A stretch of DNA of 64,000 nt, from the NCBI RefSeq assembly GCF_014161445.1, contig NZ_JABBXA010000001.1:1-64000 (forward strand), read 5' to 3'. Below, piece after piece: positions 1-64,000 of the stretch. Under the pieces are notes generated by a model that worked only from the letters and a program-made list of their open reading frames with translations, searched no databases and was not told where the DNA came from. The position numbers and the translations under genes were made by a program. Source of the stretch: Microbispora sp. H13382 (lineage in GTDB: Bacteria; Actinomycetota; Actinomycetes; Streptosporangiales; Streptosporangiaceae). Position 1 is the first letter of the stretch. Each line of letters starts with the position of its first letter.

Positions 1-428
1 ACGCCATCGACGACCACTCCCGCCTGGCCTACACCGAGATCCTGCCCGACGAGACCAAGGAAAGCGCCACCGCGTTCTGGTACCGCGCCCAGGCCTTCTT
101 CGCCACCTTCGGGATCACCGTGCGCCGAGTACTGACCGACAACGGCAGCTGCTACCGCTCCCGCCTATGGCGCGACACCCTGGCAGCAGCCGGCATCACC
201 CACAAACGCACCCGCCCCTACCGGCCCCAAACCAACGGCAAGGCCGAACGCTACAACCGCACCCTGCTCGACGAATGGGCCTACGCCCAGCCCTACACCT
301 CCGAGACCCAACGCCGCGCCGCCCTACCCGCCTGGTTACACACCTACAATCACCACCGCGGCCACACCGCGCTGAACGGCCTACCACCCGCCAGCCGCGT
401 ACCCAACCTCATGGGACAGAACAGCTAG
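1..428 (+). pseudogene. IS481-like transposase, C-terminal part (cut by window edge)
   Basis: An open frame runs in from the left edge (frame of base 3) and stops at 426-428. The translation has the integrase-core features of IS481/IS3-type DDE transposases: AIDDHSRLAY at the start, VLTDNGSCYRS with the second catalytic Asp, then RPYRPQTNGKAERYNRTL with the catalytic Glu, and the usual YNHHRGHTAL tail. About 142 residues are visible, so the HTH half and first Asp region lie outside. Whether the element is intact cannot be judged here. It sits upstream of housekeeping dapA, and a terminator-like hairpin follows its stop, which could shield dapA from read-through. Confidence 0.85.
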
Positions 429-435
429 CTGATCT

Positions 436-459
436 GGGGCGGGCTCGCTGATCCGCCCC
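436..459. terminator. Hairpin after transposase gene
   Basis: A 7-bp perfect GC stem (436-442 with 453-459) and 10-nt loop starts 8 bases after the transposase stop. There is no T-tract, as is common in actinomycetes. The rest of 429-716 shows no gene that I can support; the dapA promoter should lie there. Confidence 0.4.
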
Positions 460-716
460 CGGCCCATGCCTGACGGCCTGGGTATCTTCCGCCCGTAGGG
501 CGCACGACCGGTCGTACGCGGCCTTCCGGAAAAATTTCGCCAGCGGCGTGTAACGTCCGCGTAAGGCGCGGCGATTCCCGGTTAGAGGTCGCTGATGTGT
601 GTACCCCCGAGCACATATCGGCGGCCTCTTCCGCTGTCGGCGGCACCGCGGACGGTACTGGACATAACGGGGTGGCGAGGTCCATCACCCCTGCGGATCC
701 GGGTACCGTTCGGTCT

Positions 717-1631
717 ATGGCATCGCCTACTGGAACTTCCGACGCCCCCTTCGGCCGCACGCTGACCGCGATGGTCACACAGTTCGCTTCGAACGGCGCC
801 GTCGACTATGAGGGTGTCCAGCGGCTCGCCGCCTATCTCGTGGACGAGCAGCGCAACGACGGACTGGTCGTGAGCGGTACCACCGGGGAGTCCCCCACCA
901 CCTCCGACGAGGAGAAGGACCGCATCCTCCGCGCGGTCGTCGAGGCCGTGGGCGACCGGGCCACGGTCGTGGCCGGCGTCGGCACCAACGACACGCGGCA
1001 CAGCGTCGAGCTGGCCCGGGCAGCGGAACGCGCCGGCGCGCACGGTCTCCTGGTGGTGACCCCGTACTACAACAAACCGCCGCAGGAGGGCCTGCTCCGG
1101 CACTTCACGGCCGTCGCGGACGCGAGCGACCTTCCGGTGATGCTGTACGACATCCCCGGTCGTTCCGGGGTCCCCATCACGACCGAGACCCTGTTCCGGC
1201 TGGCCGAGCATCCGCGTATCACCGCGGTCAAGGACGCCAAGGGCGACCTGTTCGCGGCCTCGCAGGTGATGTCCTCCACCGACCTCGTCTTCTACTCCGG
1301 CGACGACCTGCTGAACCTGCCGTGGCTCTCCGTCGGCGCGGTCGGGTACGTCAGCGTCGTGGGCCACGTGGCGGGCGCGGAGCTGGCCTCGATGGTCGAC
1401 TCCTACCGGTCCGGCGATGTCGAGAACGCACTGGCCGTCCACCGCCGGCTCCTCCCGGTGGTATCGGCGATCATGACGCGCACCCAGGGCGCGATCATGG
1501 TCAAGGCGGCGCTCACGCTGGTGGGCCAGGACGCCGGGTACGTCCGGCCGCCGCTCGTGGACGCCACCCAGGAACAGATCGCGGCGCTTCGCGAGGACCT
1601 CATAACGGGGGGTCTCAAGCTTGTGGATTAG
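717..1631 (+). CDS. dapA: 4-hydroxy-tetrahydrodipicolinate synthase
   Basis: Class I aldolase that condenses pyruvate with aspartate semialdehyde in the lysine/diaminopimelate pathway, in the cytoplasm. The 304-residue product has the family landmarks in order: GTTGE (54-58), YYNKPPQEG, the catalytic Tyr in LYDIPGRS (about 144) and the Schiff-base Lys in TAVKDAKGD (172). The reading frame continues upstream to 597, but that extension has no dapA-like sequence, so I start at the ATG at 717, which gives the normal family length. The gene is followed 101 bp later by the RNase J gene. This dapA-rnj order is common in actinobacteria and is the best housekeeping anchor in the window. It is distinct from the two KdgD paralogues further right. 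Confidence 0.95.
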   Translation: MASPTGTSDAPFGRTLTAMVTQFASNGAVDYEGVQRLAAYLVDEQRNDGLVVSGTTGESPTTSDEEKDRILRAVVEAVGDRATVVAGVGTNDTRHSVELARAAERAGAHGLLVVTPYYNKPPQEGLLRHFTAVADASDLPVMLYDIPGRSGVPITTETLFRLAEHPRITAVKDAKGDLFAASQVMSSTDLVFYSGDDLLNLPWLSVGAVGYVSVVGHVAGAELASMVDSYRSGDVENALAVHRRLLPVVSAIMTRTQGAIMVKAALTLVGQDAGYVRPPLVDATQEQIAALREDLITGGLKLVD

Positions 1632-1732
1632 ATCAACAGATGGAGTCGAATGAGCGACGTGTACAGAGAAAACGAACATAGGGAACGACGCGTGCGCGCC
1701 GCAGGCGAGCGGCGCGGGGCGAGGGGGGCGGC

Positions 1733-3418
1733 ATGAGTCATCCGCATCCCGAGCTCGGGCCGCCTCCGCCGCTGCCGGAAAACGGCCTGCGCGTCGTCGC
1801 GCTGGGCGGTCTCGGCGAGATCGGCCGCAACATGGCGGTCTTCGAATACGACGGCCGTCTGCTCGTGGTGGACTGCGGCGTGCTGTTCCCCGAGCCGGAC
1901 CAGCCGGGCGTGGATCTCATCCTGCCCGACTTCGACTACATACGGGGGCGCCTCGACGACATCGAGGCGCTCGTGCTCACGCACGCCCACGAGGACCACA
2001 TCGGCGCGGTGCCGTACCTGCTGCGGGAGCGGCGCGACATCCCGATCGTCGGCTCGCGGCTGACCCTCGGGCTGATCGAGAGCAAGCTGACCGAGCACCG
2101 GATGCAGCCGGTCAAGGTCGAGGTGATCGAGGGCGAGCGGCGCTCGTTCGGGCCGTTCGAGTGCGAGTTCGTCTCGGTGAACCACTCGATCCCCGACGCG
2201 CTGGCCGTGGCGATCCGCACCCCTGCGGGTCTCGTCCTGCACACCGGCGACTTCAAGATGGACCAGCTGCCGCTGGACGGGCGGCTGACCGACCTCGGGG
2301 CGTTCGCCCGGCTCGGGGGCGAGGGCGTCGACCTGCTGATGTCCGACTCCACCAACTCGGAGGTGCCGGGCTTCGTCACCAGCGAGCGGGAGATCGCGCC
2401 GGTCATCGACGACGTCTTCCGCAGCGCGTCGAAGCGGATCATCGTGGCGAGCTTCGCCTCGCACATCCACCGCGTCCAGCAGATCATGGACGCGGCCGAG
2501 AAGCACGGCCGCAAGGTCGCGCTCATCGGCAGGTCGATGGTCCGCAACATGGGCGTGGCACGCGAACTCGGCTACCTGAAGGTGCCCGGGGGGCTGCTCG
2601 TGGACTCCCGGGAGATCGAGGAGTGGCCGCCGGAGGACGTGGTGCTGATCTGCACCGGCTCCCAGGGCGAGCCGATGGCGGCGCTGTCGCGCATGGCCAA
2701 CCGCGACCACCCGATCAGGATCGCCGAGGGCGACACGGTCCTGCTCGCCTCGTCGCTGGTGCCGGGCAACGAGACGGCGGTCAGCAAGGTCATCAACGGC
2801 CTCAACCGCTGGGGTGCGCGGGTGGTCCACAAGGGCAACGCGCGGGTGCACGTCTCGGGTCACGCCGCCGCGGGCGAACTGCTGTACGTGCTCAACCTCA
2901 CCAAGCCGTCCAACTTCATGCCGGTGCACGGGGAGTGGCGGCACCTGCGGGCGCACGCCGCGCTGGCCGAGCTGACCGGGGTCCCCCGGGAGAACATCGT
3001 GATCGCCGAGGACGGCGTGGTCGTCGACCTCGTCGACGGCCAGGCGAGGATCGCCGGCGCGGTCCCGTGCGGGTACGTCTTCGTGGACGGCACCTCCGTG
3101 GGCGACATCACCGACGTGGCGCTCAAGGACCGGCGCATCCTGGGCGACGAGGGGTTCATCTCCATCGTCGTCGTCGTGGACTCCACCACCGGGAAGCTCA
3201 CCGGCGGGCCGCAGATCACCGCCCGGGGCTCGGGCATCGACCCCGACGCGTTCGACGCGGTCATCCCGCAGCTCGAGACCGCGCTGCAGGAGGTCGCGGC
3301 GGCGGGGGTGGCCGACGAGATGCAGATCCGCCGGACCATCCGGCGTACGGTGGGGCGCTGGGTCAGCGACACCTACCGCCGCCGCCCGATGATCATTCCG
3401 GTGGTCGTCGAGGTCTGA
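1733..3418 (+). CDS. rnj: Ribonuclease J
   Basis: Metallo-beta-lactamase/beta-CASP ribonuclease for RNA decay and rRNA maturation. The 561-residue protein carries the zinc motif HAHEDH (84-89), an upstream LGGLGEIGRN segment, HTGDFKMD, the beta-CASP signature region with SDSTNSEVPG, and the late HVSGHAAAGE and FMPVHGEWRH motifs that complete the metal site and beta-CASP domain. A C-terminal domain of about 110 residues follows. Start ATG 1733 is preceded by a purine-rich GAGGGGGGCGGC. It lies directly downstream of dapA and upstream of a DUF402 gene, all on the plus strand. Confidence 0.95.
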   Translation: MSHPHPELGPPPPLPENGLRVVALGGLGEIGRNMAVFEYDGRLLVVDCGVLFPEPDQPGVDLILPDFDYIRGRLDDIEALVLTHAHEDHIGAVPYLLRERRDIPIVGSRLTLGLIESKLTEHRMQPVKVEVIEGERRSFGPFECEFVSVNHSIPDALAVAIRTPAGLVLHTGDFKMDQLPLDGRLTDLGAFARLGGEGVDLLMSDSTNSEVPGFVTSEREIAPVIDDVFRSASKRIIVASFASHIHRVQQIMDAAEKHGRKVALIGRSMVRNMGVARELGYLKVPGGLLVDSREIEEWPPEDVVLICTGSQGEPMAALSRMANRDHPIRIAEGDTVLLASSLVPGNETAVSKVINGLNRWGARVVHKGNARVHVSGHAAAGELLYVLNLTKPSNFMPVHGEWRHLRAHAALAELTGVPRENIVIAEDGVVVDLVDGQARIAGAVPCGYVFVDGTSVGDITDVALKDRRILGDEGFISIVVVVDSTTGKLTGGPQITARGSGIDPDAFDAVIPQLETALQEVAAAGVADEMQIRRTIRRTVGRWVSDTYRRRPMIIPVVVEV

Positions 3419-3467
3419 CGGACAATCCCGTTGTACTCGGAGACGGGCGTGGCGTAGCGTCCCGCCC

Positions 3468-3965
3468 GTGTCCGAGGTGAGGATCATTTACCGCAAGTAC
3501 GGCGGTTCGCTGCACTGGCACCACCACGCGCGGGTGCTGGGCGAGGACGAGCACGGCGTCTGGGTCGGCTGTCCCTCCGGGATGATCGCCCAACGGGGGC
3601 ACGAGCGCCCCACAGTGTTCGACTTCGCGTCCGTCATCCTGTTTCCCCGCGACGCCTGGTGGACGGCGGCGTTCAACGCGCCGCCGCACAAGGCGGAGAT
3701 CTACTGCGACATCACGACGATCCCCGTGCGCGGCGACGCCCGGATCACGATGGTCGACCTCGACCTCGACGTGCTCCGCATGCGGGACGGCCGGCTGATC
3801 CTGGACGACGAGGACGAGTTCGCCGAGCACCAGGTGCGGTACGCGTACCCGGAGGAGATCGTCCGTCAGGCGGAGCGGTCGGCCGCCTGGCTGATGGAGG
3901 CCGTGGGGGCGCGCACCGGTCCCTTCGGCGGCGCCCACGACCGCTGGCTGTCCCAAGTGACATGA
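3468..3965 (+). CDS. DUF402 family protein
   Basis: A 165-residue protein of the DUF402/FomD-like family, whose characterised members hydrolyse nucleoside di- or triphosphates or related phosphate esters with divalent metals. Visible family features are the N-terminal KYGGSLHWHH segment, the central WWTAAFN and YCDITTIP stretch, and the acidic DLDLDVLR...DEDEF region that usually binds metal. The start is GTG 3468. It lies 49 bp after rnj on the same strand and converges on the MFS gene. The exact substrate cannot be told from sequence. Confidence 0.8.
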   Translation: MSEVRIIYRKYGGSLHWHHHARVLGEDEHGVWVGCPSGMIAQRGHERPTVFDFASVILFPRDAWWTAAFNAPPHKAEIYCDITTIPVRGDARITMVDLDLDVLRMRDGRLILDDEDEFAEHQVRYAYPEEIVRQAERSAAWLMEAVGARTGPFGGAHDRWLSQVT

Positions 3966-3972
3966 CCGGGGA

Positions 3973-5505
3973 TCACTTGACCGGGACCGGCTCGTCCACG
4001 GACTCGGGGATCACCTTGGGCACGCCGCGCAGCGCGAACGGCACGGCGACCGCGAGGACGAGCAGGATCGCCGCGCCGGTCAGCACCGTGACGTGGATGC
4101 CCTCGACGAACGCCTGCCGCGCGGCCTGTGCGACGGCCCCCGCGGCGTCGCCCGGCAGCGCGGCGGCGGTCTTCAGGGCGCCCGCGAGCGTGTCGCGGGC
4201 CTCGGCCGCCGCGCCCTCGGGCAGCCCGGGCGGAAGCGCCAGGCCGTTCCGGTAGGCGCTGGTCAGCACGCTGCCGAGCACGGCGATGCCGAGCGCGCCG
4301 CCCATCTCGTGGGCGGTCTCGGAGATCGCGCTCGCCGCGCCGGCCCGCTCCTTGGGCACCGAGGCGAGCACCGTGTCGCCGGTCACCGCGAACGTGAAGC
4401 CCATCCCGACGCCCTGGACGATCATGGCGGCGAGCATGTAGAGATAGGGCGTCTCGGTGTCGATCCGGCTGAACAGGATGAACCCGATGGCGGTCAGCAC
4501 GAGCCCGAGGCTGACGATCGGCCCGCGTCCCCACCGGTGCACGAGCACCCCGGACAGCGCGCCGCCGACGCCCCCGGCCAGGCCGCCCGGCATGCCGGCG
4601 AGCCCGGCGGTCAGCGGCGACCAGCCCATGACCAGCTGGAAGTACTGCGCGAAGACCACCGACATGGCGAGCATCGCGAAGACCGCGACCAGTTGGGCGC
4701 CGACCGTGGCCGCGAACGCGCGCCGCCGGAACAGCGCGATGTCGATCAGCGGCTCGGCCAGCCGGGTCTGCCTGCGGACGAACACGACCAGCGCGGCTAC
4801 CGCGATCACCGCCGCGGCGATCACGGAGGGCTGCGCGACACCTCCGGTCGTGGCCTCCTTCATCGCGTAGATCAGGCCGAGCACGCCCACGGCGGACAGC
4901 GGGACGCTGACGAGGTCGAGCCTGCCGGGGCGGGGGTTGCGCGACTCGGGCAGCACCACGAGCCCGGCGGCCAGGACGGCCGCGACGACGGGCACGTTGA
5001 TCAGGAAGACCGAGCCCCACCAGAAGTGGTCGAGCAGCAGGCCCCCGGCGATGGGCCCGAGGGCGAACCCGACCGCACCGACGCTGCTCCAGACGCCGAC
5101 CGCGGTGGTCCGCTCCTTCGGGTCGGGGAACACGTTGCGGACCAGCGACAGCGTCGACGGCATGATCGTCGCGCCGGCCACGCCGAGCAGCGCGCGGGCC
5201 GCGATCAGCAGCGGGGCGTTCGGCGCGTACGCCGTCAGCACCGAGGTCGCGCCGAAGGCGGCCAATCCGACGAGCAGCAGCCGCCTGCGCCCGATCCGGT
5301 CGCCGAGGTTGCCCATGGTGATGAGCAGCGCGGCCAGCGCGAAGCCGTAGATGTCGGCGATCCACAGCAACTGGGTGGCCGAGGGTGCGAGGTCCTCGCC
5401 GAGCTTCGGCAGGGCGAGGTGCAGCACGGTGAGGTCGAGGGACAGCAGGAGCATGGCCAGGCAGGCGATGACCAGCGTGCCCCACTTGCGGGAGGTGTCG
5501 TTCAT
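3973..5505 (-). CDS. MFS drug efflux transporter (DHA2, 14 TM)
   Basis: Integral-membrane proton-driven exporter of the EmrB/QacA type, 510 residues with about 14 hydrophobic segments. Family motifs visible are GDRIGRRRLLLVG (motif A) after TM2 and the DHA2 motif C region GVAGATIMPSTLSLVRNVF. ATG 5505 is chosen because the preceding 13 codons (from 5544) are non-conserved. It lies about 31 bp downstream of the AfsR/SARP-like regulator on the same strand and may be co-transcribed with it. It is similar in architecture to the MFS protein at 57265-58893 inside the enediyne-like cluster, but nothing links it to that cluster. Confidence 0.88.
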   Translation of the reverse strand: MNDTSRKWGTLVIACLAMLLLSLDLTVLHLALPKLGEDLAPSATQLLWIADIYGFALAALLITMGNLGDRIGRRRLLLVGLAAFGATSVLTAYAPNAPLLIAARALLGVAGATIMPSTLSLVRNVFPDPKERTTAVGVWSSVGAVGFALGPIAGGLLLDHFWWGSVFLINVPVVAAVLAAGLVVLPESRNPRPGRLDLVSVPLSAVGVLGLIYAMKEATTGGVAQPSVIAAAVIAVAALVVFVRRQTRLAEPLIDIALFRRRAFAATVGAQLVAVFAMLAMSVVFAQYFQLVMGWSPLTAGLAGMPGGLAGGVGGALSGVLVHRWGRGPIVSLGLVLTAIGFILFSRIDTETPYLYMLAAMIVQGVGMGFTFAVTGDTVLASVPKERAGAASAISETAHEMGGALGIAVLGSVLTSAYRNGLALPPGLPEGAAAEARDTLAGALKTAAALPGDAAGAVAQAARQAFVEGIHVTVLTGAAILLVLAVAVPFALRGVPKVIPESVDEPVPVK

Positions 5506-5536
5506 GGCCGCCAGCGTGCGCCCGGACGCTGACCGT

Positions 5537-8500
5537 TCACCCACCGAGCGCTGACAGGTGCCCTTCGACGATGGTCAGCGCCGCGGCGTCCGTGCTCCCC
5601 GTGATGCCCACTGCGACGGGCACCCGCTCCTGTGCGTAGGCCCGGCCCTGGGCGTACGCCCGGTCGAAGGCGTCGCCGCCGAGGACGGTCCGGCAGCCCG
5701 CCTCGATGCGGGCGACGTCCGGGTCGCCGGCGGCGGGAGCGCCGCGCAGGGCGGCGGCCATGCCCAGCAGCCAGGCCGCCCGCCCGCGGTCTCCTTCCAG
5801 CAGCGCGACGCCGGCGACCCCCTCCGCGACCGCGCCGGTCATCCCGAGGCTGCGGGTGCCGGGCACGGTGGTGAGGGCGCGCCGGTGCCACGCCAGCGCC
5901 TCGGCGGCGGCGCCCGACATCTGCGCGGCCCAGCCGAGCGCCAGGTAGACGCGCGAGCGGGTCTCCTCCACGCTGAACCACGCGCTCGTGCACTCCGCCA
6001 GGGCCGCCTCGTAGCGGCGCCGGGCCTCGGTCACGTCGCCCGCGAGCCGGGCGAGCTCGCCGAGCCCGAGGAGCGCCGCCGCGAGGGTCTCCGGGGCGCC
6101 GGTCCGCCGCGACAGCTCGGCGCCGCGCTCGAAGTCGGATCTGGCGGCGTCCGCGTGTCCGGAGCGCATCCGCGCCCAGGCACGCCGGCAGAGGGTCTCC
6201 GCGACGTCCGACGCGGCGCCCAGCCGCTCGGCCAGGTCGAGCGCCTCGTTGGTCAGCGCCTCGACCCGTTCGTGGTCGCCCCGCCGGTCGGCGACGTCCG
6301 CCATGGCGGACAGCATGATCACCCGGAGCCAGATGTCCCCCACGGCGCGGGCCTCCCGGAGCGCGCCGGTGAGCTCCTGTTCGGCCTCCGTGAGCCGGCC
6401 GTCGAACACCTTGAGATAGGAGAGGCTGAAGCGGCTGAGCGTCCGCGTCCACGGGTCGCGGTCGAACACGCGGAACAGGTCCTCCATCGTGTGGAGCTGC
6501 TCTCGCGCGGGGGGACCGCTGATCATCGCCTGCAGCACCAGCAGGAACGGCTGCCGGGGCGGCATGGGCAGGAGGTAGGTCCGCCGGACGGCCTCGGCCA
6601 CGAGCGCGTCCACGGCGGGGCCGCCCGTCCCGCCCCAGGCCACGAGGCAGGCGCACACGACGTGCTCCTCCTCCAGCCCCTCGGGCGGTGTGGCGCCGAT
6701 CCCGGCCAGCAGTTCGGCGGCGGGCCTGGCCGCCTCGCCGCGCAGCCCGCGCAGCAGCCAGTAGCCGGTCGCGGCCGACAGCAGCCGCAGCGCGGGCGCC
6801 GCGTCACCCGCGCGTACGGCGCGGCGCAGCGCGGCCTGCAGGTTGTCGCGCTCGCCGTCCAGCTCGCGCAGCCACTCGACCTGGTCGGGCCCGCGCAGGT
6901 GCGGGTCGGCCGTGGCGGCCAGGTCCAGGAAGTACGCGAGGTGGGCCTTCCGCGTGGACTCGCTCTCGCCGGCCTCGGCCAGCCGTTCGGCGCAGAACGC
7001 GCGGATCGTCTCCAGCATCCGGTAGCGGTCGTCCACCACCTCGACGAGGGACTTGTCCACCAGGGAGGCGAGCACGCCGTCGGTGTCGGGCAGGCCGCAC
7101 ACCCGCTCGGCCGCCTCCATCGTCGCGCCGCCCGCGAAGACCGTCAGCCGCCGCGCGAGCGCGCGTTCCGGCTCGTCGAGCAGGTCCCAGCTCCACTCGA
7201 CGACCGCGCGCAGCGTCCGGTGGCGCGGCTGGGCCGTACGGCTGCCGCGCGACAGCAGCGCGAAGCGGGGGGCGTCGCCCTCCGGTTCGGGATCGTCGGT
7301 GCCGAGACGGGCGGCGATCTGGGCCAGGGGCAGCGAGCGCAGCCGGGCGGCGGCCAGTTCGAGCGCCAGCGGCAGCCCGTCCAGCGCCCGGCAGATCCGC
7401 AGCACGTGCCCGACGTCGCCGGGCCCGAAGGCGATGCCGGGCCGTACGGCGGCCGCCCGCTCGGCGAACAGCCGTACGGCCGGATAGGCGAGGGCGTCCT
7501 CGACGGCGTCCTGCGTCGCGGGCTCGCCGCCGGGCGGCGGGACCCGCAGCGGGGGGACGGGACACAGGCGCTCGCCGGTGATGCCGAGCGCCTCCCGGCC
7601 GGTGGCCAGCACGCGCAGGGCGGGGCACGCCGCGAGCAGCCGGTCGGCGAGCCGGGCCGTCTCGTCCACGACGTGCTCGCAGTTGTCGAGCACGAGCAGC
7701 ACCGGCCGCAGGGTCAGGGCCGCCACCAGGCGGGCGACGGGATCGGCCGTGGCCGGCCGAGTCCCGGAACCGGGGATGGTCACGGCGCTCTCGCGCAGCC
7801 CGAGCGCGCCGAGCACGGCCTGCGGCACGTCGGCGCCGTCGGTGAGCGGGGCGAGTTCCACGAGGCACACCTCGCCCGGCCACCGGGCGGCCGCCTCGAT
7901 CGCCAGCCGGGTCTTCCCGGTGCCGCCCGGGCCGGTGAGCGTCACGAGCCGGGCCTCGGCGAGCAGCGCGCCGATGCGTCCGAGCTCGGCGTCGCGGCCC
8001 ACGAGTGAGGTGAGCGGCACCGGCCGTCCGCCGGTCGCGGCGGGGGTGGGAGCGAGCGCCGGGTCGGTGCGCAGCACCGCGAGGTGGATCGCCGACAGTT
8101 CTGCCGACGGGTCGGCGCCCAGCTCGCCGGCGAGGACCCGCCGTGCGTCCTCGAAGGCGGCCAGTGCCTCCGCCGGGCGGCCCGCGGCGTACAACGCGCG
8201 CATGAGCTGCCCGCGCGAGCGTTCCCGCAACGGGTGCGCGGCGACCCGTTCCTGCAGCTCGGGCAGCAGGTCGCGGTGCCGCCCGAGGGCGAGGCCCGCC
8301 TCGGCGAGGTCCTCGGCCGCCGACAGGCGCAGCTCCTCCAGCCGGGCCGCCTGGGCGGGCGCGAACGGCGCGTCGGGCACGTCGGCCAGCGCCGGCCCGC
8401 GCCAGAGGGCGAGCGCCTGGTCGAGCAGGCCGGCGGCACGGGCGGGGTCGCCCGCGTCGAGCGCCCGCCGCCCCTCGGCCGCCAGCCGTTCGAAGCGCGG

Positions 8501-8794
8501 CGCGTCCACGTCGTCCGGGTCCACCGCCAGCCGGTAGCCCGCCGGCTCCCGCACGACCAGGTCGCCGAGGTGCTGGCGTAGCCGCGACACCTGGGCCTGC
8601 AGCGCGTTCGTCGCCCCGGACGGCGGCTCGGCGCCGTAGAGGCCGTCGATCAGGCGGTCGGTGGTGACGACCTTCCCGGCATTGAGGACCAGCAGGCCGA
8701 GCAGCGCGCGCAGCCCGGGCCCGCCGACCGGCACCGGGTGGTCGCCGTCGGGCCGCGCCTCTGTCGGGCCGAGGATGCCGAACCGCATGGCCAT
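5537..8794 (-). CDS. AfsR/SARP-like regulator: BTAD + NB-ARC ATPase + TPR
   Basis: A 1085-residue transcriptional regulator. Residues 1-100 form an OmpR-like winged helix (RFGILGPTEAR start; LIDGLYGAEPPSGATNALQAQVSRLR), followed by a bacterial transcriptional activation domain to about residue 245. A STAND/NB-ARC ATPase comes next with Walker A GPGGTGKTR near residue 290, VLLVLDNCEHV as Walker B and GLPLALELAAARL, and the C-terminal third is helical TPR-like sequence. Such proteins integrate a signal through ATP binding. The adjacent downstream MFS gene is the most obvious target; a role in the distant biosynthetic cluster is only a possibility. Two in-frame ATGs (8794, 8788) both suit the domain start. 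Confidence 0.88.
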   Translation of the reverse strand: MAMRFGILGPTEARPDGDHPVPVGGPGLRALLGLLVLNAGKVVTTDRLIDGLYGAEPPSGATNALQAQVSRLRQHLGDLVVREPAGYRLAVDPDDVDAPRFERLAAEGRRALDAGDPARAAGLLDQALALWRGPALADVPDAPFAPAQAARLEELRLSAAEDLAEAGLALGRHRDLLPELQERVAAHPLRERSRGQLMRALYAAGRPAEALAAFEDARRVLAGELGADPSAELSAIHLAVLRTDPALAPTPAATGGRPVPLTSLVGRDAELGRIGALLAEARLVTLTGPGGTGKTRLAIEAAARWPGEVCLVELAPLTDGADVPQAVLGALGLRESAVTIPGSGTRPATADPVARLVAALTLRPVLLVLDNCEHVVDETARLADRLLAACPALRVLATGREALGITGERLCPVPPLRVPPPGGEPATQDAVEDALAYPAVRLFAERAAAVRPGIAFGPGDVGHVLRICRALDGLPLALELAAARLRSLPLAQIAARLGTDDPEPEGDAPRFALLSRGSRTAQPRHRTLRAVVEWSWDLLDEPERALARRLTVFAGGATMEAAERVCGLPDTDGVLASLVDKSLVEVVDDRYRMLETIRAFCAERLAEAGESESTRKAHLAYFLDLAATADPHLRGPDQVEWLRELDGERDNLQAALRRAVRAGDAAPALRLLSAATGYWLLRGLRGEAARPAAELLAGIGATPPEGLEEEHVVCACLVAWGGTGGPAVDALVAEAVRRTYLLPMPPRQPFLLVLQAMISGPPAREQLHTMEDLFRVFDRDPWTRTLSRFSLSYLKVFDGRLTEAEQELTGALREARAVGDIWLRVIMLSAMADVADRRGDHERVEALTNEALDLAERLGAASDVAETLCRRAWARMRSGHADAARSDFERGAELSRRTGAPETLAAALLGLGELARLAGDVTEARRRYEAALAECTSAWFSVEETRSRVYLALGWAAQMSGAAAEALAWHRRALTTVPGTRSLGMTGAVAEGVAGVALLEGDRGRAAWLLGMAAALRGAPAAGDPDVARIEAGCRTVLGGDAFDRAYAQGRAYAQERVPVAVGITGSTDAAALTIVEGHLSALGG

Positions 8795-8840
8795 GATTGT
8801 CCCGCATCGCCCGGCCAGGCGCGGTGTGGAGCGGTGCGGC

Positions 8841-9962
8841 TCAGCGGCGGACCGCCTCCGCGATCGCCTTCAGCCGGGCCGCGGAGGCGAGGCCGCCGTG
8901 GTACCAGTGGATCTCGGCGGCGCCGGCCGCCGTGTAGGCCTCGGCCAGGAACGACAGCGCCGCGCCGTCCGCCGGGCGCGGGGGCAGGGCCAGCACGTAC
9001 GCGCCCACGCGGGGGCCGAGCCGGCCCAGGGCGCGCAGCCCGGCCTCGTCCACCTCGGGGGCGTTCCAGCAGTTGCCGACGAGCAGGTCGACGTCCACCC
9101 CTTGGGGGACGGTCGCGAACGGGCCGGTCGCCCACGGGTCGGCGTTGGCGTGCAGGGCGATCTTCAGGTCCGGCCGGATCGCCCGGGCCTGCGCCAGCAG
9201 CAGGTCGCGCAGTTCGCCGGCCAGACCGGTGCGCAGGTCGCGCATCGGGTCCGCGAGGTCGCCGAGCGCGTCCTCCACCGAGCCGGGCGCGCCGTCGACG
9301 CCCGCCCGCACCCGCGCGCGGACCTCGGCGACGTCCATCCCGGCCGTCTCGTAGCGGCGTACGCAGGCCGCGCAGAAGCACAGCGACAGCAGCGCGATCT
9401 GGGCGGGCGACCAGTCGGCGCCGTCGGTCTTCTCATGGTGGCCGCCGTGGCGGAAGCCGAGGGCGCCGCACGCCTCCAGGATCAGCGCGTCGGGGTCGCC
9501 GATCTCGACGATCTCGTGGACCAGCGTGCGGCAGTAGTCGCGCACGTCGGCCGCCGCCGGGCACAGCGCGTACGGGTAGGTCTCGCCGAAGGCGTTGGTG
9601 ACGACCAGGTCGGGGTTGGCCGAGCCGAGCAGCGTGTTGTGGGTCAGCACGGTCCACGCCTGGACCGGCAGCCCGGCGGCGCGCAGGGCGTCCCTGGCCT
9701 CCCCGAACGGATCGTCCGAGTCCACCCACGACGGCGTGCCGGGCACGAGCCGGTTGCCCTTCCACGCCTCCTCGCGTACGGGGACGTAGCAGGCCGCGTG
9801 CCGGGCGTCGACCAGCCGGTGGGCCGGATGGGCGGGGGTCGCGGCGCGGGTCGTGTGGTAGGACGCGGCGAGCGCCACCGCGTCGACGCCGAGCGCCTTG
9901 AGGCGCGCGGCGGCGCCGGGGTCGCCGACGATGTCCCAGGGGTAGGCGTAGATGACGTTCAC
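8841..9962 (-). CDS. Unrecognised protein in uronate operon
   Basis: A 373-residue protein that I do not recognise. Its alternating beta/alpha pattern, with VNVIYAYPWD at the start, repeated ALG/VDAVALAA segments and a late IHWYHGG, suggests a TIM-barrel hydrolase- or isomerase-like fold. It holds several histidines and acidic residues (ALILEACGALGFRHGGHHEK) and a CFCAACVRRY cysteine motif. It has no signal peptide, so it is probably cytoplasmic. The GTG start at 9962 overlaps the stop of glucarate dehydratase as GTGA. It is therefore translationally coupled as the third gene of a kdgD-gudD operon and probably acts on uronates, aldarates or pectin-derived oligomers. Confidence 0.6.
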   Translation of the reverse strand: MNVIYAYPWDIVGDPGAAARLKALGVDAVALAASYHTTRAATPAHPAHRLVDARHAACYVPVREEAWKGNRLVPGTPSWVDSDDPFGEARDALRAAGLPVQAWTVLTHNTLLGSANPDLVVTNAFGETYPYALCPAAADVRDYCRTLVHEIVEIGDPDALILEACGALGFRHGGHHEKTDGADWSPAQIALLSLCFCAACVRRYETAGMDVAEVRARVRAGVDGAPGSVEDALGDLADPMRDLRTGLAGELRDLLLAQARAIRPDLKIALHANADPWATGPFATVPQGVDVDLLVGNCWNAPEVDEAGLRALGRLGPRVGAYVLALPPRPADGAALSFLAEAYTAAGAAEIHWYHGGLASAARLKAIAEAVRR

Positions 9963-11233
9963 CAGCGTGGCCTCCGGGCGGAGAAGGACGGGTCGACGGA
10001 CCGCATGTACGTCGTGTCGTCGCGGGAGCGGACCCCGCACTTCTCATACTGCTCGTTCATGATTGCGAGGGCGTCGCGGTCGAGCTCCACCCCGAGCCCC
10101 GGGCCGTCCGGCACCGGGACCGCGCCGTCGACGAACCGCAGCGCGCCCTTACCGCCCGAAGACGGGACGACCACGTCCTGGCCGTCCTGCCAGGGGGTGT
10201 GGGTGTCGCAGGCGTGGGTGACCGCCGGGGTGGCGGCGGCCAGGTGCGTCATGGCGGCGAGGCTGATCCCGAGGTGGGAGTTGGAGTGCATGGACAGCTC
10301 GATGCCGAAGGTCTCGCACAGCGTGGCGATGTGCGCAGAGCGCACCAGACCGCCCCAGTAGTGGTGGTCGGTCAGCAGCACCCCGATGGCTCCCTGGCGT
10401 ACGGCCGGAGGGATGTGCTCGGGGGTGACCACGCACATGTTCGTGGCGAGCGGCATCGGCACCTCGGCGGCGACCCGCGCCATGCCCTCGATGCCCTCGG
10501 TGGGGTCCTCCAGGTATTCGAGCACGCCGTCGAGCTCGCGGCCGACCCGGATGGAGGTCTCCACGCTCCAGACGGCGTTGGGGTCGAGGCGCAGCGGATG
10601 CTCCGGGAACGCCGCACGCAGCGCGCGGATCGCCTCGACCTCCTGCTCGGGCGGGAACACGCCGCCCTTGAGCTTGATCGAGCGGAAGCCGTACGCGCCG
10701 ATCAGCAGGCGGGCCTGCTCGACCACCCCCTCGGGGTCGAGGGCGGCGCCGAAGCAGTCGTCCGGCGCGCCCGGATGACCGGCCCACTTGTAGAAGAGGT
10801 AGGCGCTGTACGGCACGGCGTCGCGCACCCGGCCGCCGAGCAGGTCCACGACGGGCCGGCCCGCCGCCTTGCCGCGGATGTCGAGGCAGGCGACCTCGAA
10901 GGGGGAGAAGATCCGGTCGACGGTCTTGGCCCGCGAGGAGGTGCCGGTCAGGCCGTGCAGGTCGGTGACGACGTCGGCCCCGACGAGGCCGGCCACGGTG
11001 GCGTACATCGCGTTGCCGCCGTAGACGTCGTGGCCGATCAGCGCCTCGGCGGCGGCCCGCACCCGGACGAGGTGGTCGAGGTCGCCATAGGTCTCCCCGA
11101 GACCGGTCAGCCCTTCGTCGGTGACGACCTCGACGATCGTGCGCAGCGCCCACGGCTCGTGGACGCCGGCGGCGTTGAGCAGCGGCGGATCGCGGAAGGC
11201 GACCGGCGTGACGTTGATCTCGCGGATCCTCAT
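9959..11233 (-). CDS. gudD: Glucarate dehydratase (enolase superfamily)
   Basis: Dehydrates D-glucarate to 5-dehydro-4-deoxyglucarate in oxidative uronate breakdown. The 424-residue protein is full length for the GudD subgroup. It shows the KLKGG lysine pair region (IKLKGGVFPP), a metal-ligand run in RLDPNAVWS, EDPTEG and LATNMCV, the DHHYWGG loop and the catalytic His region MHSNSHLGIS. Its ATG at 11233 overlaps the stop of the upstream kdgD as ATGA, and its own stop overlaps the next gene, so the three form one tightly coupled operon. It supplies the substrate for that KdgD. Confidence 0.92.
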   Translation of the reverse strand: MRIREINVTPVAFRDPPLLNAAGVHEPWALRTIVEVVTDEGLTGLGETYGDLDHLVRVRAAAEALIGHDVYGGNAMYATVAGLVGADVVTDLHGLTGTSSRAKTVDRIFSPFEVACLDIRGKAAGRPVVDLLGGRVRDAVPYSAYLFYKWAGHPGAPDDCFGAALDPEGVVEQARLLIGAYGFRSIKLKGGVFPPEQEVEAIRALRAAFPEHPLRLDPNAVWSVETSIRVGRELDGVLEYLEDPTEGIEGMARVAAEVPMPLATNMCVVTPEHIPPAVRQGAIGVLLTDHHYWGGLVRSAHIATLCETFGIELSMHSNSHLGISLAAMTHLAAATPAVTHACDTHTPWQDGQDVVVPSSGGKGALRFVDGAVPVPDGPGLGVELDRDALAIMNEQYEKCGVRSRDDTTYMRSVDPSFSARRPRW

Positions 11234-12132
11234 CCCACCAGCTCCAGCCCGGTCGCGATGAGCTTGTCCAGCCGGGCGACGTGCTCGGGGGCCGCGTCGA
11301 CGAGCGGTGGCCGGACCCGGCCCACGTCGAGGCCGCGCAGGGCGACGCCCGCCTTGACGAGCGAGACGGCGTAGCCGGGCACGAGGTCGCGCAGCTCGAC
11401 CAGGGGCCGGTAGAAGCCGCCGAGCAGGCGCCGCACCAGCTCGTCGTCCCCGGCGGTCACGGCCTTGTGGAAGGCCAGAGCCACCTCGGGCAGGAAGCAG
11501 AACACGGCGGAGGAGTACAGGCTGACGCCGATGCCCCGGTAGGCGGCCACGGTCATCTCGGCCGTCGGCAGCCCGTTGAAGAACGTGAAGTCGCGGTCGG
11601 TCGCCTCCCGGACGGCGAGGACGATCCGCTGCATGGCGTCGATGTCGCCGAGGCCGTCCTTGAACCCGGCGACGTTGGGGATCTCGGTCAGCGCCGCCGC
11701 GGCGGCGGCCGTGAAACGGGCGTTGGCCCGCTGGTAGACGATGATCGGCAGGTCGGTGGCGGCCGCGACCTCGCGGACGTAGCGCACCAGCCCTTCCGCG
11801 GGCGCGCTGACCAGGTACGGCGGCAGCAGCAGCAGGCCGTCCGCGCCCGCCTCCGCGGCCCTGCGCGCGCACTCGCGGGCGAACGGGAGCGCGCCGCCGG
11901 CGCCGCCCAGGACGGGAACCCCCCCGGCCGCCGACTCGACGGCGATCCGCACCACCCGCGCGTACTCGTCGATGCCCAGCGCGTTGAACTCGCCCGTGCC
12001 GCAGGCGGCGAACACCCCGCCCGCACCCTCGGCGACACCGCGCGTCACGTGCGTGGCCAGCACGTCCTCGGCCAGCTCACCGTCCGCGCCGAACGGTGTG
12101 ACCGGAAAGAAGAGAACGCCGTCGAGCTGCAT
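11230..12132 (-). CDS. kdgD: 5-dehydro-4-deoxyglucarate dehydratase 1
   Basis: DapA-superfamily enzyme that dehydrates and decarboxylates 5-dehydro-4-deoxyglucarate to 2,5-dioxopentanoate. The 300-residue product has GTGEF in place of the DapA GTTGE, the Tyr in IIVYQRANA and the Schiff-base Lys in VAGFKDGLGD. VYQR and FKDG are typical of KdgD rather than true DapA. ATG 12132 is preferred over the ATG at 12168: it has AAGGGAG upstream, and the longer version would place the operator palindrome inside the gene. It is the first gene of the kdgD-gudD-unknown operon, diverging from the udh gene. Confidence 0.9.
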   Translation of the reverse strand: MQLDGVLFFPVTPFGADGELAEDVLATHVTRGVAEGAGGVFAACGTGEFNALGIDEYARVVRIAVESAAGGVPVLGGAGGALPFARECARRAAEAGADGLLLLPPYLVSAPAEGLVRYVREVAAATDLPIIVYQRANARFTAAAAAALTEIPNVAGFKDGLGDIDAMQRIVLAVREATDRDFTFFNGLPTAEMTVAAYRGIGVSLYSSAVFCFLPEVALAFHKAVTAGDDELVRRLLGGFYRPLVELRDLVPGYAVSLVKAGVALRGLDVGRVRPPLVDAAPEHVARLDKLIATGLELVG

Positions 12133-12522
12133 CCGCCCACTCCCTTGGGTGTCCATATATATGGACAAAGTTCTTCAATATGTCCACGACGCTAGCTGTG
12201 TGATCTCGCGAAAGTCAACCGAGGCCGTCCCTCGACGGCTCGGTGGTCAGGCCGGCCCACCTGTTCACGTACTCGAACTGGCTCTGCAATTGCGTTTACT
12301 TGCCAGCAAAAACGATAAAAATTGGCAATAGTTGCGTCAAGAATCTGTCTCGGGTCAGATATGTGAATCATGCCCGTACTTGTGAACAGCTGGGAATTGC
12401 TGCGAGACTGGCGCCGTTCGCCAATGACACGGTCCGTACGCCGCGCGGACGATCACGGGGCACCGCCCACGGCGCGGGCGCCCGGGCCGCGCTTGCCGCA
12501 GGGCCGATCCGACAGGAGGCAC
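12133..12522. other. Divergent regulatory region kdgD / udh
   Basis: About 390 bp between divergent uronate genes. The kdgD side holds the palindrome and operator-like word listed separately. Near 12379-12388 there is CTTGTGAACA, the same word as at 20229-20238 in the ABC promoter. An open frame from 12370 runs into udh, but it lacks coding similarity and I treat it as leader. Confidence 0.5.
12150..12190. promoter_or_regulatory. Palindrome plus uronate-regulon operator word
   Basis: Bases 12150-12167 form an 18-bp perfect palindrome, TGTCCATATATATGGACA, 18 bp upstream of the kdgD ATG. It is followed by GGACAAAGTTC, then AATATGTCC. The same two words, ACAAAGTTC and AATATGTCC with a 3-bp gap, recur in front of the ABC importer at 20231-20259. 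A binding site for the IclR-type regulator at 24723 is the natural inference. Confidence 0.55.
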
Positions 12523-13326
12523 ATGCGAATTCTCATGACCGGCGCGGCGGGCGGCGTCGGCACCCTGCTGCGACCCCGGCTGGCCGGGGAGGGGCGCGTG
12601 CTGCGCCTGCTCGACGTCGTCCCGCTGGAGGCGGGGCCGGGTGAGGAGGCGGTGACCGCCGACATCACCGACCCGGAGGCGATGGACGCGGCCATGGACG
12701 GCGTGGACGCGGTGCTGCACCTCGGCGGCCACAGCCTCGAACAGCCGTGGGCGGACATCCTGCAGGTCAACATCAACGGCACCTACGTGGTGCTGGAGGC
12801 CGCGAGGCGGGCCGCGGTGCGCCACGTCGTGCTGGCCAGCAGCAACCACGCGGTCGGGTTCTTCCCGCGCGACGCGGGCGAGGCCCCCGACTACCTGTTC
12901 CCACGCCCGGACACCTTCTACGGCGTGAGCAAGGTGACCAAGGAGGCACTCGGCTCGCTCTACCACGACCGGTACGGCATGCACGTCACCTGCCTGCGGA
13001 TCGGCTCGTGCTTCGAGCGGCCCAGGGACGTGCGCATGCTGTCGACCTGGCTGTCGCCGGACGACTGCGCGCGGCTGGCCGAGGCGTCGCTCGCGGCGGA
13101 CGGCTTCCACGTGGTGTGGGGGGTGTCGGCCAACACGCGCCGCTGGTGGTCGCTGGAGGAGGGCCGGGCCATCGGCTACGAGCCCAAGGACGACGCGGAA
13201 ATCTACGCCGATAAGCTGATCGCCGAGCACGGCGAGCCCGATCTCGGGGAGCTGCCGCACTCGCTGGTCGGCGGGGCCTTCTGCGGCCCCCGCTACGACG
13301 TCGAGAATCTCACAGCGGGGAGCTGA
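12523..13326 (+). CDS. udh: Uronate dehydrogenase (NAD-dependent SDR)
   Basis: Extended short-chain dehydrogenase that oxidises glucuronate or galacturonate to the aldarolactone, the entry step of the oxidative uronate pathway. The 267-residue product starts MRILMTGAAGGVGTLL with the dinucleotide-binding glycines, has DVVP for NAD preference, and the YGVSK catalytic Tyr-Lys pair. Its length and the late SANTRRWWSLEEGRAIGYEPKDDAE segment match uronate dehydrogenases rather than sugar-nucleotide epimerases. ATG 12523 follows a strong ACAGGAGG. The next gene starts 2 bp after its stop. Confidence 0.88.
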   Translation: MRILMTGAAGGVGTLLRPRLAGEGRVLRLLDVVPLEAGPGEEAVTADITDPEAMDAAMDGVDAVLHLGGHSLEQPWADILQVNINGTYVVLEAARRAAVRHVVLASSNHAVGFFPRDAGEAPDYLFPRPDTFYGVSKVTKEALGSLYHDRYGMHVTCLRIGSCFERPRDVRMLSTWLSPDDCARLAEASLAADGFHVVWGVSANTRRWWSLEEGRAIGYEPKDDAEIYADKLIAEHGEPDLGELPHSLVGGAFCGPRYDVENLTAGS

Positions 13327-13327
13327 G

Positions 13328-14743
13328 GTGACTGACCAGGTGAACGACGCCGTCCAGTCGGCGGTCGAGCGGGCCGCCGCGGCGGGGCAGGCGTGGCGGG
13401 CGACGCCCCCGGCCGAGCGCGCCGCCGTGCTCGAAGGCGTCGCCGACGCCCTGCTGAAGCACGCCGAGGAGCTGTGGCCGGCCGCGGCGGAGGAGACCCG
13501 GCTGCCGGAGGCGCGGCTGCGCGGCGAGATCGCCCGTACGGCCGCGCAGTTCCGGCTGTTCGCCGACGTCCTGCGGGACGGCGGGTGGGTGGAGGCGGTG
13601 ATCGACCACCCCGACCCCGGCGCCACCCCGCCGCGTCCCGACGTGCGCCGGATGAACCACCCGCTCGGCGTCGTGGCCGTCTTCGCGGCCAGCAACTTCC
13701 CCTTCGCGTTCTCGGTGGCGGGCGGCGACACGGTGTCGGCGCTCGCGGCCGGCTGCCCGGTCGTGGTGAAGGCCCACGAGGGGCACCCCCGCACCTCCGA
13801 CCTGACCGCCTCCGTCGTACGGCAGGCCCTGCCCGACCCCGGCCTGCTCGGGCTCGTGCACGGGTTCGAGACGGGGGCCCCGCTGGTGCGGCACCCGCTC
13901 GTCACGGCGGTCGGCTTCACCGGCTCGGTCGCGGGCGGGACGGCCATCCAGAAACTGATCGACGAGCGGCCCGACCCGATCCCGTTCTACGGCGAGCTGG
14001 GCAGCGTCAACCCGGTCGTCGTGCTGCCCTCGGCCGACCCCGCCGAGGTGGCCTCGGGGTTCGCGGCGTCGCTGACGCTGGGGGTGGGGCAGTTCTGCAC
14101 CAACCCCGGCCTGGTGTTCGTCCCCGCGGACGGAGGCTTCGAGCCGGCCGTCGCCGAGGCGGTCGGCGCGACCAGCGGCGGGCCCATGCTGACCGACAAG
14201 ATCCGCGAGGGCTACCTGCGGGCGTCCGGCCGGCTGGCCGAGCGGCTCACCGTGCTGGCCGGCGGGGGCACGGTGGACGGCATCACCCCGCAGGTCTTCG
14301 CCGCCGATCTGGAGGCGTTCGCGGACGGGCTGCCCGAGCTGGCGGAGGAGTGCTTCGGCCCGTCGGCGATCGTCGTCCGCTACCGCGACCCCGGCGACCT
14401 GCCCGCCGTGCTGCGCCGGCTGCCCGGGTCGCTGACCGCGACCGTCCACGCGGCCGCGCCCGAGGAGGCCCGCGACCTCGTGCCGGTCCTGAACCGGCTG
14501 GCGGGGCGGCTCATCTGGAACGGCTGGCCCACGGGCGTCGCCGTCTGCTGGGCGATGCACCACGGCGGCCCCTGGCCCGCCTCCACCGCCCCGGCGCACA
14601 CCTCCGTCGGCGCGGCCTCGATCAGGCGCTGGACGACCCCCGTGGCGTACCAGGACTGGCCGGGGGATCTGCTGCCGCCGGAGCTGCGCGACGACAACCC
14701 CCTCGGCGTTCCGCAGCGCGTGGACGGCCGCCTGCGCGTCTGA
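13328..14743 (+). CDS. Ketoglutarate-semialdehyde dehydrogenase
   Basis: NADP-type aldehyde dehydrogenase that oxidises 2,5-dioxopentanoate, the product of KdgD, to 2-oxoglutarate. It has 471 residues. The cofactor-site segment FAASNFPFAFSVAGGDT, the catalytic Glu in YGELGSVNPVVV and the catalytic Cys in VGQFCTNPG are in the expected order, and the E-LG-S-NP and QFCT versions are typical of the KGSADH branch. GTG 13328 follows the udh stop at once, so the two are coupled. Together with gudD and kdgD it completes uronate to 2-oxoglutarate. Confidence 0.9.
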   Translation: MTDQVNDAVQSAVERAAAAGQAWRATPPAERAAVLEGVADALLKHAEELWPAAAEETRLPEARLRGEIARTAAQFRLFADVLRDGGWVEAVIDHPDPGATPPRPDVRRMNHPLGVVAVFAASNFPFAFSVAGGDTVSALAAGCPVVVKAHEGHPRTSDLTASVVRQALPDPGLLGLVHGFETGAPLVRHPLVTAVGFTGSVAGGTAIQKLIDERPDPIPFYGELGSVNPVVVLPSADPAEVASGFAASLTLGVGQFCTNPGLVFVPADGGFEPAVAEAVGATSGGPMLTDKIREGYLRASGRLAERLTVLAGGGTVDGITPQVFAADLEAFADGLPELAEECFGPSAIVVRYRDPGDLPAVLRRLPGSLTATVHAAAPEEARDLVPVLNRLAGRLIWNGWPTGVAVCWAMHHGGPWPASTAPAHTSVGAASIRRWTTPVAYQDWPGDLLPPELRDDNPLGVPQRVDGRLRV

Positions 14744-14839
14744 CGCCGCCGCACGCGTCTGCGCGCCGCTCCCGCCCGGGTTTTCCGCCGCTTCCGCTCG
14801 GGTTTCCGCGCCGCTCCCGCTTGGGGGCGGCGCGCACGC
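14744..14839. repeat. Degenerate 22-bp repeats between convergent genes
   Basis: Between the dehydrogenase and the tetR gene, three imperfect copies of a unit like CGCCGCTCCCGCCCGGGTTT occupy roughly 14761-14830. No function is evident; they may act as a two-way transcription block. Confidence 0.4.
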
Positions 14840-15469
14840 CTATCCGGGATCGAGTCCGAGGAGCCGGCCGAGGAGGGCGACCTGGTCGGCGTAGTGCCGG
14901 ACGAACTCGGGGGAGCGGGGATCGACCCCGCAGACGCCTTCGACGACGTGCGGCAGCGTCGTGGTCGCCATCGCGGCGGCCATCAGCATGACGGTGAGGC
15001 AGGCCGGGTCCACCTCGTCCGGCAGCCGGCCGGCCGCCTGCCGGGCGCGGACCTCGTCCACGTAGTCCCGCAGCCGCTCCGAGCGCGGCGCCTGGTCGGG
15101 GTCGGTCGCCGGCCCTTCGTACTCCAGGCCGCTCCATGCCAGCAGCCGGACGCCGTCCGGGTCGTGCAGCACCTCCAGCGCGTACCGGCGGAGCTGCTCG
15201 GGCAGCGGCGTGCCGGGCGTCACCAGCTCGCTCTGGCGCTCCCGCCAGCGTTCCCCGAGGGCCCGATAGAGGCCTTCCTTGCCGTCGAAGTAGTACGAGA
15301 TCAGCTGCTGGTTGACGCCGGCCCTGGCGGCGATCGCGCTGAGCCGGGCCCCCGCGTACCCGTGCGCGGCGAACTCCACCGTCGCGGCGTCCAGGATGAG
15401 CCGCCGGGTGCGGTCCGGGTCGCGCTGCCGTTCCTGGGGTTGGGGAGACCGGCGTGGCTTCGTGGGCAC
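14840..15469 (-). CDS. TetR family regulator
   Basis: A 209-residue repressor with a TetR N-terminal DNA-binding domain: ILDAATVEFAAHGYAGARLSAIAARAGVNQQLISYYFDGKEGLYRAL, about residues 24-70, with the HTH in the second half. The C-terminal ligand domain is unrelated to well-known members. It is transcribed divergently from the FAD monooxygenase gene, and the shared intergenic region contains an inverted repeat overlapping that gene's promoter. It is therefore likely a local repressor of the monooxygenase. Start GTG 15469. Confidence 0.88.
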   Translation of the reverse strand: MPTKPRRSPQPQERQRDPDRTRRLILDAATVEFAAHGYAGARLSAIAARAGVNQQLISYYFDGKEGLYRALGERWRERQSELVTPGTPLPEQLRRYALEVLHDPDGVRLLAWSGLEYEGPATDPDQAPRSERLRDYVDEVRARQAAGRLPDEVDPACLTVMLMAAAMATTTLPHVVEGVCGVDPRSPEFVRHYADQVALLGRLLGLDPG

Positions 15470-15493
15470 GCCCCGATCGTACAGCCGGCGGTC

Positions 15494-15538
15494 ATAATCA
15501 ACCGGACGATTGACACAATTTTAGGTTCGGTTGATTAT
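15494..15538 (+). promoter_or_regulatory. Promoter with TetR-type inverted repeat
   Basis: ATAATCAACCG (15494-15504) and CGGTTGATTAT (15528-15538) are perfect 11-bp inverted arms separated by 23 bp. Between and over them lies a near-consensus promoter for the monooxygenase: TTGACA (15510-15515), 17 bp, GATTAT (15533-15538). The right arm covers the -10. Binding of the divergent TetR protein would block it. Confidence 0.75.
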
Positions 15539-15597
15539 CGGAGGGGCGGGGCCGGCGTTCTGGACGACCCCGCCGGGCACAGACGGGAGCCGCAGCG

Positions 15598-17280
15598 ATG
15601 ACCGGACCGTACGACCGCAGGACCGCCGTCCTCATCGTGGGAGGAGGCATCACCGGCCTGTCCGCCGCGCTCTTCCTCACCCGTCTGGGGGTCCGGCCGA
15701 TGCTGGTCGAACGGCATCCGTCCACGGCGATCACGCCGCAGGCGCGGGCGTTCAACCCGCGCTCGATGGAGATCTACCGTGCCGCGGGCCTGGAGGAGGA
15801 GATCCGCGGGCGTCAGTCGATCCTGGCCGGTCTTCCGGAGATGATCGGCGCGGACACGCTGGCCGGGCGGGAGCGCTTCCGGGTCGACCTGCTCGCGCAC
15901 GTCCGGCCGCCCGCGGCGGTCAGCCCCGCCGACTGGGCGATGATCGACCAGGACGAGCTGGAACGCGTCGTGCGCGCCCATGCCGAGGGCGGCGGCGCGG
16001 AGGTGTGCTTCGGCACCGAGCTGGTCTCCTTCGACGCCGACGACGACGGTGTGACGGCCGTCGTCCGCGACCTCGCCACCGGCGCCGCACGCCGCGTCCG
16101 TGCCGATTATCTGGTCGCCGCCGACGGCCACCGTGCGGGCGTCCGCGACCGGCTCGGCATCGGCGCGGACCGGCCCGGACCGACCACCGACGTGTCGTAT
16201 TTCGTCTTCGACGCCGATCTGTCCGCCGTGCTGCGGGGGCGGCGCTTCCTGCTGGCCTACCTCGACCGGCCGGCGCCGGGCACGGTCCTGGTGCCGCTGC
16301 GGACGTACGGACGGTGGATGCTCGGGGTGCCCGCGCATCCGGAGCAGCCCCAGGGCGACTTCTCGGATGAGCGTTGCGCCGAGCTGGCCCGCCTCGCGAC
16401 CGGGGTGGCGGACCTCGACGTCACCCTCGTGCCCCCCGTGCCGGGGCGGCCGGGAACGGTGTCCCGCAGCACGATCGGCGGCTGGATCGCGCACCGCTTC
16501 CGGGCCGGGCGGGTGTTCTTCGCGGGCGACGCGGCCCACGTCGTGCCGCCCGCGGGTTCGTACGGCGCGAACACCGGCATCGCCGACGCGCACAACCTGG
16601 CGTGGAAACTCGCCGCCGTGCTCGCGGGCCGGGCGGGACAGGCGCTGCTGGACACCTACGAGCGGGAACGCCTTCCGGTCGCGCGGCTGACGCTGGAGAC
16701 CGCGACGCGGCACCTCGCCGGCCGCCGCACGGGAGGGGACGTCACCGGGGTCGACGACGTGACGATGATCTTCGGTTACCGGTACGACTCCGCGGCGATC
16801 ATCCCGGAGACGCCGGCCTTCGAGACACCGGCCTTCGAGACACCGGCCTTCGCGGTGCCGGCCGAGGATCCCCGCGCTCCCAGCGGGCGCCCGGGTCTGC
16901 GCGCACCGCACGTGTGGCTGGAGCGGGCGGGGACCAGGCTGTCCACGCTCGACCTGTTCACCGGCGCCTTCACGCTGCTGACTGGCCCGGACGGCGGGGA
17001 GTGGGCCGCCGCGGCCGCGCGGGAGGCCGGGCTGGACGTCCATCGGATCGGCGCCGGCCTGCGCGACCCCGAGGACCGGTTCCCCGGTGCCTACGGCATC
17101 ACGAAGACCGGCGCGGTCCTCGTCCGGCCGGACGGCTTCGTCGCCTGGCGCGCACGCGAACTGCCCGCGCTCCCGGGGCGCCTGTTACGGGATGTGCTGA
17201 CGCGCCTGCTCGGCCTGGACACCGCGCCGCCCGACCGGCCGGTCCTGCCGGCCTGGCCCGGCCCTCCGCCGCCCCGATAA
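15598..17280 (+). CDS. FAD-dependent aromatic monooxygenase (PheA/TfdB/MhpA type)
   Basis: A 560-residue class A flavin monooxygenase. It has the N-terminal FAD motif VLIVGGGITGLSAA, the middle DG-type NADPH segment LVAADGHRAGVRDRLG, and the second FAD motif VFFAGDAAHVVPPAGSYGANTGIADAHNLAWKL (GD motif), followed by a thioredoxin-like C-terminal domain ending RPDGFVAWRA. Such enzymes hydroxylate phenols or polyketide-type aromatics. Near residue 405 a 15-bp unit is repeated three times in frame, giving ETPAF x3 in the linker before the C-terminal domain. It is preceded by a TetR-controlled promoter and followed 36 bp later by a SnoaL-like gene, so a small detoxification or tailoring unit is likely. 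Confidence 0.88.
   Translation: MTGPYDRRTAVLIVGGGITGLSAALFLTRLGVRPMLVERHPSTAITPQARAFNPRSMEIYRAAGLEEEIRGRQSILAGLPEMIGADTLAGRERFRVDLLAHVRPPAAVSPADWAMIDQDELERVVRAHAEGGGAEVCFGTELVSFDADDDGVTAVVRDLATGAARRVRADYLVAADGHRAGVRDRLGIGADRPGPTTDVSYFVFDADLSAVLRGRRFLLAYLDRPAPGTVLVPLRTYGRWMLGVPAHPEQPQGDFSDERCAELARLATGVADLDVTLVPPVPGRPGTVSRSTIGGWIAHRFRAGRVFFAGDAAHVVPPAGSYGANTGIADAHNLAWKLAAVLAGRAGQALLDTYERERLPVARLTLETATRHLAGRRTGGDVTGVDDVTMIFGYRYDSAAIIPETPAFETPAFETPAFAVPAEDPRAPSGRPGLRAPHVWLERAGTRLSTLDLFTGAFTLLTGPDGGEWAAAAAREAGLDVHRIGAGLRDPEDRFPGAYGITKTGAVLVRPDGFVAWRARELPALPGRLLRDVLTRLLGLDTAPPDRPVLPAWPGPPPPR
16807..16851 (+). repeat. In-frame 15-bp tandem repeat x3
   Basis: Three copies (16807, 16822, 16837) of GAGACRCCGGCCTTC encode ETPAF repeats in the monooxygenase linker. 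The last two are identical, so this is a recent expansion and copy number may vary among strains. Confidence 0.85.
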
Positions 17281-17316
17281 CCTGGACTTCCAGGTGCGAG
17301 GATCGGGGGTCTCGCC

Positions 17317-17739
17317 ATGGCCGACGTGGTGGACCGGTATTTCAGCGCGTACAACGCCCACGACCTGGACGCGGTCATGCGGTGCTACTGCGCCAAGCCC
17401 GTCACGGTCGTCCCGGGCGGGCCGGCGGAGGGCCGCTCGGAGGTGGCGTCCTACCACACCGGCATCTGGCAGGCCTTCCCCGACGTCCACGTCACGGTGC
17501 TGCAGAAGGTCGCGGACGGCGGGACCACGGCGGTCGCCGCAGTGGGGACCGGCAGGCACACCGGGCCGTTCCCGATCACCACGGGCGAGGTCCTCCAGGC
17601 CACCGGGCGGTACGTCAGCGTACGGTGCTGCTGGTTCTTCGGCACCGAGGGCGGCCTGATCGTCGACCAGCAGGTCTTCTACGACCAGCTTGAGCTGTAT
17701 CTCCAGCTCGGGCTCCCGCTGGCCCGCCTCGGCGTGTGA
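17317..17739 (+). CDS. SnoaL-like / nuclear transport factor 2-fold protein
   Basis: A 140-residue alpha+beta-barrel protein of the SnoaL-like (ester cyclase) family. It starts with VDRYFSAYNAHDLDAVMRCY, typical of this fold, has the WQAFPDVHVTV strand and ends with YDQLELYLQLGL. Relatives include polyketide cyclases and many uncharacterised proteins, so the reaction cannot be given. It follows the FAD monooxygenase on the same strand and is probably co-transcribed from the TetR-controlled promoter. Confidence 0.8.
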   Translation: MADVVDRYFSAYNAHDLDAVMRCYCAKPVTVVPGGPAEGRSEVASYHTGIWQAFPDVHVTVLQKVADGGTTAVAAVGTGRHTGPFPITTGEVLQATGRYVSVRCCWFFGTEGGLIVDQQVFYDQLELYLQLGLPLARLGV

Positions 17740-17752
17740 CGCGGGGGGACGC

Positions 17753-17778
17753 GCGGCCCCTCCGGGTGGAGGGGCCGC
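17753..17778. terminator. Terminator hairpin between convergent genes
   Basis: A perfect 11-bp stem (17753-17763 with 17768-17778) and GGGT loop lies between the SnoaL-like gene and the pectate lyase gene. It can serve both strands. Confidence 0.7.
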
Positions 17779-17791
17779 ACGCCGCCGGCCG

Positions 17792-19078
17792 TCAGTGGAT
17801 CTCGCCGGCCCCGGCGTGCCGGGAGACCTCCCTGCGCACGGTCGCGGCGGGGTCGACGGTCGTGTGGAGGGTCGGGGTCCAGCCCGCGTCGGAGCCGAGG
17901 TCGGGGTCGTTCTTGGCGTTGTAGGCGGCGACCAGGTCGAGCGGGGTCTCCCTGCCGCCGACCCGCAGCAGGTTGCCCTTGGCCGTCAGCGTCGTGCCGC
18001 CCCAGTTGTAGAGCAGGTCGGCGGGGTCGACGCCCCGGCTCAGCCGGAAGTAGTTGTTCTCCGCGTAGATCTGGGACTCCACACCCACGCCCAGCGCGTA
18101 CTCGAAGGGCCCGGCGTCGGGCACCTGGTAGTAGTTGTTGTAGACGTGCACCTTGCCGAAGCGGACGCGCGGCAGCCGCTGGAGGTTGTTGTAGAACTCG
18201 TTGTGGTGCACGGTGACGCTGAGCTTGCCCCGGTCGGTCGCGGGGTTGTTGGTCGAGCCGATCAGCATGGTCTTGTCGTGGTCCGTGAACTTGTTCCATG
18301 ACACGGTCACGAAGTCGGACCCGGCCGTGATGTCCGCCTGGCCGTCGTGCACCTGGTAGGGCCGGCCGAAGTAGACCGGCTGCGCCGAGTCGGGGTTGTC
18401 CCCGTCGCTGAACGTGTTGTGGTCGATCCAGACGTGGGTCGAGCCGGTGACCGAGATGTTGTCGTAGAGGGAGTTCCAGTTGCCCTCGGCGCCGTCGGTG
18501 GGGTCCCACTGGGGGAAGCAGTCGGCGGCGTCCTCGAACCGGATGTTGCGGATGATGACGTTGTCGGCCTTGTCCACGTGCAGGTTGACGCCCCGGATGG
18601 TCGCTCCGGGCAGGCCCACGATGGTGGTGCCGGACGGCACCTTGAGCTTGATGTACTTCGTCTGCGCCGCGGCGGAGGCGGCCCGCGCGTCCTCCAGCGG
18701 CCCGGACGGCTCGGTGTCGCGGCCCCACACGGCCGGGTCGTACGCCGCGAGGTAGCCGGCCAGCGTGTAGCCGCCGGTGGCGAAGTCCGCGCAGGTCCTG
18801 TCGACGTCGACGACGCCCTTGACGTAGATGATGCGGGGGCCGGGGGAGGCGAGGGCCGCGGCCAGGCCGGCGCGGTCGGTGACCACGCGGACGTTGGCGG
18901 CGGGGGCCGCCGCGCCGCCGGTGGTGCCGGTGCCGGCCGAGGCCCAGCCGTCGCCCGCGGGCAGCGTCTGCCTGCCGAGGTCGGGCCGCGGGGCGGCCGC
19001 GGCGGGGCCCGCCCCGAGCACGGGGACGGCGGCCGCGACCGCGAGGGCGGCCGACAGGAGTAGGGATCTTCCGGGCAT
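17792..19078 (-). CDS. Secreted pectate lyase (PL1 family)
   Basis: A 428-residue extracellular lyase that cleaves polygalacturonate by beta-elimination. It has a Sec signal peptide (MPGRSLLLSAALAVAAAVPVLGAGPAAAA, cleavage near residue 29), then a right-handed beta-helix with repeated VHxN-type turns. PL1 landmarks are WIDHNTFSDG, the FVTVSWNKFTDHDKTMLIG strand with calcium-site acids upstream, and RLPRVRFGKVHVYNNYY. It lies in the pectin/uronate island and would generate the oligogalacturonides imported by the ABC system at 20.3 kb. Confidence 0.9.
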   Translation of the reverse strand: MPGRSLLLSAALAVAAAVPVLGAGPAAAAPRPDLGRQTLPAGDGWASAGTGTTGGAAAPAANVRVVTDRAGLAAALASPGPRIIYVKGVVDVDRTCADFATGGYTLAGYLAAYDPAVWGRDTEPSGPLEDARAASAAAQTKYIKLKVPSGTTIVGLPGATIRGVNLHVDKADNVIIRNIRFEDAADCFPQWDPTDGAEGNWNSLYDNISVTGSTHVWIDHNTFSDGDNPDSAQPVYFGRPYQVHDGQADITAGSDFVTVSWNKFTDHDKTMLIGSTNNPATDRGKLSVTVHHNEFYNNLQRLPRVRFGKVHVYNNYYQVPDAGPFEYALGVGVESQIYAENNYFRLSRGVDPADLLYNWGGTTLTAKGNLLRVGGRETPLDLVAAYNAKNDPDLGSDAGWTPTLHTTVDPAATVRREVSRHAGAGEIH

Positions 19079-19126
19079 GACTGTCTCCGTTCTGCGATCG
19101 CTCCCCCGAAACTCGTCGCCCGGCGC

Positions 19127-20050
19127 TCAGGCCGGATCGGGCGACCGCTCCAGTTCGTCGAGAAGGGCGAGACCGCGGTCGATCAGCGCGGCGAGCCTGT
19201 CGATGTGCTCGGGGCTGGGATCGGACAGCGGCCGGCGGACGGGTCCCACGTCCAGACCACGCAGGCGTACGCCCGCCTTGATGAGCGAGACGGCGTATCC
19301 CGGGCCCTCGCCGCGCAGGTCGACCAGGGGCCGGTAGAAGCCCTCGATCAGACGGGTCGCGACGTCGTCGCGACCGTCCCGCAGCGCCTCGTAGCAGGCG
19401 AGCGCGAGGCCGGGGAGGAAGCAGAAGACGGCGGAGGAGTAGCGGACCACGCCGAGGTCCCGGTAGCCGGCCTGGGACAGCTCCGCCGTCGGCAGGCCGT
19501 TGAAGTACAGCATGGAGGGCGGGGCGGCCTCGATGATCCGGCGCATGAGGCCGAGGTCGCCGTAGCCGTCCTTGAGCCCGATGACACCCGGGTGCTCCGC
19601 GAGCGCCGCGACCGTCTCCGGCTCGAAGACGGCGTTGTCGCGCTGGTAGAGGATGACCGGCAGCCGGGTGCCGTCCGCGATCGCCTCGTAGTGGCGGCGC
19701 AGGCCGTGCTGGCCCGCCTGCACGAGGTACGGCGGCAGCGCGAGCAGGGCCGAGGCCCCGCCGTCCTCGGCCGCTCTGGCGAACTCCAGGGCCATCGCGG
19801 TGCCGTAGCCGATCCCGGCGACCACCGGGACGCGCCCGGCGGCCTCCTCGACGGCCGCGGCCACGCAGGCGGCGTAGTCCCGCAGGCTGAGCGAGGGGAA
19901 CTCGCCGGTGCCGCAGCAGGCGAACACCGCGCCGCACCCCGCCTCGACGCCCTGCCGTACGTGCCGGCGGAACACCTCGAGGTCGAGCCGCTCCTCCTCG
20001 TCGCACGGCGTGACCGGGAAGAACAGCAGGCCGTCGAATGTCACCGGCAT
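19127..20050 (-). CDS. kdgD: 5-dehydro-4-deoxyglucarate dehydratase 2
   Basis: A second KdgD-type member of the DapA superfamily, 307 residues. It shares GTGEFPSL, ILYQRDN with the catalytic Tyr, and IGLKDGYGD with the Schiff-base Lys with the copy at 11230. The two proteins are plainly paralogous but diverged throughout. It diverges from the sugar ABC importer operon and precedes the pectate lyase gene on the same strand. Having two copies suggests separate expression with extracellular pectin breakdown versus internal uronate, or a different 4-deoxy keto acid as substrate. Confidence 0.85.
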   Translation of the reverse strand: MPVTFDGLLFFPVTPCDEEERLDLEVFRRHVRQGVEAGCGAVFACCGTGEFPSLSLRDYAACVAAAVEEAAGRVPVVAGIGYGTAMALEFARAAEDGGASALLALPPYLVQAGQHGLRRHYEAIADGTRLPVILYQRDNAVFEPETVAALAEHPGVIGLKDGYGDLGLMRRIIEAAPPSMLYFNGLPTAELSQAGYRDLGVVRYSSAVFCFLPGLALACYEALRDGRDDVATRLIEGFYRPLVDLRGEGPGYAVSLIKAGVRLRGLDVGPVRRPLSDPSPEHIDRLAALIDRGLALLDELERSPDPA

Positions 20051-20085
20051 TCTCCGTCATCCTCCTGCGTCATCCATCTGAACCT

Positions 20086-20102
20086 GATTCATATTCGTGA
20101 AC
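20086..20102 (-). promoter_or_regulatory. Operator-like word upstream of kdgD2
   Basis: Read toward kdgD2 the sequence is GTTCACGAATATGAATC. It shares GTTCnnGAATATG with the site at 20240-20252 in front of the divergent ABC operon. A common regulator for both sides of this divergent promoter is inferred. Confidence 0.5.
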
Positions 20103-20230
20103 ACCGGGAACGTACGGCGCGCGGCGGCGCGTGGTCAAGACGCGCACCCAAAGAGGGCGAATGTTTCGAAAAGGACACGGGTCCTTGACAGGACCGAGGC
20201 CCGAACATCAACGTTGATCCGTCCACGCTT

Positions 20231-20259
20231 GTGAACAAAGTTCAGGAATATGTCCTGAC
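20231..20259 (+). promoter_or_regulatory. Operator-like word upstream of ABC importer
   Basis: GAACAAAGTTC (a GAAC-N3-GTTC palindrome, 20233-20243) is followed by AGGAATATGTCC. The arrangement matches the site in front of kdgD1 at 12163-12185 almost base for base. It lies about 35 to 60 bp upstream of the first permease gene. Confidence 0.55.
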
Positions 20260-20292
20260 CGAGTTCCGAAAAGTCACAGAGGAGATGCGCCG

Positions 20293-21165
20293 GTGACGAC
20301 GATGCGCCGCAGGGCCGTGCCGTACCTGCTGATCTCGCCGACGGTCGCGCTCATCGCGGCGTTCCTCGTCTATCCCATCGGCAGCGTCGCGTACTACAGC
20401 CTGCAGCACCAGAACCTCACCAGGCCATGGGCCAACGGCTTCGCCGGGCTGGACAACTTCCGGCGGATGCTGTTCGAGGACGAGCTGTTCTGGCAGAGCC
20501 TCGGTTTCACCGCAAAGTGGGTGATCGTCGAGGTCGGCCTGCAGCTGCTCCTCGGACTCGCGCTCGCCCTCATCGTCAATGAAAGTTTCATCGGCCGGGG
20601 GCTCGCCCGGTCGCTGGTCTTCTCGCCGTGGGCCGTCTCCGGGGTGCTGACGACGGGCATCTGGATCCTGCTCTACACCCCCAGCACCGGAGTGCTGCGG
20701 TTTCTCGGGCAGCCGGAGGCGGCGGTCCTCGGCAACCCCGACACGGTCTTCCCGGCCGTCGTGGTCACCGAGTTGTGGCGCGGCGTGCCGTTCTTCGCGA
20801 TCCTCCTGCTCGCCGGCCTGCAGGGCATCCCGGGCGAGCTGTACGAGGCCGCGGCGGTGGACGGGGCGGGCCGGACGAGGCGCTTCTTCCACGTCACGCT
20901 GCCGCACCTGCGGGACGCGATCGTGCTGGCCACCCTGCTGCGCGGGGTCTGGGAGTTCAACAACGTCGACCTGCTCTACACGCTCACCGGCGGCGGTCCC
21001 GCACAGGCGACGACCACGTTGCCGCTGTACGTGGCCCAGCGCGCCGTCGACTCCAAGGACTTCGGGTACGGCTCGGCGCTGACGATGGCGGGCTTCGTGA
21101 TCCTGCTGTTCTGCTCCATCCTCTACCTCCGGCTGAACCGGTTCGGGGAGGACCGAGACCGATGA
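20293..21165 (+). CDS. Carbohydrate ABC transporter permease (MalF/UgpA type)
   Basis: A 290-residue inner-membrane permease with six predicted transmembrane segments. The cytoplasmic EAA loop that docks on the ATPase is visible as YEAAAVDGAGRTRRFFHVTLPHL. GTG 20293 follows CAGAGGAGA. It is the first gene of an importer operon (two permeases, binding protein, enolase-family enzyme, IclR). No ATP-binding subunit is encoded here, as is common in actinomycetes that share one MsiK-type ATPase. Substrate is inferred from the setting: pectin- or uronate-derived sugars. Confidence 0.9.
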   Translation: MTTMRRRAVPYLLISPTVALIAAFLVYPIGSVAYYSLQHQNLTRPWANGFAGLDNFRRMLFEDELFWQSLGFTAKWVIVEVGLQLLLGLALALIVNESFIGRGLARSLVFSPWAVSGVLTTGIWILLYTPSTGVLRFLGQPEAAVLGNPDTVFPAVVVTELWRGVPFFAILLLAGLQGIPGELYEAAAVDGAGRTRRFFHVTLPHLRDAIVLATLLRGVWEFNNVDLLYTLTGGGPAQATTTLPLYVAQRAVDSKDFGYGSALTMAGFVILLFCSILYLRLNRFGEDRDR

Positions 21166-21184
21166 AGAGGCGAGGGTTTTCGCA

Positions 21185-22072
21185 ATGAGCGCCGACGTCA
21201 TGACCCGCCCCCGCAGCCGGGCGGCGGTGCCCGCGGGGGCACGCCGCCGTCGTTCGAAGAGGAAGGACCCCGGCCGTGTGCTGCGGCTCTACATCCCCCT
21301 CGGGCTGTATCTGGTCTTCACCCTCGTGCCGTTCTACTGGATGCTCGTGTTCGCCCTGCGGCCGGCGGGATCGACCGACCCCGTCCCCTGGCCGATCACG
21401 TTCGAGCACTTCGAGACCGTCTGGAACGACATCGGCTACGCGGTCTTCTTCAAGAACAGCGTGATCGTCGGGGTCTGGTCGCTGCTGTTCACCACGGTCA
21501 TCGCGGTGATGGGCGGGTACGCGCTGGCGCGCTACCGGTTCCGCGGCCGGAGCCTGTTCATGGTCGTGCTGCTGTGCACCCAGTTCATCCCCGGCGCGAT
21601 GATGCTGATCCCGCTGTTTTCGATCTTCAAGTCGCTCGGCCTGATCAACAGCCTGGGGAGCCTCGTCCTCGCCGACACCGTGTTCAACCTGCCTCTGTCG
21701 ATCATCCTCATGAGCGGTTTCATCTCGGCCGTGCCGTTCACGGTGGAGGAGGCCGCGATGGTCGACGGCTGCACGCGGTTCCGCGGCTTCCTCGCGATCG
21801 TGCTGCCGCAGCTGCGGCCCGGCCTGATCGCCGTGGGGTCGTTCGCGTTCATCCACACGTGGAACAACTTCCTGTTCGCGCTGATGTTCGTCAGCAAGCA
21901 GGACAGCTTCACGATCCCCGTCGGTCTCAGCTACACGATCGGGGAGTACAGCGCCGACTTCGGGGCTCTAGCGGCCGGGGGCGTCGTCGCCGCCCTGCCT
22001 GTGGTCTGCGTGTTCGCTGTGGTCCAGCGCTATCTCGTGCACGGCATCAGCGCCGGCGCGGTCAAGGGATAG
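21185..22072 (+). CDS. Carbohydrate ABC transporter permease (MalG/UgpE type)
   Basis: The second permease, 295 residues, with six transmembrane segments after a basic N-terminus (ARRRRSKRKD). The EAA loop reads EEAAMVDGCTRFRGFLAIVLPQL. It begins 20 bp after the first permease gene and pairs with it as a heterodimer. The final residues HGISAGAVKG are typical of MalG-like proteins. Confidence 0.9.
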   Translation: MSADVMTRPRSRAAVPAGARRRRSKRKDPGRVLRLYIPLGLYLVFTLVPFYWMLVFALRPAGSTDPVPWPITFEHFETVWNDIGYAVFFKNSVIVGVWSLLFTTVIAVMGGYALARYRFRGRSLFMVVLLCTQFIPGAMMLIPLFSIFKSLGLINSLGSLVLADTVFNLPLSIILMSGFISAVPFTVEEAAMVDGCTRFRGFLAIVLPQLRPGLIAVGSFAFIHTWNNFLFALMFVSKQDSFTIPVGLSYTIGEYSADFGALAAGGVVAALPVVCVFAVVQRYLVHGISAGAVKG

Positions 22073-22121
22073 CACCCCCCACCCATTCAGAGACCAGCCT
22101 GTCGAGAGCAGGAGGACACAG

Positions 22122-23417
22122 ATGAGAATGAAAGTGGCCTGGGCGGCGCTCGCCGTTCTCGCCGTCACCGCCACGGGATGCGGGTCGGACTCGGGCTCGG
22201 GTTCCGGCGACGGCTCCGGCAAGACGACCATCACGTTCTGGGACAACAACGGGGGCACCCGCACCCCGATCTACCAGGAGCTGATCAAGCGGTTCGAGGC
22301 GGCCAACCCCTCGATCCACGTCGAGTACGTCGGCGTCCCGATCGCGTCCGTCCAGCAGAAGTACGACACCGCCATCGCGGGCGGGGACACCCCCGACGTC
22401 GGCGGCGTCACCACGTCGTACCTGGCCAACCTGACCGGTCAGCAGGCGCTGGAGCCGGCCGACGACTGGCTGTCCAAGAGCTCGGTGAACGGCAAGCTGG
22501 CCACGCCGATGCTCGACTCGGTCCGCAAGACCGTGCCCGACGGCAAGCTCTACCTCGTGCCGGGCACCTCCAACATGGACGTGGTGTGGTACCTGAAGGA
22601 CAAGCTCCAGCAGGCGCCGAGCACCTGGGATGAGTTCTTCACCAGCGCCGACGAGCTGACCAAGAAGCCCGACGAGTACGGCTACACCATCCGCGGCGGC
22701 GCCGGCTCGATCTTCCAGATCCTCGCCGAGATGTACTCCTACTCGGGCGTGGGCGAGTTCTTCGACGCCTCGGGCAAGAGCACGGTCAACGACCCGAAGA
22801 ACGTCGAGTTCCTCGGCAAGATGGCCGGGCTGTACAAGAAGGACACCCCCGAGGCCGACGTCACCAACGACTTCCCGAAGATGGTCGCCGCGTTCGGCAC
22901 CGGGAAGATCGCGATGATGCACCACAACCTGGGCTCCTACAACGACCACGTCAAGGCGCACGGCAAGGACAAGATCGCCGCCTTCGCGCTGCCGACCGGC
23001 CCCGGCGGCAAGCGGACCATCGTGGCCAACCCCGTGGACGGGTTCGCGGTGTTCAAGAACAGCGAGCACAAGGACGCCGCCTGGAAGTTCGTGGAGTTCC
23101 TGGTCTCCCACGACAGCAACAGCTACTGGAACCAGCAGACCGGCCAGATCCCGGCCAACACCGAGGCGCAGGGCGACTCCTGGCTGCAGGACCTCCAGCA
23201 CGTGAAGACGGCCGTCGAAACGCTGAACGACCCGAACACCCAGGTCGTGTCCCCGCCCTACTACCTGCCGCAGTTCTCCTCCATCACCAAGGCCGACACC
23301 GAGCCCCTCTTCCAGAAGGTCCTGCTCGGCCAGATGAAGCCCCAGGAGTTCCTCGACACCCTGGCGCAGAAGCTGACCGACGCCCAGGCCGAATGGAAGA
23401 AGGCGACCGGCGGCTGA
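22122..23417 (+). CDS. Sugar-binding lipoprotein of ABC importer
   Basis: A 431-residue extracellular solute-binding protein (family 1). The signal peptide ends in a lipobox (VTATGC, Cys about residue 20), followed by a Gly/Ser linker and TTITFWDNNGG, the usual start of the periplasmic-binding fold. SNMDVVWYLKDKL, GTGKIAMMHHN and a WKFVEFLV segment fit the maltose/oligosaccharide group. It lies 49 bp after the MalG-type permease with AGGAGG as ribosome site. Contrast it with the solute-binding protein at 53311-54765, which lacks any signal peptide. Confidence 0.92.
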   Translation: MRMKVAWAALAVLAVTATGCGSDSGSGSGDGSGKTTITFWDNNGGTRTPIYQELIKRFEAANPSIHVEYVGVPIASVQQKYDTAIAGGDTPDVGGVTTSYLANLTGQQALEPADDWLSKSSVNGKLATPMLDSVRKTVPDGKLYLVPGTSNMDVVWYLKDKLQQAPSTWDEFFTSADELTKKPDEYGYTIRGGAGSIFQILAEMYSYSGVGEFFDASGKSTVNDPKNVEFLGKMAGLYKKDTPEADVTNDFPKMVAAFGTGKIAMMHHNLGSYNDHVKAHGKDKIAAFALPTGPGGKRTIVANPVDGFAVFKNSEHKDAAWKFVEFLVSHDSNSYWNQQTGQIPANTEAQGDSWLQDLQHVKTAVETLNDPNTQVVSPPYYLPQFSSITKADTEPLFQKVLLGQMKPQEFLDTLAQKLTDAQAEWKKATGG

Positions 23418-23528
23418 TCGAGCCCGCCGGCATCCGGGACCGGGCCGGTGCGTCCCTGACCGCGCACCGGCCCTCTGGGCCCGGTCGACACGGTCCCTCC
23501 CGAACTCACCGACGAAAGGGAAGAGTCC

Positions 23529-24692
23529 ATGGCGGTAGTCGAACGCGTCATCGTCACGCTCTTCACCACGGTCACCGAATCCGTGGTGGACGGGCACGGC
23601 CACCGGCATCCCGGGCCGCCCAGGGAGGTGCGGGAGGCGCTGCTGGCCGTCACCGACAGCGACGGCGCGACCGGGTACTGCCTGGCCGCGCCGGACACCG
23701 TCAGGGAGGCGGTGATCAACGGCCACATCGGCCCCGCGCTGGTCGGCCAGGACAGCCTCGACCGGGAGCGGCTGTGGCACCGCGTCGCCCGCCGGCAGCG
23801 GGGCGCCCAGGGCAACCTGTCCGACCGCGCGCTCAGCGCCGCCGACCAGGCCCTGTGGGACCTCGCGGGGCGCAAGCTCGGCCTGCCCGTCTGGAAGCTC
23901 CTCGGCGGCGCCCGCTCCGAGGTGCCCGCCTACGCGAGCACCATGTGCGGCGACGACATCACCGGCGGCCTGGCCACCCCCGAGGACTACGCCGCCTTCG
24001 CCAAGGAGCTGGTGTCCCGCGGCTACCGCGGGATCAAGCTGCACACCTGGATGCCGCCCATGCCGTACGGCGTGGACCGCGACATCGAGGCGTGCGCCGC
24101 GGTCCGCGAGGCGGTCGGGCCGGACGTCGCGCTCATGCTCGACAGCAACCACTGGTACTCCCGCTCCGAGGCCCTGACCCTCGGCCGGGCCCTCGACGAG
24201 CTGAACTTCACCTGGTACGAGGAGCCCATGGAGGAGGCGTCGGTACAGTCGTACCGATGGCTCGCCGACCAGCTGAAGACGCCGATCCTCGGGCCGGAGA
24301 CCTCCTGGGGCAAGCACATGGCCCGGGCGGAGTGGGTGGCCGCGGGGGCCTGCGACATCCTCAGGGTGGGCGTCGTCGGATCCGGCGGGATCATCCCGGC
24401 GGTGAAGGCGGTCCACCTGGCCGAGTCGTTCGGCATGGACTGCGAGATCCACGGCAACGGCTCCGGCGCGCTGGCCGTGATCGGCGCCACGCTGTGCGGG
24501 CAGTGGTACGAGCGGGGGCTGCTGCACCCGCACTCGGACTACGACACACCCGCCCCGCACCTGCGGTCGATCGTCGACCCGCTCGTCGACGGCAGGGTGC
24601 GGATGCCGGACACTCCCGGATTGGGGGATGATCTGGATATGGACTACATCGCCTCCCGGACGGTGGCCAGCTGGGGAACCGGCTCACAATAG
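23529..24692 (+). CDS. Enolase-superfamily (mandelate racemase/MLE) sugar-acid dehydratase
   Basis: A 387-residue member of the mandelate racemase/muconate cycloisomerase group. Its active-site elements are RGIKLHTW (base Lys), the metal ligands in MLDSNHWY, WYEEPM and LGPETSWG, and the catalytic His in EIHGNGSG. This set is used by acid-sugar dehydratases. The exact aldonate or aldarate cannot be named. It lies between the uronate/pectin ABC importer and the IclR gene, so it likely handles an imported sugar acid. It is distinct from the GudD at 9959. Confidence 0.85.
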   Translation: MAVVERVIVTLFTTVTESVVDGHGHRHPGPPREVREALLAVTDSDGATGYCLAAPDTVREAVINGHIGPALVGQDSLDRERLWHRVARRQRGAQGNLSDRALSAADQALWDLAGRKLGLPVWKLLGGARSEVPAYASTMCGDDITGGLATPEDYAAFAKELVSRGYRGIKLHTWMPPMPYGVDRDIEACAAVREAVGPDVALMLDSNHWYSRSEALTLGRALDELNFTWYEEPMEEASVQSYRWLADQLKTPILGPETSWGKHMARAEWVAAGACDILRVGVVGSGGIIPAVKAVHLAESFGMDCEIHGNGSGALAVIGATLCGQWYERGLLHPHSDYDTPAPHLRSIVDPLVDGRVRMPDTPGLGDDLDMDYIASRTVASWGTGSQ

Positions 24693-24722
24693 GAGGTGGA
24701 CAGGCGGGTCAGGGAGGTACAC

Positions 24723-25496
24723 ATGGCGGAACCCGTGCCGCACGTGAAGTCGGCACTCCGGACGGTCGAGCTGCTCGACTTCTTCGCGCAGTATCCCGGA
24801 CTGCACAGCCTCACCGACCTTCAGGGCAAGCTGGGCTATCCCAAGAGCAGCCTGCACGCCCTGCTGCGCACGCTGGTCGACCTCGGCTGGATCGAGACCG
24901 ACGTCACCGGCACGCTCTACCGGATCGGCATGCGGGCTCTGCTGGTCGGGGCGACGTACATCGACGGGGACCCGGTGGTCCAGCTCGCGCACGACGCCCT
25001 GGACTGGCTGGCCGAGGTGACGGGGGAGACGGTGCACCTCGCCCGGCTCGACCACTTCGACATCGTGTATCTCGCCACGCGTGCCTCGCGGCACTACCTG
25101 CGGCCGTTCTCGCGGGTGGGCCGCCGTCTGCCGGCGAGCACCACGTCGCTCGGCAAGGCGATCCTGGCGAGCAGGGACGACGACGAGGTGCGCGCGCTGC
25201 TGCCCGCCGAGCTGCCCTCGCTGACGGCCCACACGATCGTGGACGCCGAGGAGCTGCTGGTCGACCTGCGCCGGGTGCGCAAGCAGGGCTACGCGGTGGA
25301 CCGCGAGGAGAACACCGAGGGGCTGCGGTGCTTCGGCGTCGCGCTGCACATCAGCGACCCGCCGCGCGACGCCATCAGCTGCTCGGTGCCGATCCCGCGC
25401 CTGACCCCGGAGCGGGAGAAGGAGATCGCCTCCTGCCTGCTGGAGGCCCGCGAGCGCATCGAGCGCTCCGCCATGCGCCAGCGCCGGGCGTACTGA
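24723..25496 (+). CDS. IclR family regulator of the uronate island
   Basis: A 257-residue regulator with an N-terminal winged helix (SALRTVELLDFFAQYPGLHSLTDLQGKLGYPKSSLHALLRTL) and the C-terminal GAF-like IclR effector domain (SRVGRRLPASTTSLGKAILAS; the late VDREENTEGLRCFGVALHI is the classic effector-pocket run). The ATG at 24723, after GGGAGG, is preferred to an upstream GTG at 24696. It ends the importer operon. It is the best candidate for binding the shared words near 12150, 20086 and 20231. KdgR-type IclR proteins commonly control pectin and uronate genes. Confidence 0.88.
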   Translation: MAEPVPHVKSALRTVELLDFFAQYPGLHSLTDLQGKLGYPKSSLHALLRTLVDLGWIETDVTGTLYRIGMRALLVGATYIDGDPVVQLAHDALDWLAEVTGETVHLARLDHFDIVYLATRASRHYLRPFSRVGRRLPASTTSLGKAILASRDDDEVRALLPAELPSLTAHTIVDAEELLVDLRRVRKQGYAVDREENTEGLRCFGVALHISDPPRDAISCSVPIPRLTPEREKEIASCLLEARERIERSAMRQRRAY

Positions 25497-25816
25497 CCGG
25501 CGCCCGCCGCCCGTTCACAGGAGCCGTCCGCACCGGACCACGAGCGCCCCGGGACGTGTCGCCACGCCGCGGGGCGCTTCGCCGTGTCCGCGTGCCCGCC
25601 GCCCGGGAAACGCGCTGCCCGGGAACGCGTGCGCCGCCGGGGAAGATCCGGCGAGCATCCCGGAAGATGCGCGGGTCACAGCCCGGACGTGACGATGACG
25701 GGGTGACGGTCGCGCTGCCTCCCGCTCCACGGGTCCACCGGCCGCGACCCGACCGGAGCCGCCGCCGTGGTGCCGGTAGCGGCCGCTTCCGTACCCAACC
25801 TATGGCGGGGTGAGAG
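25497..25816. other. 320-bp intergenic region; left edge of biosynthetic cluster
   Basis: No gene can be supported here on either strand. The only structured element is the first copy of the bipartite cluster promoter signal (25655-25701). This places the boundary between the uronate island and the biosynthetic cluster inside this gap. Confidence 0.6.
25655..25701 (+). promoter_or_regulatory. Bipartite cluster promoter signal, aminomutase gene
   Basis: GCATCCCGGAAGATGC (25655-25670), 20 bp, then GACGATGACGG (25691-25701), pointing at the aminomutase start 116 bp further on. The second word continues GGTGACGG, almost identical to the copies in front of the epoxide hydrolase and FAD oxygenase genes. 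Confidence 0.75.
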
Positions 25817-27439
25817 ATGACTCTGGTCGAGACCGAGACGTCAGTCGATTTCGACGGTGAGACCCTGGACATCGCGACCGTACGGCGTGTCGCGGAGAAC
25901 CAGGTGCCGTGCGGCGTGGCGCCCTCCGCGCTGGCCAAGGCCGCGGCCAACAGGCGGCAGTTCGAGGACATCGTCCGGCAGGGCATCCCGGTGTACGGGG
26001 TGACCACCGGGTACGGCGAGATGATCTACATGCTCGTGGACACCTCCAAGGAGGTGGAGCTGCAGACCAACCTGGTCCGCAGCCACAGTGCGGGGGTCGG
26101 GCCGACCTTCGCCGAGGACGAGGCGCGGGCGATCGTCGCGGCCCGGCTCAACGCCCTAGCCAAGGGCTACTCCGCGGTCCGGCCCGAGCTGCTGGAGCGG
26201 CTCGCGCTGTACCTGAACCTGGGGATCACCCCGGCCATCCCCGAGATCGGCTCGCTGGGCGCCAGCGGCGACCTCGCCCCGCTGGCGCACCTCGCGTCCA
26301 CGGTCATCGGTGAGGGGTACGTCCTGCGCGACGGCCGCCGGGTCGAGACCGGCCCGATCCTGCGCGAGCTCGGCATCGAGCCGCTGCGGCTGCGCTTCAA
26401 GGAGGGGCTCGCCCTGATCAACGGCACCTCGGCGATGACCGGGGTCGGCTCCCTGCTCGTCAGCAGGGCGCTGGACCAGGTGCGGCAGGCCGAGATCGTC
26501 ACCGCGCTGATCTGCGAGGTCCTGCAGAGCTCCACCAGCCCCTTCGTCGCCGACGGGCACGACGTGGCCCGCCCCCACCGGGGCCAGATCGACGCCGCCG
26601 CCAACATGCGTGCCCTGCTGCGGGGCAGCCGCCTCGCCGTGGAGCACGGCGACCTGCGGCGGGCGCTCAAGGACGGCGCGGAGGCGTCGCCCGGCGCCGA
26701 GGGCGCGGGCGTCCACCGCACCGAGGTCTACCTGCAGAAGGCGTACACGCTGCGGGCGATCCCGCAGGTCGTCGGCGCCGTCAGGGACGCCGTCTACCAC
26801 GCGTCCGGCACCCTGGAGATCGAGCTCAACTCCTCCAACGACAACCCGCTGGTCTTCGAGGGCAAGGAGGTCTTCCACGGGGCGAACTTCCACGGCCAGC
26901 CGGTCGCCTTCGTGATGGACTACCTCACCATCGCCCTCACCCAGCTCGGGGTCTTCTCCGAACGCCGCACCAACCGGCTGCTCAACCGTCATCTCAGCAA
27001 CGGCCTTCCCGAGTTCCTGGTCGCGGGGGACCCCGGCCTCAACAGCGGGTTCGCCGGCGCGCAGTACCCCGCCACCGCGCTGGTCGCCGAGAACCGGACG
27101 ATCGGCCCGGCCAGCATCCAGAGCGTCCCGTCCAACGGCGACAACCAGGACGTCGTCAGCATGGGCCTCATCGCCACGCGCAACGCCCGCAGGGTGCTGG
27201 AGAACAATCACAAGATCCTCGCGGTGGAGTACCTCTCCGCCGCCCAGGCCGTGGACCTGTCGGGCAGGTACGACGGGCTCAGCCCGGCCGGCAAGGCGGC
27301 GTACGAAATGGTGCGCTCGCTGGTGCCGACGCTCGACAGGGACCGTTACATGGCCGACGACATCGAGCTGGTCGCCGCCGCGCTGTCCCGGGGCGAGTTC
27401 GTCAACGCGGTCGCCCGCGCCGACCTCGAACTGCGCTGA
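25817..27439 (+). CDS. Tyrosine 2,3-aminomutase (MIO enzyme, SgcC4-like)
   Basis: A 540-residue member of the MIO-cofactor ammonia-lyase/aminomutase family. Ala149-Ser150-Gly151 in GSLGASGDLAPL form the MIO group. The catalytic Tyr60 lies in VYGVTTGYGEM, with LVRSHSAG (His90) near the substrate site. VTTGYGEMIYM, with a Glu after the second Gly, and the C-terminal SIQSVPSNGDNQDVVSMGL are the version I recall from SgcC4 of the C-1027 cluster, which turns L-tyrosine into (S)-beta-tyrosine. Product and stereochemistry here are inferred. It is the first gene of the biosynthetic cluster, has its own bipartite promoter signal, and converges on the hydroxylase gene with a strong terminator between. 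Confidence 0.88.
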   Translation: MTLVETETSVDFDGETLDIATVRRVAENQVPCGVAPSALAKAAANRRQFEDIVRQGIPVYGVTTGYGEMIYMLVDTSKEVELQTNLVRSHSAGVGPTFAEDEARAIVAARLNALAKGYSAVRPELLERLALYLNLGITPAIPEIGSLGASGDLAPLAHLASTVIGEGYVLRDGRRVETGPILRELGIEPLRLRFKEGLALINGTSAMTGVGSLLVSRALDQVRQAEIVTALICEVLQSSTSPFVADGHDVARPHRGQIDAAANMRALLRGSRLAVEHGDLRRALKDGAEASPGAEGAGVHRTEVYLQKAYTLRAIPQVVGAVRDAVYHASGTLEIELNSSNDNPLVFEGKEVFHGANFHGQPVAFVMDYLTIALTQLGVFSERRTNRLLNRHLSNGLPEFLVAGDPGLNSGFAGAQYPATALVAENRTIGPASIQSVPSNGDNQDVVSMGLIATRNARRVLENNHKILAVEYLSAAQAVDLSGRYDGLSPAGKAAYEMVRSLVPTLDRDRYMADDIELVAAALSRGEFVNAVARADLELR

Positions 27440-27473
27440 GCGACCGGCCGGAACGGCCGGGACCGAGAACCGG

Positions 27474-27510
27474 GGAACGCCCGGGGCGGGACTCCCGCCC
27501 CGGGCGTTCC
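27474..27510. terminator. Strong terminator after aminomutase gene
   Basis: Perfect 17-bp GC stem (27474-27490 with 27494-27510) and 3-nt loop, 34 bp after the aminomutase stop. Confidence 0.85.
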
Positions 27511-27650
27511 GCGTGCGGGCACGGGCGCGGTACGGGCACGGCACGGGCCCGGCAGGGACGCGGCGCGGGCGCGGAGGCGGGGGAGGAGGGCGCGCGGCGA
27601 GCGGAGTGGGGCAGGACCGGCCCCGGTGGCGCGAGGCCGGGAACGGCGAA

Positions 27651-27680
27651 CGCGCCGGATCCCGGGGGAGATCCGGCGCG
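27651..27680. terminator. Hairpin downstream of the hydroxylase gene
   Basis: An 11-bp perfect stem (27651-27661 with 27670-27680) and 8-nt loop, about 60 bp past the end of the minus-strand hydroxylase gene. The sequence between the two hairpins (27511-27650) is G/C-rich with short repeats such as CGGGCACGG and shows no gene. Confidence 0.65.
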
Positions 27681-27741
27681 CCGGTGGTCGTGGTCTCGGC
27701 AGGGGCCGCGGCCGGGGCGGCGGTGGCCGTCCCGGCGGGGC

Positions 27742-29328
27742 TCACAGGTCGAACAGGCTCTTCTTCGCCTGCCGCAGCTCCTCGAACGAGGACAGGTCGG
27801 GAACCGTCCAGCCGTCCAGGTCGTACTCGCTCAGGCACTCGTCGACGAACGCCTTGTAGCCGTCGACCTGGCCGTTGGCGATCTGCGCCGACAGCAGCTC
27901 CACCCTCGTGTTCTCGTGGTTGCCGGCGTAGTTGCGCTCGTACAGCTCGTGCCGGCCGCCGAACTCGGTGCCGACGGCGTCCCACAGGAGCTTCATCACC
28001 TTGATCCGCTCGACCGAGTCGATGCCGTCCGAGCCGCGCAGGTACTTGTCCAGGTACGGCCGGACGTCGGGGTTGCGGAAGTCCTCGGCGCCGGAGTTGA
28101 CGTAGATGAGGCCGCTGGCGATGTCCTGCTCGACGATCTCCTTGACCCGGGGGTAGCCGATCTGCATGAACCACCGGTAGGCCAGGCCGTACGCCGGGTT
28201 GGGCAGGACGGCGCCGTTCACCCACGGGACGGGGTTGCGCGCGGCGGCGTCCGACAGGCCCCAGAACAGGTTGCGCCAGGCCAGCACCTCGCCGATGCGG
28301 CTCTGCACGCCCCGGAAGTCCTTGGTCCCGGTGATCTCCACCGCCTTGGCCAGCAGGCCGGCGATGAACTCCAGCTTCACCGCCAGCCGGGTGCACCCGT
28401 GGAAGGTGAAGCGCTCGGGGAAGCCGGACCGGCCGGTGAAGAGCTGGACCTTGCCCAGGTGCCCGTAGATGAAGACGTTCTCCCAGGGGATGAGCACCTT
28501 GTCCAGCACGAGGATCGTGTCGTTCTCGTCCAGCCGGGAGGACAGCGGGTAGTCGAACGGGCTGCCCATCACGGCGGCCATGGCCGAGTAGGACGGACGG
28601 CAGATCAGCTTCAGCCCCGGGGCGCCCATCGGCACGGTCGCGACCAGGGCGAACTTCTTGTCCTTGATCGGCAGGCCGTAGTGGGCGATGAAGTTGTAGT
28701 GGGTCAGCGCCGAGCCGGTCGCCACGACCTTGGCGCCGCTCACGACCAGGCCCGCGTCGGTCTCCTTCTCGACGTGCACGAAGACGTCGGCGACCTCGTC
28801 CGGCGGCCGGTTGCGGTCGACCGGCGGGTGCACGATCGCGTGGTTCCAGAACAGGACCTTCTCCTGCGACTCGCGGTACCACCGCCGGGCGTTGTCGGAG
28901 AAGGGCTCGTAGAACTCCGCGTTCGCGCCGAGCGTGCCGAGGAACGCGCCCTTGTAGTCGGGGCTGCGCCCCATCCACCCGTAGCTCATCCGGGCCCAGG
29001 CCGCGATCGCCCGCTGGTCGGCCACCAGGTCGTCGGCGCTGCGCGGGGTGGTGAAGAAGCTGTGGGTGTAGCCGTCGCTGCCGGTGTCGGTCGGCACGAC
29101 GAGGGCGTCCCGCCGGTCCGGGTCGTGCAGGGCGTCGTACAGCCGCGCCGTCATCCGGATGGGGTTGTGGAACGCCGGATGCGTGGTGACGTCCCGGACC
29201 CGCTCGCCGTACAGGTAGATCTCGCGGTCGTCGCGCAGGCTCTCGACGTACTCGGCGCCGGTCAGGGGACGCGTCTTCCGCGGCGGAGCGTGCTCCGCCG
29301 CGAGCGGCGCGTCGTGGAGGTCTGTCAT
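27742..29328 (-). CDS. HpaB-type FADH2-dependent phenol hydroxylase (SgcC-like)
   Basis: A 528-residue oxygenase of the 4-hydroxyphenylacetate 3-monooxygenase large-subunit family. The N-terminal domain starts [24 protein letters not shown] and includes [13 protein letters not shown]. The flavin-binding middle has [14 protein letters not shown] and [18 protein letters not shown], and the C-terminal domain includes [18 protein letters not shown]. These enzymes need free reduced flavin from a separate reductase. In C-1027, SgcC hydroxylates the beta-tyrosyl ring while it is bound to a carrier protein; the same role is inferred here from the neighbouring aminomutase. Start ATG 29328 after GGAAGGGA. 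It lies 35 bp downstream of the acyl-CoA-dehydrogenase-like gene and is probably co-transcribed with it. Confidence 0.88.
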
Positions 29329-29363
29329 CGCCAGATGTCCCTTCCTTCTCGGTCGTCCGGGGC

Positions 29364-30611
29364 TCACCCGTGGTCCGCGACGCCGAACCGGGCCCGGGCC
29401 AGGTCGCGCTTGGCGATGGTGGCGAGGAAGGTCGAGACGCCGGCGTGCGTGACGAACATCGACATGTCCCGCCACACGCGCTCGATCCGCTCGCCCCGCC
29501 GTACGGCGCTCGACCCGGCCGTGGGGAACAGGTAGCGCTCGACCGCGCGCCAGCACAGCGACACCACCTCGGCGCAGATCGCGGCCAGGCGCAGCTCGTG
29601 CTCGTGGGTGACCGCCGCCGGGCCCTGGGCGCAGGCCTCGCGCCACTGCCGGATCGCGTCCATGGTCGCGGCCTCGGCCGTGGCGATCAGGCCGGCGGCC
29701 TTGCCGTACCTGAGCTGGAAGTCCGGGTCCTGCGAGCGCACCACGATGGGCGGGAACGGGGTGGTGCGGGTGCGCATCAGGTCCTCGTACCCGTCGAGCG
29801 CGCCCTTGGCCATGCCGACGGCGAGCACCGCGTCCTCCATGACCATGAAGCTGAGCTGGCCGCCGCCGTACTCGGGGTTGCCGTGCAGGGCGCGCCCCGG
29901 CGAGCCCTCCCTGACGTCGATCTGGCTCATGTGGGTCTTGATCGTGTAGCGGTCGGGGACGCGGCCGCCGGTGATGCGGATGCTGTGGGAGCCGCTCCCC
30001 TTGAGGCCCAGCGCGTGACCCCAGTCGTCCAGGCGGGTCCACTGGTCGCGCGGCGCGATGAACATCATGGGCTCCGGCTCGCCGCCGTCCTCCGGGGTGA
30101 CCATCGCGTGGCCCATGAAGTGCGTGGCGTACGGCGAGCCGGAGCAGTAGCCCCAGGTGCCGTCGACCACCCAGTCCCCGTCCGCGGTGCGCTCCGCCGT
30201 GCCGCCGGGCACGACCGTGGCCGGGCAGATGAACTCGCCGGAGGCGAAGATCTCGTCCTGCACCTCCCGGGGGAACACGGTGGCGGCCGGGAGCGCGTGC
30301 GCGGCGCCCAGACAGAACATCCAGCCGGTCGAGGGACACCCCCGGGTCAGCGCGATGGCGACCCGCATGAACGTGTCGATGCCGAACTCGTAGCCGCCGT
30401 ACCGGCGGGGCACCAGGATCCGGTAGAACCCGGCCTTCCGGAACTCCTCGTGGACGTCCTCTCCGTAGTACGTGCGCTGCTCGGTCTCCGCCTGGCGTTC
30501 GACCAGGCGGGGCACCATGGCCTCGGCCCTCGCGACCACCTGCTCGGGCGTGAGGCCGGGCTCGGGAGGGGACGGGAGGCGGTGCTCGGGAAGATCGGTG
30601 ATGACTCCCAT
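29364..30611 (-). CDS. Acyl-CoA dehydrogenase-fold flavin monooxygenase (HsaA-like)
   Basis: A 415-residue group D flavoprotein with acyl-CoA dehydrogenase fold: an N-terminal helical domain ([42 protein letters not shown]), a middle beta domain ([23 protein letters not shown]) and a C-terminal four-helix domain. The pattern fits FADH2-dependent hydroxylases such as HsaA rather than true acyl-CoA dehydrogenases, as no clear catalytic Glu motif is seen. ATG 30611 follows GTGAGGAA; the frame runs further up to 30731 without similarity. It is the first gene of a minus-strand pair with the HpaB-like gene, driven by a bipartite promoter signal, so a second ring hydroxylation or an amine oxidation is possible. 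Confidence 0.78.
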
Positions 30612-30651
30612 GCTGCGCGGTTCCTCACGGTCTCGTGGGCGTACGGATACG

Positions 30652-30698
30652 CGGTCAGCGTCACACCCGCCACCGGACCGGTGCATCTCCCGAAATGC
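30652..30698 (-). promoter_or_regulatory. Bipartite cluster promoter signal, hydroxylase pair
   Basis: In gene direction: GCATTTCGGGAGATGC (30698-30683), 20 bp, GACGCTGACCG (30662-30652). The second word lies about 41 bp upstream of the ATG at 30611. Confidence 0.7.
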
Positions 30699-30727
30699 CC
30701 TGCCATATCGCGGGACGTGCGGGCATG

Positions 30728-30774
30728 GCATTCCGGGATAAGACAGCGCGCCGGAGCCCCGGAGAGAATCCGAG
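30728..30774 (+). promoter_or_regulatory. Weak bipartite signal, N-methyltransferase gene
   Basis: GCATTCCGGGATAAGA (30728-30743) is a diverged first word. At +20 the second word is poor (GAGAATCC). It faces the N-methyltransferase gene and is the divergent partner of the site at 30683-30698. Confidence 0.4.
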
Positions 30775-30880
30775 TGCGGTTCCCCGTCCCGGAGACGGTC
30801 AAGTAGCGGACGAGGCGCCCCCGCGACGCCGGACGCGCCCGGCGTCCGCGTGGCGGGCGCCCTGGCGGTTGGGAGTTGCG

Positions 30881-31636
30881 GTGACCACAGTCGACAGCCG
30901 AACGCGGGACGACAACGTCTACGGAGAGGACGTCAGCGAGATCTACGACCTCCTCTACCAGCGGCGCGGCAAGGACTACGCGCAGGAGGCCGCCGTGGTG
31001 GCCGGTTTGATCCGCGACCACGCCCCGCACGCGGCGACGCTCCTCGACGTGGCCTGCGGCACCGGAGAGCACCTCAGGTCGCTGCGGACGATGTTCGAGC
31101 ACGTCGAGGGCGTCGAGCTGTCCGACGCCATGCGGGAGCGGGCCCGGGCCAAGCTGCCCGGCGTCGCCGTCCACCCGGGGGACATCCGCGACTTCGACCT
31201 CGGCCGGTCCTTCGACGCCGTCTGCAGCCTGTACGGCACGGTCGGCTACATGGCGGGCACGGAGGAGCTCGACGCCGCGATCGGCAGCATGGCAAGGCAC
31301 GTCGCCCCGGGCGGTGTGCTCATCGTCGAGCCGTGGTACTTCAGGGACGGCTTCGCCGACGGCCACATCGGGCACGACGTCGTCCGCGACGAGCACCGGG
31401 TGGTGGCGCGGGTCGCGCGGTCCGTGCGCGCCGGCGACACCGTCGAGGTGCGGGCCCACTACCTCGTCGGCGACGGCGACGGGGTGCGCCACTTCGAGCA
31501 CGTCCAGGTCATGAGCCTGTTCTCCCGGGAGGAGTACGCCGCCGCGTTCCGGCGGGCCGGCCTCGACGTGACCTGCCTGGAGGAGACGGGCGACATGCTC
31601 GCCGGGCGCTCGCTGTTCCTCGGCGTGCGCCGGTGA
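30881..31636 (+). CDS. NDP-aminosugar N-methyltransferase (DesVI/TylM1-like)
   Basis: A 251-residue SAM-dependent methyltransferase. VYGEDVSEIYDLLYQRRGKDYAQEA at the N-terminus is the hallmark of the sugar N,N-dimethyltransferases DesVI and TylM1. SAM motif I is LLDVACGTGEH, and YGTVGYM and VLIVEPWYF follow. The GTG start 30881 lies after GGGAG; the frame upstream is not conserved. It begins a plus-strand run with the aminotransferase (16 bp gap) and the C-methyltransferase, pointing to an N-methylated amino sugar. Mono- versus di-methylation cannot be told. Confidence 0.85.
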   Translation: MTTVDSRTRDDNVYGEDVSEIYDLLYQRRGKDYAQEAAVVAGLIRDHAPHAATLLDVACGTGEHLRSLRTMFEHVEGVELSDAMRERARAKLPGVAVHPGDIRDFDLGRSFDAVCSLYGTVGYMAGTEELDAAIGSMARHVAPGGVLIVEPWYFRDGFADGHIGHDVVRDEHRVVARVARSVRAGDTVEVRAHYLVGDGDGVRHFEHVQVMSLFSREEYAAAFRRAGLDVTCLEETGDMLAGRSLFLGVRR

Positions 31637-31652
31637 GGGGGAGGGGCGGGCG

Positions 31653-32783
31653 GTGATCCCCCTGTTCCGGTCCGCGGTCGCGCCCGGCGCCGCCGAACTG
31701 GTCGCCGACGTGGTGCACAGCGGCCGGTTCGGCCACGGGCCGCGGGTGGAGGAGTTCGAGCGCGCCCTCGCGGAGCGCGTCGGCCACCCTCGCCTGGTCG
31801 CGCTGAACAACGGCACGTCGGCGCTCCACCTCGCGCTCCATCTGGCGCTGCGACCGGCGGGCGGGCCGGAGTGGGACGGGCCGCCGGGCGAGGTGCTGAC
31901 CACGCCGTTCACCTTCGAGGCCACCAACTGGAGCATCCTCGCCAACGGGCTGCGGATCACCTGGGTGGACGTGGACCCGGCCACGCTCAACATGGACCTC
32001 GACGACCTGGCCAAGAAGATCTCGCCGGCCACCCGGGCCGTCATGGTGGTGCACTGGGGCGGCTGCCCGGTGGACCTCGACCGGCTGCGGCGCATCCTGG
32101 ACGACGCCGAGGCGGCGTACGGCGTCCGCCCCGCGGTGATCGAGGATTGTGCCCAGGCGTGGGGGGCCGTCTGCCACGGGCGGCCGCTGGGCAACCACGG
32201 CAACCACTGCGCCTACAGCTTCCACGCGACCAAGCACCTGAGCTGCGGCACCGGGGGCATGCTCGTCCTGCCCGACGAGCCGTCGCTGGAGCGCGCCCGG
32301 CGCCTGCGCTTCTTCGGCATCGACCGCGACGCCGACCGGGTTAACGCCGACTACGACGTGCCCGAGTGGGGCTACAACTTCTACCTGAACGAGATCGGCG
32401 CGGCGATCGGCCTGGCGAACCTCGCGGACGTGGACGCCCGGGTCGAGCGGCACCGGCGCAACGCGGCCTTCTACGACCGCGAGCTCGCGGGCGTGCCCGG
32501 CCTGGAGCCGACGGCGCGCACGCCGGGGCTGGAGTCGTCGTTCTGGCTGTACCCGGTCAAGGTCGAGGACCGGGCCGCCTTCATGCGGAAGATGACCGCC
32601 GCCGGGATCACCGTGAGCGTGGTGTGCCGGCGCAACGACGCGCACGGTTGCGTGACCGCGGCGCGTACGGCCCTGCCCGGCCTCGACGCGGTGCACGAGC
32701 GGGTGGTCAACATCCCCGTCGGCTGGTGGCTGTCGGACGAGGAGCGCGAGCACATCGTGGCGACGGTGAGGTCCGGCTGGTGA
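31653..32783 (+). CDS. NDP-sugar aminotransferase (DegT/DnrJ/EryC1)
   Basis: A 376-residue PLP enzyme that transaminates a keto-sugar nucleotide. ALNNGTSALHLAL binds PLP phosphate, AVIEDCAQAWGA carries the Asp that pairs with the pyridine nitrogen, and the Schiff-base Lys is in FHATKHLSCGTGG. GYNFYLNEIGAAIGLANL is the usual C-terminal motif. With the NDP-sugar dehydrogenase and UXS-like gene in this cluster, C-4 amination of a 4-ketopentose is inferred. Start GTG 31653 follows GGGGAGGGG, 16 bp after the N-methyltransferase. Confidence 0.88.
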   Translation: MIPLFRSAVAPGAAELVADVVHSGRFGHGPRVEEFERALAERVGHPRLVALNNGTSALHLALHLALRPAGGPEWDGPPGEVLTTPFTFEATNWSILANGLRITWVDVDPATLNMDLDDLAKKISPATRAVMVVHWGGCPVDLDRLRRILDDAEAAYGVRPAVIEDCAQAWGAVCHGRPLGNHGNHCAYSFHATKHLSCGTGGMLVLPDEPSLERARRLRFFGIDRDADRVNADYDVPEWGYNFYLNEIGAAIGLANLADVDARVERHRRNAAFYDRELAGVPGLEPTARTPGLESSFWLYPVKVEDRAAFMRKMTAAGITVSVVCRRNDAHGCVTAARTALPGLDAVHERVVNIPVGWWLSDEEREHIVATVRSGW

Positions 32784-32857
32784 TTGCCGCGCCATTGGCG
32801 GAACGCACCGCAACCGCCGATAAGAAATGCCGCGGACAGCGGTGTTAACGTCCAGTC

Positions 32858-34078
32858 ATGGATATTTCCTGCCGGATTTGCGGCGGCCCGGTCAAGGCCT
32901 CGGTCGACCTGGGGTCGCACCCCCGCGGAAACGCGTTCCCCAAGCCCGGGGATATCGCGGACGAGTTCTTCTTCCCGCTCATCGTCGGAATGTGTGACTC
33001 GTGCACGATGGTCCAGCTCATGGCGGACATCCCGCAGGAGGTCAGATATCACGACGAATATCCGTACCACGCCTCGAATTCCGTGGTGCACAGCCGGCAC
33101 TTCGAGGGAATCGCCGAGCGGTTCCTGGAGACGGAGCTGACCGGCCCCGACCCGTTCATCGTGGAGATCGGCAGCAACGACGGCGTCATGCTCGCCCGGA
33201 TCGCCAGGGCCGGGGTGCGGCACCTCGGCATCGAGCCCTCGCGGCAGGTGGCCGAGATGTCCCGGGCCCGCGGGGTCCGGGTCCTGTCCCGGTTCTTCGA
33301 CGAGTCGGCGGCGGGGCCGATCCGCGCCGAGCACGGCCCGGCCGACGTCATCTTCGGCGCCAACGTGATCGCGCACATCGCGCACCTCGCCTCGGTGCTC
33401 AAGGGCGTCAAGCTGCTGCTCGGCCCGCGCGGCGTGTTCGTCTTCGAGGAGCCCTACCTGGGCAGCGTCGTCGAGCAGACGGCGTTCGACATCCTCTACG
33501 ACGAGCACTCCTTCGTGTTCTCGGTGCGCGCGATCAAGGCCGCGGCCGAGCGCTACGGGCTCGAGCTCGTGGACGCCGAGCACGTCGAGCTGCACGGCGG
33601 CTCGATGCGCTACACGCTGAGCCAGCCGGGCGCGCGCGAGGTCCGCCCCGCGGTCGGCGAGTGGCTCGCCCGGGAGGCCGCCCAGCGGCTCGGCGAGCAC
33701 GCCACGCTGGAGGAGTTCGCCCGGCGGGCCGCGCGCGTCCGCGACGACCTCACCGCGCTGCTGCGGAGCCTGCGCGCGGAGGGGAAGACGATCGCCGGGT
33801 ACGGCGCCCCCGCCAAGATCACCACGGTGACCAACTACTGCGGGATCGGCACCGACACGGTGCCGTTCGTCTGCGACTCCACGCCGTCGAAGCAGGGCCG
33901 CGTGGTGGCCGGCTCGCACATTCCCGTCGTGTCGCCCGAGGTTTTCGCGGCGAACCCGCCGGACTACGCGATCCTGTTCGCCTGGAACCACGCCGGGGAA
34001 ATCATGCGCAAGGAGCGGGAATTCGCCGAGCGCGGCGGCCGGTGGATTCTCTACGTGCCCGACGTCCACGTCGTCTGA
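32858..34078 (+). CDS. NDP-sugar C-methyltransferase (TylC3-like)
   Basis: A 406-residue SAM-dependent sugar C-methyltransferase. The N-terminal zinc domain has CRICGGPV and CDSCTMVQL (two CxxC pairs). The Rossmann domain has FIVEIGSNDGVML, and a C-terminal nucleotide-sugar domain holds GKTIAGYGAPAKITTVTNYC. YDEHSFVFSVRAI is the conserved His-containing active-site loop. Family members methylate C-3 of 4-keto sugars. It follows the aminotransferase by 74 bp and is followed by the acyltransferase gene. A single C-methyl branch, as in madurosamine of maduropeptin, is the simplest reading. Confidence 0.88.
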   Translation: MDISCRICGGPVKASVDLGSHPRGNAFPKPGDIADEFFFPLIVGMCDSCTMVQLMADIPQEVRYHDEYPYHASNSVVHSRHFEGIAERFLETELTGPDPFIVEIGSNDGVMLARIARAGVRHLGIEPSRQVAEMSRARGVRVLSRFFDESAAGPIRAEHGPADVIFGANVIAHIAHLASVLKGVKLLLGPRGVFVFEEPYLGSVVEQTAFDILYDEHSFVFSVRAIKAAAERYGLELVDAEHVELHGGSMRYTLSQPGAREVRPAVGEWLAREAAQRLGEHATLEEFARRAARVRDDLTALLRSLRAEGKTIAGYGAPAKITTVTNYCGIGTDTVPFVCDSTPSKQGRVVAGSHIPVVSPEVFAANPPDYAILFAWNHAGEIMRKEREFAERGGRWILYVPDVHVV

Positions 34079-34094
34079 GTGCTATTCGGAATAA

Positions 34095-34141
34095 GCACGG
34101 GCGGAGATGCGGCGGCGCGCCGCGGATGCGAATGATGGAGT
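34095..34141 (+). promoter_or_regulatory. Bipartite cluster promoter signal, acyltransferase/P450 pair
   Basis: GCACGGGCGGAGATGC (34095-34110), 20 bp, AATGATGGAGT (34131-34141). It lies in the short gap after the C-methyltransferase and points at the acyltransferase start at 34224. Confidence 0.6.
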
Positions 34142-34223
34142 CGCCGGAAAGCGTCATCCCGAGATTGCCCAGCGTTTTCCCGTTCGCCGGCAGGGGCAGT
34201 CCGAGTGGAAAGGAAGACCCACC

Positions 34224-35423
34224 GTGTCCGTGGCGACGTCGTCCGTTCACCGCGGCGCCCTCCAGGAGGAGCGCCGCCCCGATCTGCCAGCACTGACCGG
34301 CATGCGGATCATCGCCGCGCTGCTGGTCTTCATGAGCCACGTCATCTACCCGATGACCGCGGGCGACCTCGATCCGGCGACGCCGTACCAGGACGACGCC
34401 ATCACCCAGAACCTGATGTGGTTCTTCTCCCCGGGTGGCTCCATCGGGGTGTCGTTCTTCTTCATCCTGAGCGGCTTCGTGATCACCTGGTCCTACCGGC
34501 CCGGCGACTCGGTCCGCGCCTACCTGCGGCGCCGCTCGGTGAAGATCCTGCCCAACCACGTGGTGACCTGGGCGCTCGCGATGCTCCTGTTCGCCGCCGC
34601 CTACACGCCGATGTGGGGGCTGCCGAACCTCCTGCTCGTCAACTCCTTCTCGCCCGACTCCAACTACTGGGGCGGGGCCAACATGCCGGCGTGGTCGCTC
34701 AGCTCGGAGATGCTGTTCTACCTGCTGTTCCCGCTGCTGATGATCCCGATCGGGAAGATCAGGGAGAGCCGCCTGTGGGCGTGGGCCGGCGTCACCGTCA
34801 TCGGCATGGCCGCGGTCTGCCTCGTCACGTTCACGCTGCTCCCCGACGAGCCGCGCTACCCGGGTGACCCGCTGTCGCTGCCGCAGTTCTGGTTCGTCTA
34901 CATGTTCCCCCCGGCCCGCCTGTTCGAGTTCGTGCTCGGCATGGTCCTCGCCCGGATCGTGATCAGCGGCCGGTGGCCCCGGATCGGCATCACCCCTGTG
35001 GCCGTCCTGCTCGCGGTCGCGTACGCCGCCACGCTGTGGGTGCCCTCGCCGTACAGCCTCGTCCTGGTGACGGCGGTCCCGTTCGGCCTGGCGATCGGCA
35101 CGTTCGCCGCGGCCAACCTGAGCGGCCGGCGCACCGTGATGGGCAGCAGGCCGATGGTGTGGCTGGGCAACGTGTCGTTCGGCTTCTACATGACCCAGGC
35201 CGTGGTGCTCTTCTGGCTGCGTCCCGCCGTGCTGGGCCGCGCCGAGTACGGCGTCGTGGGCGGCACCCTGCTCGTCCTCGCACTGATCGGCGTGAACGTG
35301 CTCGCGGGATGGCTGCTCTACCGGTTCGTCGAGCAGCCCGCCATGCGGCGGTGGAGCCGGTCCCGCAGGACCGGGACCGAGGGGCCGCGCCTGACGGCGG
35401 CCTCCGCCGGATCGTCCGACTGA
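34224..35423 (+). CDS. Membrane acyltransferase (acyltransferase-3 family) 1
   Basis: A 399-residue polytopic protein of the OafA/NolL acyltransferase-3 family with about ten hydrophobic segments. It opens [23 protein letters not shown], where the conserved R/H pair of the family is seen, and has [21 protein letters not shown] and [16 protein letters not shown] with the conserved S-E. These enzymes transfer acyl groups to sugars or macrocycles at the membrane. GTG 34224 with AAAGGAAG upstream is chosen. It precedes the P450 by 44 bp. A second, unrelated-in-detail copy lies at 38902-40221. Confidence 0.82.
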
Positions 35424-35467
35424 GCGATTCCTCGTCCAACGCACCGAAGCAAACCCTGGAGACATCC

Positions 35468-36709
35468 GTGGAAAGACGCTGCCCAGTCCTCGACACCACC
35501 GGCCGGGACATCCACGCGGAGACCGACCGCCTGCGCGCACAGGGTCACGCGACCCGGGTTGAGCTTCCCGGCGGGGTGGTCGCGTGGTCCGTCAACACCC
35601 ATGCCGCGATCCGTCAGTTGCTGACCGACCCGAACGTCACCAAGAGCGCCAGGAACCACTGGCCCGCGTTCATCAACGGCGAGATCCCCCCGGACTGGGA
35701 GATGATCAGCTGGATCGCCATGGACAACATGGTCACGGCGTACGGCAAGGACCACGTCCGGCTGCGCCGGCTGGTCGGCAAGGCCTTCACGCCGCGCCGG
35801 ACCGAGGCGATCAAGCCGCGGATCGTCGAGCTGACCACCATGCTCCTCGACGGGCTGGCGGCCACCCCGCCGGGCGAGGTGGTCGACCTCCGGCAGCGTT
35901 TCGCCTACCCGCTGCCGGCGATGCTGGTCGCCGACCTGATCGGGATGTCCGAGGCCGCCCGGGTCGAGACCGCCAAGGTCATCGACATGATGGTGGACAC
36001 CACCGTCACCCCCGAGCAGGCCCAGGCGATCCTGCGCGGCTGGCGGGGCGCGATGGAGGAGCTCATCGCGGAGAAGCGCCGCAACCCCGGCGAGGACATC
36101 ACCAGCGACCTGGTGGCCGCGCGCGACGAGGACGGCTCGCGCCTGTCCGAGCAGGAGCTGGCCGACACCATCTTCGCGATCCTCGGCGCGGGCTCGGAGA
36201 CCACGATCAACTTCTTCGACAACGCCATCACGGCCCTGCTGTCCCACCCCGAGCAGCTCGAACTGGTCACCTCGGGCCGCGCGAGCTGGGACGACGTGAT
36301 CGACGAGACGCTGCGGGTCGAGTCGCCGCTGGTGCACCTGCCGCTGCGGTACGCCGTCACCGACATCCACCTCGACGGGGTCACCATCCCGAAGGGCGAC
36401 CCGATCCTCGTCAACTACAGCGCGGTGGGTCGCGACCCGGCCCTGCACGGCGACGACGCCGGCCGCTTCGACATCACCCGGCCGGACAAGGAGCACCTGT
36501 CGTTCGGCCACGGGCCGCACTACTGCCTGGGTGCGAGCATCGCCCGGGCGGTCGCGACCATCGGCCTGTCCAGCCTCTTCGAGCGCTTCCCCGAGCTGAC
36601 CCTCGCCGTCTCGAAGGACGACCTGCAGCCGCTGCCGACGTTCATCATGAACGGCCACCGGGCCCTGCCGGTGCGGCTGACCGCCCCGGTGCCCGCCGGC
36701 GTCCGCTGA
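35468..36709 (+). CDS. Cytochrome P450
   Basis: A 413-residue soluble bacterial P450. The I-helix reads [14 protein letters not shown], the ExxR motif is ETLR, and the heme-Cys loop is [15 protein letters not shown]. The start GTG 35468 gives [23 protein letters not shown], a typical N-terminus. It needs a ferredoxin and reductase from elsewhere. It is likely co-transcribed with the upstream acyltransferase and ends at a very strong terminator. It could hydroxylate the enediyne core or a peripheral acid, but no substrate can be assigned. Confidence 0.92.
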
Positions 36710-36735
36710 GCGCTGCGGACCTCGCGGCCCGGCCA

Positions 36736-36780
36736 CAGAGCCCCCCGCACCGGATGAACCATCCGGTGCGGGGGGCTCTG
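36736..36780. terminator. Very strong bidirectional terminator
   Basis: Perfect 20-bp stem (36736-36755 with 36761-36780) and 5-nt loop, 26 bp after the P450 stop, between convergent genes. Confidence 0.9.
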
Positions 36781-36790
36781 CCGTCGCCCG

Positions 36791-36839
36791 GGCATCCGGT
36801 CACACGGCATCCGGTCACACACGGGCATCCGGGTCACAC
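36791..36839. repeat. Three direct repeats between two terminators
   Basis: GGCATCCGGTCACAC occurs at 36791-36805 and 36806-36820, with a third near-copy at 36824-36839. They sit between the two hairpins. Confidence 0.7.
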
Positions 36840-36844
36840 ACGGC

Positions 36845-36873
36845 AGGAGGGCCGGGCGGCGCCCGGCCCTCCT
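36845..36873. terminator. Terminator for the epimerase-like gene
   Basis: Perfect 13-bp stem (36845-36857 with 36861-36873) and 3-nt loop, 25 bp past the end of the minus-strand SDR gene. Confidence 0.8.
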
Positions 36874-36898
36874 GTTCGTCGGCCGACGTGGCCTCCTG

Positions 36899-37990
36899 TC
36901 ACGCGGCGCTGTCCAGCACGGCGGGCTCGCGCACGCCGACCGCGCCGGTGTCGGGCAGGGCCAGCCACCAGGGGTTGGCGCGGGCCCAGGCGATGGTCCG
37001 GGCGACGCCCTCCTCCAGCGAGGTGGCGCACCGCCAGCCGAGCACGCGGCGCGCCTTCGTGCTGTCGGGGATGCGCCGGGGGACGTCCTCATAGGCCGAG
37101 CCGAGGGCGCGGCGGGTGTCCACGGTGTCCACCGGTTCCTGCGCCGCGTCGGCCCCGGTCAGCCTGGCGACCAGCGCGCCGGCCTCGCGGACCGTCGTCT
37201 CGACCATGCTGCCCAGGTTGAACGACTCGCCGACGGCGGCCGGGTGACCCGCGGCCAGCAGCGTGCCGTCGACGGCGTCCTCCACGTAGGTGAAGCATCT
37301 GGTCTGCCCGCCCCGGTCGTACATCACGATGGGCCGGCCGTTCAGCGCGCGGTGGATGCTGCGGCTCAGCACGAACGCGGGGCGCTGGCGCGGGCCGTAG
37401 GCGTTGAAGTAGCGGACGACCGTCGCCGGCAGGCCGTGCTGGCGGGCGAAGGCGAAGGTCAGGTGCTCGGTCAGCGCCTTCGCCGTGGAGTAGGTCCAGC
37501 GGTCGGCGGAGGTGGAGCCGAGCACGCGGTCGGCCTCCTCCGTCCACGGCACCGCGGGGTTCTTGCCGAACACCTCGCTCGTGCTGGCCACGACGACCCG
37601 GGCGCCGGCGCGGACGGCCTGCTCCAGCACGTTGCGGGTGCCCTGGAAGTTGATGTCGATGACGTCGAGGGGCCGGGCCAGGTACTGGTCCACGCCGACC
37701 ACCGCGGCCAGGTGGTAGACCACGTCCACCCCGGCGGTGATCGCCCTCGCGAGCCGGTCCGGATCCCGTACGTCGCCCTGCACGAGCCGGGCGTGCTCAC
37801 GGGCGAGCCGCTGGTGCTCCGGCAGCGGGCCGCTGTCGAAGACGGTCACCTCGTCCCCCCGGGCGATGAGGCGGTCCACCAGGTGGCTGCCGATGAAGCC
37901 GGAGCCGCCTGTCACCACCACACGGGAGGGACGGTGGCCCGTCCCGTGCGGCGGTGACAGCGGATTCACCCTTCTTGCGTCTCTTTCCAC
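36899..37990 (-). CDS. NDP-sugar epimerase/decarboxylase (extended SDR, UXS-like)
   Basis: A 363-residue extended SDR with the NAD motif VVVTGGSGFIGSHLVDRL, VYHLAAVVGV, the STSEVFG segment, the catalytic YSTAK and VVRYFNAYGPRQRP. STSEVFG and the length fit UDP-glucuronate decarboxylases and 4-epimerases. Given the NDP-sugar dehydrogenase at 60536, conversion of UDP-glucuronate to UDP-4-keto-xylose or UDP-xylose is inferred, as for CalS8/CalS9 in calicheamicin. The alternative is a 4-epimerase. GTG 37990 with GGAAGGGA upstream is likely; a GTG at 37969 is possible. Confidence 0.82.
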   Translation of the reverse strand: MERDARRVNPLSPPHGTGHRPSRVVVTGGSGFIGSHLVDRLIARGDEVTVFDSGPLPEHQRLAREHARLVQGDVRDPDRLARAITAGVDVVYHLAAVVGVDQYLARPLDVIDINFQGTRNVLEQAVRAGARVVVASTSEVFGKNPAVPWTEEADRVLGSTSADRWTYSTAKALTEHLTFAFARQHGLPATVVRYFNAYGPRQRPAFVLSRSIHRALNGRPIVMYDRGGQTRCFTYVEDAVDGTLLAAGHPAAVGESFNLGSMVETTVREAGALVARLTGADAAQEPVDTVDTRRALGSAYEDVPRRIPDSTKARRVLGWRCATSLEEGVARTIAWARANPWWLALPDTGAVGVREPAVLDSAA

Positions 37991-38102
37991 GGCCGCTGAT
38001 CCCTTCCGTAGCCGACGACGCGCCTGGTCAGGCGCGCATCCGAAATGGCGCGACGGCCGCCCGCGACCGGCGCGGGGGCCGTCGCGGGGCGACCGTGTTC
38101 TC

Positions 38103-38666
38103 CTAGTCCTCCGGTGCCTTTGGGGCGGTGGGCCGGTAGTTGAGGATGACGATGCCCGAGGCGAGCGTCCTGCTGTCCACGAGCTCCAGCGGCGAGGCGA
38201 CGCCCTTGCGGTGGAGCTGCCCCTCCTCGCTGCCCACCAGAACGGGGTGGAGCCAGACGTTGATCTCGTCGAGCAGGCCGTGGCTCAGCAGCGAGTCGGT
38301 GAGCCGGCCCCAGCCGAAGGTCAGGATGTTCTGCCCCGGCTGCTGCTTGAGCTTGGCCACCTCGCCGGCGACGTCGGACCCGATGACGGTGGAGTTGTTC
38401 CAGTCGGCCTTCTCCAGCGTCGAGGAGACGACGTACTTGGGCAGGCTGTTCATCCGCTCGGCGTACCCGCTCTCGTCCGTCATCTCGGGCCACGCCTCGG
38501 CGAAGCCCTCGTACGTGACCCGCCCGAGCAGCAGGGCGTCGCTCGCGAACAGCAGCTCGCAGGCCTGGGCCTCCGCCTCGTCGCTCCAGTAGTCCATCGA
38601 CCAGACCTCGGGGTGTTCGATGGCCCCGTCGAGCGACGTCATGACCGATGCGATGAGTTTCCTCAT
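38103..38666 (-). CDS. Dihydrofolate reductase-like (RibD C-terminal) protein
   Basis: A 187-residue protein of the RibD-C/DHFR-like family common in actinomycetes. It starts MRKLIASVMTSLDGAIEHPEVW, has LLGRVTYEGFAEAWP, and the NADPH-binding run NILTFGWGRLTDSLLSHGLLDEINVWLHPVLVG. Its reaction is unknown for most family members; a flavin- or folate-like ketoreduction is possible. ATG 38666 follows GAAGGAGGT. It sits between the SDR and acyltransferase genes and may be a bystander. Confidence 0.8.
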   Translation of the reverse strand: MRKLIASVMTSLDGAIEHPEVWSMDYWSDEAEAQACELLFASDALLLGRVTYEGFAEAWPEMTDESGYAERMNSLPKYVVSSTLEKADWNNSTVIGSDVAGEVAKLKQQPGQNILTFGWGRLTDSLLSHGLLDEINVWLHPVLVGSEEGQLHRKGVASPLELVDSRTLASGIVILNYRPTAPKAPED

Positions 38667-38796
38667 CCGCTGACCTCCTTCTTCGTGTTCGCGGCCGTGC
38701 CCCCGCACCCTCCCACGCGGAGGGGGTCGAGCGGTGGCGCCGGCCGGATGTGGCGCGTGGCCGGATCCGGCCGCGCGGGGGAGTGGAGATGTGTTT

Positions 38797-38875
38797 CGAC
38801 CGCAATGCCGGAGAGGCCGGTGACGGTCGCGGCTGGCGATCCATCGGGGTCCGGCGCTCTCCGGCGTTGCGGTCG
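38797..38875. repeat. Long inverted repeat upstream of the DHFR-like gene
   Basis: Arms 38797-38815 and 38857-38875 match at 18 of 19 positions, separated by 41 bp. The left arm contains GCAATGCCGGAGAGGC, which resembles the first word of the cluster promoter signal. It could be a large terminator loop for the upstream acyltransferase or a paired operator. Confidence 0.6.
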
Positions 38876-38901
38876 TGGTTGTGCGTCCCGTGACGCGGCG
38901 G

Positions 38902-40221
38902 TCAGGCGCGGTCGGAGCCGGTGGACGCGGCGCCCACCGGCACGCCCGGCTGGGCCGGGTCCGCGGCCGTCACGCGTGCCCTGGTGTCCTTCCTGAACCA
39001 GACGTTCCACAGCTTCATCACCGGGCGCTCCAGGGCGTAGTAGCTCACGGTGGACAGGACCACGCTCACCGCGAGCACGAAGGCCGTCGTCTCCCAGAAG
39101 CCGACGGTGCCCCGGAACTGGGTGGCGTCGAGCGGGTCCACCCCGAAGATGTTGCCGTTCTTCAGGTAGAACTCCTGGACCAGCACGTGCCAGAGGTAGA
39201 TGCCGTACGAGATGCGCCCGAGGTAGCGCATCACCGGGTTGGCCAGCACCGCGTCGATGAACCTCGACTTCGCCTCCGGCAGCGTCAGCGGCACGATGAA
39301 CAGCACGCCGAAGACGAGCACGAGGGTGTGGCCGACCAGCTCCTGGATCAGGGCGGGCCAGTCGCCCATGCCCGGGGTGCCGAAGGGCTGCGGGGCGTAC
39401 GCCAGGTAGACGACCAGCGCGGCGAGCCAGAACAGGTTCGGCCGCCTGGCCGCCAGCCGGTAGAGCCCGGGCACCCGGCCGGTCACCTCGGAGTAGGCGT
39501 GCAGGATGCCCAGCGCCATGCCGCAGGCGAAGGCCGTCATGTAGTAGAAGGGCCAGAACCAGAACTCGTACGGGCCCTTGAACGAGGGCAGGTTCGTGTA
39601 GACGATCCACGCGAACCCGCCGGCCAGCACGAGGGCGGGCGTGATCATCATGAGCCGCATCCGCCGGGCCGGGTCGGCGCTGCGGCGCGCGAGCCGGTTG
39701 GAGGCCAGCGCGAGCAGCGGGATGGCCAGGTAGAACGTGAGCTCGGTCGGGACGGTCCAGGTGTGCAGCAGGCCGGTCAGCGGCTGGCCTTCCTGCCAGA
39801 AGAAGTGGATCGCCAGGAACGGCCGGATCACGTCGCGGATGCCGTGGATCCCGTTGAGGTTGATGAACAGCAGCGCGACGGCCAGCATCAGCCAGTAGGC
39901 GGGCAGGATGCGGAACGCGCGCCGGGTGAGGAACGCCGGCACGTTCGGCCTGCGGGTGCCGGCCAGGACCGCGCGGGCGAAGGGCCGGTAGAGGAACAGG
40001 CCCGACAGCACGAAGAAGGGCGGCAGGCAGACCGCGAGGCCGTCCGCCAGGTATCCCCAGATGCCGTTGCCGGGCTGGTCCATGAAGCTGGTGGCGCCCG
40101 CCAGCCACGCGGCGTGGAAGACGAGCACTCCCAATGCGAGGACGCCGCGCACGCCCTCTAGTCGCGGAATTCGTTCACCGCTGTCGGCTCTCGCGCCGTG
40201 CGCGCTGGATGTGGCCACCAT
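38902..40221 (-). CDS. Membrane acyltransferase (acyltransferase-3 family) 2
   Basis: A 439-residue polytopic acyltransferase with about ten to eleven hydrophobic segments. It opens IPRLEGVRGVLALGVLVFHAAW with the conserved R and H, has LPPFFVLSGLFLYRPFARAVL, and GRISYGIYLWHVLVQEFYL near the C-terminus. The ATG at 40221 with AGGAGCAGG upstream is the start; the frame above it overlaps the FAD oxygenase gene. It carries a bipartite promoter signal at 40289-40335. It may acylate the sugar or the enediyne core at the membrane, or modify the cell envelope. Confidence 0.82.
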   Translation of the reverse strand: MVATSSAHGARADSGERIPRLEGVRGVLALGVLVFHAAWLAGATSFMDQPGNGIWGYLADGLAVCLPPFFVLSGLFLYRPFARAVLAGTRRPNVPAFLTRRAFRILPAYWLMLAVALLFINLNGIHGIRDVIRPFLAIHFFWQEGQPLTGLLHTWTVPTELTFYLAIPLLALASNRLARRSADPARRMRLMMITPALVLAGGFAWIVYTNLPSFKGPYEFWFWPFYYMTAFACGMALGILHAYSEVTGRVPGLYRLAARRPNLFWLAALVVYLAYAPQPFGTPGMGDWPALIQELVGHTLVLVFGVLFIVPLTLPEAKSRFIDAVLANPVMRYLGRISYGIYLWHVLVQEFYLKNGNIFGVDPLDATQFRGTVGFWETTAFVLAVSVVLSTVSYYALERPVMKLWNVWFRKDTRARVTAADPAQPGVPVGAASTGSDRA

Positions 40222-40288
40222 TTTCCTGCTCCTATCAGGAGTGAATCCGTTCGCAATCGTTTGGCGACGCCAATCGACCCCCCTTGCG

Positions 40289-40335
40289 TCGTTATCATCA
40301 GGTTCAGCCGGAAATGCGCACATCTTTTGGAATGC
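40289..40335 (-). promoter_or_regulatory. Bipartite signal overlapping end of FAD oxygenase gene
   Basis: In gene direction: GCATTCCAAAAGATGT (40335-40320), 20 bp, GATGATAACGA (40299-40289). The first word overlaps the last codons of the upstream gene, with the same spacing and orientation as the others. Confidence 0.5.
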
Positions 40336-41707
40336 TGGATTCGGCGCGGCTTTCCGCCCGCCACGGCGCGCTCGCCTGTGGACGGCCGCCCTTCAGCAGG
40401 ACCCGCAGGATCATGCCGGGGCTCATCAGCGCCTGCGGGGGGTCGACGAGCCCCGCCACGCGCATGAACGTCCTGGTGACGACGCCGTCCCTGGACATGG
40501 CGTTCTGCAGCCTGGCCATGTAGGAGTTCATCACCCGGACCATGAGCGGGCGCTCGCCCTCGACCTGGGGGAAGCTCAGGTCGCCGCCGGCCGAGATGTT
40601 CCAGGGCACGTCGATGACGGCGGCGATGTCGCGGAGGAAGTCGAGCGGCCTGGGCTCGGTCCCCTTGCGCAGGTGCGTGCGCAGGGTGAGCGCCTCCAGG
40701 GCGGCCACGGTCATGCCCTGGCCGTACACGGGGTTGAAGCTGCAGGCGGCGTCGCCCATGACGAGCAGGCCGTCGGGGAAGCGGGTGAGCCGCTCGTAGT
40801 GCCGGCGGACGCTGGCCGGGTAGCGGAAGGAGACCGGGTCGTCCAGCGGCTCGGCGTCCTTGATGACGTCGTAGATGTCCGGGACCGGCAGGGACCGGAC
40901 GAAGTCCATGAAGCCCTCGGGGGTCGCGGGGGCGCTGTCGCCCAGCACGCCGGTGAGGGACACCACGCACCGGCCGCCCTCGATCCTGGAGAAGAAGGCG
41001 CCGCGCGGGTGCGAGGGCGAGGAGACGGGGTTGATGGACAGGTCGCCGTGGAGGATGCTCTCGTCGGGCAGCCGGAAGTGCCGGGTGGTGTAGGTCAGGT
41101 TGATCTTGACCTTCTCCTCGGCCGGCCGCTCGTAGCCGAACTCCTCCAGCCACACCGGGGTCCGCGACCCCCGGCCGGTCGTGTCCACCACGAGGTCGGC
41201 CTCGATGGTGACCTCGTCGCCGTCCCCAGCCTGGGGACGCACGCGCGCCCCGGTCACCCGGCCGCCGTCGGGCGTGGCGACCAGCCCGGCGATGTCGTGC
41301 TCCTCCAGGAACGTGACGTTGGGGAGCGCGGCCACCCGGGCGCGTACGTGGCTCTCCAGCACGGGACGGGCGGCGGAGACGCAGATCAGCCCGGTGCGGG
41401 CCGGCTCCAGCCGGGCCCCGTTGAAGAACCAGCGCAGCTCGCCCAGGTCGCCGGTGGGCACGCCGGCGGCCACCGCCCCCTCGGTGAACCCGGGGAACAG
41501 CTCCTCCAGGATCTGCTGGCCGCGGGCGAGCAGCCCGTGCACGTGCCGGCCCTGGGGGACGCCGCGGCGCGCGGTCGTCACGCCGCTCAGCCGGTCCCGG
41601 TCGACCACCACCACCTCGGCGTAGCCGTCCGCGAGCACCCGCGCCGCGAGCAGGCCCGCCATGCTGCCGCCGAGCACCACCGCGCGGTTTCCCACGAGAC
41701 TGCTCAT
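40304..41707 (-). CDS. FAD-dependent oxygenase/oxidoreductase
   Basis: A 467-residue flavoprotein with FAD motif NRAVVLGGSMAGLLAARVL, a TTGRGSRTP segment and DAACSFNPVYGQGMTVAALEAL (second FAD motif). It belongs to the group found in many polyketide clusters, distantly related to class A monooxygenases and flavin halogenases. The WxWxIP halogenase motif is missing, so I do not call it a halogenase. ATG 41707 follows CAGGGAGGT. It has its own bipartite promoter signal. Epoxidation or hydroxylation of the core or an aromatic side group would fit, as the neighbouring epoxide hydrolase needs an epoxide. Confidence 0.8.
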   Translation of the reverse strand: MSSLVGNRAVVLGGSMAGLLAARVLADGYAEVVVVDRDRLSGVTTARRGVPQGRHVHGLLARGQQILEELFPGFTEGAVAAGVPTGDLGELRWFFNGARLEPARTGLICVSAARPVLESHVRARVAALPNVTFLEEHDIAGLVATPDGGRVTGARVRPQAGDGDEVTIEADLVVDTTGRGSRTPVWLEEFGYERPAEEKVKINLTYTTRHFRLPDESILHGDLSINPVSSPSHPRGAFFSRIEGGRCVVSLTGVLGDSAPATPEGFMDFVRSLPVPDIYDVIKDAEPLDDPVSFRYPASVRRHYERLTRFPDGLLVMGDAACSFNPVYGQGMTVAALEALTLRTHLRKGTEPRPLDFLRDIAAVIDVPWNISAGGDLSFPQVEGERPLMVRVMNSYMARLQNAMSRDGVVTRTFMRVAGLVDPPQALMSPGMILRVLLKGGRPQASAPWRAESRAESSIPKDVRISG

Positions 41708-41767
41708 CGGGTTACCTCCCTGTGTACCGGATCGCGCAGAAAGTGCGGCGATCCGCCGTTTCGCACC

Positions 41768-41814
41768 CCGTCATCGTCAGACGCCCTCGGGAAGCGGCGC
41801 ATCTTCCGCAGTGC
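41768..41814 (-). promoter_or_regulatory. Bipartite cluster promoter signal, FAD oxygenase gene
   Basis: In gene direction: GCACTGCGGAAGATGC (41814-41799), 20 bp, GACGATGACGG (41778-41768), followed by GGTGCG. One of the three best copies. Confidence 0.8.
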
Positions 41815-41860
41815 TCCGGTGCTCCGGCGGTCGGCGGGCTGTTCGCGGGCATGCCGAAGG

Positions 41861-41900
41861 GCCGGGCGGCCGGGACCGGCTCCGGTCCCGTCCGCCCGGC
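41861..41900. terminator. Terminator for the epoxide hydrolase gene
   Basis: A 19-bp stem with one mismatch (41861-41879 with 41882-41900), about 26 bp past the end of the minus-strand epoxide hydrolase gene. Confidence 0.8.
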
Positions 41901-41925
41901 CGGGGCGTCCGGTTCGGTTACGGCG

Positions 41926-43098
41926 TCAGGCGTTCACCGGCGCCGGCCGCAGCGAGCGCGCGAAGGCCCGCACGTCGCCGACCAGCAGACCGGGCTGCTC
42001 CATCGCGGCGAAGTGCCCGCCGCGGTCGAACTCCGTCCAGCGCGTGATCGTCGGCAGCGCCTGCTCGGCGAAGCGGCGGATCGGCCGGGTCGCGTCCTTG
42101 GGGAAGACCGCGACCGCGACGGGCACGGTGAGCGGCCACGGCCCGCCCCACGTCCGTGCGAAGGCCGCGTCGCCGTAGCTGGACTCGTAGTAGAGCTGCG
42201 CGGACGAGCCCGCGGTGGCGGTGAACCAGTAGATGGACACGTTGGTCAGCAGGTCGTCGCGGTCCACCGCTTCCTCGGGGGCGTTCTCGGAGCCGGTCCA
42301 CTCCTTGAACTTCTCGACGATCCAGGCGAGCTGGCCGACCGGGGAGTCGGTGAGCGCGTAGGCGAGGGTCTGCGGGCGCGTGGACTGGATCTTCTGCCAG
42401 CCCACCCCGTCCTGCTGGAAGTGGCCGCCGTGCTGCAGCCGGGCCAGCTCGTCCGCGTCCAGGTCCATCGTGGAGGGGTCGCCGGGCGGGAACGTCACCA
42501 GCATGTTGATGTGCACGCCGGCAACGTGCTCGGGGTCGACGAGGCCGAGCTGCAGCGAGATCACCTTGCCCCAGTCGCCGCCCTGCGCGATGTACCGGTC
42601 GTACCCGAGGCGCTTCATGAGCTCCGCCCACGCGCGCGCGACCCTGGTCACGTCCCAGCCGGTCTGGCCGGTGGGTCCCGAGAAGCCGTAGCCGGGGATG
42701 GACGGGATCACCACGTGGAAGGCGTCGGCCGGGTCGCCCCCGTGGGCGGCCGGGTCGGTCAGCGGGCCGATGACGTCGAGGAACTCGGCGACCGAGCCGG
42801 GCCACCCGTGCGTGAGGATCAGGGGAGTGGCGCCGGGCTCCGGCGACCGCACGTGGACGAAGTGCACGTCCGTGCCGTCGATCTCGGTCACGAACTGGGG
42901 GTACTGGTTGAGCCGCCGCTCGGCGGCGCGCCAGTCGTAGCTCGTCCGCCAGTACTCGGCGAGTTCCTTGAGGTACGCCAGGGGGACGCCGCGGTCCCAG
43001 CCGACGCCCGGCAGCTCGTCCGGCCACCGGGTGGCGGCGAGCCGCCGCTGCAGATCGTCCAGGTCGGCTTGCGGGATTTCGACACGGAATGAACGCAT
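41926..43098 (-). CDS. Epoxide hydrolase (SgcF/NcsF2-like)
   Basis: A 390-residue alpha/beta-hydrolase with the N-terminal EHN domain of microsomal-type epoxide hydrolases ([27 protein letters not shown]). [12 protein letters not shown] is the HGWP oxyanion motif, the nucleophile Asp is in [15 protein letters not shown], and the catalytic His is in [13 protein letters not shown]. Enediyne clusters of the nine-membered type encode such hydrolases (SgcF, NcsF2), which open an epoxide on the core to a vicinal diol. That role is inferred here. ATG 43098. It has an excellent bipartite promoter signal. Confidence 0.9.
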
Positions 43099-43193
43099 GT
43101 GTGCACCTGATTCGGTAGAAGCTGTGCTGCCTGATGCGATGCGATCTCGGGCGCCGGCGGAGTCGTCGGGCCGCGTGAGGACCTGTCCTCACC

Positions 43194-43240
43194 CCGCCAT
43201 CGTCGGCCGGGGGCCCGCCGTGCCGCATCTCCCGCAGTGC
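43194..43240 (-). promoter_or_regulatory. Bipartite cluster promoter signal, epoxide hydrolase gene
   Basis: In gene direction: GCACTGCGGGAGATGC (43240-43225), 20 bp, GACGATGGCGG (43204-43194), followed by GGTGAG. This is the best match to the consensus. Confidence 0.8.
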
Positions 43241-43264
43241 TCCGTGCGCTCTCCCGTAACGGCA

Positions 43265-43314
43265 AGGGCTCCCTCTCCGCCGCGCCTGGCGCGGTACGGC
43301 GGAGAGGGAGCCCT
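43265..43314. terminator. Terminator for the serine hydrolase gene
   Basis: Perfect 18-bp stem (43265-43282 with 43297-43314) with a 14-nt loop, 37 bp beyond the end of the serine hydrolase gene. Confidence 0.85.
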
Positions 43315-43350
43315 GACGGAAGGATCCCGGCGTCGGTCACACGGCGTCTG

Positions 43351-44463
43351 TCACACGCTGGCGCCGGCCTTGGTGATGACGTCGGAGACCGCGGCGACGG
43401 CGGAGTAGTCGCCGGGGCTGAACCGGGTCTTGGTCAGCGCGAGCGTGGTCCCGCTGGACAGGTCCATGTCGGCGTGGCTGCCGCCCGCGCCGGGCCAGCC
43501 GAGCACGCTCGACGCGTCCGGGCCGTTCTCCACCGGGCGGCCCAGGCCGAAGCCCAGCGCGTACTGGGAGGGGTGGCCGAAGATCTCGTCGACGCCGTCG
43601 ACCGCGACGGCCGAGACCTCACGCAGCCGCTCGGGCGAGATCAGGCGGACACCGTCCACCTCGCCGAGCAGCGCGGCGTACAGCTTCGCGATCGCCCGGG
43701 CGCTGAAGGTGCCGCCGGCCGGGATGTCGGCGGCGAGGTAGTCGCGCCGGTTGCACATCTCGACGCTGAGCTGCACCGCCTTGGGGACGGCCTTGAAGTA
43801 GGTGGGCATCCACTGCTCCAGCTGGTCGAGGTCGACCGGGTCGCCCACCTGGACGAGCGGGGCCACCTTGTCCAGGTGGGAGGCCGGCACGCCGAGGAAC
43901 AGCTCGTCGGCCACGCCCAGCGGGGTGGCCACCTCCTCCTTGAGGACCTGGGAGATCGGCCTGCCGGTCGCGCGGCGCACGGTCTCGCCGAGCAGCCAGC
44001 CGAAGGTCTGGGCGTGGTAGCCGGTCTTGGTGCCCGGCTCCCACCACGGCTCGGCGTCGGCGAGGGCCGTGACCATCTTGTCCCAGTCGACCAGGTCGTC
44101 CGGGGTGGTGTCGGCGGGGACGCCGGGGGTGCCGAGGGTGTGGGTCAGGGCGTGCCGGATGGTCGCCTTGTCCTTGCCCTTGGCGGCGAACTCCGGCCAC
44201 ACCTCCGCGATGGGCGTGTCGTAGCCGAAGACGCCCCGCTCGACGAGCACGTGCACCACGGCCGAGGTCAGAGCCTTGCCGGCGGAGCTGCTGTAGATCA
44301 GGGTGTCTGACGTGATCGGGCTTCCGGTCGCGGCGTCGACGCCGGCCACGGCGTCCACCACCTGACGGCCGTCCTGGTGGACCGCGACCTGCAGACCGGT
44401 CTCGGCCCCTGACTCGACCAGCTGGTCAATGGTTTCCTGAACTTTCCGCTGGAGTTCGCTCAT
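43351..44463 (-). CDS. Serine hydrolase of the class C beta-lactamase family
   Basis: A 370-residue penicillin-binding-fold hydrolase. The nucleophile motif SxxK is SAGK in YSSSAGKALTSAVV; the second motif is a Tyr in TKTGYHAQTFGWLLGE, without the classic YxN Asn. A late WPGAGGSHADMD holds the His/Gly-rich third motif. Such proteins are usually esterases, transesterases or peptidases rather than true beta-lactamases. It has no signal peptide, so it is cytosolic. ATG 44463 follows AAGGGATAAGGA. It diverges from the PaaK operon. It could hydrolyse an ester or transfer an acyl group in the pathway. Confidence 0.8.
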   Translation of the reverse strand: MSELQRKVQETIDQLVESGAETGLQVAVHQDGRQVVDAVAGVDAATGSPITSDTLIYSSSAGKALTSAVVHVLVERGVFGYDTPIAEVWPEFAAKGKDKATIRHALTHTLGTPGVPADTTPDDLVDWDKMVTALADAEPWWEPGTKTGYHAQTFGWLLGETVRRATGRPISQVLKEEVATPLGVADELFLGVPASHLDKVAPLVQVGDPVDLDQLEQWMPTYFKAVPKAVQLSVEMCNRRDYLAADIPAGGTFSARAIAKLYAALLGEVDGVRLISPERLREVSAVAVDGVDEIFGHPSQYALGFGLGRPVENGPDASSVLGWPGAGGSHADMDLSSGTTLALTKTRFSPGDYSAVAAVSDVITKAGASV

Positions 44464-44521
44464 GTCCTTATCCCTTGTCGTCGGCCATTCCGTCGTATTT
44501 TCTCGCCCGCGGTGGCCGTCC

Positions 44522-44535
44522 GACAACGCGTTGTC
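44522..44535. promoter_or_regulatory. 14-bp palindrome between divergent genes
   Basis: GACAACGCGTTGTC is a perfect palindrome, 59 bp upstream of the serine hydrolase start and 177 bp upstream of the PaaK start. It is a candidate repressor operator for one or both divergent genes. Confidence 0.4.
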
Positions 44536-44566
44536 AGGACAGCGCAATCTGAAAGAAGTTTTCCCC

Positions 44567-44613
44567 GCAATTTCAGAGATGCGTCGTGGAGTGCCGCCCG
44601 ATCACGATGTCAC
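44567..44613 (+). promoter_or_regulatory. Bipartite cluster promoter signal, PaaK operon
   Basis: GCAATTTCAGAGATGC (44567-44582), 20 bp, CACGATGTCAC (44603-44613), 99 bp upstream of the first PaaK-like gene. Confidence 0.6.
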
Positions 44614-44711
44614 GGTAATCAGGGATTTATCGACAAGTTTCGTGGTGCCGCGCCGGCGCCTGTCGCGCCGTCACCGCAGCCGGTTGTCGACGAGGTCGTA
44701 GGGGAGGCTTG

Positions 44712-46043
44712 ATGGCATCGCTCGGACCGGCCCGCCCGGAGACCGCCGAGTACTGGAACCGCAAGACGGAGACCATGCCGCGCCGGGAACTGGAGCAGTG
44801 GCAGTGGCGCAAGCTGTCCAAGGCCCTGGACTACGCCCGGAGCAACTCGCCGTTCTGGCGGGAACGGCTGCCCGAGCGGATCGGCTCACTGGAGGAGTAC
44901 TTCGCGACCGTCCCGTTGCTGCACAAGTCGGAGCTGATCGCCGCGGAGGAGGCGGCTCCGCCGTACGGCGCCTGGCCGTCGACCGATCCCGTGCTCGGGA
45001 TCCGGCACCACCAGACCAGCGGCACGAGCGGCAGCCCGCCGGTGCGCACGTTCGACACCCTGCGCGACTGGACCTGGGGCGTGGACCTGTGGTGCACCGT
45101 GCTGTACGGCATGGGAGTGCGCCCCGGGCACCGGGGGATGGTCGCCTTCGGCTACGGCCTGTTCATCGGCTTCTGGGGCATGCACTACGGGCTCGAACGG
45201 ATGGGCTGCCGGGTCGCCCCCTCGGGCGGGCTCGACTCGAAGGCACGCGTCCGGCTGCTGGTGGACCAGCAGATCGAGGTGCTCGGCTGCACGCCCAGCT
45301 ACGCCATGCGGCTGATCGAGACGGCCCGCGAGATGGGTGTCGACCTCGCCAGGGACGCCAACGTGCGGATCATCATGGCGGGCGGCGAGCCGCGGCCCGA
45401 GTCGACCACGCGGACGATATCCGAGGCGTTCGGGGCCCGGGTGTTCAACGCCGCGGGCACCACCGAGTTCGGCACAGTGTCGATGTTCGAGTGCCCCTGG
45501 CAGAACGGCGGCTGCCACATCATCGAGTCCGGGCTCATCGAGGAGGTGCTGCACCCCGAGACCCTGCAGCCCGTGGGGTACGGCGAGGAGGGCGTCCGCG
45601 TGACGACCGGCCTCGGCCGTGAGGGCGTGCAGCTGTTCCGCCACTGGACCGACGACCTGGTGGTGAAGCGGCCCTGGCACGAGTGCGGCTGCGGGCGCAC
45701 CTGGGACTGGTTCGACGGCGGCATCCTCGGGCGGCGCGACGACATGCGGAAGATCCGCGGCGTCTCCGTCACGCCGGTGATGATCGAGGACGTGCTGCGG
45801 GGCTTCCCCGAGGTGAGCGAGCACCAGGTGATCCTGCGTACCGTCCGCGGGCTCGACACGATCGTCGTGCGGGTGGAACCGCACGACCTCGCCGGCCTGG
45901 ACGCGCCGGACCTGTGCGCGCGCATCAGCAGGGCGGTGAAAGAGGAGATCGGCATCCGCCCGGAGGTCGAGACGGCCGAGCCGGGCAGCCTGCCCCGATT
46001 CGAACTGAAAGCGGCGAGGTTCCATGATGAACGCTCCAGGTGA
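44712..46043 (+). CDS. PaaK-like acyl-adenylating enzyme 1
   Basis: A 443-residue member of the phenylacetate-CoA ligase branch of AMP-forming enzymes. The phosphate loop is HHQTSGTSGSPPV, AGGEPRPES and NAAGTTEFG form the adenylate site, and LGRRDDMRKIRGVSVTPVMIED is the hinge and C-terminal domain. It has an extra CGCGRTWDWF motif, which in this family often belongs to a metal-binding loop. It likely activates an aromatic or other carboxylate as an adenylate or CoA thioester. ATG 44712 after GGGGAGG; an adjacent TTG at 44709 is possible. It leads a four-gene overlapping operon with a second PaaK-like protein. Confidence 0.85.
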   Translation: MASLGPARPETAEYWNRKTETMPRRELEQWQWRKLSKALDYARSNSPFWRERLPERIGSLEEYFATVPLLHKSELIAAEEAAPPYGAWPSTDPVLGIRHHQTSGTSGSPPVRTFDTLRDWTWGVDLWCTVLYGMGVRPGHRGMVAFGYGLFIGFWGMHYGLERMGCRVAPSGGLDSKARVRLLVDQQIEVLGCTPSYAMRLIETAREMGVDLARDANVRIIMAGGEPRPESTTRTISEAFGARVFNAAGTTEFGTVSMFECPWQNGGCHIIESGLIEEVLHPETLQPVGYGEEGVRVTTGLGREGVQLFRHWTDDLVVKRPWHECGCGRTWDWFDGGILGRRDDMRKIRGVSVTPVMIEDVLRGFPEVSEHQVILRTVRGLDTIVVRVEPHDLAGLDAPDLCARISRAVKEEIGIRPEVETAEPGSLPRFELKAARFHDERSR

Positions 46044-46254
46044 GCTGTCCCCCAAGCAGGAGCGGCAGCTCCGCGAGTGCTACGCGACCCTTCACGAGCT
46101 GGCCGATTCGTGCGACGTCCCGTCCGTCGCCGCCGCCGCGCGGGTGGCCGTGGCGGAGCTGCACGCGGCGCTCGACGGGCAGGCCCTCGACTTCGAGTTC
46201 TACTCGCACCGGTGGAGCGGCGAGCGGGAGATCCCGTTGCGGGAGGCGTCGTGA
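46027..46254 (+). CDS. Small unrecognised protein between PaaK-like and flavoprotein genes
   Basis: A 75-residue (76 if the ATG at 46024 is used) acidic, mostly helical protein: [23 protein letters not shown], then [18 protein letters not shown], ending [21 protein letters not shown] do not recognise it. It overlaps the end of the PaaK-like gene by 17 bp, and its stop overlaps the GTG of the flavoprotein gene as GTGA. This arrangement makes it very likely real and made in a fixed ratio with its neighbours. A subunit or partner of the flavoprotein or of a PaaK-like enzyme is the best guess. Confidence 0.75.
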
Positions 46255-46925
46255 CCGGGCGGCGGAAGCGAATCGTCGCCATCAACGGCTCCGAGCGCGA
46301 CGGCAACACGGTGGACGTCCTGCTGCACGCGGCGGAGGTCGCCGCCAAGCGCGGCGTCGACCTCGAGGCCGTCGACCTGCGGAACATCCGGATGGTGGCC
46401 TGCGGGCCGTGCGGTGACTGCAACGACCGCGTGGTCCGCTGCGTGCAGACCGACGACGTCGCGGGCGTGGTGGACAAGATGAGCGCCGCGGACGGCATCA
46501 TCTACGCCGCCCCCGTCCACGGCTTCGGCACCTGCAGCCTGATGCAGACGTTCCTGGAACGTGCCGGGGTCGGCTACCTGCGCTTCGACCGGCCCCTGCG
46601 CAACAAGGTGGCCGGCGTGATCGCGCTCGCGCGCCGCTACAGCGCGGGAGAGGTGTGGGCGCAGCTCACCGCCAACGCGCTGCTCAACCGGATGATCGTG
46701 GTCGGCAGCGGGTTCCCCGCCACCGTGCACGCCCTGCACAAGGGCGACGCCGCGTACGACGAGGAGGGCATGATCAACGTGACCCGGCTGGTGGACCGCA
46801 TGATCGACATGATCGAGCTGCTGGACGAGTACCGCGAGCTGACCGGCAGGGAGGAGATCCTCCCGCTGCGGGAGCGCAGCGAGCGCGACGGCCTGACCTG
46901 GGACGCCGCGCGGGAGCGGATGTGA
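46251..46925 (+). CDS. Iron-sulfur flavoprotein (NAD(P)H/FMN reductase-like)
   Basis: A 224-residue flavodoxin-fold protein. The FMN phosphate loop is [10 protein letters not shown]. It is followed by [14 protein letters not shown], four cysteines spaced Cx2Cx2Cx6C, which is the compact [4Fe-4S] signature of the archaeal/clostridial iron-sulfur flavoprotein family. [22 protein letters not shown] forms the flavin pocket. These proteins carry one or two electrons between ferredoxin and an acceptor. GTG 46251 overlaps the upstream stop as GTGA, and its own stop overlaps the next GTG the same way. Reduction of a CoA- or adenylate-activated aromatic acid made by the flanking PaaK-like enzymes is an attractive inference. 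Confidence 0.85.
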
Positions 46926-48385
46926 GTGCCGTCGCGGCCCGGCCGGTGGTGAACGCCGTCGCGGCCGAGCCGGCCGGCCCGCCCGCGCTGCGCGAGTTCT
47001 GGCAGGAGTACCGGCGCACGCTGCGCGCCTTCCACGACGGCCGCATGACGCAGGCGGACTGGGATCGCTGGTACGGCGAGCGGCTGACGGCGGTGCTGCG
47101 GCACGTGACGTCCCGCTCGCCGTTCTACCGCCGCCACCTGGCCGGAGTGGACGTCGAGCGGGTCACTCCGCGCACCCTGTCCACCCTGCCCTTCACCACC
47201 AAGGACGACCTGCGCCGCGAGATGTACGACGTGCTGTCGGGCAGCCCGGCGGAGGCGGCCATCTTCTACGAGACGACGGGCACGACCGGCGCGTCGACGC
47301 CGTGCCCGCGCGGGGCGAAGGACATCCTGACCAGCAACTCGGCGGTCGAGGAGTCCTGGCGGCGATTGTTCGAGGCCCGCTTCGGCGACCGGAGACCGGT
47401 GGTCGGGCTGATGGGCCCCTCCGAGCTGTACGCGTTCGGCGACGTGTTCACGGCGGTCACGGCCGCCCTCGGCGCGTGCCACGTGAAGATCTGGCCGGAG
47501 TCGCCGCGGGTCGGGTTCCGCAAGGCGCTGCGCCTGATCGAGGAGCTGGGGATCGAGGTCCTGGTCTGCGCGCCGGCGATGTGCCTCAGCCTGGCGAAGG
47601 CGGCCCTGCACTACGGCTACGACCCGGCCCGGCTGCCCGTCTCCCTGTTCCTGGTGCTGGGCGAGGTCTGCACCCCGGCCTTCGCCGCCAACGTCTCCTC
47701 GCTCTGGCCGGAGGCGATCGTCCGCCCCGCGTTGTACGGCTCGCAGGAGGCGCTGTGCATCGCGACCGGCGCGATCAGCGGCGACCTGCACCTGTCCAAG
47801 CTGAACTACCTGGTGGAGCTCGTCGACCCCGACACCGGCGACGTCCTCGGCGACGAGGGTGTGGGGGAGCTGGTACTGACGATGCTGGTCGACGGCATCA
47901 AGCCGCTGATCCGCTACCGCACCGGCGACCTCGTGCGGATCACCCCGGCACCGGACGGCGCGCCGCTGCCGGGGCCGGTCGTCGAGGTCATCGGCCGCGC
48001 CGCCGACCGGATCCACCTGGGCACCGCGGTGCTCCAGCCGGCCGAGCTGGAGACCGCCGTGCTCACCGGCGTGCGCGGCTGCCTCGGCTACCAGATCGTC
48101 ATCGACGACGACGGCGGGGGCGGCGACAGGGTGACCGTGCGCATGGACCTCCTGCCCGAGATCGGCGGCGACCCGCGCGACATCGGCGCGGGCGTGGCCG
48201 CCCGGCTGCGCCGGCTCGCCGGGGTGGACGCGGACATCACCGTCGAGGCCGAGCTCGACCCGGTGACCAACACCGGGGCGTTCGTGAGCTGGAAGGCCGC
48301 CAGGATCCTGGACAACAGGTCGGCGCCGGACCCCGCGGCGCTGGTCGCCCGCGAGGTCGCGCACCGCTACGCGATCACGACCTGA
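46922..48385 (+). CDS. PaaK-like acyl-adenylating enzyme 2
   Basis: A 487-residue PaaK-family protein, diverged from the first copy. The phosphate loop is [55 protein letters not shown] and ALYGSQEA form the core; [12 protein letters not shown] and [22 protein letters not shown] give the hinge and C-terminal domain. GTG 46922 overlaps the flavoprotein stop as GTGA; the upstream frame lies inside the flavoprotein gene. Two PaaK-like enzymes in one operon may activate two different acids or divide adenylation and transfer. Confidence 0.85.
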
Positions 48386-48478
48386 GAAGGGGCCGCCCGG
48401 CCGGCGTGCCGCCCGCACGCCGGCCGGGCTCCTGCCCGTCCACCGCCCGTCCACCGCCCGTCCACTGCCTGTCCTCGC

Positions 48479-48530
48479 GGACATCTCGCTCGGACATCGC
48501 GTGTGGACATCTCGCGTGGACATCGCGCAC
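48479..48530. repeat. Two tandem 26-bp repeats between convergent genes
   Basis: Units 48479-48504 and 48505-48530 match at about 21 of 26 positions; each contains GGACATC twice. Upstream, CGTCCACCGCC is repeated about three times (48438-48470). They lie between the PaaK-like gene and the DUF1801 gene. No gene is seen in 48386-48619. Confidence 0.6.
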
Positions 48531-48619
48531 GACGTCTCTCCCGGACGTCTCTCACGAACACGGAACGCCGCCCGGCCGCGCGGGAGGCGTGACCGGGCGG
48601 CGCGTGCGGACGTCGCCGG

Positions 48620-48973
48620 CTAGTTCGCCGAGTCGATCCTGATCGCCTGGGCGACGTAGTCGCGCAGCGCCTCGCGGTTGATCTGGTCGGGCTTCTTGAT
48701 CTTGACGTGCCGCGTCTGCTTTCCCACGCCCGCCAGCAGGCCGTGCGCGTCCTCGAACTCCGCGCCCCGCTCGAAGGCGAAGGTGATGTGGGTCTTGCTG
48801 CTGCTGATGATCGCCAGGATCTTCTTCTGCTGCCAGGCCGGGGAGCCGAACTTGATGACCTCCGCCGCGTCCGGCGCGCACTCGGCCATCAGCTCGCGCA
48901 GAGCTGTGACGATCTCCTGCTGCTCGGGCGTGAGCCTGGTCTTCATGTACTCGTCCACGTCCGGGTTGCCCAT
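48620..48973 (-). CDS. DUF1801 (YdhG-like) protein
   Basis: A 117-residue cytoplasmic protein of the DUF1801 family: VDEYMKTRLTPEQQEIVTALRELMAECAPDAAEVIKFGSPAWQQ, then a strand carrying HITFAFERGAEFEDAHGLLAGVGKQTRHVKI. The family has an iron-chaperone-like fold but no agreed function. ATG 48973 follows GAAGGAGGT; the longer frame to 49228 overlaps another gene and is rejected. It lacks the cluster promoter signal, so it may be a passenger. Confidence 0.8.
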   Translation of the reverse strand: MGNPDVDEYMKTRLTPEQQEIVTALRELMAECAPDAAEVIKFGSPAWQQKKILAIISSSKTHITFAFERGAEFEDAHGLLAGVGKQTRHVKIKKPDQINREALRDYVAQAIRIDSAN

Positions 48974-49065
48974 CCGGGGGACCTCCTTCGGAATCGTCCG
49001 CGCCGGGCGTCGGACCTCGGCGCCATGGTCATCTTCGCAATCCCGTCCCGCGCGCGGTGCGCGTT

Positions 49066-50448
49066 TTACAGACGGGAGGCATTCGGGGTGATGTCGCCGC
49101 GGAACAGCCCGTCCGGGTCGACGCGCTCGCGCACCCGGTCGGCCGCGGCGATCCGCTGGGGGCCGAGGTGGCCCTGCGGCTGCTCGACGTTCTCCACGAA
49201 CGAGGGCGCGGTCCGTCCGGTGTCCCACGGGCTCAGCGCGGCGCGCACGGCCGCGCAGTGCTCCTCTATGGCCGCCAGGCTCGCGGCGTCCTCGACGACG
49301 CCCGCGCCGGAGTACGCGTACGCCGCGTCGAGGTGGTTGAGCGCGCCGCCCGTCGGGTCCGGCACCGCGTACGCGCCGCCGAGCTGCCGCAGCCCGGCCG
49401 TCACCAGCGGCGAGCCGGACCCGTCCCCGAGCAGCCGGAGGAACTCGGCGGCGCCCTCGTCGCCGATCTCACGCAGCAGCATGTGGTCGCCGGCGATGGC
49501 GATGGGGTCGTCGGGCTCCATGTGCGCCTCCAGCACGGCGGCTGGGACGGTCTCCCCCCAGGTGTCCATGACCGGCTCGGCGATGGCGCGCAGCGGGGCG
49601 AGCAGGTTCTCCGCCTGCCGCCGCGCGAGGGTCAGGTCGTCGCCCGCGGTGCCGAGCACGGCGCCGTCCACGCTCACCACGGGGCCGGCGCTCAGCGCGG
49701 GCGGGATCTCCGGCAGCGCCGGCAGGTTCATCACCCGCAGCGACGTCGTCACCTCCCAGGGGGCGTCGAGCGTCCACCGCCGCCACTCGGCCAGCAGACG
49801 GGGCGCGTGCGCGGCGGGCCAGAAGGACGCCCCGGTGATCACCCGGGTCGCCGGGAACAGGTCGATCTCGATCGCGGTGACGACGCCGAAACCGCCCCCG
49901 CCGCCGCGCAGCGCCCACAGCAGCTCGGGGTCGGACGCCGCGTCCGCGCGGCGCAGTTCGCCGTCGGCCGTGACCAGTTCGACCGCGCGCACGCTGTTGG
50001 CGGCGAGCCCGTGCAGCCGGCCGTAGAAGCTCAGCCCGCCGCGCAGCAGATAGCCGACCACGCCGACGGTCGGGGCCGAGCCGTGCGGCGCGGCCAGCCC
50101 ATGGGCGGCGGCGGCCTCGACCACCGCGGCCCAGCGCGTGCCGGCGGGGACGCGCGCCACCCGGCGGTGGGAGTCGACCTCGACGCCGCCCCCCAGCTCG
50201 GTGCGGATCAGCAGCGCGTCCTGCACGGGACGGCCCGCGGGGGCGCCGTGTCCCGTCGTGTGGACGCGCACCGGCAGCCGCCGCGCTCTGGCGTACCGGA
50301 TGGCGGCCCGGACCTCGTCGACCGTGCGGGCGGTCGTCGCGGCCACCGGCCGCACCCGCCCGGCGAGGTTGAAGATCTGCGTGGCGGCGTCGAAGGCCGC
50401 CTCTCCCGGCAGCGCGATGCTCACGCCCTGCTCGCCGACCATCGTCAT
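49066..50448 (-). CDS. FAD-linked oxidase (berberine-bridge-enzyme type)
   Basis: A 460-residue oxidase of the BBE/6-hydroxynicotine-oxidase group. The N-terminal FAD domain has RLPVRVHTTGHGAP, where the His carries the covalent flavin. The loop that holds the second, cysteinyl attachment in bicovalent enzymes reads GSAPTVGVVGYLLRGG, with no Cys, so a single covalent bond is expected. LWALRGGGGGFGVVTAIEI is the usual family motif. In natural-product clusters these enzymes oxidise alcohols or amines or form bonds by hydride abstraction. No signal peptide. ATG 50448 is chosen. It diverges from the methyltransferase gene. Confidence 0.85.
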   Translation of the reverse strand: MTMVGEQGVSIALPGEAAFDAATQIFNLAGRVRPVAATTARTVDEVRAAIRYARARRLPVRVHTTGHGAPAGRPVQDALLIRTELGGGVEVDSHRRVARVPAGTRWAAVVEAAAAHGLAAPHGSAPTVGVVGYLLRGGLSFYGRLHGLAANSVRAVELVTADGELRRADAASDPELLWALRGGGGGFGVVTAIEIDLFPATRVITGASFWPAAHAPRLLAEWRRWTLDAPWEVTTSLRVMNLPALPEIPPALSAGPVVSVDGAVLGTAGDDLTLARRQAENLLAPLRAIAEPVMDTWGETVPAAVLEAHMEPDDPIAIAGDHMLLREIGDEGAAEFLRLLGDGSGSPLVTAGLRQLGGAYAVPDPTGGALNHLDAAYAYSGAGVVEDAASLAAIEEHCAAVRAALSPWDTGRTAPSFVENVEQPQGHLGPQRIAAADRVRERVDPDGLFRGDITPNASRL

Positions 50449-50504
50449 GACTGGCGTGCCCTCCAGCTCAGCGGTGCCAGGCCGGTGTCCTGGCGTTCGG
50501 CCGT

Positions 50505-50551
50505 TTCCCAGGCTCGCACGCCGGTCGCGCCCGCCGCGTCTCCCAGCGTGC
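50505..50551 (-). promoter_or_regulatory. Bipartite signal, FAD-linked oxidase gene
   Basis: In gene direction: GCACGCTGGGAGACGC (50551-50536), 20 bp, GAGCCTGGGAA (50515-50505). First word good, second word weak. Confidence 0.5.
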
Positions 50552-50588
50552 GCAATGCGCGGCCCCGCCGCCGGGCCCGTTCGCCCCC

Positions 50589-50634
50589 GCACTCTGGGAG
50601 ATGTGACCGCGCCGCCCGCCACGGACGATGGCGT
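50589..50634 (+). promoter_or_regulatory. Bipartite cluster promoter signal, methyltransferase pair
   Basis: GCACTCTGGGAGATGT (50589-50604), 19 bp, GACGATGGCGT (50624-50634), 74 bp upstream of the methyltransferase ATG. It is the divergent partner of the site at 50536. Confidence 0.7.
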
Positions 50635-50708
50635 CGACGCGTTGTGTCCCGGCAGTCGTCCGAACCCGTCCGCCCAGATGAGGGCGGCACGATGGGAGCG
50701 ACATCTCC

Positions 50709-51590
50709 ATGGCTTTCGAAGTGGGTTCCGAAGCCGTCGATACGGCAGAGATCGGCAGGCACTACGACGAGCGCTCGCCCATCGGCGACGTGCTGCGCGA
50801 CGGCCAGATCCACATGTGGTACTGGTACGACGACGAGGACGACACCCCGCTGGCGGAGGCGATCCACCGTCTCGGCCGCAAGGTGACCGACACCCTGGGC
50901 CTGCGGCCCGGTGAGCACCTGCTGGACGCGGGATGCGGGCCGGGCGCGACGGCCGTCTTCCTCGCCAGGACCTACGGCGTCCGGGTCACCGGTGTCACGG
51001 TGAGCCGCTTCGAGATCGACACGGCCAGGGCGCGGGTGAGCGCCGCCGGCGTCGGCGACCTGGTGAGCGTCGAGTACGGCGACTACGCGGCCCTGCCCTA
51101 CCCGGACGCCTCCTTCGACGCCGTGCTGGCCCTGGAGTCGCTGCAGAACGCGGCCGACCTCGACGTCGTGCTCGGGGAGCTGCACCGGGTGCTGCGGCCG
51201 GGCGGACGCCTCACGCTCTCTGACTTCAGCCTGGAGTCGCCGGCCGAGCCCGAACGGGTGGCGAAGTTCATGGACACCCTCAAGCTGCGCGAGCTGCCCA
51301 CCACGCAGGGCTGGCTCGACCGCGTGCGCGCCGCCGGGTTCGCGGTGGAGGAGCACACCCAGTGCGGCCCGCGCGTGTTCGGCAGGAAGTCGAAGTACAT
51401 CAAGGCCGCGATGGCCCGGCGGGACGAGGTGGCCGGGAGGTTCGGCGAGGAGGCCGTGACCCGGTTCTCCCAGCGCCATCTGGGCTTCTTCGCCCCCCGG
51501 CCGGACCAGATCGGCTACGTCATCGTCTCCGCGCGCAAGCCCCGGAACGACCAATCCCCCCGCGAGTTCCCCCGCGAAAGGACGCGCTAA
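50709..51590 (+). CDS. SAM-dependent methyltransferase
   Basis: A 293-residue class I methyltransferase. Motif I is LLDAGCGPGATAVFLA, motif II region SVEYGDYAALPYPDASFDAVLALESLQN, and post-motif RVLRPGGRLTLSDF. It resembles the small-molecule O-/C-methyltransferases of the rifamycin/mitomycin type. ATG 50709. Its stop overlaps the next gene as TAATG, so the two methyltransferase genes are coupled. It may methylate a ring hydroxyl of the aromatic side chain, but the substrate is not shown by sequence. Confidence 0.85.
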   Translation: MAFEVGSEAVDTAEIGRHYDERSPIGDVLRDGQIHMWYWYDDEDDTPLAEAIHRLGRKVTDTLGLRPGEHLLDAGCGPGATAVFLARTYGVRVTGVTVSRFEIDTARARVSAAGVGDLVSVEYGDYAALPYPDASFDAVLALESLQNAADLDVVLGELHRVLRPGGRLTLSDFSLESPAEPERVAKFMDTLKLRELPTTQGWLDRVRAAGFAVEEHTQCGPRVFGRKSKYIKAAMARRDEVAGRFGEEAVTRFSQRHLGFFAPRPDQIGYVIVSARKPRNDQSPREFPRERTR

Positions 51591-53122
51591 TGACCACATC
51601 CCTTGTGCAGCCGGCCGTCGCCGATCTCCTGCACGCGTTCGCCGACGCGCCGCCGGAGCGCCGGGACGAGGAGTTCCGGCGCCTGGTGGACGCGCTGTGG
51701 CACGACGGCGCCCTGACGGACCTCGCCCTGCCCGCGGTGCCCCTGCTGGTGGAGACGCTGGAGCGGATCGGCGACGACGGCGGGGCCCACCTCGCCGTCC
51801 TGCTCGGCATGCTGGCGGAGGCCGGCGACCCCACGGGCGGCGAGGTGGCCGCGGCCGTACGGCAGGGCCTCGACCTCTACCTGGAGCTGTGGGCCGGCAG
51901 CGCGAACGGGCAGCCGCTGTCGCTGGCGCTGGCCTACCTGCTCGGGCACTTCCCCGAGGACCGGGACCGCGTCCTGGCCGCGGCCGAGGGCCGGGGGCTC
52001 GACGTGTACGACCTGTCCAAGCTCGACCGCGCCCTGCAGCGGCTGGACCCGGACAACCCGGTGCTGGGGCGGGTCTTCCCCTCGCCCGCCGTGTGGGCGC
52101 TGATGGACGAGGCCGAGCGGGACTTCGACAACTCCTGGATAAAGCGGATGCCGCCCGAGCAGATCCGGCTGAACTGGGACAAGGACACGCAGAGCGTGCT
52201 GGGCAACCTCGGCGCCATGGCGTACTGGGCGGCCGGGAACGGCGCGCCCACGCCCGTGGAGGTCGGGACCGTGCCGCCCCGCGACACCCTCCCGCCCCCG
52301 CCGGAGGCCGGTGCGGAGCTGTTCGCGCGGCACGCCGCCGCGTTCCGCTGCCCGCACTGCCGGGGCGCGCTGAACTTCGAGGGCGACGAGGTGCGGTGCG
52401 CCGACTGCTCGGCGGCGTACCCGATCGCGAGCGGCATCCTCAACCTCACCGAGGACGCCGAGCGCAACGCCGGCGACTTCCTCTACAAGCTGGCCGAGGT
52501 GCCGAGCATGGGCCACTTCTACGAGGCCTACGCGCGGCCGAACTTCCTGCGGCTGGCCGGCTCCAACTGGGGCGCCGCGGTGACGCCCGCCGACGAGGAC
52601 GCCTACATCGCCGAGCACGTGCGCCCGGTGGACGGGCCGGTGCTCGACCTGGCCGCCGGCGCGGGCCGGTGGACGGAGACCCTGATGAACGCGGTGGGCG
52701 CCGACCGGCTCATCGCGCTGGACATGTACCCGCCGATGCTGACCGCGCTGCGCAGGAGGCTGCCGCAGGTGCCGGCCGTGATGGCGAACGCCCGCAGCCT
52801 GCCGTTCGGCGACGCGACGCTCGGCGCGGTGATGTGCTGGAACGCCCTGCAGGCGTTCCCCGAGGACGCGGCCGAGGCGATCGCGGACGTGGGCCGCTGC
52901 CTGCGTCCCGGCGGCACGTTCACCTTCCTGACGTTCCGCACGCCCTCCGACCCGATCGCCCGCTACTTCCAGTCCCGCCACTTCTTCCCGGGGCACCAGG
53001 GCGGGCTGGAGCTGTTCGACCTCGACGACATCAAGGCGTGGCTGGCCGCGGCGGGGCTGACGATCCGGGACGAGCGGGGCCCCGGCACCTTCGTCATCAT
53101 CACGGCCGAGCGTCCCAGCTGA
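51590..53122 (+). CDS. Methyltransferase with N-terminal helical domain and zinc ribbon
   Basis: A 510-residue protein with three parts. Residues 1-240 are helical and HEAT-like (LVDALWHDGALTDLALPAVPLLVETLERI..., LAYLLGHFPEDRDRVLAAAEG). Residues about 245-290 form a zinc ribbon (CPHC...CADC). The C-terminal 200 residues are a class I methyltransferase (VLDLAAGAGRWTETL, LPFGDATLGAVMCWNALQAF, CLRPGGTFTFLTF). The ribbon plus methyltransferase is like RlmA/Trm112-type architecture, but the N-terminal domain is unusual and looks like a protein-binding platform. The ATG overlaps the preceding stop (TAATG). It could methylate a carrier-bound intermediate or act in self-protection. Confidence 0.8.
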   Translation: MTTSLVQPAVADLLHAFADAPPERRDEEFRRLVDALWHDGALTDLALPAVPLLVETLERIGDDGGAHLAVLLGMLAEAGDPTGGEVAAAVRQGLDLYLELWAGSANGQPLSLALAYLLGHFPEDRDRVLAAAEGRGLDVYDLSKLDRALQRLDPDNPVLGRVFPSPAVWALMDEAERDFDNSWIKRMPPEQIRLNWDKDTQSVLGNLGAMAYWAAGNGAPTPVEVGTVPPRDTLPPPPEAGAELFARHAAAFRCPHCRGALNFEGDEVRCADCSAAYPIASGILNLTEDAERNAGDFLYKLAEVPSMGHFYEAYARPNFLRLAGSNWGAAVTPADEDAYIAEHVRPVDGPVLDLAAGAGRWTETLMNAVGADRLIALDMYPPMLTALRRRLPQVPAVMANARSLPFGDATLGAVMCWNALQAFPEDAAEAIADVGRCLRPGGTFTFLTFRTPSDPIARYFQSRHFFPGHQGGLELFDLDDIKAWLAAAGLTIRDERGPGTFVIITAERPS

Positions 53123-53263
53123 GAGCACAGCTGAGAACACACGGCTGAGAGCACACCCGCGCGGCTGAGCGGGCGTACGTCAGGGCCGGTCCGGGCATCC
53201 GGGCCGGCCCTTCCGCCGTCTGCGGGGGGCCGTGCCTCTGCCGGAGCGCACAGCACAGGAGAA

Positions 53264-53293
53264 GGCCGCCGCCCCCGGTGGGGGACGGCGGCC
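53264..53293. terminator. Terminator hairpin between convergent genes
   Basis: A 13-bp stem with one mismatch (53264-53276 with 53281-53293) and GGTG loop, 18 bp past the minus-strand solute-binding-protein gene. Confidence 0.7.
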
Positions 53294-53310
53294 CTGGGTG
53301 CGGCGGGGGC

Positions 53311-54765
53311 TCAGCGGGCGAGCTTGAGCCGTACGACCTTCTCCAGGTCGGCGGCCGAGTAGTCCCGGCCGGCCGAGGCCTCGCTGAAGGACTCCACGGC
53401 GAGGCTGTGGCCGGGGGTGCCGGCCGGGTCGCGGAACCCGGTGCGCAGCGCGTACTCGTTGTACTCGTCCAGCAGCCGCTGGGCCTCCATGGTGGCCTCG
53501 GTGAAGCGGACCAGCGGGTCGGCGCCGTGGGCCAGCACGTCGCCCATGGCGCGCGTCATGACGTCCTGGTTGCCGGCGAAGTCGCCGAACAGCGCGCCCT
53601 GGGAGAGCGGCACGCCGCCGGCCAGGGCGGGGTCGACGGTCGCCCCGCTCGGGAAGCGGCTGACGTGCTCGTAGGCCAGCCGGTGGTAGGGGTGCTTGTC
53701 GAACCAGCCCTCCTCCTCCAGCAGGTCGTAGGAGGCGCGGGTGATCGGGATGAAGCTGCTGAACTTGTGCCGGTCGGCCGCGTTGCGCGGGTTGTGCAGG
53801 AACTGGATCAGGGCCAGCGCGCCGTCCTGGGTGGCCTCGTCCAGGCCGTTCGCCAGCCACAGCGAGGTCCCCGCCACCGCGTTGCCGACGTACGGGACCT
53901 TCTCGTTGTAGGGGAAGATGCCGATCTCGATGGGGAACCCGCTCTGCTCGGCCGCCTGGACCATGTAGTTGACGTCGTTGGACGAGGTGAACCTGATCGC
54001 GACGTCCTGGTCGGCGAAGGCCCTGAACGTGCCCGCCCAGTCGGGGATCTTGCCGGTGTAGAGGTAGTGGCCCCTGCGGTGCAGCCCCCGCCACCACTCG
54101 ACCCAGGCGAGCATCTCGTCGGAGGCCAGGTAGGCCGTGGTGGCCCGGCCGGAGCGGCCGTTGTCGTTGTCCACCAGCAGCCCGCCCTGGGAGGCGAGCG
54201 CCTGCTGGAAGAACGTGCCGTGGTTCGACCAGGTGATGGCGTGCGCGGGACCGTTGCGGAGCTTGGCGATCTCGTCGCAGACGGCCTCGACCTCCGCCCA
54301 CGTCTGCGGCAGTTCGGAGACGCCGGCCGCGCGCAGCAGGTTCGCGTTGGCGAACAGCAGGCTGGTCGTGCCGCCGGACGGCATCGAGGTGAGGTCGCCG
54401 TCCAGTGAGTAGTAGTCGCGGAAGGCCGGCAGCAGGTCGTCGATCACGACGGGCTCGCCGAGGATCTCCGTGCGTCCCCCGACGGCCTTCTCCACCGAGG
54501 TGAAGACCGGGCTGCCGTCCCTGTTGCGCAGGTCCCTGGCGGCCTGGCCCATGTAGAAGTAGATCTCCGCGACCATCGGGGCCCGTCCCTCGGCGGCCGC
54601 CTCGGCCACCTTCAGCGGGAACGTCCAGAAGTCCTGGCCCACGATGTTCACTTGATATTCCGGGTGCGCCTTCTCGAAGTCCCGGCCCTGCTCGTACCAC
54701 CGGTCCATCCACCCGGGGAAGGTCAGGTCCGGCACCCAGACGTCGAGGACGATTCGCTCCTTCAT
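53311..54765 (-). CDS. Solute-binding-protein fold, no signal peptide
   Basis: A 484-residue protein of the extracellular solute-binding family 1 (UgpB/MalE fold): VLDVWVPDLTFPGWMDRWYEQ at the start, TTSLLFANANLLRAAGVSELPQTWAEVEAVCDEI, VAIRFTSSNDVNYMVQ, LWLANGLDEATQDGALALIQFLHNP. Unlike the importer protein at 22122 it begins MKERIVLDVWVPD with no hydrophobic leader or lipobox, and no permease genes lie nearby. ATG 54765 has AGGAG upstream, and the frame above it holds no leader either. It lies 47 bp downstream of the glycosyltransferase gene on the same strand and is probably co-transcribed. A cytosolic sugar- or drug-binding (sequestering) role is inferred. Confidence 0.8.
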   Translation of the reverse strand: MKERIVLDVWVPDLTFPGWMDRWYEQGRDFEKAHPEYQVNIVGQDFWTFPLKVAEAAAEGRAPMVAEIYFYMGQAARDLRNRDGSPVFTSVEKAVGGRTEILGEPVVIDDLLPAFRDYYSLDGDLTSMPSGGTTSLLFANANLLRAAGVSELPQTWAEVEAVCDEIAKLRNGPAHAITWSNHGTFFQQALASQGGLLVDNDNGRSGRATTAYLASDEMLAWVEWWRGLHRRGHYLYTGKIPDWAGTFRAFADQDVAIRFTSSNDVNYMVQAAEQSGFPIEIGIFPYNEKVPYVGNAVAGTSLWLANGLDEATQDGALALIQFLHNPRNAADRHKFSSFIPITRASYDLLEEEGWFDKHPYHRLAYEHVSRFPSGATVDPALAGGVPLSQGALFGDFAGNQDVMTRAMGDVLAHGADPLVRFTEATMEAQRLLDEYNEYALRTGFRDPAGTPGHSLAVESFSEASAGRDYSAADLEKVVRLKLAR

Positions 54766-54812
54766 CCCATCTCCTGTGCTCGCTCGCTCTTGTGGCTTCG
54801 GCGGGCCCGGCG

Positions 54813-56135
54813 CTACCGCCGGTGCTGGCCGGTCAGCTTCTCCAGGTCGGGGACGATGTCCGAGGGGCTCGGCTTGGCCAGCCACTCCTCGTGCACCGCG
54901 TCCGCGCCCGCCCGGATCGACGGGTCCTCCAGCGCCTTGACGATCAGGTCGCGGACCTCCTCGGCCGACTGCTTCTGGTGGTCGAGGCGCAGTCCCGCTC
55001 CGCGCCCGGTCACGAACGCGGTGGCGATCGGCGAGAGGATGTGCCGCTCGGGGATCGTGCTGCCGCCGTCCTCGTGGAACTCCAGCCGCTGGCTCTCGTC
55101 GGTGTCGGTGATGATCTGCGGGAGGTTCGCCGCCACCGAGGACCAGAAGGTGCCGCTCGACCCGTGGTTGATGCTCACCGAGCAGGACGGCAGCAGCTGG
55201 GTCAGCGGGACGTAGTCGACCGTGCGCACGTTCGGGGGCAGCGGGGGCAGCCCGACGAGCTGGTCGGCGTTCAGCGTCGCGACGAGCTCGACGTCCAGGT
55301 CGGCGACGGCCTCGAGGATCTTGGGGGTCCGCCACTCGCCCTTGTGGTAGGTCCGGGTCGACAGGCCCACCGACAGGGCGATCCGGGGCCGCTCCGGCCT
55401 GCCGTACAGCCACTCCGGCACGACGCCGCCGCCGTTGTAGGGAATCCAGCGGACGGGCAGCGAGGTGAGGTCGCGGGACAGGCGCATCTCAGGCGGCAGC
55501 GGGTCGAGGGTCCACTGCCCGAGCAGCAGCTCCTCGTCGACCTCGACGCCGTAGCGCTCGGCGAACGGGCGCACCGCCTCGGCCAGCGGGTTGAGCACGT
55601 CGCCCGAGCCGGTGGCGCCGCCGGCCTGCTCGGCGAACCTCTCGGTCGCCCAGCCGCTGTAGTCGGGGCCCATCAGCATCCGGGCGTGCGCCGCGCCGCA
55701 GGCGCGTGCCGCCACGGCTCCGCCGGGGAACCAGGGGTCCCACAGGACCAGGTCCGGCCGCCAGCTCCGGGCGAACGCGACCAGGGCGTCGTTGTCGGTG
55801 CTGGGCTCCGGCGGGAGGTGGTACTTCGCCGCGGACAGCAGGAACTGGAAGAACACGTCCCAGCTGTCGCGGTCGGCGGAGCCGATCTTCACGGCGTCGG
55901 CGAGACGGTCCATCTCGCCGGGGTTGGGCGCGAGGTCGGGCCTGGCCCACCCCTGCGCGGTCGCCTCAGGAGTGCCGCAGACGACCGCGCTGAGGCCCGC
56001 CGCCACGATGTCGGCCTCGGCGCCCGGAGGGCAGACGATGCGGACCTCGTGTCCCGCGGTCTGCAGGGCGTGGGCGTACGGAATGATCGGGTACAGGTGG
56101 CACTTCTGCGGCCAGACCGTGAGCATTACCTTCAT
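54813..56135 (-). CDS. Natural-product glycosyltransferase (GT1)
   Basis: A 440-residue GT-B fold glycosyltransferase of the macrolide/enediyne type. N-terminal MKVMLTVWPQKCHLYPIIPYAHALQTAGHEVRIV is the acceptor domain start, LVLWDPWFPGGAVAARACG follows, and the C-terminal donor motif is SINHGSSGTFWSSVAANLPQIITDTDESQR, a variant of the HGGxGT...P.Q signature. ATG 56135 follows CAGGAG. It most likely attaches the amino sugar made by this cluster to the enediyne core. It diverges from the apoprotein gene across a 512-bp repeat-containing region. Confidence 0.9.
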   Translation of the reverse strand: MKVMLTVWPQKCHLYPIIPYAHALQTAGHEVRIVCPPGAEADIVAAGLSAVVCGTPEATAQGWARPDLAPNPGEMDRLADAVKIGSADRDSWDVFFQFLLSAAKYHLPPEPSTDNDALVAFARSWRPDLVLWDPWFPGGAVAARACGAAHARMLMGPDYSGWATERFAEQAGGATGSGDVLNPLAEAVRPFAERYGVEVDEELLLGQWTLDPLPPEMRLSRDLTSLPVRWIPYNGGGVVPEWLYGRPERPRIALSVGLSTRTYHKGEWRTPKILEAVADLDVELVATLNADQLVGLPPLPPNVRTVDYVPLTQLLPSCSVSINHGSSGTFWSSVAANLPQIITDTDESQRLEFHEDGGSTIPERHILSPIATAFVTGRGAGLRLDHQKQSAEEVRDLIVKALEDPSIRAGADAVHEEWLAKPSPSDIVPDLEKLTGQHRR

Positions 56136-56323
56136 CGAGGCTCCTGAATCAGTGAGGGACGTGGACCGCGGCGGGAGAGCGCCGGGGCGTCCCACCCGGC
56201 CGCGCGAGTTCAGGGCCGCCCGGCGGGCACGGCGGCGTGGGGCGAGCGATGGCGACGCGGGTGCTCGGCCGGGGCACGCGCGCGAGCAGCGGCACGCCGC
56301 GGTCGTGGCCGGGACCTCGCATG

Positions 56324-56369
56324 CCGCCAGCGTCACATCGCCGCCTGATCACGCGCATCTTCCCTCGTG
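56324..56369 (-). promoter_or_regulatory. Bipartite cluster promoter signal, glycosyltransferase gene
   Basis: In gene direction: GCACGAGGGAAGATGC (56369-56354), 19 bp, GACGCTGGCGG (56334-56324). The first word overlaps the left end of the tandem repeat array. Confidence 0.65.
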
Positions 56370-56481
56370 CGGAGCACGGCCAGGACGTCTCGTGCGGAGC
56401 ACGGCCAGGACGTCTCGTGCGGAGCACGGCCAAGAGGTCTCGTGCGGAGCACGGCTGAGCCGAGCTCGTGCGGAGCACGGC
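56364..56481. repeat. Five tandem copies of a palindromic 17-bp element
   Basis: TCGTGCGGAGCACGGCC starts at 56364, 56389, 56414, 56439 (last base T) and 56465, a period of 25, 25, 25 and 26 bp. The core CGTGC-GGA-GCACG is a perfect inverted repeat. Linkers are AGGACGTC-like. With a period near 2.4 helical turns and a palindromic core, the array looks like a multi-site operator between the glycosyltransferase and apoprotein genes. Confidence 0.9.
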
Positions 56482-56647
56482 CGGGAGTCCTTGATCAATT
56501 TGATGACGAATATCAATGACTTCGCTGACAGAAAGGTGTCAAGTCGCGCGCAACATGCTGACACGGATTTGTCTGGATTGCCGGTCCCGAATCAAGCAGA
56601 TTTGTTCTTGCAAGCACCACTGACCGCTCGAAGAAAGGATGCGGAAA

Positions 56648-57076
56648 ATGAGGAACAAGACCGGTGTTCTCGCCAAGCTCGGTGTCGCCGCCGCCATGAT
56701 GGTCGGTCTGACCGTCGCCTCCCAGACGGCCGCAGCGGCCGCCGCGCCCACGTTCTCCGTGTCGCCGGCCTCCGGCCTGCACGACGGAGACACCGTGACG
56801 GTCACGGTGACCGGCGCCGGCGCGAACGAGGTGTACGGCATCGCGCAGTGCGCCAACATCGGCGCGTCGTTCGGGTGCGACGGGAGCACCGCCACCACGT
56901 TCACCACCAACGCGAGCGGCGCGGCCACGTTCACCTTGCCCGTGCACAAGAGCTACCAGGCCGTGACGCACGACGGCGTGTCGCTGGGCACGGTGGACTG
57001 CGGTACGACGAGCTGCTACATCGGCGCCGGGAACGAGAACCTGGCTCTCGGGGACGTGCTCCTGTCCTTCCGCTGA
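56648..57076 (+). CDS. Neocarzinostatin-family chromoprotein apoprotein
   Basis: A 142-residue secreted protein. A signal peptide (MRNKTGVLAKLGVAAAMMVGLTVASQTAAAAA) is followed by a mature domain of about 110 residues beginning APTFSVSPASGLHDGD. This opening, QCANIGASFGCDG and TVDCGTTSCYIG match the immunoglobulin-like apoprotein family (neocarzinostatin, C-1027 CagA, kedarcidin, maduropeptin). Cysteines at mature positions 36, 45, 86 and 91 copy the two disulfides of neocarzinostatin (37-47, 88-93). The protein binds, protects and exports the labile enediyne chromophore. The second ATG (56648) is preferred to 56639 because AAGAAAGG then sits 9 bp upstream. Confidence 0.93.
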   Translation: MRNKTGVLAKLGVAAAMMVGLTVASQTAAAAAAPTFSVSPASGLHDGDTVTVTVTGAGANEVYGIAQCANIGASFGCDGSTATTFTTNASGAATFTLPVHKSYQAVTHDGVSLGTVDCGTTSCYIGAGNENLALGDVLLSFR

Positions 57077-57095
57077 GCCGGGCATCCGCACCAGA

Positions 57096-57140
57096 AGATG
57101 GGCCCTGCCGGTATGCCAATAAAACCGGCAAGGCCCATCT
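57096..57140. terminator. Terminator after apoprotein gene
   Basis: A 17-bp stem with one mismatch (57096-57112 with 57124-57140) and an 11-nt loop, 20 bp after the apoprotein stop, facing the convergent MFS gene. Confidence 0.85.
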
Positions 57141-57264
57141 CCGGGCGAATCTCGGTGTTCACCGTCGCCTGCGCGAAACGGAGGGCTCGCGGCCCGGGTG
57201 CGTGCGCGCCGCCCCCGGGCCCGCCTCCCGCCTCTCGTTCACGACGGGTTGTTTGGAAACGGCA

Positions 57265-58893
57265 TCAGGAAATCCGCGCCGCCTCGGCCGGCTCCTGGAC
57301 GGCCTCCGCCTCCGGCTCGGGCAGCCGCTCGCCGCCCTCCTCACCCGTGCCGTCCTGCTCCGCGTCGCCGGTCGCGGGAACGTGCCGCAGCGCGACCGCG
57401 GCCAGCGTGGCGAGCACGAGCGCGATGGCGGCGCTGACGCCGGCGGTGGAGTTCAGCGCCGTGGTGAAGGCCTCGCGGGCGGTGGTCAGCAGGTCGGTCG
57501 CGAGCGGGGCGGGCAGCTGCTGCGCGGCGGCGTAGGCCCCGGCGATGCTCTCCCCGGCGGTGCCCGCCGCCTCGGCCGGGACCCCGGCCGGGATGGTGCC
57601 GGACAGCGCGCCCTGGTAGACCGCCGTGCCGACGCTGCCGAGGACGGCGATGCCGAACGCGATGCCGAACTCGCCGGTGGTCTCGGAGATCGCCGACGCG
57701 GAGCCCGCCTTCTCCGGCGGGGCGGACCCGATGACGAGGCCGGTGCCCAGCGCTCCCATGGGACCCGCGCCGACGGAGCTGACGATCAGACCGGCCACGA
57801 GCAGGGCGACGCCCGTCGCGCTGCCCACCTGCGTGATCAGCAGGTAACCGGCCGCCGTGACCACCAGGCCGCCCGCGATGACGTACGCGGGGCGGACGCG
57901 CCGCGCGATGGCCGGGGCCATCATGACGCTGGCGATCGTCGCGAGTGTCGAGGGGACCAGCCAGCCTCCGGCCTGCAGTGGCGAGAGCCCCTCGACCGTC
58001 TGCAGGTACAGGTTGACCAGCAGGTGGGTGCCGCTCATGACGCCGCCGCCGATCATGATCACCAGGGCGACGCTGAACGCGCGGTTGCCGAAGAGCCGTA
58101 GGTCGAGCAGCGGGCTGGCCAGGCTGCGCTGACGCCGTACGAAGACCGCGCCGACGATCAGGCCGGCCACGACGGAGGCGACGGGCAGCACCTGCCAGCC
58201 GTTCCTGGCCACCTCCTTGAGGCCGTAGATGACCGGCATGATGGCGGCCAGGGAGAGCGCCACGCTGGCGAGGTCGAGCCGTCCGCCCTCGGGGTCCCGA
58301 TACTCGGGCAGCAGGCGCGGCCCGACCAGCAGGAGCAGCCCCATCACCGGCACGCCGAGCAGGAACACCGAGCCCCACCAGAAGTTGGTGAGCATGATCC
58401 CGCCCACGACCGGGCCGATCGCCATGCCGCCCATGAAGCAGCTCATCCAGACGGCGATCGCCATCCCCATCTGCTTGGGGTCCTTGAACATGATGCCGAG
58501 CAGCGACATGGTCGAGGGCATCAGCGTGGCCCCGGCGACGCCCATCAGCGCCCTGGTGGCGATCAGCATCTCCGGGCTGGACGCGTACGCGGCGAGCGCC
58601 GAGGCGGCGGCGAAGCAGGCCGCGCCGATGAGCAGCAGCCTGCGGCGGCCGATCCGGTCACCGAGCGTGCCCATCGTGACCAGGAAACCGGCAATGAGGA
58701 AGCCGTAGATGTCGGTGATCCACAGCTGCTGGGTCGCGTCGGCCCCCAGGTCGATGCTGAGGTGCGGCAGCGCCAGGTACAGCACGCTCATGTCGAGCGA
58801 CAGCAGCAGCGTGGGCAGGGCCAGGACGGCCAGCCCGATCCATTCCCTGCGCCCGGCCCGCTCGGCCGGGCCGGATTCGGTGCCTGCGTGCAT
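57265..58893 (-). CDS. MFS efflux transporter (DHA2, SgcB-like)
   Basis: A 542-residue exporter with about 14 transmembrane segments. GDRIGRRRLLLIG (motif A) and GVAGATLMPSTMSLLGIMF (DHA2 motif C) are clear, and the charged tail is long and acidic. Its place beside the apoprotein gene suggests it exports the enediyne product or a precursor, as SgcB is thought to do in C-1027 producers. ATG 58893. It is a paralogue of the protein at 3973-5505 with the same motifs but only moderate similarity. Confidence 0.9.
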   Translation of the reverse strand: MHAGTESGPAERAGRREWIGLAVLALPTLLLSLDMSVLYLALPHLSIDLGADATQQLWITDIYGFLIAGFLVTMGTLGDRIGRRRLLLIGAACFAAASALAAYASSPEMLIATRALMGVAGATLMPSTMSLLGIMFKDPKQMGMAIAVWMSCFMGGMAIGPVVGGIMLTNFWWGSVFLLGVPVMGLLLLVGPRLLPEYRDPEGGRLDLASVALSLAAIMPVIYGLKEVARNGWQVLPVASVVAGLIVGAVFVRRQRSLASPLLDLRLFGNRAFSVALVIMIGGGVMSGTHLLVNLYLQTVEGLSPLQAGGWLVPSTLATIASVMMAPAIARRVRPAYVIAGGLVVTAAGYLLITQVGSATGVALLVAGLIVSSVGAGPMGALGTGLVIGSAPPEKAGSASAISETTGEFGIAFGIAVLGSVGTAVYQGALSGTIPAGVPAEAAGTAGESIAGAYAAAQQLPAPLATDLLTTAREAFTTALNSTAGVSAAIALVLATLAAVALRHVPATGDAEQDGTGEEGGERLPEPEAEAVQEPAEAARIS

Positions 58894-59037
58894 GAAGGAG
58901 TCCTTCCGTCTGGTCGCCCGGGCCGTTGCGGGGGAGCGACGACGAGCGATTGTCGGGTGGGGGTGCGCGCGCGTCGCTCTTCACCGGCTCCGCACACGCG
59001 GCGGCTTCCGGCGGGGCCGCGGCCCCGCCGGCGAGCC

Positions 59038-60408
59038 TCAGCGCAGGGGGGCGTCGGGAGTGGTGACCACCGCTCGCAGCACGCTGTCGAACTCGGTCAT
59101 CCACTCGGCCATCGTGTCGGCCCGCCACAGGTTGGTGTTGAAGCCCAGAGTCCCGATGATCTCTCCCGACGGGGTGAGGTTGAGCTCGCACAGCGAGCCG
59201 TCCGGGATGTCCCCGCCCACCGGCTGCGAGACGAGCCGCGGCACCTCGGCGTACTCGACGTCGCCGACCACCTCGCCGGCCATCCCGAAGGGCGACTGGA
59301 AGACCTGGAAGAGGAACAGCGCGCGGTCGTCGGCCGCCGCCGGGGCCATCAGCTCCGGCGCCTCGGCGGCGATCTGGGCGAAGGGGATGTCGTGGGAGTA
59401 GGCCTCCAGGCAGGTCGCGCGGGTCCGCCGCACCGCCTCCTGGTAGCTGTCACAGCCGGTGAGGTCCGTACGCAGCGGGACGAAGTTGAAGAACGACCCC
59501 ACGGTGGTGTGGAACCGCTCCTGGGTGCGCCCGGTGGTGAACGTCGGGACCACGATGTCGCTCACGCCGGTGATCCGGTTGAGCAGGATGTTGTTGGCCG
59601 CGAACAGGACCATGAAGGTGGAGCAGCGCAGCGCCTTGGCGGTCCGGCGGGTCGCGGCGCTCAGCTCGGGGCCGAGCGTGAACCGGTGCCACCCGGTCGT
59701 CTTGGCCAGCCCGGCCGACCGCGGGTGGTCGGTGGGCAGCGTCAGGATGCTCGCCCCCCGCAGCTTCTCGCGCCAGTACTCCCGCGCGCGGTCCAGGGCG
59801 GGGGACGAGGCGCGCTCCTGCTCCCACAGCGTGTAGTCGCGGTACTGCGGCGCCTCCGGGAGAGCGGCGACCTGCCGCCCGCGCCGCGCGGCGTAACTGT
59901 GGGCCAGGTCGCGCATGATCACGTGCATCGACCACGCGTCGGCCGCGGTGTGGTGCGCGATCAGCACGAGGACGGCGTCCTCGTCGTCGAACCGGGCCAG
60001 CACGGCCCGCAGCAGCGGCACCTCGCGGGCGCTGTAGGAGCCCGCCTCGATCTCGTTGACGAGTTCGCCCGCGCGGCGGTCGCGGTCGGCGGGGGCGACG
60101 CCGGACAGGTCGCGCAGCGTCAGCTCCACCGGGCCGGACGGGAGGATCCGCTGGTGGCGGTCCTCGGGGTCGCGGACGATCAGCGTGCGGAGGGCCTCGT
60201 GGCGCTCCGCGACGTCGTGCAGGGCCGCCCGCAGGGTGTCGACGTGGACCTTTCCGCGCAGCCGGCTCGCGTAGAAGATGTTGTATCGGGGGCCGAAAGG
60301 CCCGGAATCGTCTCCCTCGTCGAAAATGCAGAGGAATTCCTGGTTGAGAGAGAGGGGCACCCGGCTCGCCGGCTCGCTCGGCGCGTTCGGGATCTCGGAG
60401 ACGCTCAC
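59038..60408 (-). CDS. Free-standing condensation enzyme (SgcC5-like)
   Basis: A 456-residue stand-alone NRPS condensation domain. The catalytic HHxxxD is H152-H153-TAA-D157 in LIAHHTAADAWSMHVIMRDL. VPLSLNQEFLCIFDE, RHEALRTLIV, YRDYTLWEQE and the DFRR-like GRTQERFHTTVGSFFNFVPLR segment follow in the family order. In C-1027, SgcC5 joins the carrier-bound beta-tyrosine to the enediyne core as an ester. The same step is inferred here. Start GTG 60408 with AAAGG upstream. It follows the MFS gene in gene order on the minus strand. Confidence 0.9.
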   Translation of the reverse strand: MSVSEIPNAPSEPASRVPLSLNQEFLCIFDEGDDSGPFGPRYNIFYASRLRGKVHVDTLRAALHDVAERHEALRTLIVRDPEDRHQRILPSGPVELTLRDLSGVAPADRDRRAGELVNEIEAGSYSAREVPLLRAVLARFDDEDAVLVLIAHHTAADAWSMHVIMRDLAHSYAARRGRQVAALPEAPQYRDYTLWEQERASSPALDRAREYWREKLRGASILTLPTDHPRSAGLAKTTGWHRFTLGPELSAATRRTAKALRCSTFMVLFAANNILLNRITGVSDIVVPTFTTGRTQERFHTTVGSFFNFVPLRTDLTGCDSYQEAVRRTRATCLEAYSHDIPFAQIAAEAPELMAPAAADDRALFLFQVFQSPFGMAGEVVGDVEYAEVPRLVSQPVGGDIPDGSLCELNLTPSGEIIGTLGFNTNLWRADTMAEWMTEFDSVLRAVVTTPDAPLR

Positions 60409-60453
60409 ACCACAAGCCTTTCGCTAGCAGGCGGTTTCGCCCTGTGTTTGCGC

Positions 60454-60479
60454 GCGCGGGTAGCTCAGATGGTAGGAGC
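60454..60479 (+). other. tRNA 5'-half-like fragment
   Basis: GCGCGGGTAGCTCAGATGG, continuing TAGGAGC, has the seven-base acceptor strand, TA, and a perfect four-base D-stem (GCTC/GAGC) around a D-loop with GG. No anticodon stem, T-loop or acceptor partner follows. It is not a working tRNA but may be the remnant of one, or of an integration site. Confidence 0.45.
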
Positions 60480-60510
60480 GGGTTTCCCGGGCACGCTTAT
60501 CCTGGATTGC
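60464..60510 (-). promoter_or_regulatory. Partial bipartite signal, condensation enzyme gene
   Basis: In gene direction the first word is GCAATCCAGGATAAGC (60510-60495), close to the copy in front of the 3-dehydratase gene. The second word at +20 is poor and overlaps the tRNA-like fragment. Confidence 0.45.
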
Positions 60511-60535
60511 CGTATACGGCCGGCCGGCGCGGAAT

Positions 60536-61882
60536 TCACCGCCCGACGCCCTGGTAGACGTAACCGAGCCGGCGCAGTTCCGCGATCTTGTCTTTCGGGT
60601 AGTAGGCCCGGCCGTCCAGCACCAGGCAGTCCGGCGCCACCGGCAGGTCCGCGAAGTCGATGTCCCTGAACGGCCGGTGCAGGGCCATGACGGCGACGCA
60701 GTCGGCGTCCTGTACGGCCTCCCGCAGGTCGGCGCAGGGAGCGACGCCGAACAGCGCCTCGGCCTGCACCGGGTCCACCAGCGGGTCGTGGACGCGGACC
60801 GTGGCCCCGGCCTTGGCCAGCGTCGTCACGAAGGCCTCCACCGGCGTCGCCCGCAGGTCGCCCGTGTCGTTCTTGAACGCCGCGCCCAGCACGGCCACCG
60901 TGGCCGTGGCGGGGTCCTTGCCGAGCCGCACCAGCGTGTCGACGACCAGCTGCGCCGCGTACTCCGGCATGCCGGTGTTGACCCTGCGCCCGGCCGGGGC
61001 GGTCTGGATCTCCAGACCACGCCGGCGGGCCGAGTGCCAGACCATCCACGGGTCCTTGACCAGGCACGAACCGCCCACGCCCACGCTGGGCAGCAGGATG
61101 TTGACGTTCCCCGTGCCCTTGGGGACCGTGTTGGCCGCGGCGATCACGTCGAGCACGTCCACGTCGTACAGCGCGCAGAACTTGGCCAGCTCGTTGGCGA
61201 GCGCGATGTTGAGGTCGATCCACCAGTTGTCCGCCAGCTTCACGATCTCGGCGGCCTCCGGGGAGTCCATCGGGACGATCGCGACGTCGAGCACGCGGCG
61301 CCAGAACTCCATCCCGGCTTGGGTGCTGTCGTCGTTCAGCCCGCCCACGGCGATCGGGAGGGAGCGCAGCTCGCGCAGCGCGGTGCCCTCGGCGAACCGC
61401 TCCGGGGTGAACGCGAGCCCGAAGTCCTCACCCGCGACGAGCCCGCCGCGCTCCAGCAGCGGCCGGGCCAGATCCCGCGTGGTGCCGGGCGGCACCGTGC
61501 TCTTGAGCAGCACGAGCTGGCCCTCGCGCAGGTGGGCGCCGAGACGCCGGCACGCCTCGCGCAGGTGGTCGTCCAGCAGCGAGCCGTCCGGGTGGACGGG
61601 CGTGCTGACGGCGACGAGCACCACGTCGGCGTCCCGTACGCCGGCGTAGTCGGCGGTCACCCGGAGGCGTCCGGACGCGACCGCGGCCGCGACGAGTTCG
61701 GGCAGGCCGTGCTCCTGGTAGCGGCAGTGCCCGCGGGCCAGTTCGGCGAGCAGGGCGGTGTCGATGTCCACGCCCGTGACCCTGCAGCCGCGGTCGGCCA
61801 GGATCGCCGCCAGGCACGAGCCGACGTAGCCGAGTCCGACGACCGCCACTTTCAGGTCCCGCTGGTCGGGTAGGAAACGCAT
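60536..61882 (-). CDS. NDP-sugar 6-dehydrogenase (UDP-glucose dehydrogenase-like)
   Basis: A 448-residue NAD-dependent nucleotide-sugar dehydrogenase. VAVVGLGYVGSCLA binds NAD. VSTPVHPDGS, KSTVPPGTT and FTPERFAEGTA are family motifs, KLADNWWIDLNIALANELA forms the dimer helix, and the catalytic Cys is in GVGGSCLVKDPW. The last motif is intermediate between UDP-glucose dehydrogenase (GGSCFPKD) and WecC (GGHC..DPW), so the exact sugar is uncertain. With the UXS-like gene it would give a UDP-pentose for the amino sugar. ATG 61882 follows CAGGAG; codons further up are not conserved. It diverges from the 3-dehydratase gene. Confidence 0.87.
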   Translation of the reverse strand: MRFLPDQRDLKVAVVGLGYVGSCLAAILADRGCRVTGVDIDTALLAELARGHCRYQEHGLPELVAAAVASGRLRVTADYAGVRDADVVLVAVSTPVHPDGSLLDDHLREACRRLGAHLREGQLVLLKSTVPPGTTRDLARPLLERGGLVAGEDFGLAFTPERFAEGTALRELRSLPIAVGGLNDDSTQAGMEFWRRVLDVAIVPMDSPEAAEIVKLADNWWIDLNIALANELAKFCALYDVDVLDVIAAANTVPKGTGNVNILLPSVGVGGSCLVKDPWMVWHSARRRGLEIQTAPAGRRVNTGMPEYAAQLVVDTLVRLGKDPATATVAVLGAAFKNDTGDLRATPVEAFVTTLAKAGATVRVHDPLVDPVQAEALFGVAPCADLREAVQDADCVAVMALHRPFRDIDFADLPVAPDCLVLDGRAYYPKDKIAELRRLGYVYQGVGR

Positions 61883-61983
61883 GAAACGCTCCTGAGTCGA
61901 AATGGGAATGTGTTTCCTGGTGTTGCCGGGCGCGTCCCCGTCGATATTTCCGGCGTACCGCCGGATCCTGACGCGATTCTCCG

Positions 61984-62030
61984 TTCGCATCGTCATTCCC
62001 GGCCGCCGCCCGCCGCATCTCCCGGCGTGC
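61984..62030 (-). promoter_or_regulatory. Bipartite cluster promoter signal, NDP-sugar dehydrogenase gene
   Basis: In gene direction: GCACGCCGGGAGATGC (62030-62015), 20 bp, GACGATGCGAA (61994-61984). Confidence 0.7.
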
Positions 62031-62082
62031 GAAAGGGAAAAACGCCGCGCGTAATACGGCGCGAATTACGACGCCCGGGGCG

Positions 62083-62128
62083 GCAATCCAGGAGATGCGG
62101 GGCGGTCGGCGCCGCCGGATGCTGGGAC
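62083..62128 (+). promoter_or_regulatory. Bipartite cluster promoter signal, 3-dehydratase gene
   Basis: GCAATCCAGGAGATGC (62083-62098), 19 bp, GATGCTGGGAC (62118-62128), 84 bp upstream of the ATG at 62213. Confidence 0.6.
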
Positions 62129-62212
62129 GGTGCGTCCGTGGCTCCCCCGTGGCCTGCCCGTGGCCGGCCGGAAGACGACCGGCACCGTCCACTCGACCGA
62201 TAAGGACCGGAG

Positions 62213-63517
62213 ATGAACGATCACAAGGCGCTGATCCTGGACGAGGTCCGCAAGTATCACCAGGATGTCCAGACCGGCGGTGAATTCGTGCCCGGGGTGA
62301 CCGAGATCTGGCCGACCGGCGCGGTGCACGACGTCGAGGACCGCGTGGCCCTGGTCGAGGCGGCGCTGGACCTGCGGGTGGCCGCCGGTCAGCGGGCGCG
62401 TAAGTTCGAGTCCGCGTTCGCCCGCAAGATGAAGCGGCGCAAGGCGTTCCTCACCACCTCCGGGTCCTCCGCGAACCTGCTGGCGGTCTCCGCGCTGACC
62501 TCGCAGCGGCTGCAGGACATGCGGCTGCGGCCGGGCGACGAGGTGATCACGGTCGCCGCGGCCTTCCCGACGACGGTCAACCCCATCCTGCAGAACGGCC
62601 TGGTGCCGGTCTTCGTGGACGTCGAGCTCGGCACGTACAACCCGACGGTCGAGGCGGTGGAGCGGGCGATCGGCCCGAAGACCAAGGCCATCATGATCGC
62701 GCACACCGTGGGCAACCCGTTCGACGTCGTGGACATGGCCCGGCTCGCGACCGAGCACGACCTCTTCCTCATCGAGGACAACTGCGACGCCGTCGGCGCC
62801 CTGTACGACGGCGAGCCCACCGGCACCTTCGGCGATCTCGCGACGGTGAGCTTCTATCCGGCCCACCACATGACGATGGGCGAGGGCGGCTGCGTCCTCA
62901 CCTCGAACCTGGTGCTGGCCCGGATCGTCGAGTCGCTGCGCGACTGGGGCCGCGACTGCTGGTGCGAGCCCGGCGAGAGCAACACCTGCCTCAAGCGGTT
63001 CGACTACCAGATGGGCACGCTCCCGAAGGGCTACGACCACAAGTACATCTACTCGCACGTCGGCTACAACCTGAAGGCGACGGAGCTGCAGGCGGCGCTC
63101 GGCCTCAGCCAGCTCGACAAGCTCGACGACTTCTGCGCGACGCGGCGGCGCAACTGGCGGCGGCTGCGCGAGGGCCTGGACGGCGTGCCGCACCTGCTGC
63201 TCCCCGAGGCGACCCCGCGCAGCGACCCCAGCTGGTACGGCTTCGTCATCACGGTCGACCCGCAGGCGCCGTTCGGGGCGGGCGAGCTCGTGGACTTCCT
63301 GGAGAACCGCAAGATCGGCACACGCCGGCTGTTCGCGGGCAACCTGATCAGGCACCCGGCCTACGCCGACCAGCCGTACCGCGTCGTCGGCGAGCTGACC
63401 AACACCGACATCATCACCACCCAGACCTTCCACGTCGGGGTGTATCCGGGCCTGACCGACGAGATGATCGACTACGTCGTCTCGTCCATCACCGAATTCG
63501 TGCGGGCACGTGGATGA
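62213..63517 (+). CDS. NDP-sugar 3-dehydratase (RfbH/E1-like, PLP)
   Basis: A 434-residue aminotransferase-fold enzyme in which the PLP-binding Lys is replaced by His ([14 protein letters not shown]218-H219). This is the mark of the C-3 deoxygenases E1/RfbH/SpnQ/Col[16 protein letters not shown] and [10 protein letters not shown] are typical, and the DCWC and CDA cysteines match the [2Fe-2S] ligands of E1-type enzymes. These need a reductase partner (E3-like), which is not in the window. It would remove a 3-hydroxyl from a 4-keto sugar nucleotide. That is hard to combine with a 3-C-methyl-3-hydroxy sugar unless a second sugar is made or the methyl goes elsewhere. Confidence 0.88.
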
Positions 63518-63575
63518 CCGCCCGGCCGCGCTGCCGGTTGCGCACGAGACGATCCGCGTTCCGAGGGGGACCGAG

Positions 63576-64000
63576 ATGCGCGTACCGCTCACTTTCCGGC
63601 CGGTTCACGAGCGGGTGCTCCGGCACGCGCTGACCCGGCCGGACGACGTCGCGATCGCCCGGGGCGGCCACGGCGTCGGTTACGCCGAGCTGGCGCGGCA
63701 GGCGGCCGCGGTCGTCGCGGCGCTGACCGCGGGCGGCGCGGCGGGCCGGCCGGTGGCCGTGCGGATGGACCCCGGCCCGCGTCAGGCCGCCGCCGTGCTC
63801 GGGGTGCTGAGCGCGGGAGCCCACCTGCTCTGCCTGGACCCCGGCGCGGCCGGACAGCGCGGCGCCGCCGTGCTGGAGGACCTGCGCCCCGCGTGGCTGC
63901 TGCTCGACGGTGTCTCCGGCGACGCGGCAAGAGCTGACGCGGCGGGGGGTGACGCGGCGAGAGGTGACGCGGCGGGGGGTGAATCGGCAGAGCGCGACGA
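63576..64000 (+). CDS. Adenylation (AMP-binding) enzyme, N-terminal part (cut by window edge)
   Basis: The first 141 residues of an NRPS-like adenylation protein. VHERVLRHALTRPDDVAIARGGHGVGYAEL and VAVRMDPGPRQAAAVLGVLSAGAHLLCLDP are the A1-A2 core motifs. The ATP loop and specificity residues are beyond the edge. ATG 63576 follows GAGGGGGA; an in-frame GTG at 63510 that overlaps the upstream stop is an alternative. In C-1027, SgcC1 loads beta-tyrosine on its carrier; a similar role is possible but cannot be judged. An odd DAA-rich repeat follows the A2 region. Confidence 0.75.
   Translation, partial: MRVPLTFRPVHERVLRHALTRPDDVAIARGGHGVGYAELARQAAAVVAALTAGGAAGRPVAVRMDPGPRQAAAVLGVLSAGAHLLCLDPGAAGQRGAAVLEDLRPAWLLLDGVSGDAARADAAGGDAARGDAAGGESAERD
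63921..64000 (+). repeat. In-frame DAA-rich repeat inside adenylation gene
   Basis: Imperfect 15-bp units around GACGCGGCGRGAGGTGACGC encode DAARADAAGGDAARGDAAGG, inserted where adenylation domains normally have a short loop after A2. It continues to the window edge. Confidence 0.75.

Follow-up and report, generated by a model that had tools for sequence, protein, structure and literature searches.

What turns on the tailoring and precursor genes of an enediyne cluster, and through which DNA sequence, is the question raised by a 64,000-nucleotide stretch of the genome of Microbispora sp. H13382 (hereafter the window). An earlier note on this DNA described a two-word signal shared by many of its promoters, reading GACGAT as a possible -10 element and the first word as an activator site; our sequence comparisons support that reading. 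The bipartite signal is real and extends beyond the range in which it had been described.

A bipartite signal in the cluster promoters

When 34 promoter regions of the Microbispora cluster were searched for motifs de novo, the box (first word), a 20-base gap and GACGATG were recovered, with a log-likelihood of 271 against 98-102 in four shuffles that were given fewer seeds (150 versus 500 for the real promoters). The first word, GCAnnnnnGRAGATGC, is an asymmetric box of 16 bp with its centre at about -40.5. Allowing up to two mismatches, it matches the window 13 times where 2.1 matches are expected, a count reached in none of 100 shuffles. A matrix trained on 14 boxes of the cluster, the scores of which are circular within that cluster because they derive from its own boxes and which was tested on other genomes, marks 13 window sites scoring 17 bits or more, as follows (N, gap in bases; gene families by Pfam unless stated otherwise).

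25655..25696 (+): box GCATCCCGGAAGATGC, N20, -10 GACGAT; faces the tyrosine 2,3-aminomutase gene at 25817 (TIGR03832 match, 947 bits); 31.7 bits
30657..30698 (-): box GCATTTCGGGAGATGC, N20, GACGCT; faces 30611 (acyl-CoA-dehydrogenase-like); 30.2 bits
34095..34136 (+): box GCACGGGCGGAGATGC, N20, AATGAT; faces 34224 (acyltransferase); 25.7 bits
40294..40335 (-): box GCATTCCAAAAGATGT, N20, GATGAT; faces 40221 (acyltransferase); 28.5 bits
41773..41814 (-): box GCACTGCGGAAGATGC, N20, GACGAT; faces 41707 (FAD enzyme); 34.0 bits
43199..43240 (-): box GCACTGCGGGAGATGC, N20, GACGAT; faces 43098 (epoxide hydrolase); 33.5 bits
44567..44608 (+): box GCAATTTCAGAGATGC, N20, CACGAT; faces 44712 (AMP-binding enzyme); 29.9 bits
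50510..50551 (-): weak box GCACGCTGGGAGACGC, N20, GAGCCT; faces 50448; 19.3 bits
50589..50629 (+): box GCACTCTGGGAGATGT, N19, GACGAT; faces 50709 (methyltransferase); 33.1 bits
56329..56370 (-): box GCACGAGGGAAGATGC, N20, GACGCT; faces 56135; 26.5 bits
60469..60510 (-): weak box GCAATCCAGGATAAGC, N20, TACCAT; faces 60408 (condensation domain); 18.1 bits
61989..62030 (-): box GCACGCCGGGAGATGC, N20, GACGAT; faces 61882 (UDP-glucose dehydrogenase family); 32.1 bits
62083..62123 (+): box GCAATCCAGGAGATGC, N19, GATGCT; faces 62213 (DegT/DnrJ aminotransferase); divergent partner of 62030; 27.4 bits

All eight copies previously described as clear (25655+, 30698-, 41814-, 43240-, 50589+, 56370-, 62030- and 62083+) are among these sites. 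Three of the six described as weaker are good (34095+, 40335- and 44567+; 25.7-29.9 bits), two are poor (50551-, 19.3 bits; 60510-, 18.1 bits), and the copy said to face 30881 falls below 17 bits and is unsupported. The proposal that divergent gene pairs carry one copy each is solid for 62030-/62083+, has one weak member at 50551-/50589+, and is half borne out at the pair 30611/30881, which has a single convincing copy. The spacing is as had been described, 20 bases with 19 at 50589 and 62083. The second word, given earlier as GACGATGRCGG, reads GACGCTG at 30698 and 56370 and GATGCTG at 62083, and its RCGG tail is not general. The box was rejected as a perfect palindrome: symmetry is confined to its three outermost base pairs, and at pairs 4-8 there is no clear surplus above the column expectation.

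The earlier failure to see the signal upstream of 25.6 kb holds up: positions 1-25600 yield no matrix site reaching 17 bits, and among the ten proteins scanned in that part are members of the IclR, pectate lyase and ABC-transport families. Beyond the right edge of the window, further sites on the same contig (66945-, 82596- and 108388+) carry the box copies to 108.4 kb. Equal frequency outside the cluster, which the earlier note held would speak against the signal, was not found, as all seven sites with two or fewer mismatches in the 8.7-Mb genome lie inside the enediyne cluster; at three mismatches, 7 of 17 lie outside (control, 8). No Rfam family matched the window at gathering threshold.

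Promoter geometry

The second word behaves like a -10 element, its second base being A and its sixth T. When boxes were chosen on the first word alone, downstream conservation was clear at the second word and strongest at A(2), A/T(5) and T(6), as expected if GACGAT is a -10; among 73 distinct sites so selected, A reaches a frequency of 0.67 at position 22 and T 0.67 at position 26. The distance from the box centre to the -10 hexamer is 28 bp in 11 of the 14 own sites of at least 23 bits and 27 bp in the other 3. The box ends at the expected place of the -35, as the earlier note had supposed, and its position is fixed relative to the -10; this agrees with class II sites, which are centred near -41 and replace or overlap the -35. 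The predicted leaders, 41-193 nt long, are compatible with transcription beginning some 7 bp past the -10.

Occurrence in other enediyne loci and genomes

Carrying the matrix to other enediyne clusters, a check the earlier note had suggested, revealed the signal in most of the PKS loci. The set comprised the best 80 of 119 enediyne-PKS loci found (1.95 Mb), to which all counts in this and the following sentence refer; the tiancimycin and uncialamycin clusters lay outside the sequence comparison. The 20-base form at three or fewer mismatches occurs 70 times forward and once reversed, against 28 matches for a gap of 19, 1 for 18, none for 21 and 1-11 for each remaining gap in the range 10 to 30; at 20 bits or more, the Microbispora-trained matrix finds 148 sites versus 1 reversed, with a site in 71 of the 80 loci and none in 9. 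A de novo search of the 1.1 kb upstream of 75 PKS genes gave coding conservation and was set aside. Across many soil bacteria, the gene clusters for enediynes, which are antitumour toxins, seem to have one promoter signal in common. Tailoring genes some 2.35 Mb away from the core are marked by the box as well in one Streptomyces.

An AraC-family protein is encoded at 105759-106529, on the same contig and to the right of the window, where the earlier note had expected a StrR- or AraC-like regulator; the StrR part of that expectation failed, as no StrR homologue was found in the 143 kb of contig covered (one 39%-identity match lies on another contig). Presence of the AraC gene and of the box go together. 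Of 341 family genomes, 76 have an AraC match under 1e-60, and 53 of these bear at least two sites, against 12 of the 265 others (Fisher 4.5e-32); 11 of the 76, all with a close orthologue, have no site at two mismatches. Streptomyces genomes bear sites in 22 of 25 cases with such a match and in 1 of 20 without. One genome with six sites (G335) has an AraC homologue of just 42%. An orthologue exists in all 80 genomes carrying the best 80 of the 119 PKS loci, within the PKS locus in 68 (one, in L082, with an in-frame stop) and elsewhere in the assembly in the other 12. In G219, of which 100 kb was read throughout, boxes surround the AraC gene. An S. globisporus contig of 89 kb bears 12 boxes and the AraC gene, with neither LAL nor BTAD matched at 1e-15, and in 120 kb of G730 the AraC gene was likewise found, with neither of the two matched at 1e-3. 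The signal, its geometry, its confinement to these clusters and its co-occurrence with the AraC gene can all be read from the DNA.

A candidate activator and a proposed mechanism

The AraC protein has a two-helix-turn-helix DNA-binding domain (PF12833, 3e-21; PF00165, 5e-19), both recognition helices of which are near invariant among 57 orthologues. In a model of the 90%-identical L080 orthologue (pLDDT 87.6), this domain resembles those of MarA, SoxS and RamA. A C-terminal GyrI-like domain, as in Rob-type regulators, was not matched by Pfam at E up to 1 in five members, and a fold listing gave beta-sandwich matches for the C-terminal part. Covariation of helix and box in 40 loci with divergent AraC (p 0.002 at 20 bits, 0.014 at 22 and 0.58 at 24) was discounted because the classes were drawn post hoc and the effect is gone at 24 bits.

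Class II activation of the box promoters by this AraC-family protein is in our judgement the best explanation, and a probable one. The signal would be an activator-dependent promoter in which the asymmetric 16-bp operator replaces the -35, its centre lying some 40.5 bp ahead of where transcription is expected to start, with a main-sigma-type -10 (xAnnnT, often GACGAT) 20 or 19 bp past the operator. An AraC monomer would occupy the box with its two helix-turn-helix motifs in successive major grooves and, from the class II position, recruit RNA polymerase in the manner of RamA, SoxS and MarA; a dozen such promoters would thereby switch on tailoring and precursor genes together. Binding, activation, the sigma factor and the transcription starts are inferred.

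Other candidate readers of the box

The box might instead be read by another regulator of the cluster, namely the LAL of LuxR type (88899-91766), the BTAD/NB-ARC protein (82601-85756) or one of StrR type, which we regard as unlikely. Both LAL and BTAD genes are present in the Microbispora cluster, and occurrence does not separate the candidates: among the 27 box-rich family genomes (at least four sites), LAL at 1e-150 is found in 25, BTAD in 26 and an AraC orthologue under 1e-60 in 26, about equally, with a StrR match in 14; the outer GCA/TGC of the box is, moreover, dyad-like. Linkage and the core-operon pattern disfavour LAL or BTAD as the binder. Just 15 of the 27 have the two genes on the contig of the AraC gene and no more than about 40 kb from it, and in 10 both are on other contigs or more than 1 Mb away; G335 lacks both at 1e-150, and G305, also with six sites, lacks LAL. 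In the best 80 of the 119 PKS loci, a LAL of at least 576 aa was seen in 16, a full BTAD in 1 and StrR in 25, these absences being counted in pieces of 11-26 kb whereas missing AraC genes were traced into whole genomes. In many other enediyne clusters the core PKS operon has the box as well; where a LAL gene lies just upstream of that operon, as in the Microbispora cluster, the operon has no box. At 20 bits the core-operon box is found in 0 of 16 LAL-bearing versus 41 of 59 other loci, a threshold picked after a first count at 12 bits (5 of 17 versus 42 of 58, p 0.003). SgcR3, described as TylR-like, bound only one of eight C-1027 promoters tested, that of sgcR1R2 (PMC2657911). StrR was rejected as the binder, being present in 25 of those best 80 loci, absent from the Microbispora cluster and near the AraC gene in none of the 14 box-rich genomes that match it.

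A host regulator encoded elsewhere, with the box inherited along with the cluster promoters, would be compatible with the co-occurrence of sequences and seems to us a slightly poorer prospect still; such a regulator would be expected to have other targets, yet the seven best own-genome sites all fall in the cluster, 19 of the 20 Streptomyces genomes without an AraC match have no site, and the bases between the words vary widely while box, spacing and -10 persist. A dedicated, alternative sigma factor reading the two words as its -35 and -10 might be suggested by their fixed spacing and orientation and their restriction to one cluster, but we think it very improbable. With a first word of 16 bases and a gap of 20, the signal is larger than the usual -35/-10 layout, the second word carries the A and T of a main-sigma -10, and no dedicated sigma-factor gene was found among the proteins scanned. 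Chance, or the composition of GC-rich DNA, can practically be dismissed. In its favour, reversed matches are common at five mismatches (314 real versus 149 reversed in the best 80 of 119 PKS loci); it is contradicted by the stricter reversed-string controls, both by the lone reversed match at 20 bits and by four clusters totalling 412 kb, one of which trained the matrix, where 52 sites of at least 17 bits stand against none reversed.

Comparison with known systems

Most likely, the box is bound by the AraC protein of the SgcR2/UcmR7/TnmR7 type; the activator family is already known, and its DNA target is the new proposal. Pathway regulators usually have cluster-specific sites, and it is unusual for dozens of divergent clusters from different families to have one operator in common. 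On balance we favour, with some reserve and taking its parts jointly, the reading that this operator-activator pair is a common switch of 9-membered-type enediyne biosynthesis in several actinobacterial families: the box would be kept from Streptomyces and Lentzea to Nonomuraea and Microbispora and would be strict enough to pick out enediyne genes megabases from the PKS, lineage-specific upper tiers (StrR, BTAD or LAL) would feed the same AraC protein, and LAL would have taken over the core operon in one lineage. SgcR2, UcmR7 and TnmR7 govern the titres of enediynes, which form a class of warheads for antibody-drug conjugates. The predicted operator offers a reporter sequence for awakening silent clusters, may tell which genes belong to a cluster and expose tailoring genes unlinked to the core, and makes the question of the SgcR2-type target addressable by one binding assay.

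UcmR7 and SgcR2 are described as positive regulators, with UcmR7 homologues kept in several enediyne clusters (PMC8210685), and deletion of tnmR7 lowered tnmD more than 350-fold and tnmO more than 100-fold; TnmR7 was insoluble and could not be purified, and therefore no binding assay was possible (PMC9464397). Among the papers listed by searches of the freely accessible literature there was no published operator for SgcR2, UcmR7 or TnmR7; operator, promoter class and regulon are all proposed here. In S. globisporus JCM 4378, a protein (L093) that shares 53% identity with the Microbispora AraC protein is encoded next to the PKS of a C-1027-like cluster and to a StrR-like gene there; from this gene order we infer that L093 is SgcR2. 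The class II promoters of MarA, SoxS, Rob and RamA are a close known system, with a similar DNA-binding domain and the same class II position as proposed here; the RamA class II site on micF is CACT-7X-AAA (PMC8811837). In C-1027, SgcR3 is a higher-tier regulator above the AraC gene (PMC2657911), and in Microbispora the LuxR-type LAL may hold a similar upper tier, as suggested by a palindrome, GCATTYYRCGAAAWGC, present at both the core-operon and araC promoters of the cluster.

Gene content and promoter signal of the Microbispora cluster

The window encodes a tyrosine 2,3-aminomutase (TIGR03832, 947 bits), an HpaB-type hydroxylase, sugar-modifying enzymes and a condensation protein. To its right lie anthranilate-synthase-like and dihydroxybenzoate-dehydrogenase-like enzymes, DUF1702 genes and an enediyne polyketide synthase (PKS) sharing 94% identity with its counterpart in Microbispora sp. 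H11081 (locus L080), a predicted gene content that resembles that of C-1027-type 9-membered enediyne clusters. We scanned the window and 79 kb on its right (143 kb in all), taking spacing into account, for a 16-base box (GCAnnnnnGRAGATGC) followed, after about 20 bases, by a -10-like second word, and located the following sites, given by box start:

25655, 34095, 44567, 50589, 62083, 108388, plus strand, two-word sites
30698, 40335, 41814, 43240, 56370, 62030, 66945, 82596, minus strand, two-word sites
50551, 60510, minus strand, weak two-word copies

All 16 sites face a gene beginning 41-193 nt past the end of the second word, some of these gene starts being our own calls. The gap is 20 bases at 11 of the 14 full sites and 19 at the other three (50589, 62083 and 82596). 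Every site listed in the earlier note was recovered except the one assigned to the gene at 30881, and the RCGG extension that it gave to the second word is not general. Its remark that no copy was seen left of 25.6 kb in the promoters it had read agrees with a scan using a weight matrix built from 14 boxes of the cluster, in which no site of at least 17 bits occurs in 1-25600 or in 110000-143000. Ten proteins were scanned left of the cluster (1-25500), where the genes are of sugar-catabolic type (pectate lyase, ABC transporter, DHDPS-like proteins, IclR regulator); since these carry no box, we place the cluster edge near 25.6 kb.

Within the 64-kb window, the box alone has 13 matches at up to two mismatches against 2.1 expected, a number reached in none of 100 shuffles. 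A random-seeded expectation-maximisation search of 34 hand-chosen promoter regions, each 260 nt long and read on the gene strand, returned as its best motif a 43-base pattern present in 18 of them. Its log-likelihood was 271; four shuffled sets, for which fewer seeds were used, gave 98-102. The 8.7-Mb genome has two copies of the strict pattern (GGAGATGC, gap 17-22, GACGATG), both inside the window. With box, N20 and GACGATG at up to two mismatches, all seven genomic sites fall within the cluster, and the signal is thus not equally frequent outside it; three mismatches give 17 sites, 10 in the cluster and seven scattered, against eight for the reversed control.

Anatomy of the promoter signal

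The box is symmetric at its ends (GCA, TGC) and asymmetric in its body, with GGAGATGC directed toward the gene. When sites are picked solely by their first word (76 exact matches, of which 73 are distinct), the 20 bases that follow are nearly unconserved. Conservation resumes in the second word, with frequencies of A 0.67, C 0.73, G 0.52, A 0.58, T 0.67 and G 0.67. An A in position 2 and a T in position 6 of the -10 are required by the main sigma factor. With the second word set at -12 to -7, the predicted box centre is at about -40.5, a class II geometry, and the last three box bases coincide with the expected beginning of the -35.

Occurrence in other genomes

The two-word pattern at up to two mismatches is present in 148 of 341 genomes of the family. 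Twenty stretches fetched around such sites (L039-L058), picked because their sites were clustered or near perfect, each carry homologues (at least 38%) of at least four genes of the Microbispora contig region. Sites per genome average 2.92 in the 76 genomes with a match below 1e-60 to the cluster's AraC protein (a homologue of SgcR2, UcmR7 and TnmR7), 0.59 in 29 with a weaker match and 0.35 in 236 without one; the corresponding means for the reversed control, across these classes of the 341 genomes, are 0.11 to 0.20. At least two sites are present in 53 of the 76 versus 12 of the 265 others (Fisher 4.5e-32). Among 392 Streptomyces genomes searched, 25 have an AraC match below 1e-60, and 22 of these carry a site versus one of 20 unmatched genomes tested; the control pattern occurs once in the 45.

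An independent set of 80 loci (the best 80 of 119; 1.95 Mb) was fetched by PKS alone and takes in Streptomyces, Micromonospora, Actinoplanes, Lentzea, Actinomadura, Nonomuraea and others. At up to three mismatches, 70 matches have a gap of 20 bases, 28 of 19, one of 18 and none of 21, with 1-11 matches at each remaining gap and one in the reverse control; five mismatches give 314 real versus 149 control matches. A scan of these loci with the matrix trained on the Microbispora cluster found 148 sites of at least 20 bits versus one reversed (200 versus 12 at 17 bits), and 71 of the 80 loci carry one, absences being weak evidence in these pieces of clusters.

Candidate regulators

The regulators on the Microbispora contig, with the best two matches to a palindrome considered below, are:

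82601-85756, BTAD/NB-ARC protein, 12 kb from the PKS
88899-91766, LuxR-type LAL
105759-106529, AraC protein
92174-92189, plus strand, GCATTYYRCGAAAWGC match, core-operon promoter
106611-106626, minus strand, GCATTYYRCGAAAWGC match, araC promoter

Within the cluster, an isopropylmalate-synthase/HMGL-like gene (87008-88894) immediately precedes the LAL gene.

In the 80 PKS loci, which are short pieces, StrR was found in 25, LAL of at least 576 aa in 16 and full-length BTAD in one; the L080 piece shows no BTAD, whereas that of our cluster sits only 12 kb from the PKS. For this reason 27 family genomes with at least four sites were searched whole. StrR is present in 14 of them and near the AraC gene in none. 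LAL (25 of 27) and BTAD (26 of 27) are as frequent as the AraC orthologue and in 15 genomes lie within about 40 kb of its gene, so that either could by occurrence be the box binder. In ten genomes (G214, G216-G223, G303), however, both are on another contig or more than 1 Mb from the AraC gene, which in one of them, G219, is surrounded by boxes. Moreover, G335 has neither and G305 no LAL, each with six sites, and no LAL or BTAD match was found on an 89-kb Streptomyces contig with 12 boxes or in a 120 kb Streptomyces stretch with boxes. Unlinked LAL and BTAD genes together with boxes around the AraC gene therefore favour AraC as the binder by linkage, a choice that occurrence does not settle. 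A divergent-AraC test on 40 loci was post hoc and not robust. These readings of signal, binder and regulon are drawn from sequence alone.

The distant LAL and BTAD genes of the ten genomes form a neighbouring pair (for example G219:C1:4042317-4051620, G221:C1:6094129-6103471 and G303:C2:8188657-8198018). The araC orthologue of the Planobispora longispora enediyne locus (L082, 18238-18987) has one in-frame stop, so that this cluster may be unregulated or silent. Two Streptomyces loci (L217 in G466, L235 in G596) encode AraC homologues with an altered second recognition helix (SSVGTFSSCF) and lack any box scoring 20 bits or more within 20 kb; an operator change in these lineages is possible.

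Core operon and putative split cluster

The core operon was compared in 75 loci whose sequence extends to 5.5 kb on the upstream side of the PKS. Of the 59 that have no upstream LAL, 41 carry a box scoring 20 bits or more at this operon, versus none of the 16 that have one (Fisher 2.6e-7), the cut-off having been set after a first count at 12 bits (42 of 58 versus 5 of 17). The palindrome GCATTYYRCGAAAWGC, its pattern drawn from the LAL-bearing loci themselves, occurs at up to two mismatches in 12 of these 16, at 3.9-4.9 kb and 3' of the LAL gene, and also, in scattered positions, in 10 of the remaining 64 loci. This AT-rich element is found at core-operon and araC promoters of LAL-bearing clusters (L069, L074, L080 and others) and is possibly a LAL operator. 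LAL would then act on araC and the core operon, and AraC, downstream of this step, on the tailoring genes.

In the Streptomyces genome G730 (7.18-Mb contig), eight boxes scoring 21 bits or more at 4.757-4.777 Mb adjoin homologues of 12 query genes from our contig, 11 of them from the cluster. This box locus (C1:4745001-4785000; L192, L193) lies some 2.35 Mb away from the PKS. Ten of the 11 cluster genes have no 1e-20 match in the 80 kb around the PKS (7.10-7.18 Mb), though one, 78340, is weakly matched there (1e-15). No AraC gene was found in the 40 kb fetched at the box locus; the only AraC match at 1e-25 in the genome adjoins the PKS. G730 would thus hold a split, co-regulated cluster with one regulator acting on both loci.

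Comparison with a C-1027-like cluster

On the 89-kb contig of the C-1027-like cluster of S. globisporus JCM 4378, 12 distinct sites score 17 bits or more. One of these boxes (30.4 bits) stands at the core PKS operon; another, weaker at 20.8 bits, lies some 1.1 kb ahead of the first match in the unit containing the aminomutase homologue. SgcR3 is reported to have bound one of eight promoters tested, that of sgcR1R2, although its loss lowered sgcA1 and sgcC4 (PMC2657911). These C-1027 data fit a lower-tier activator acting at the structural genes.
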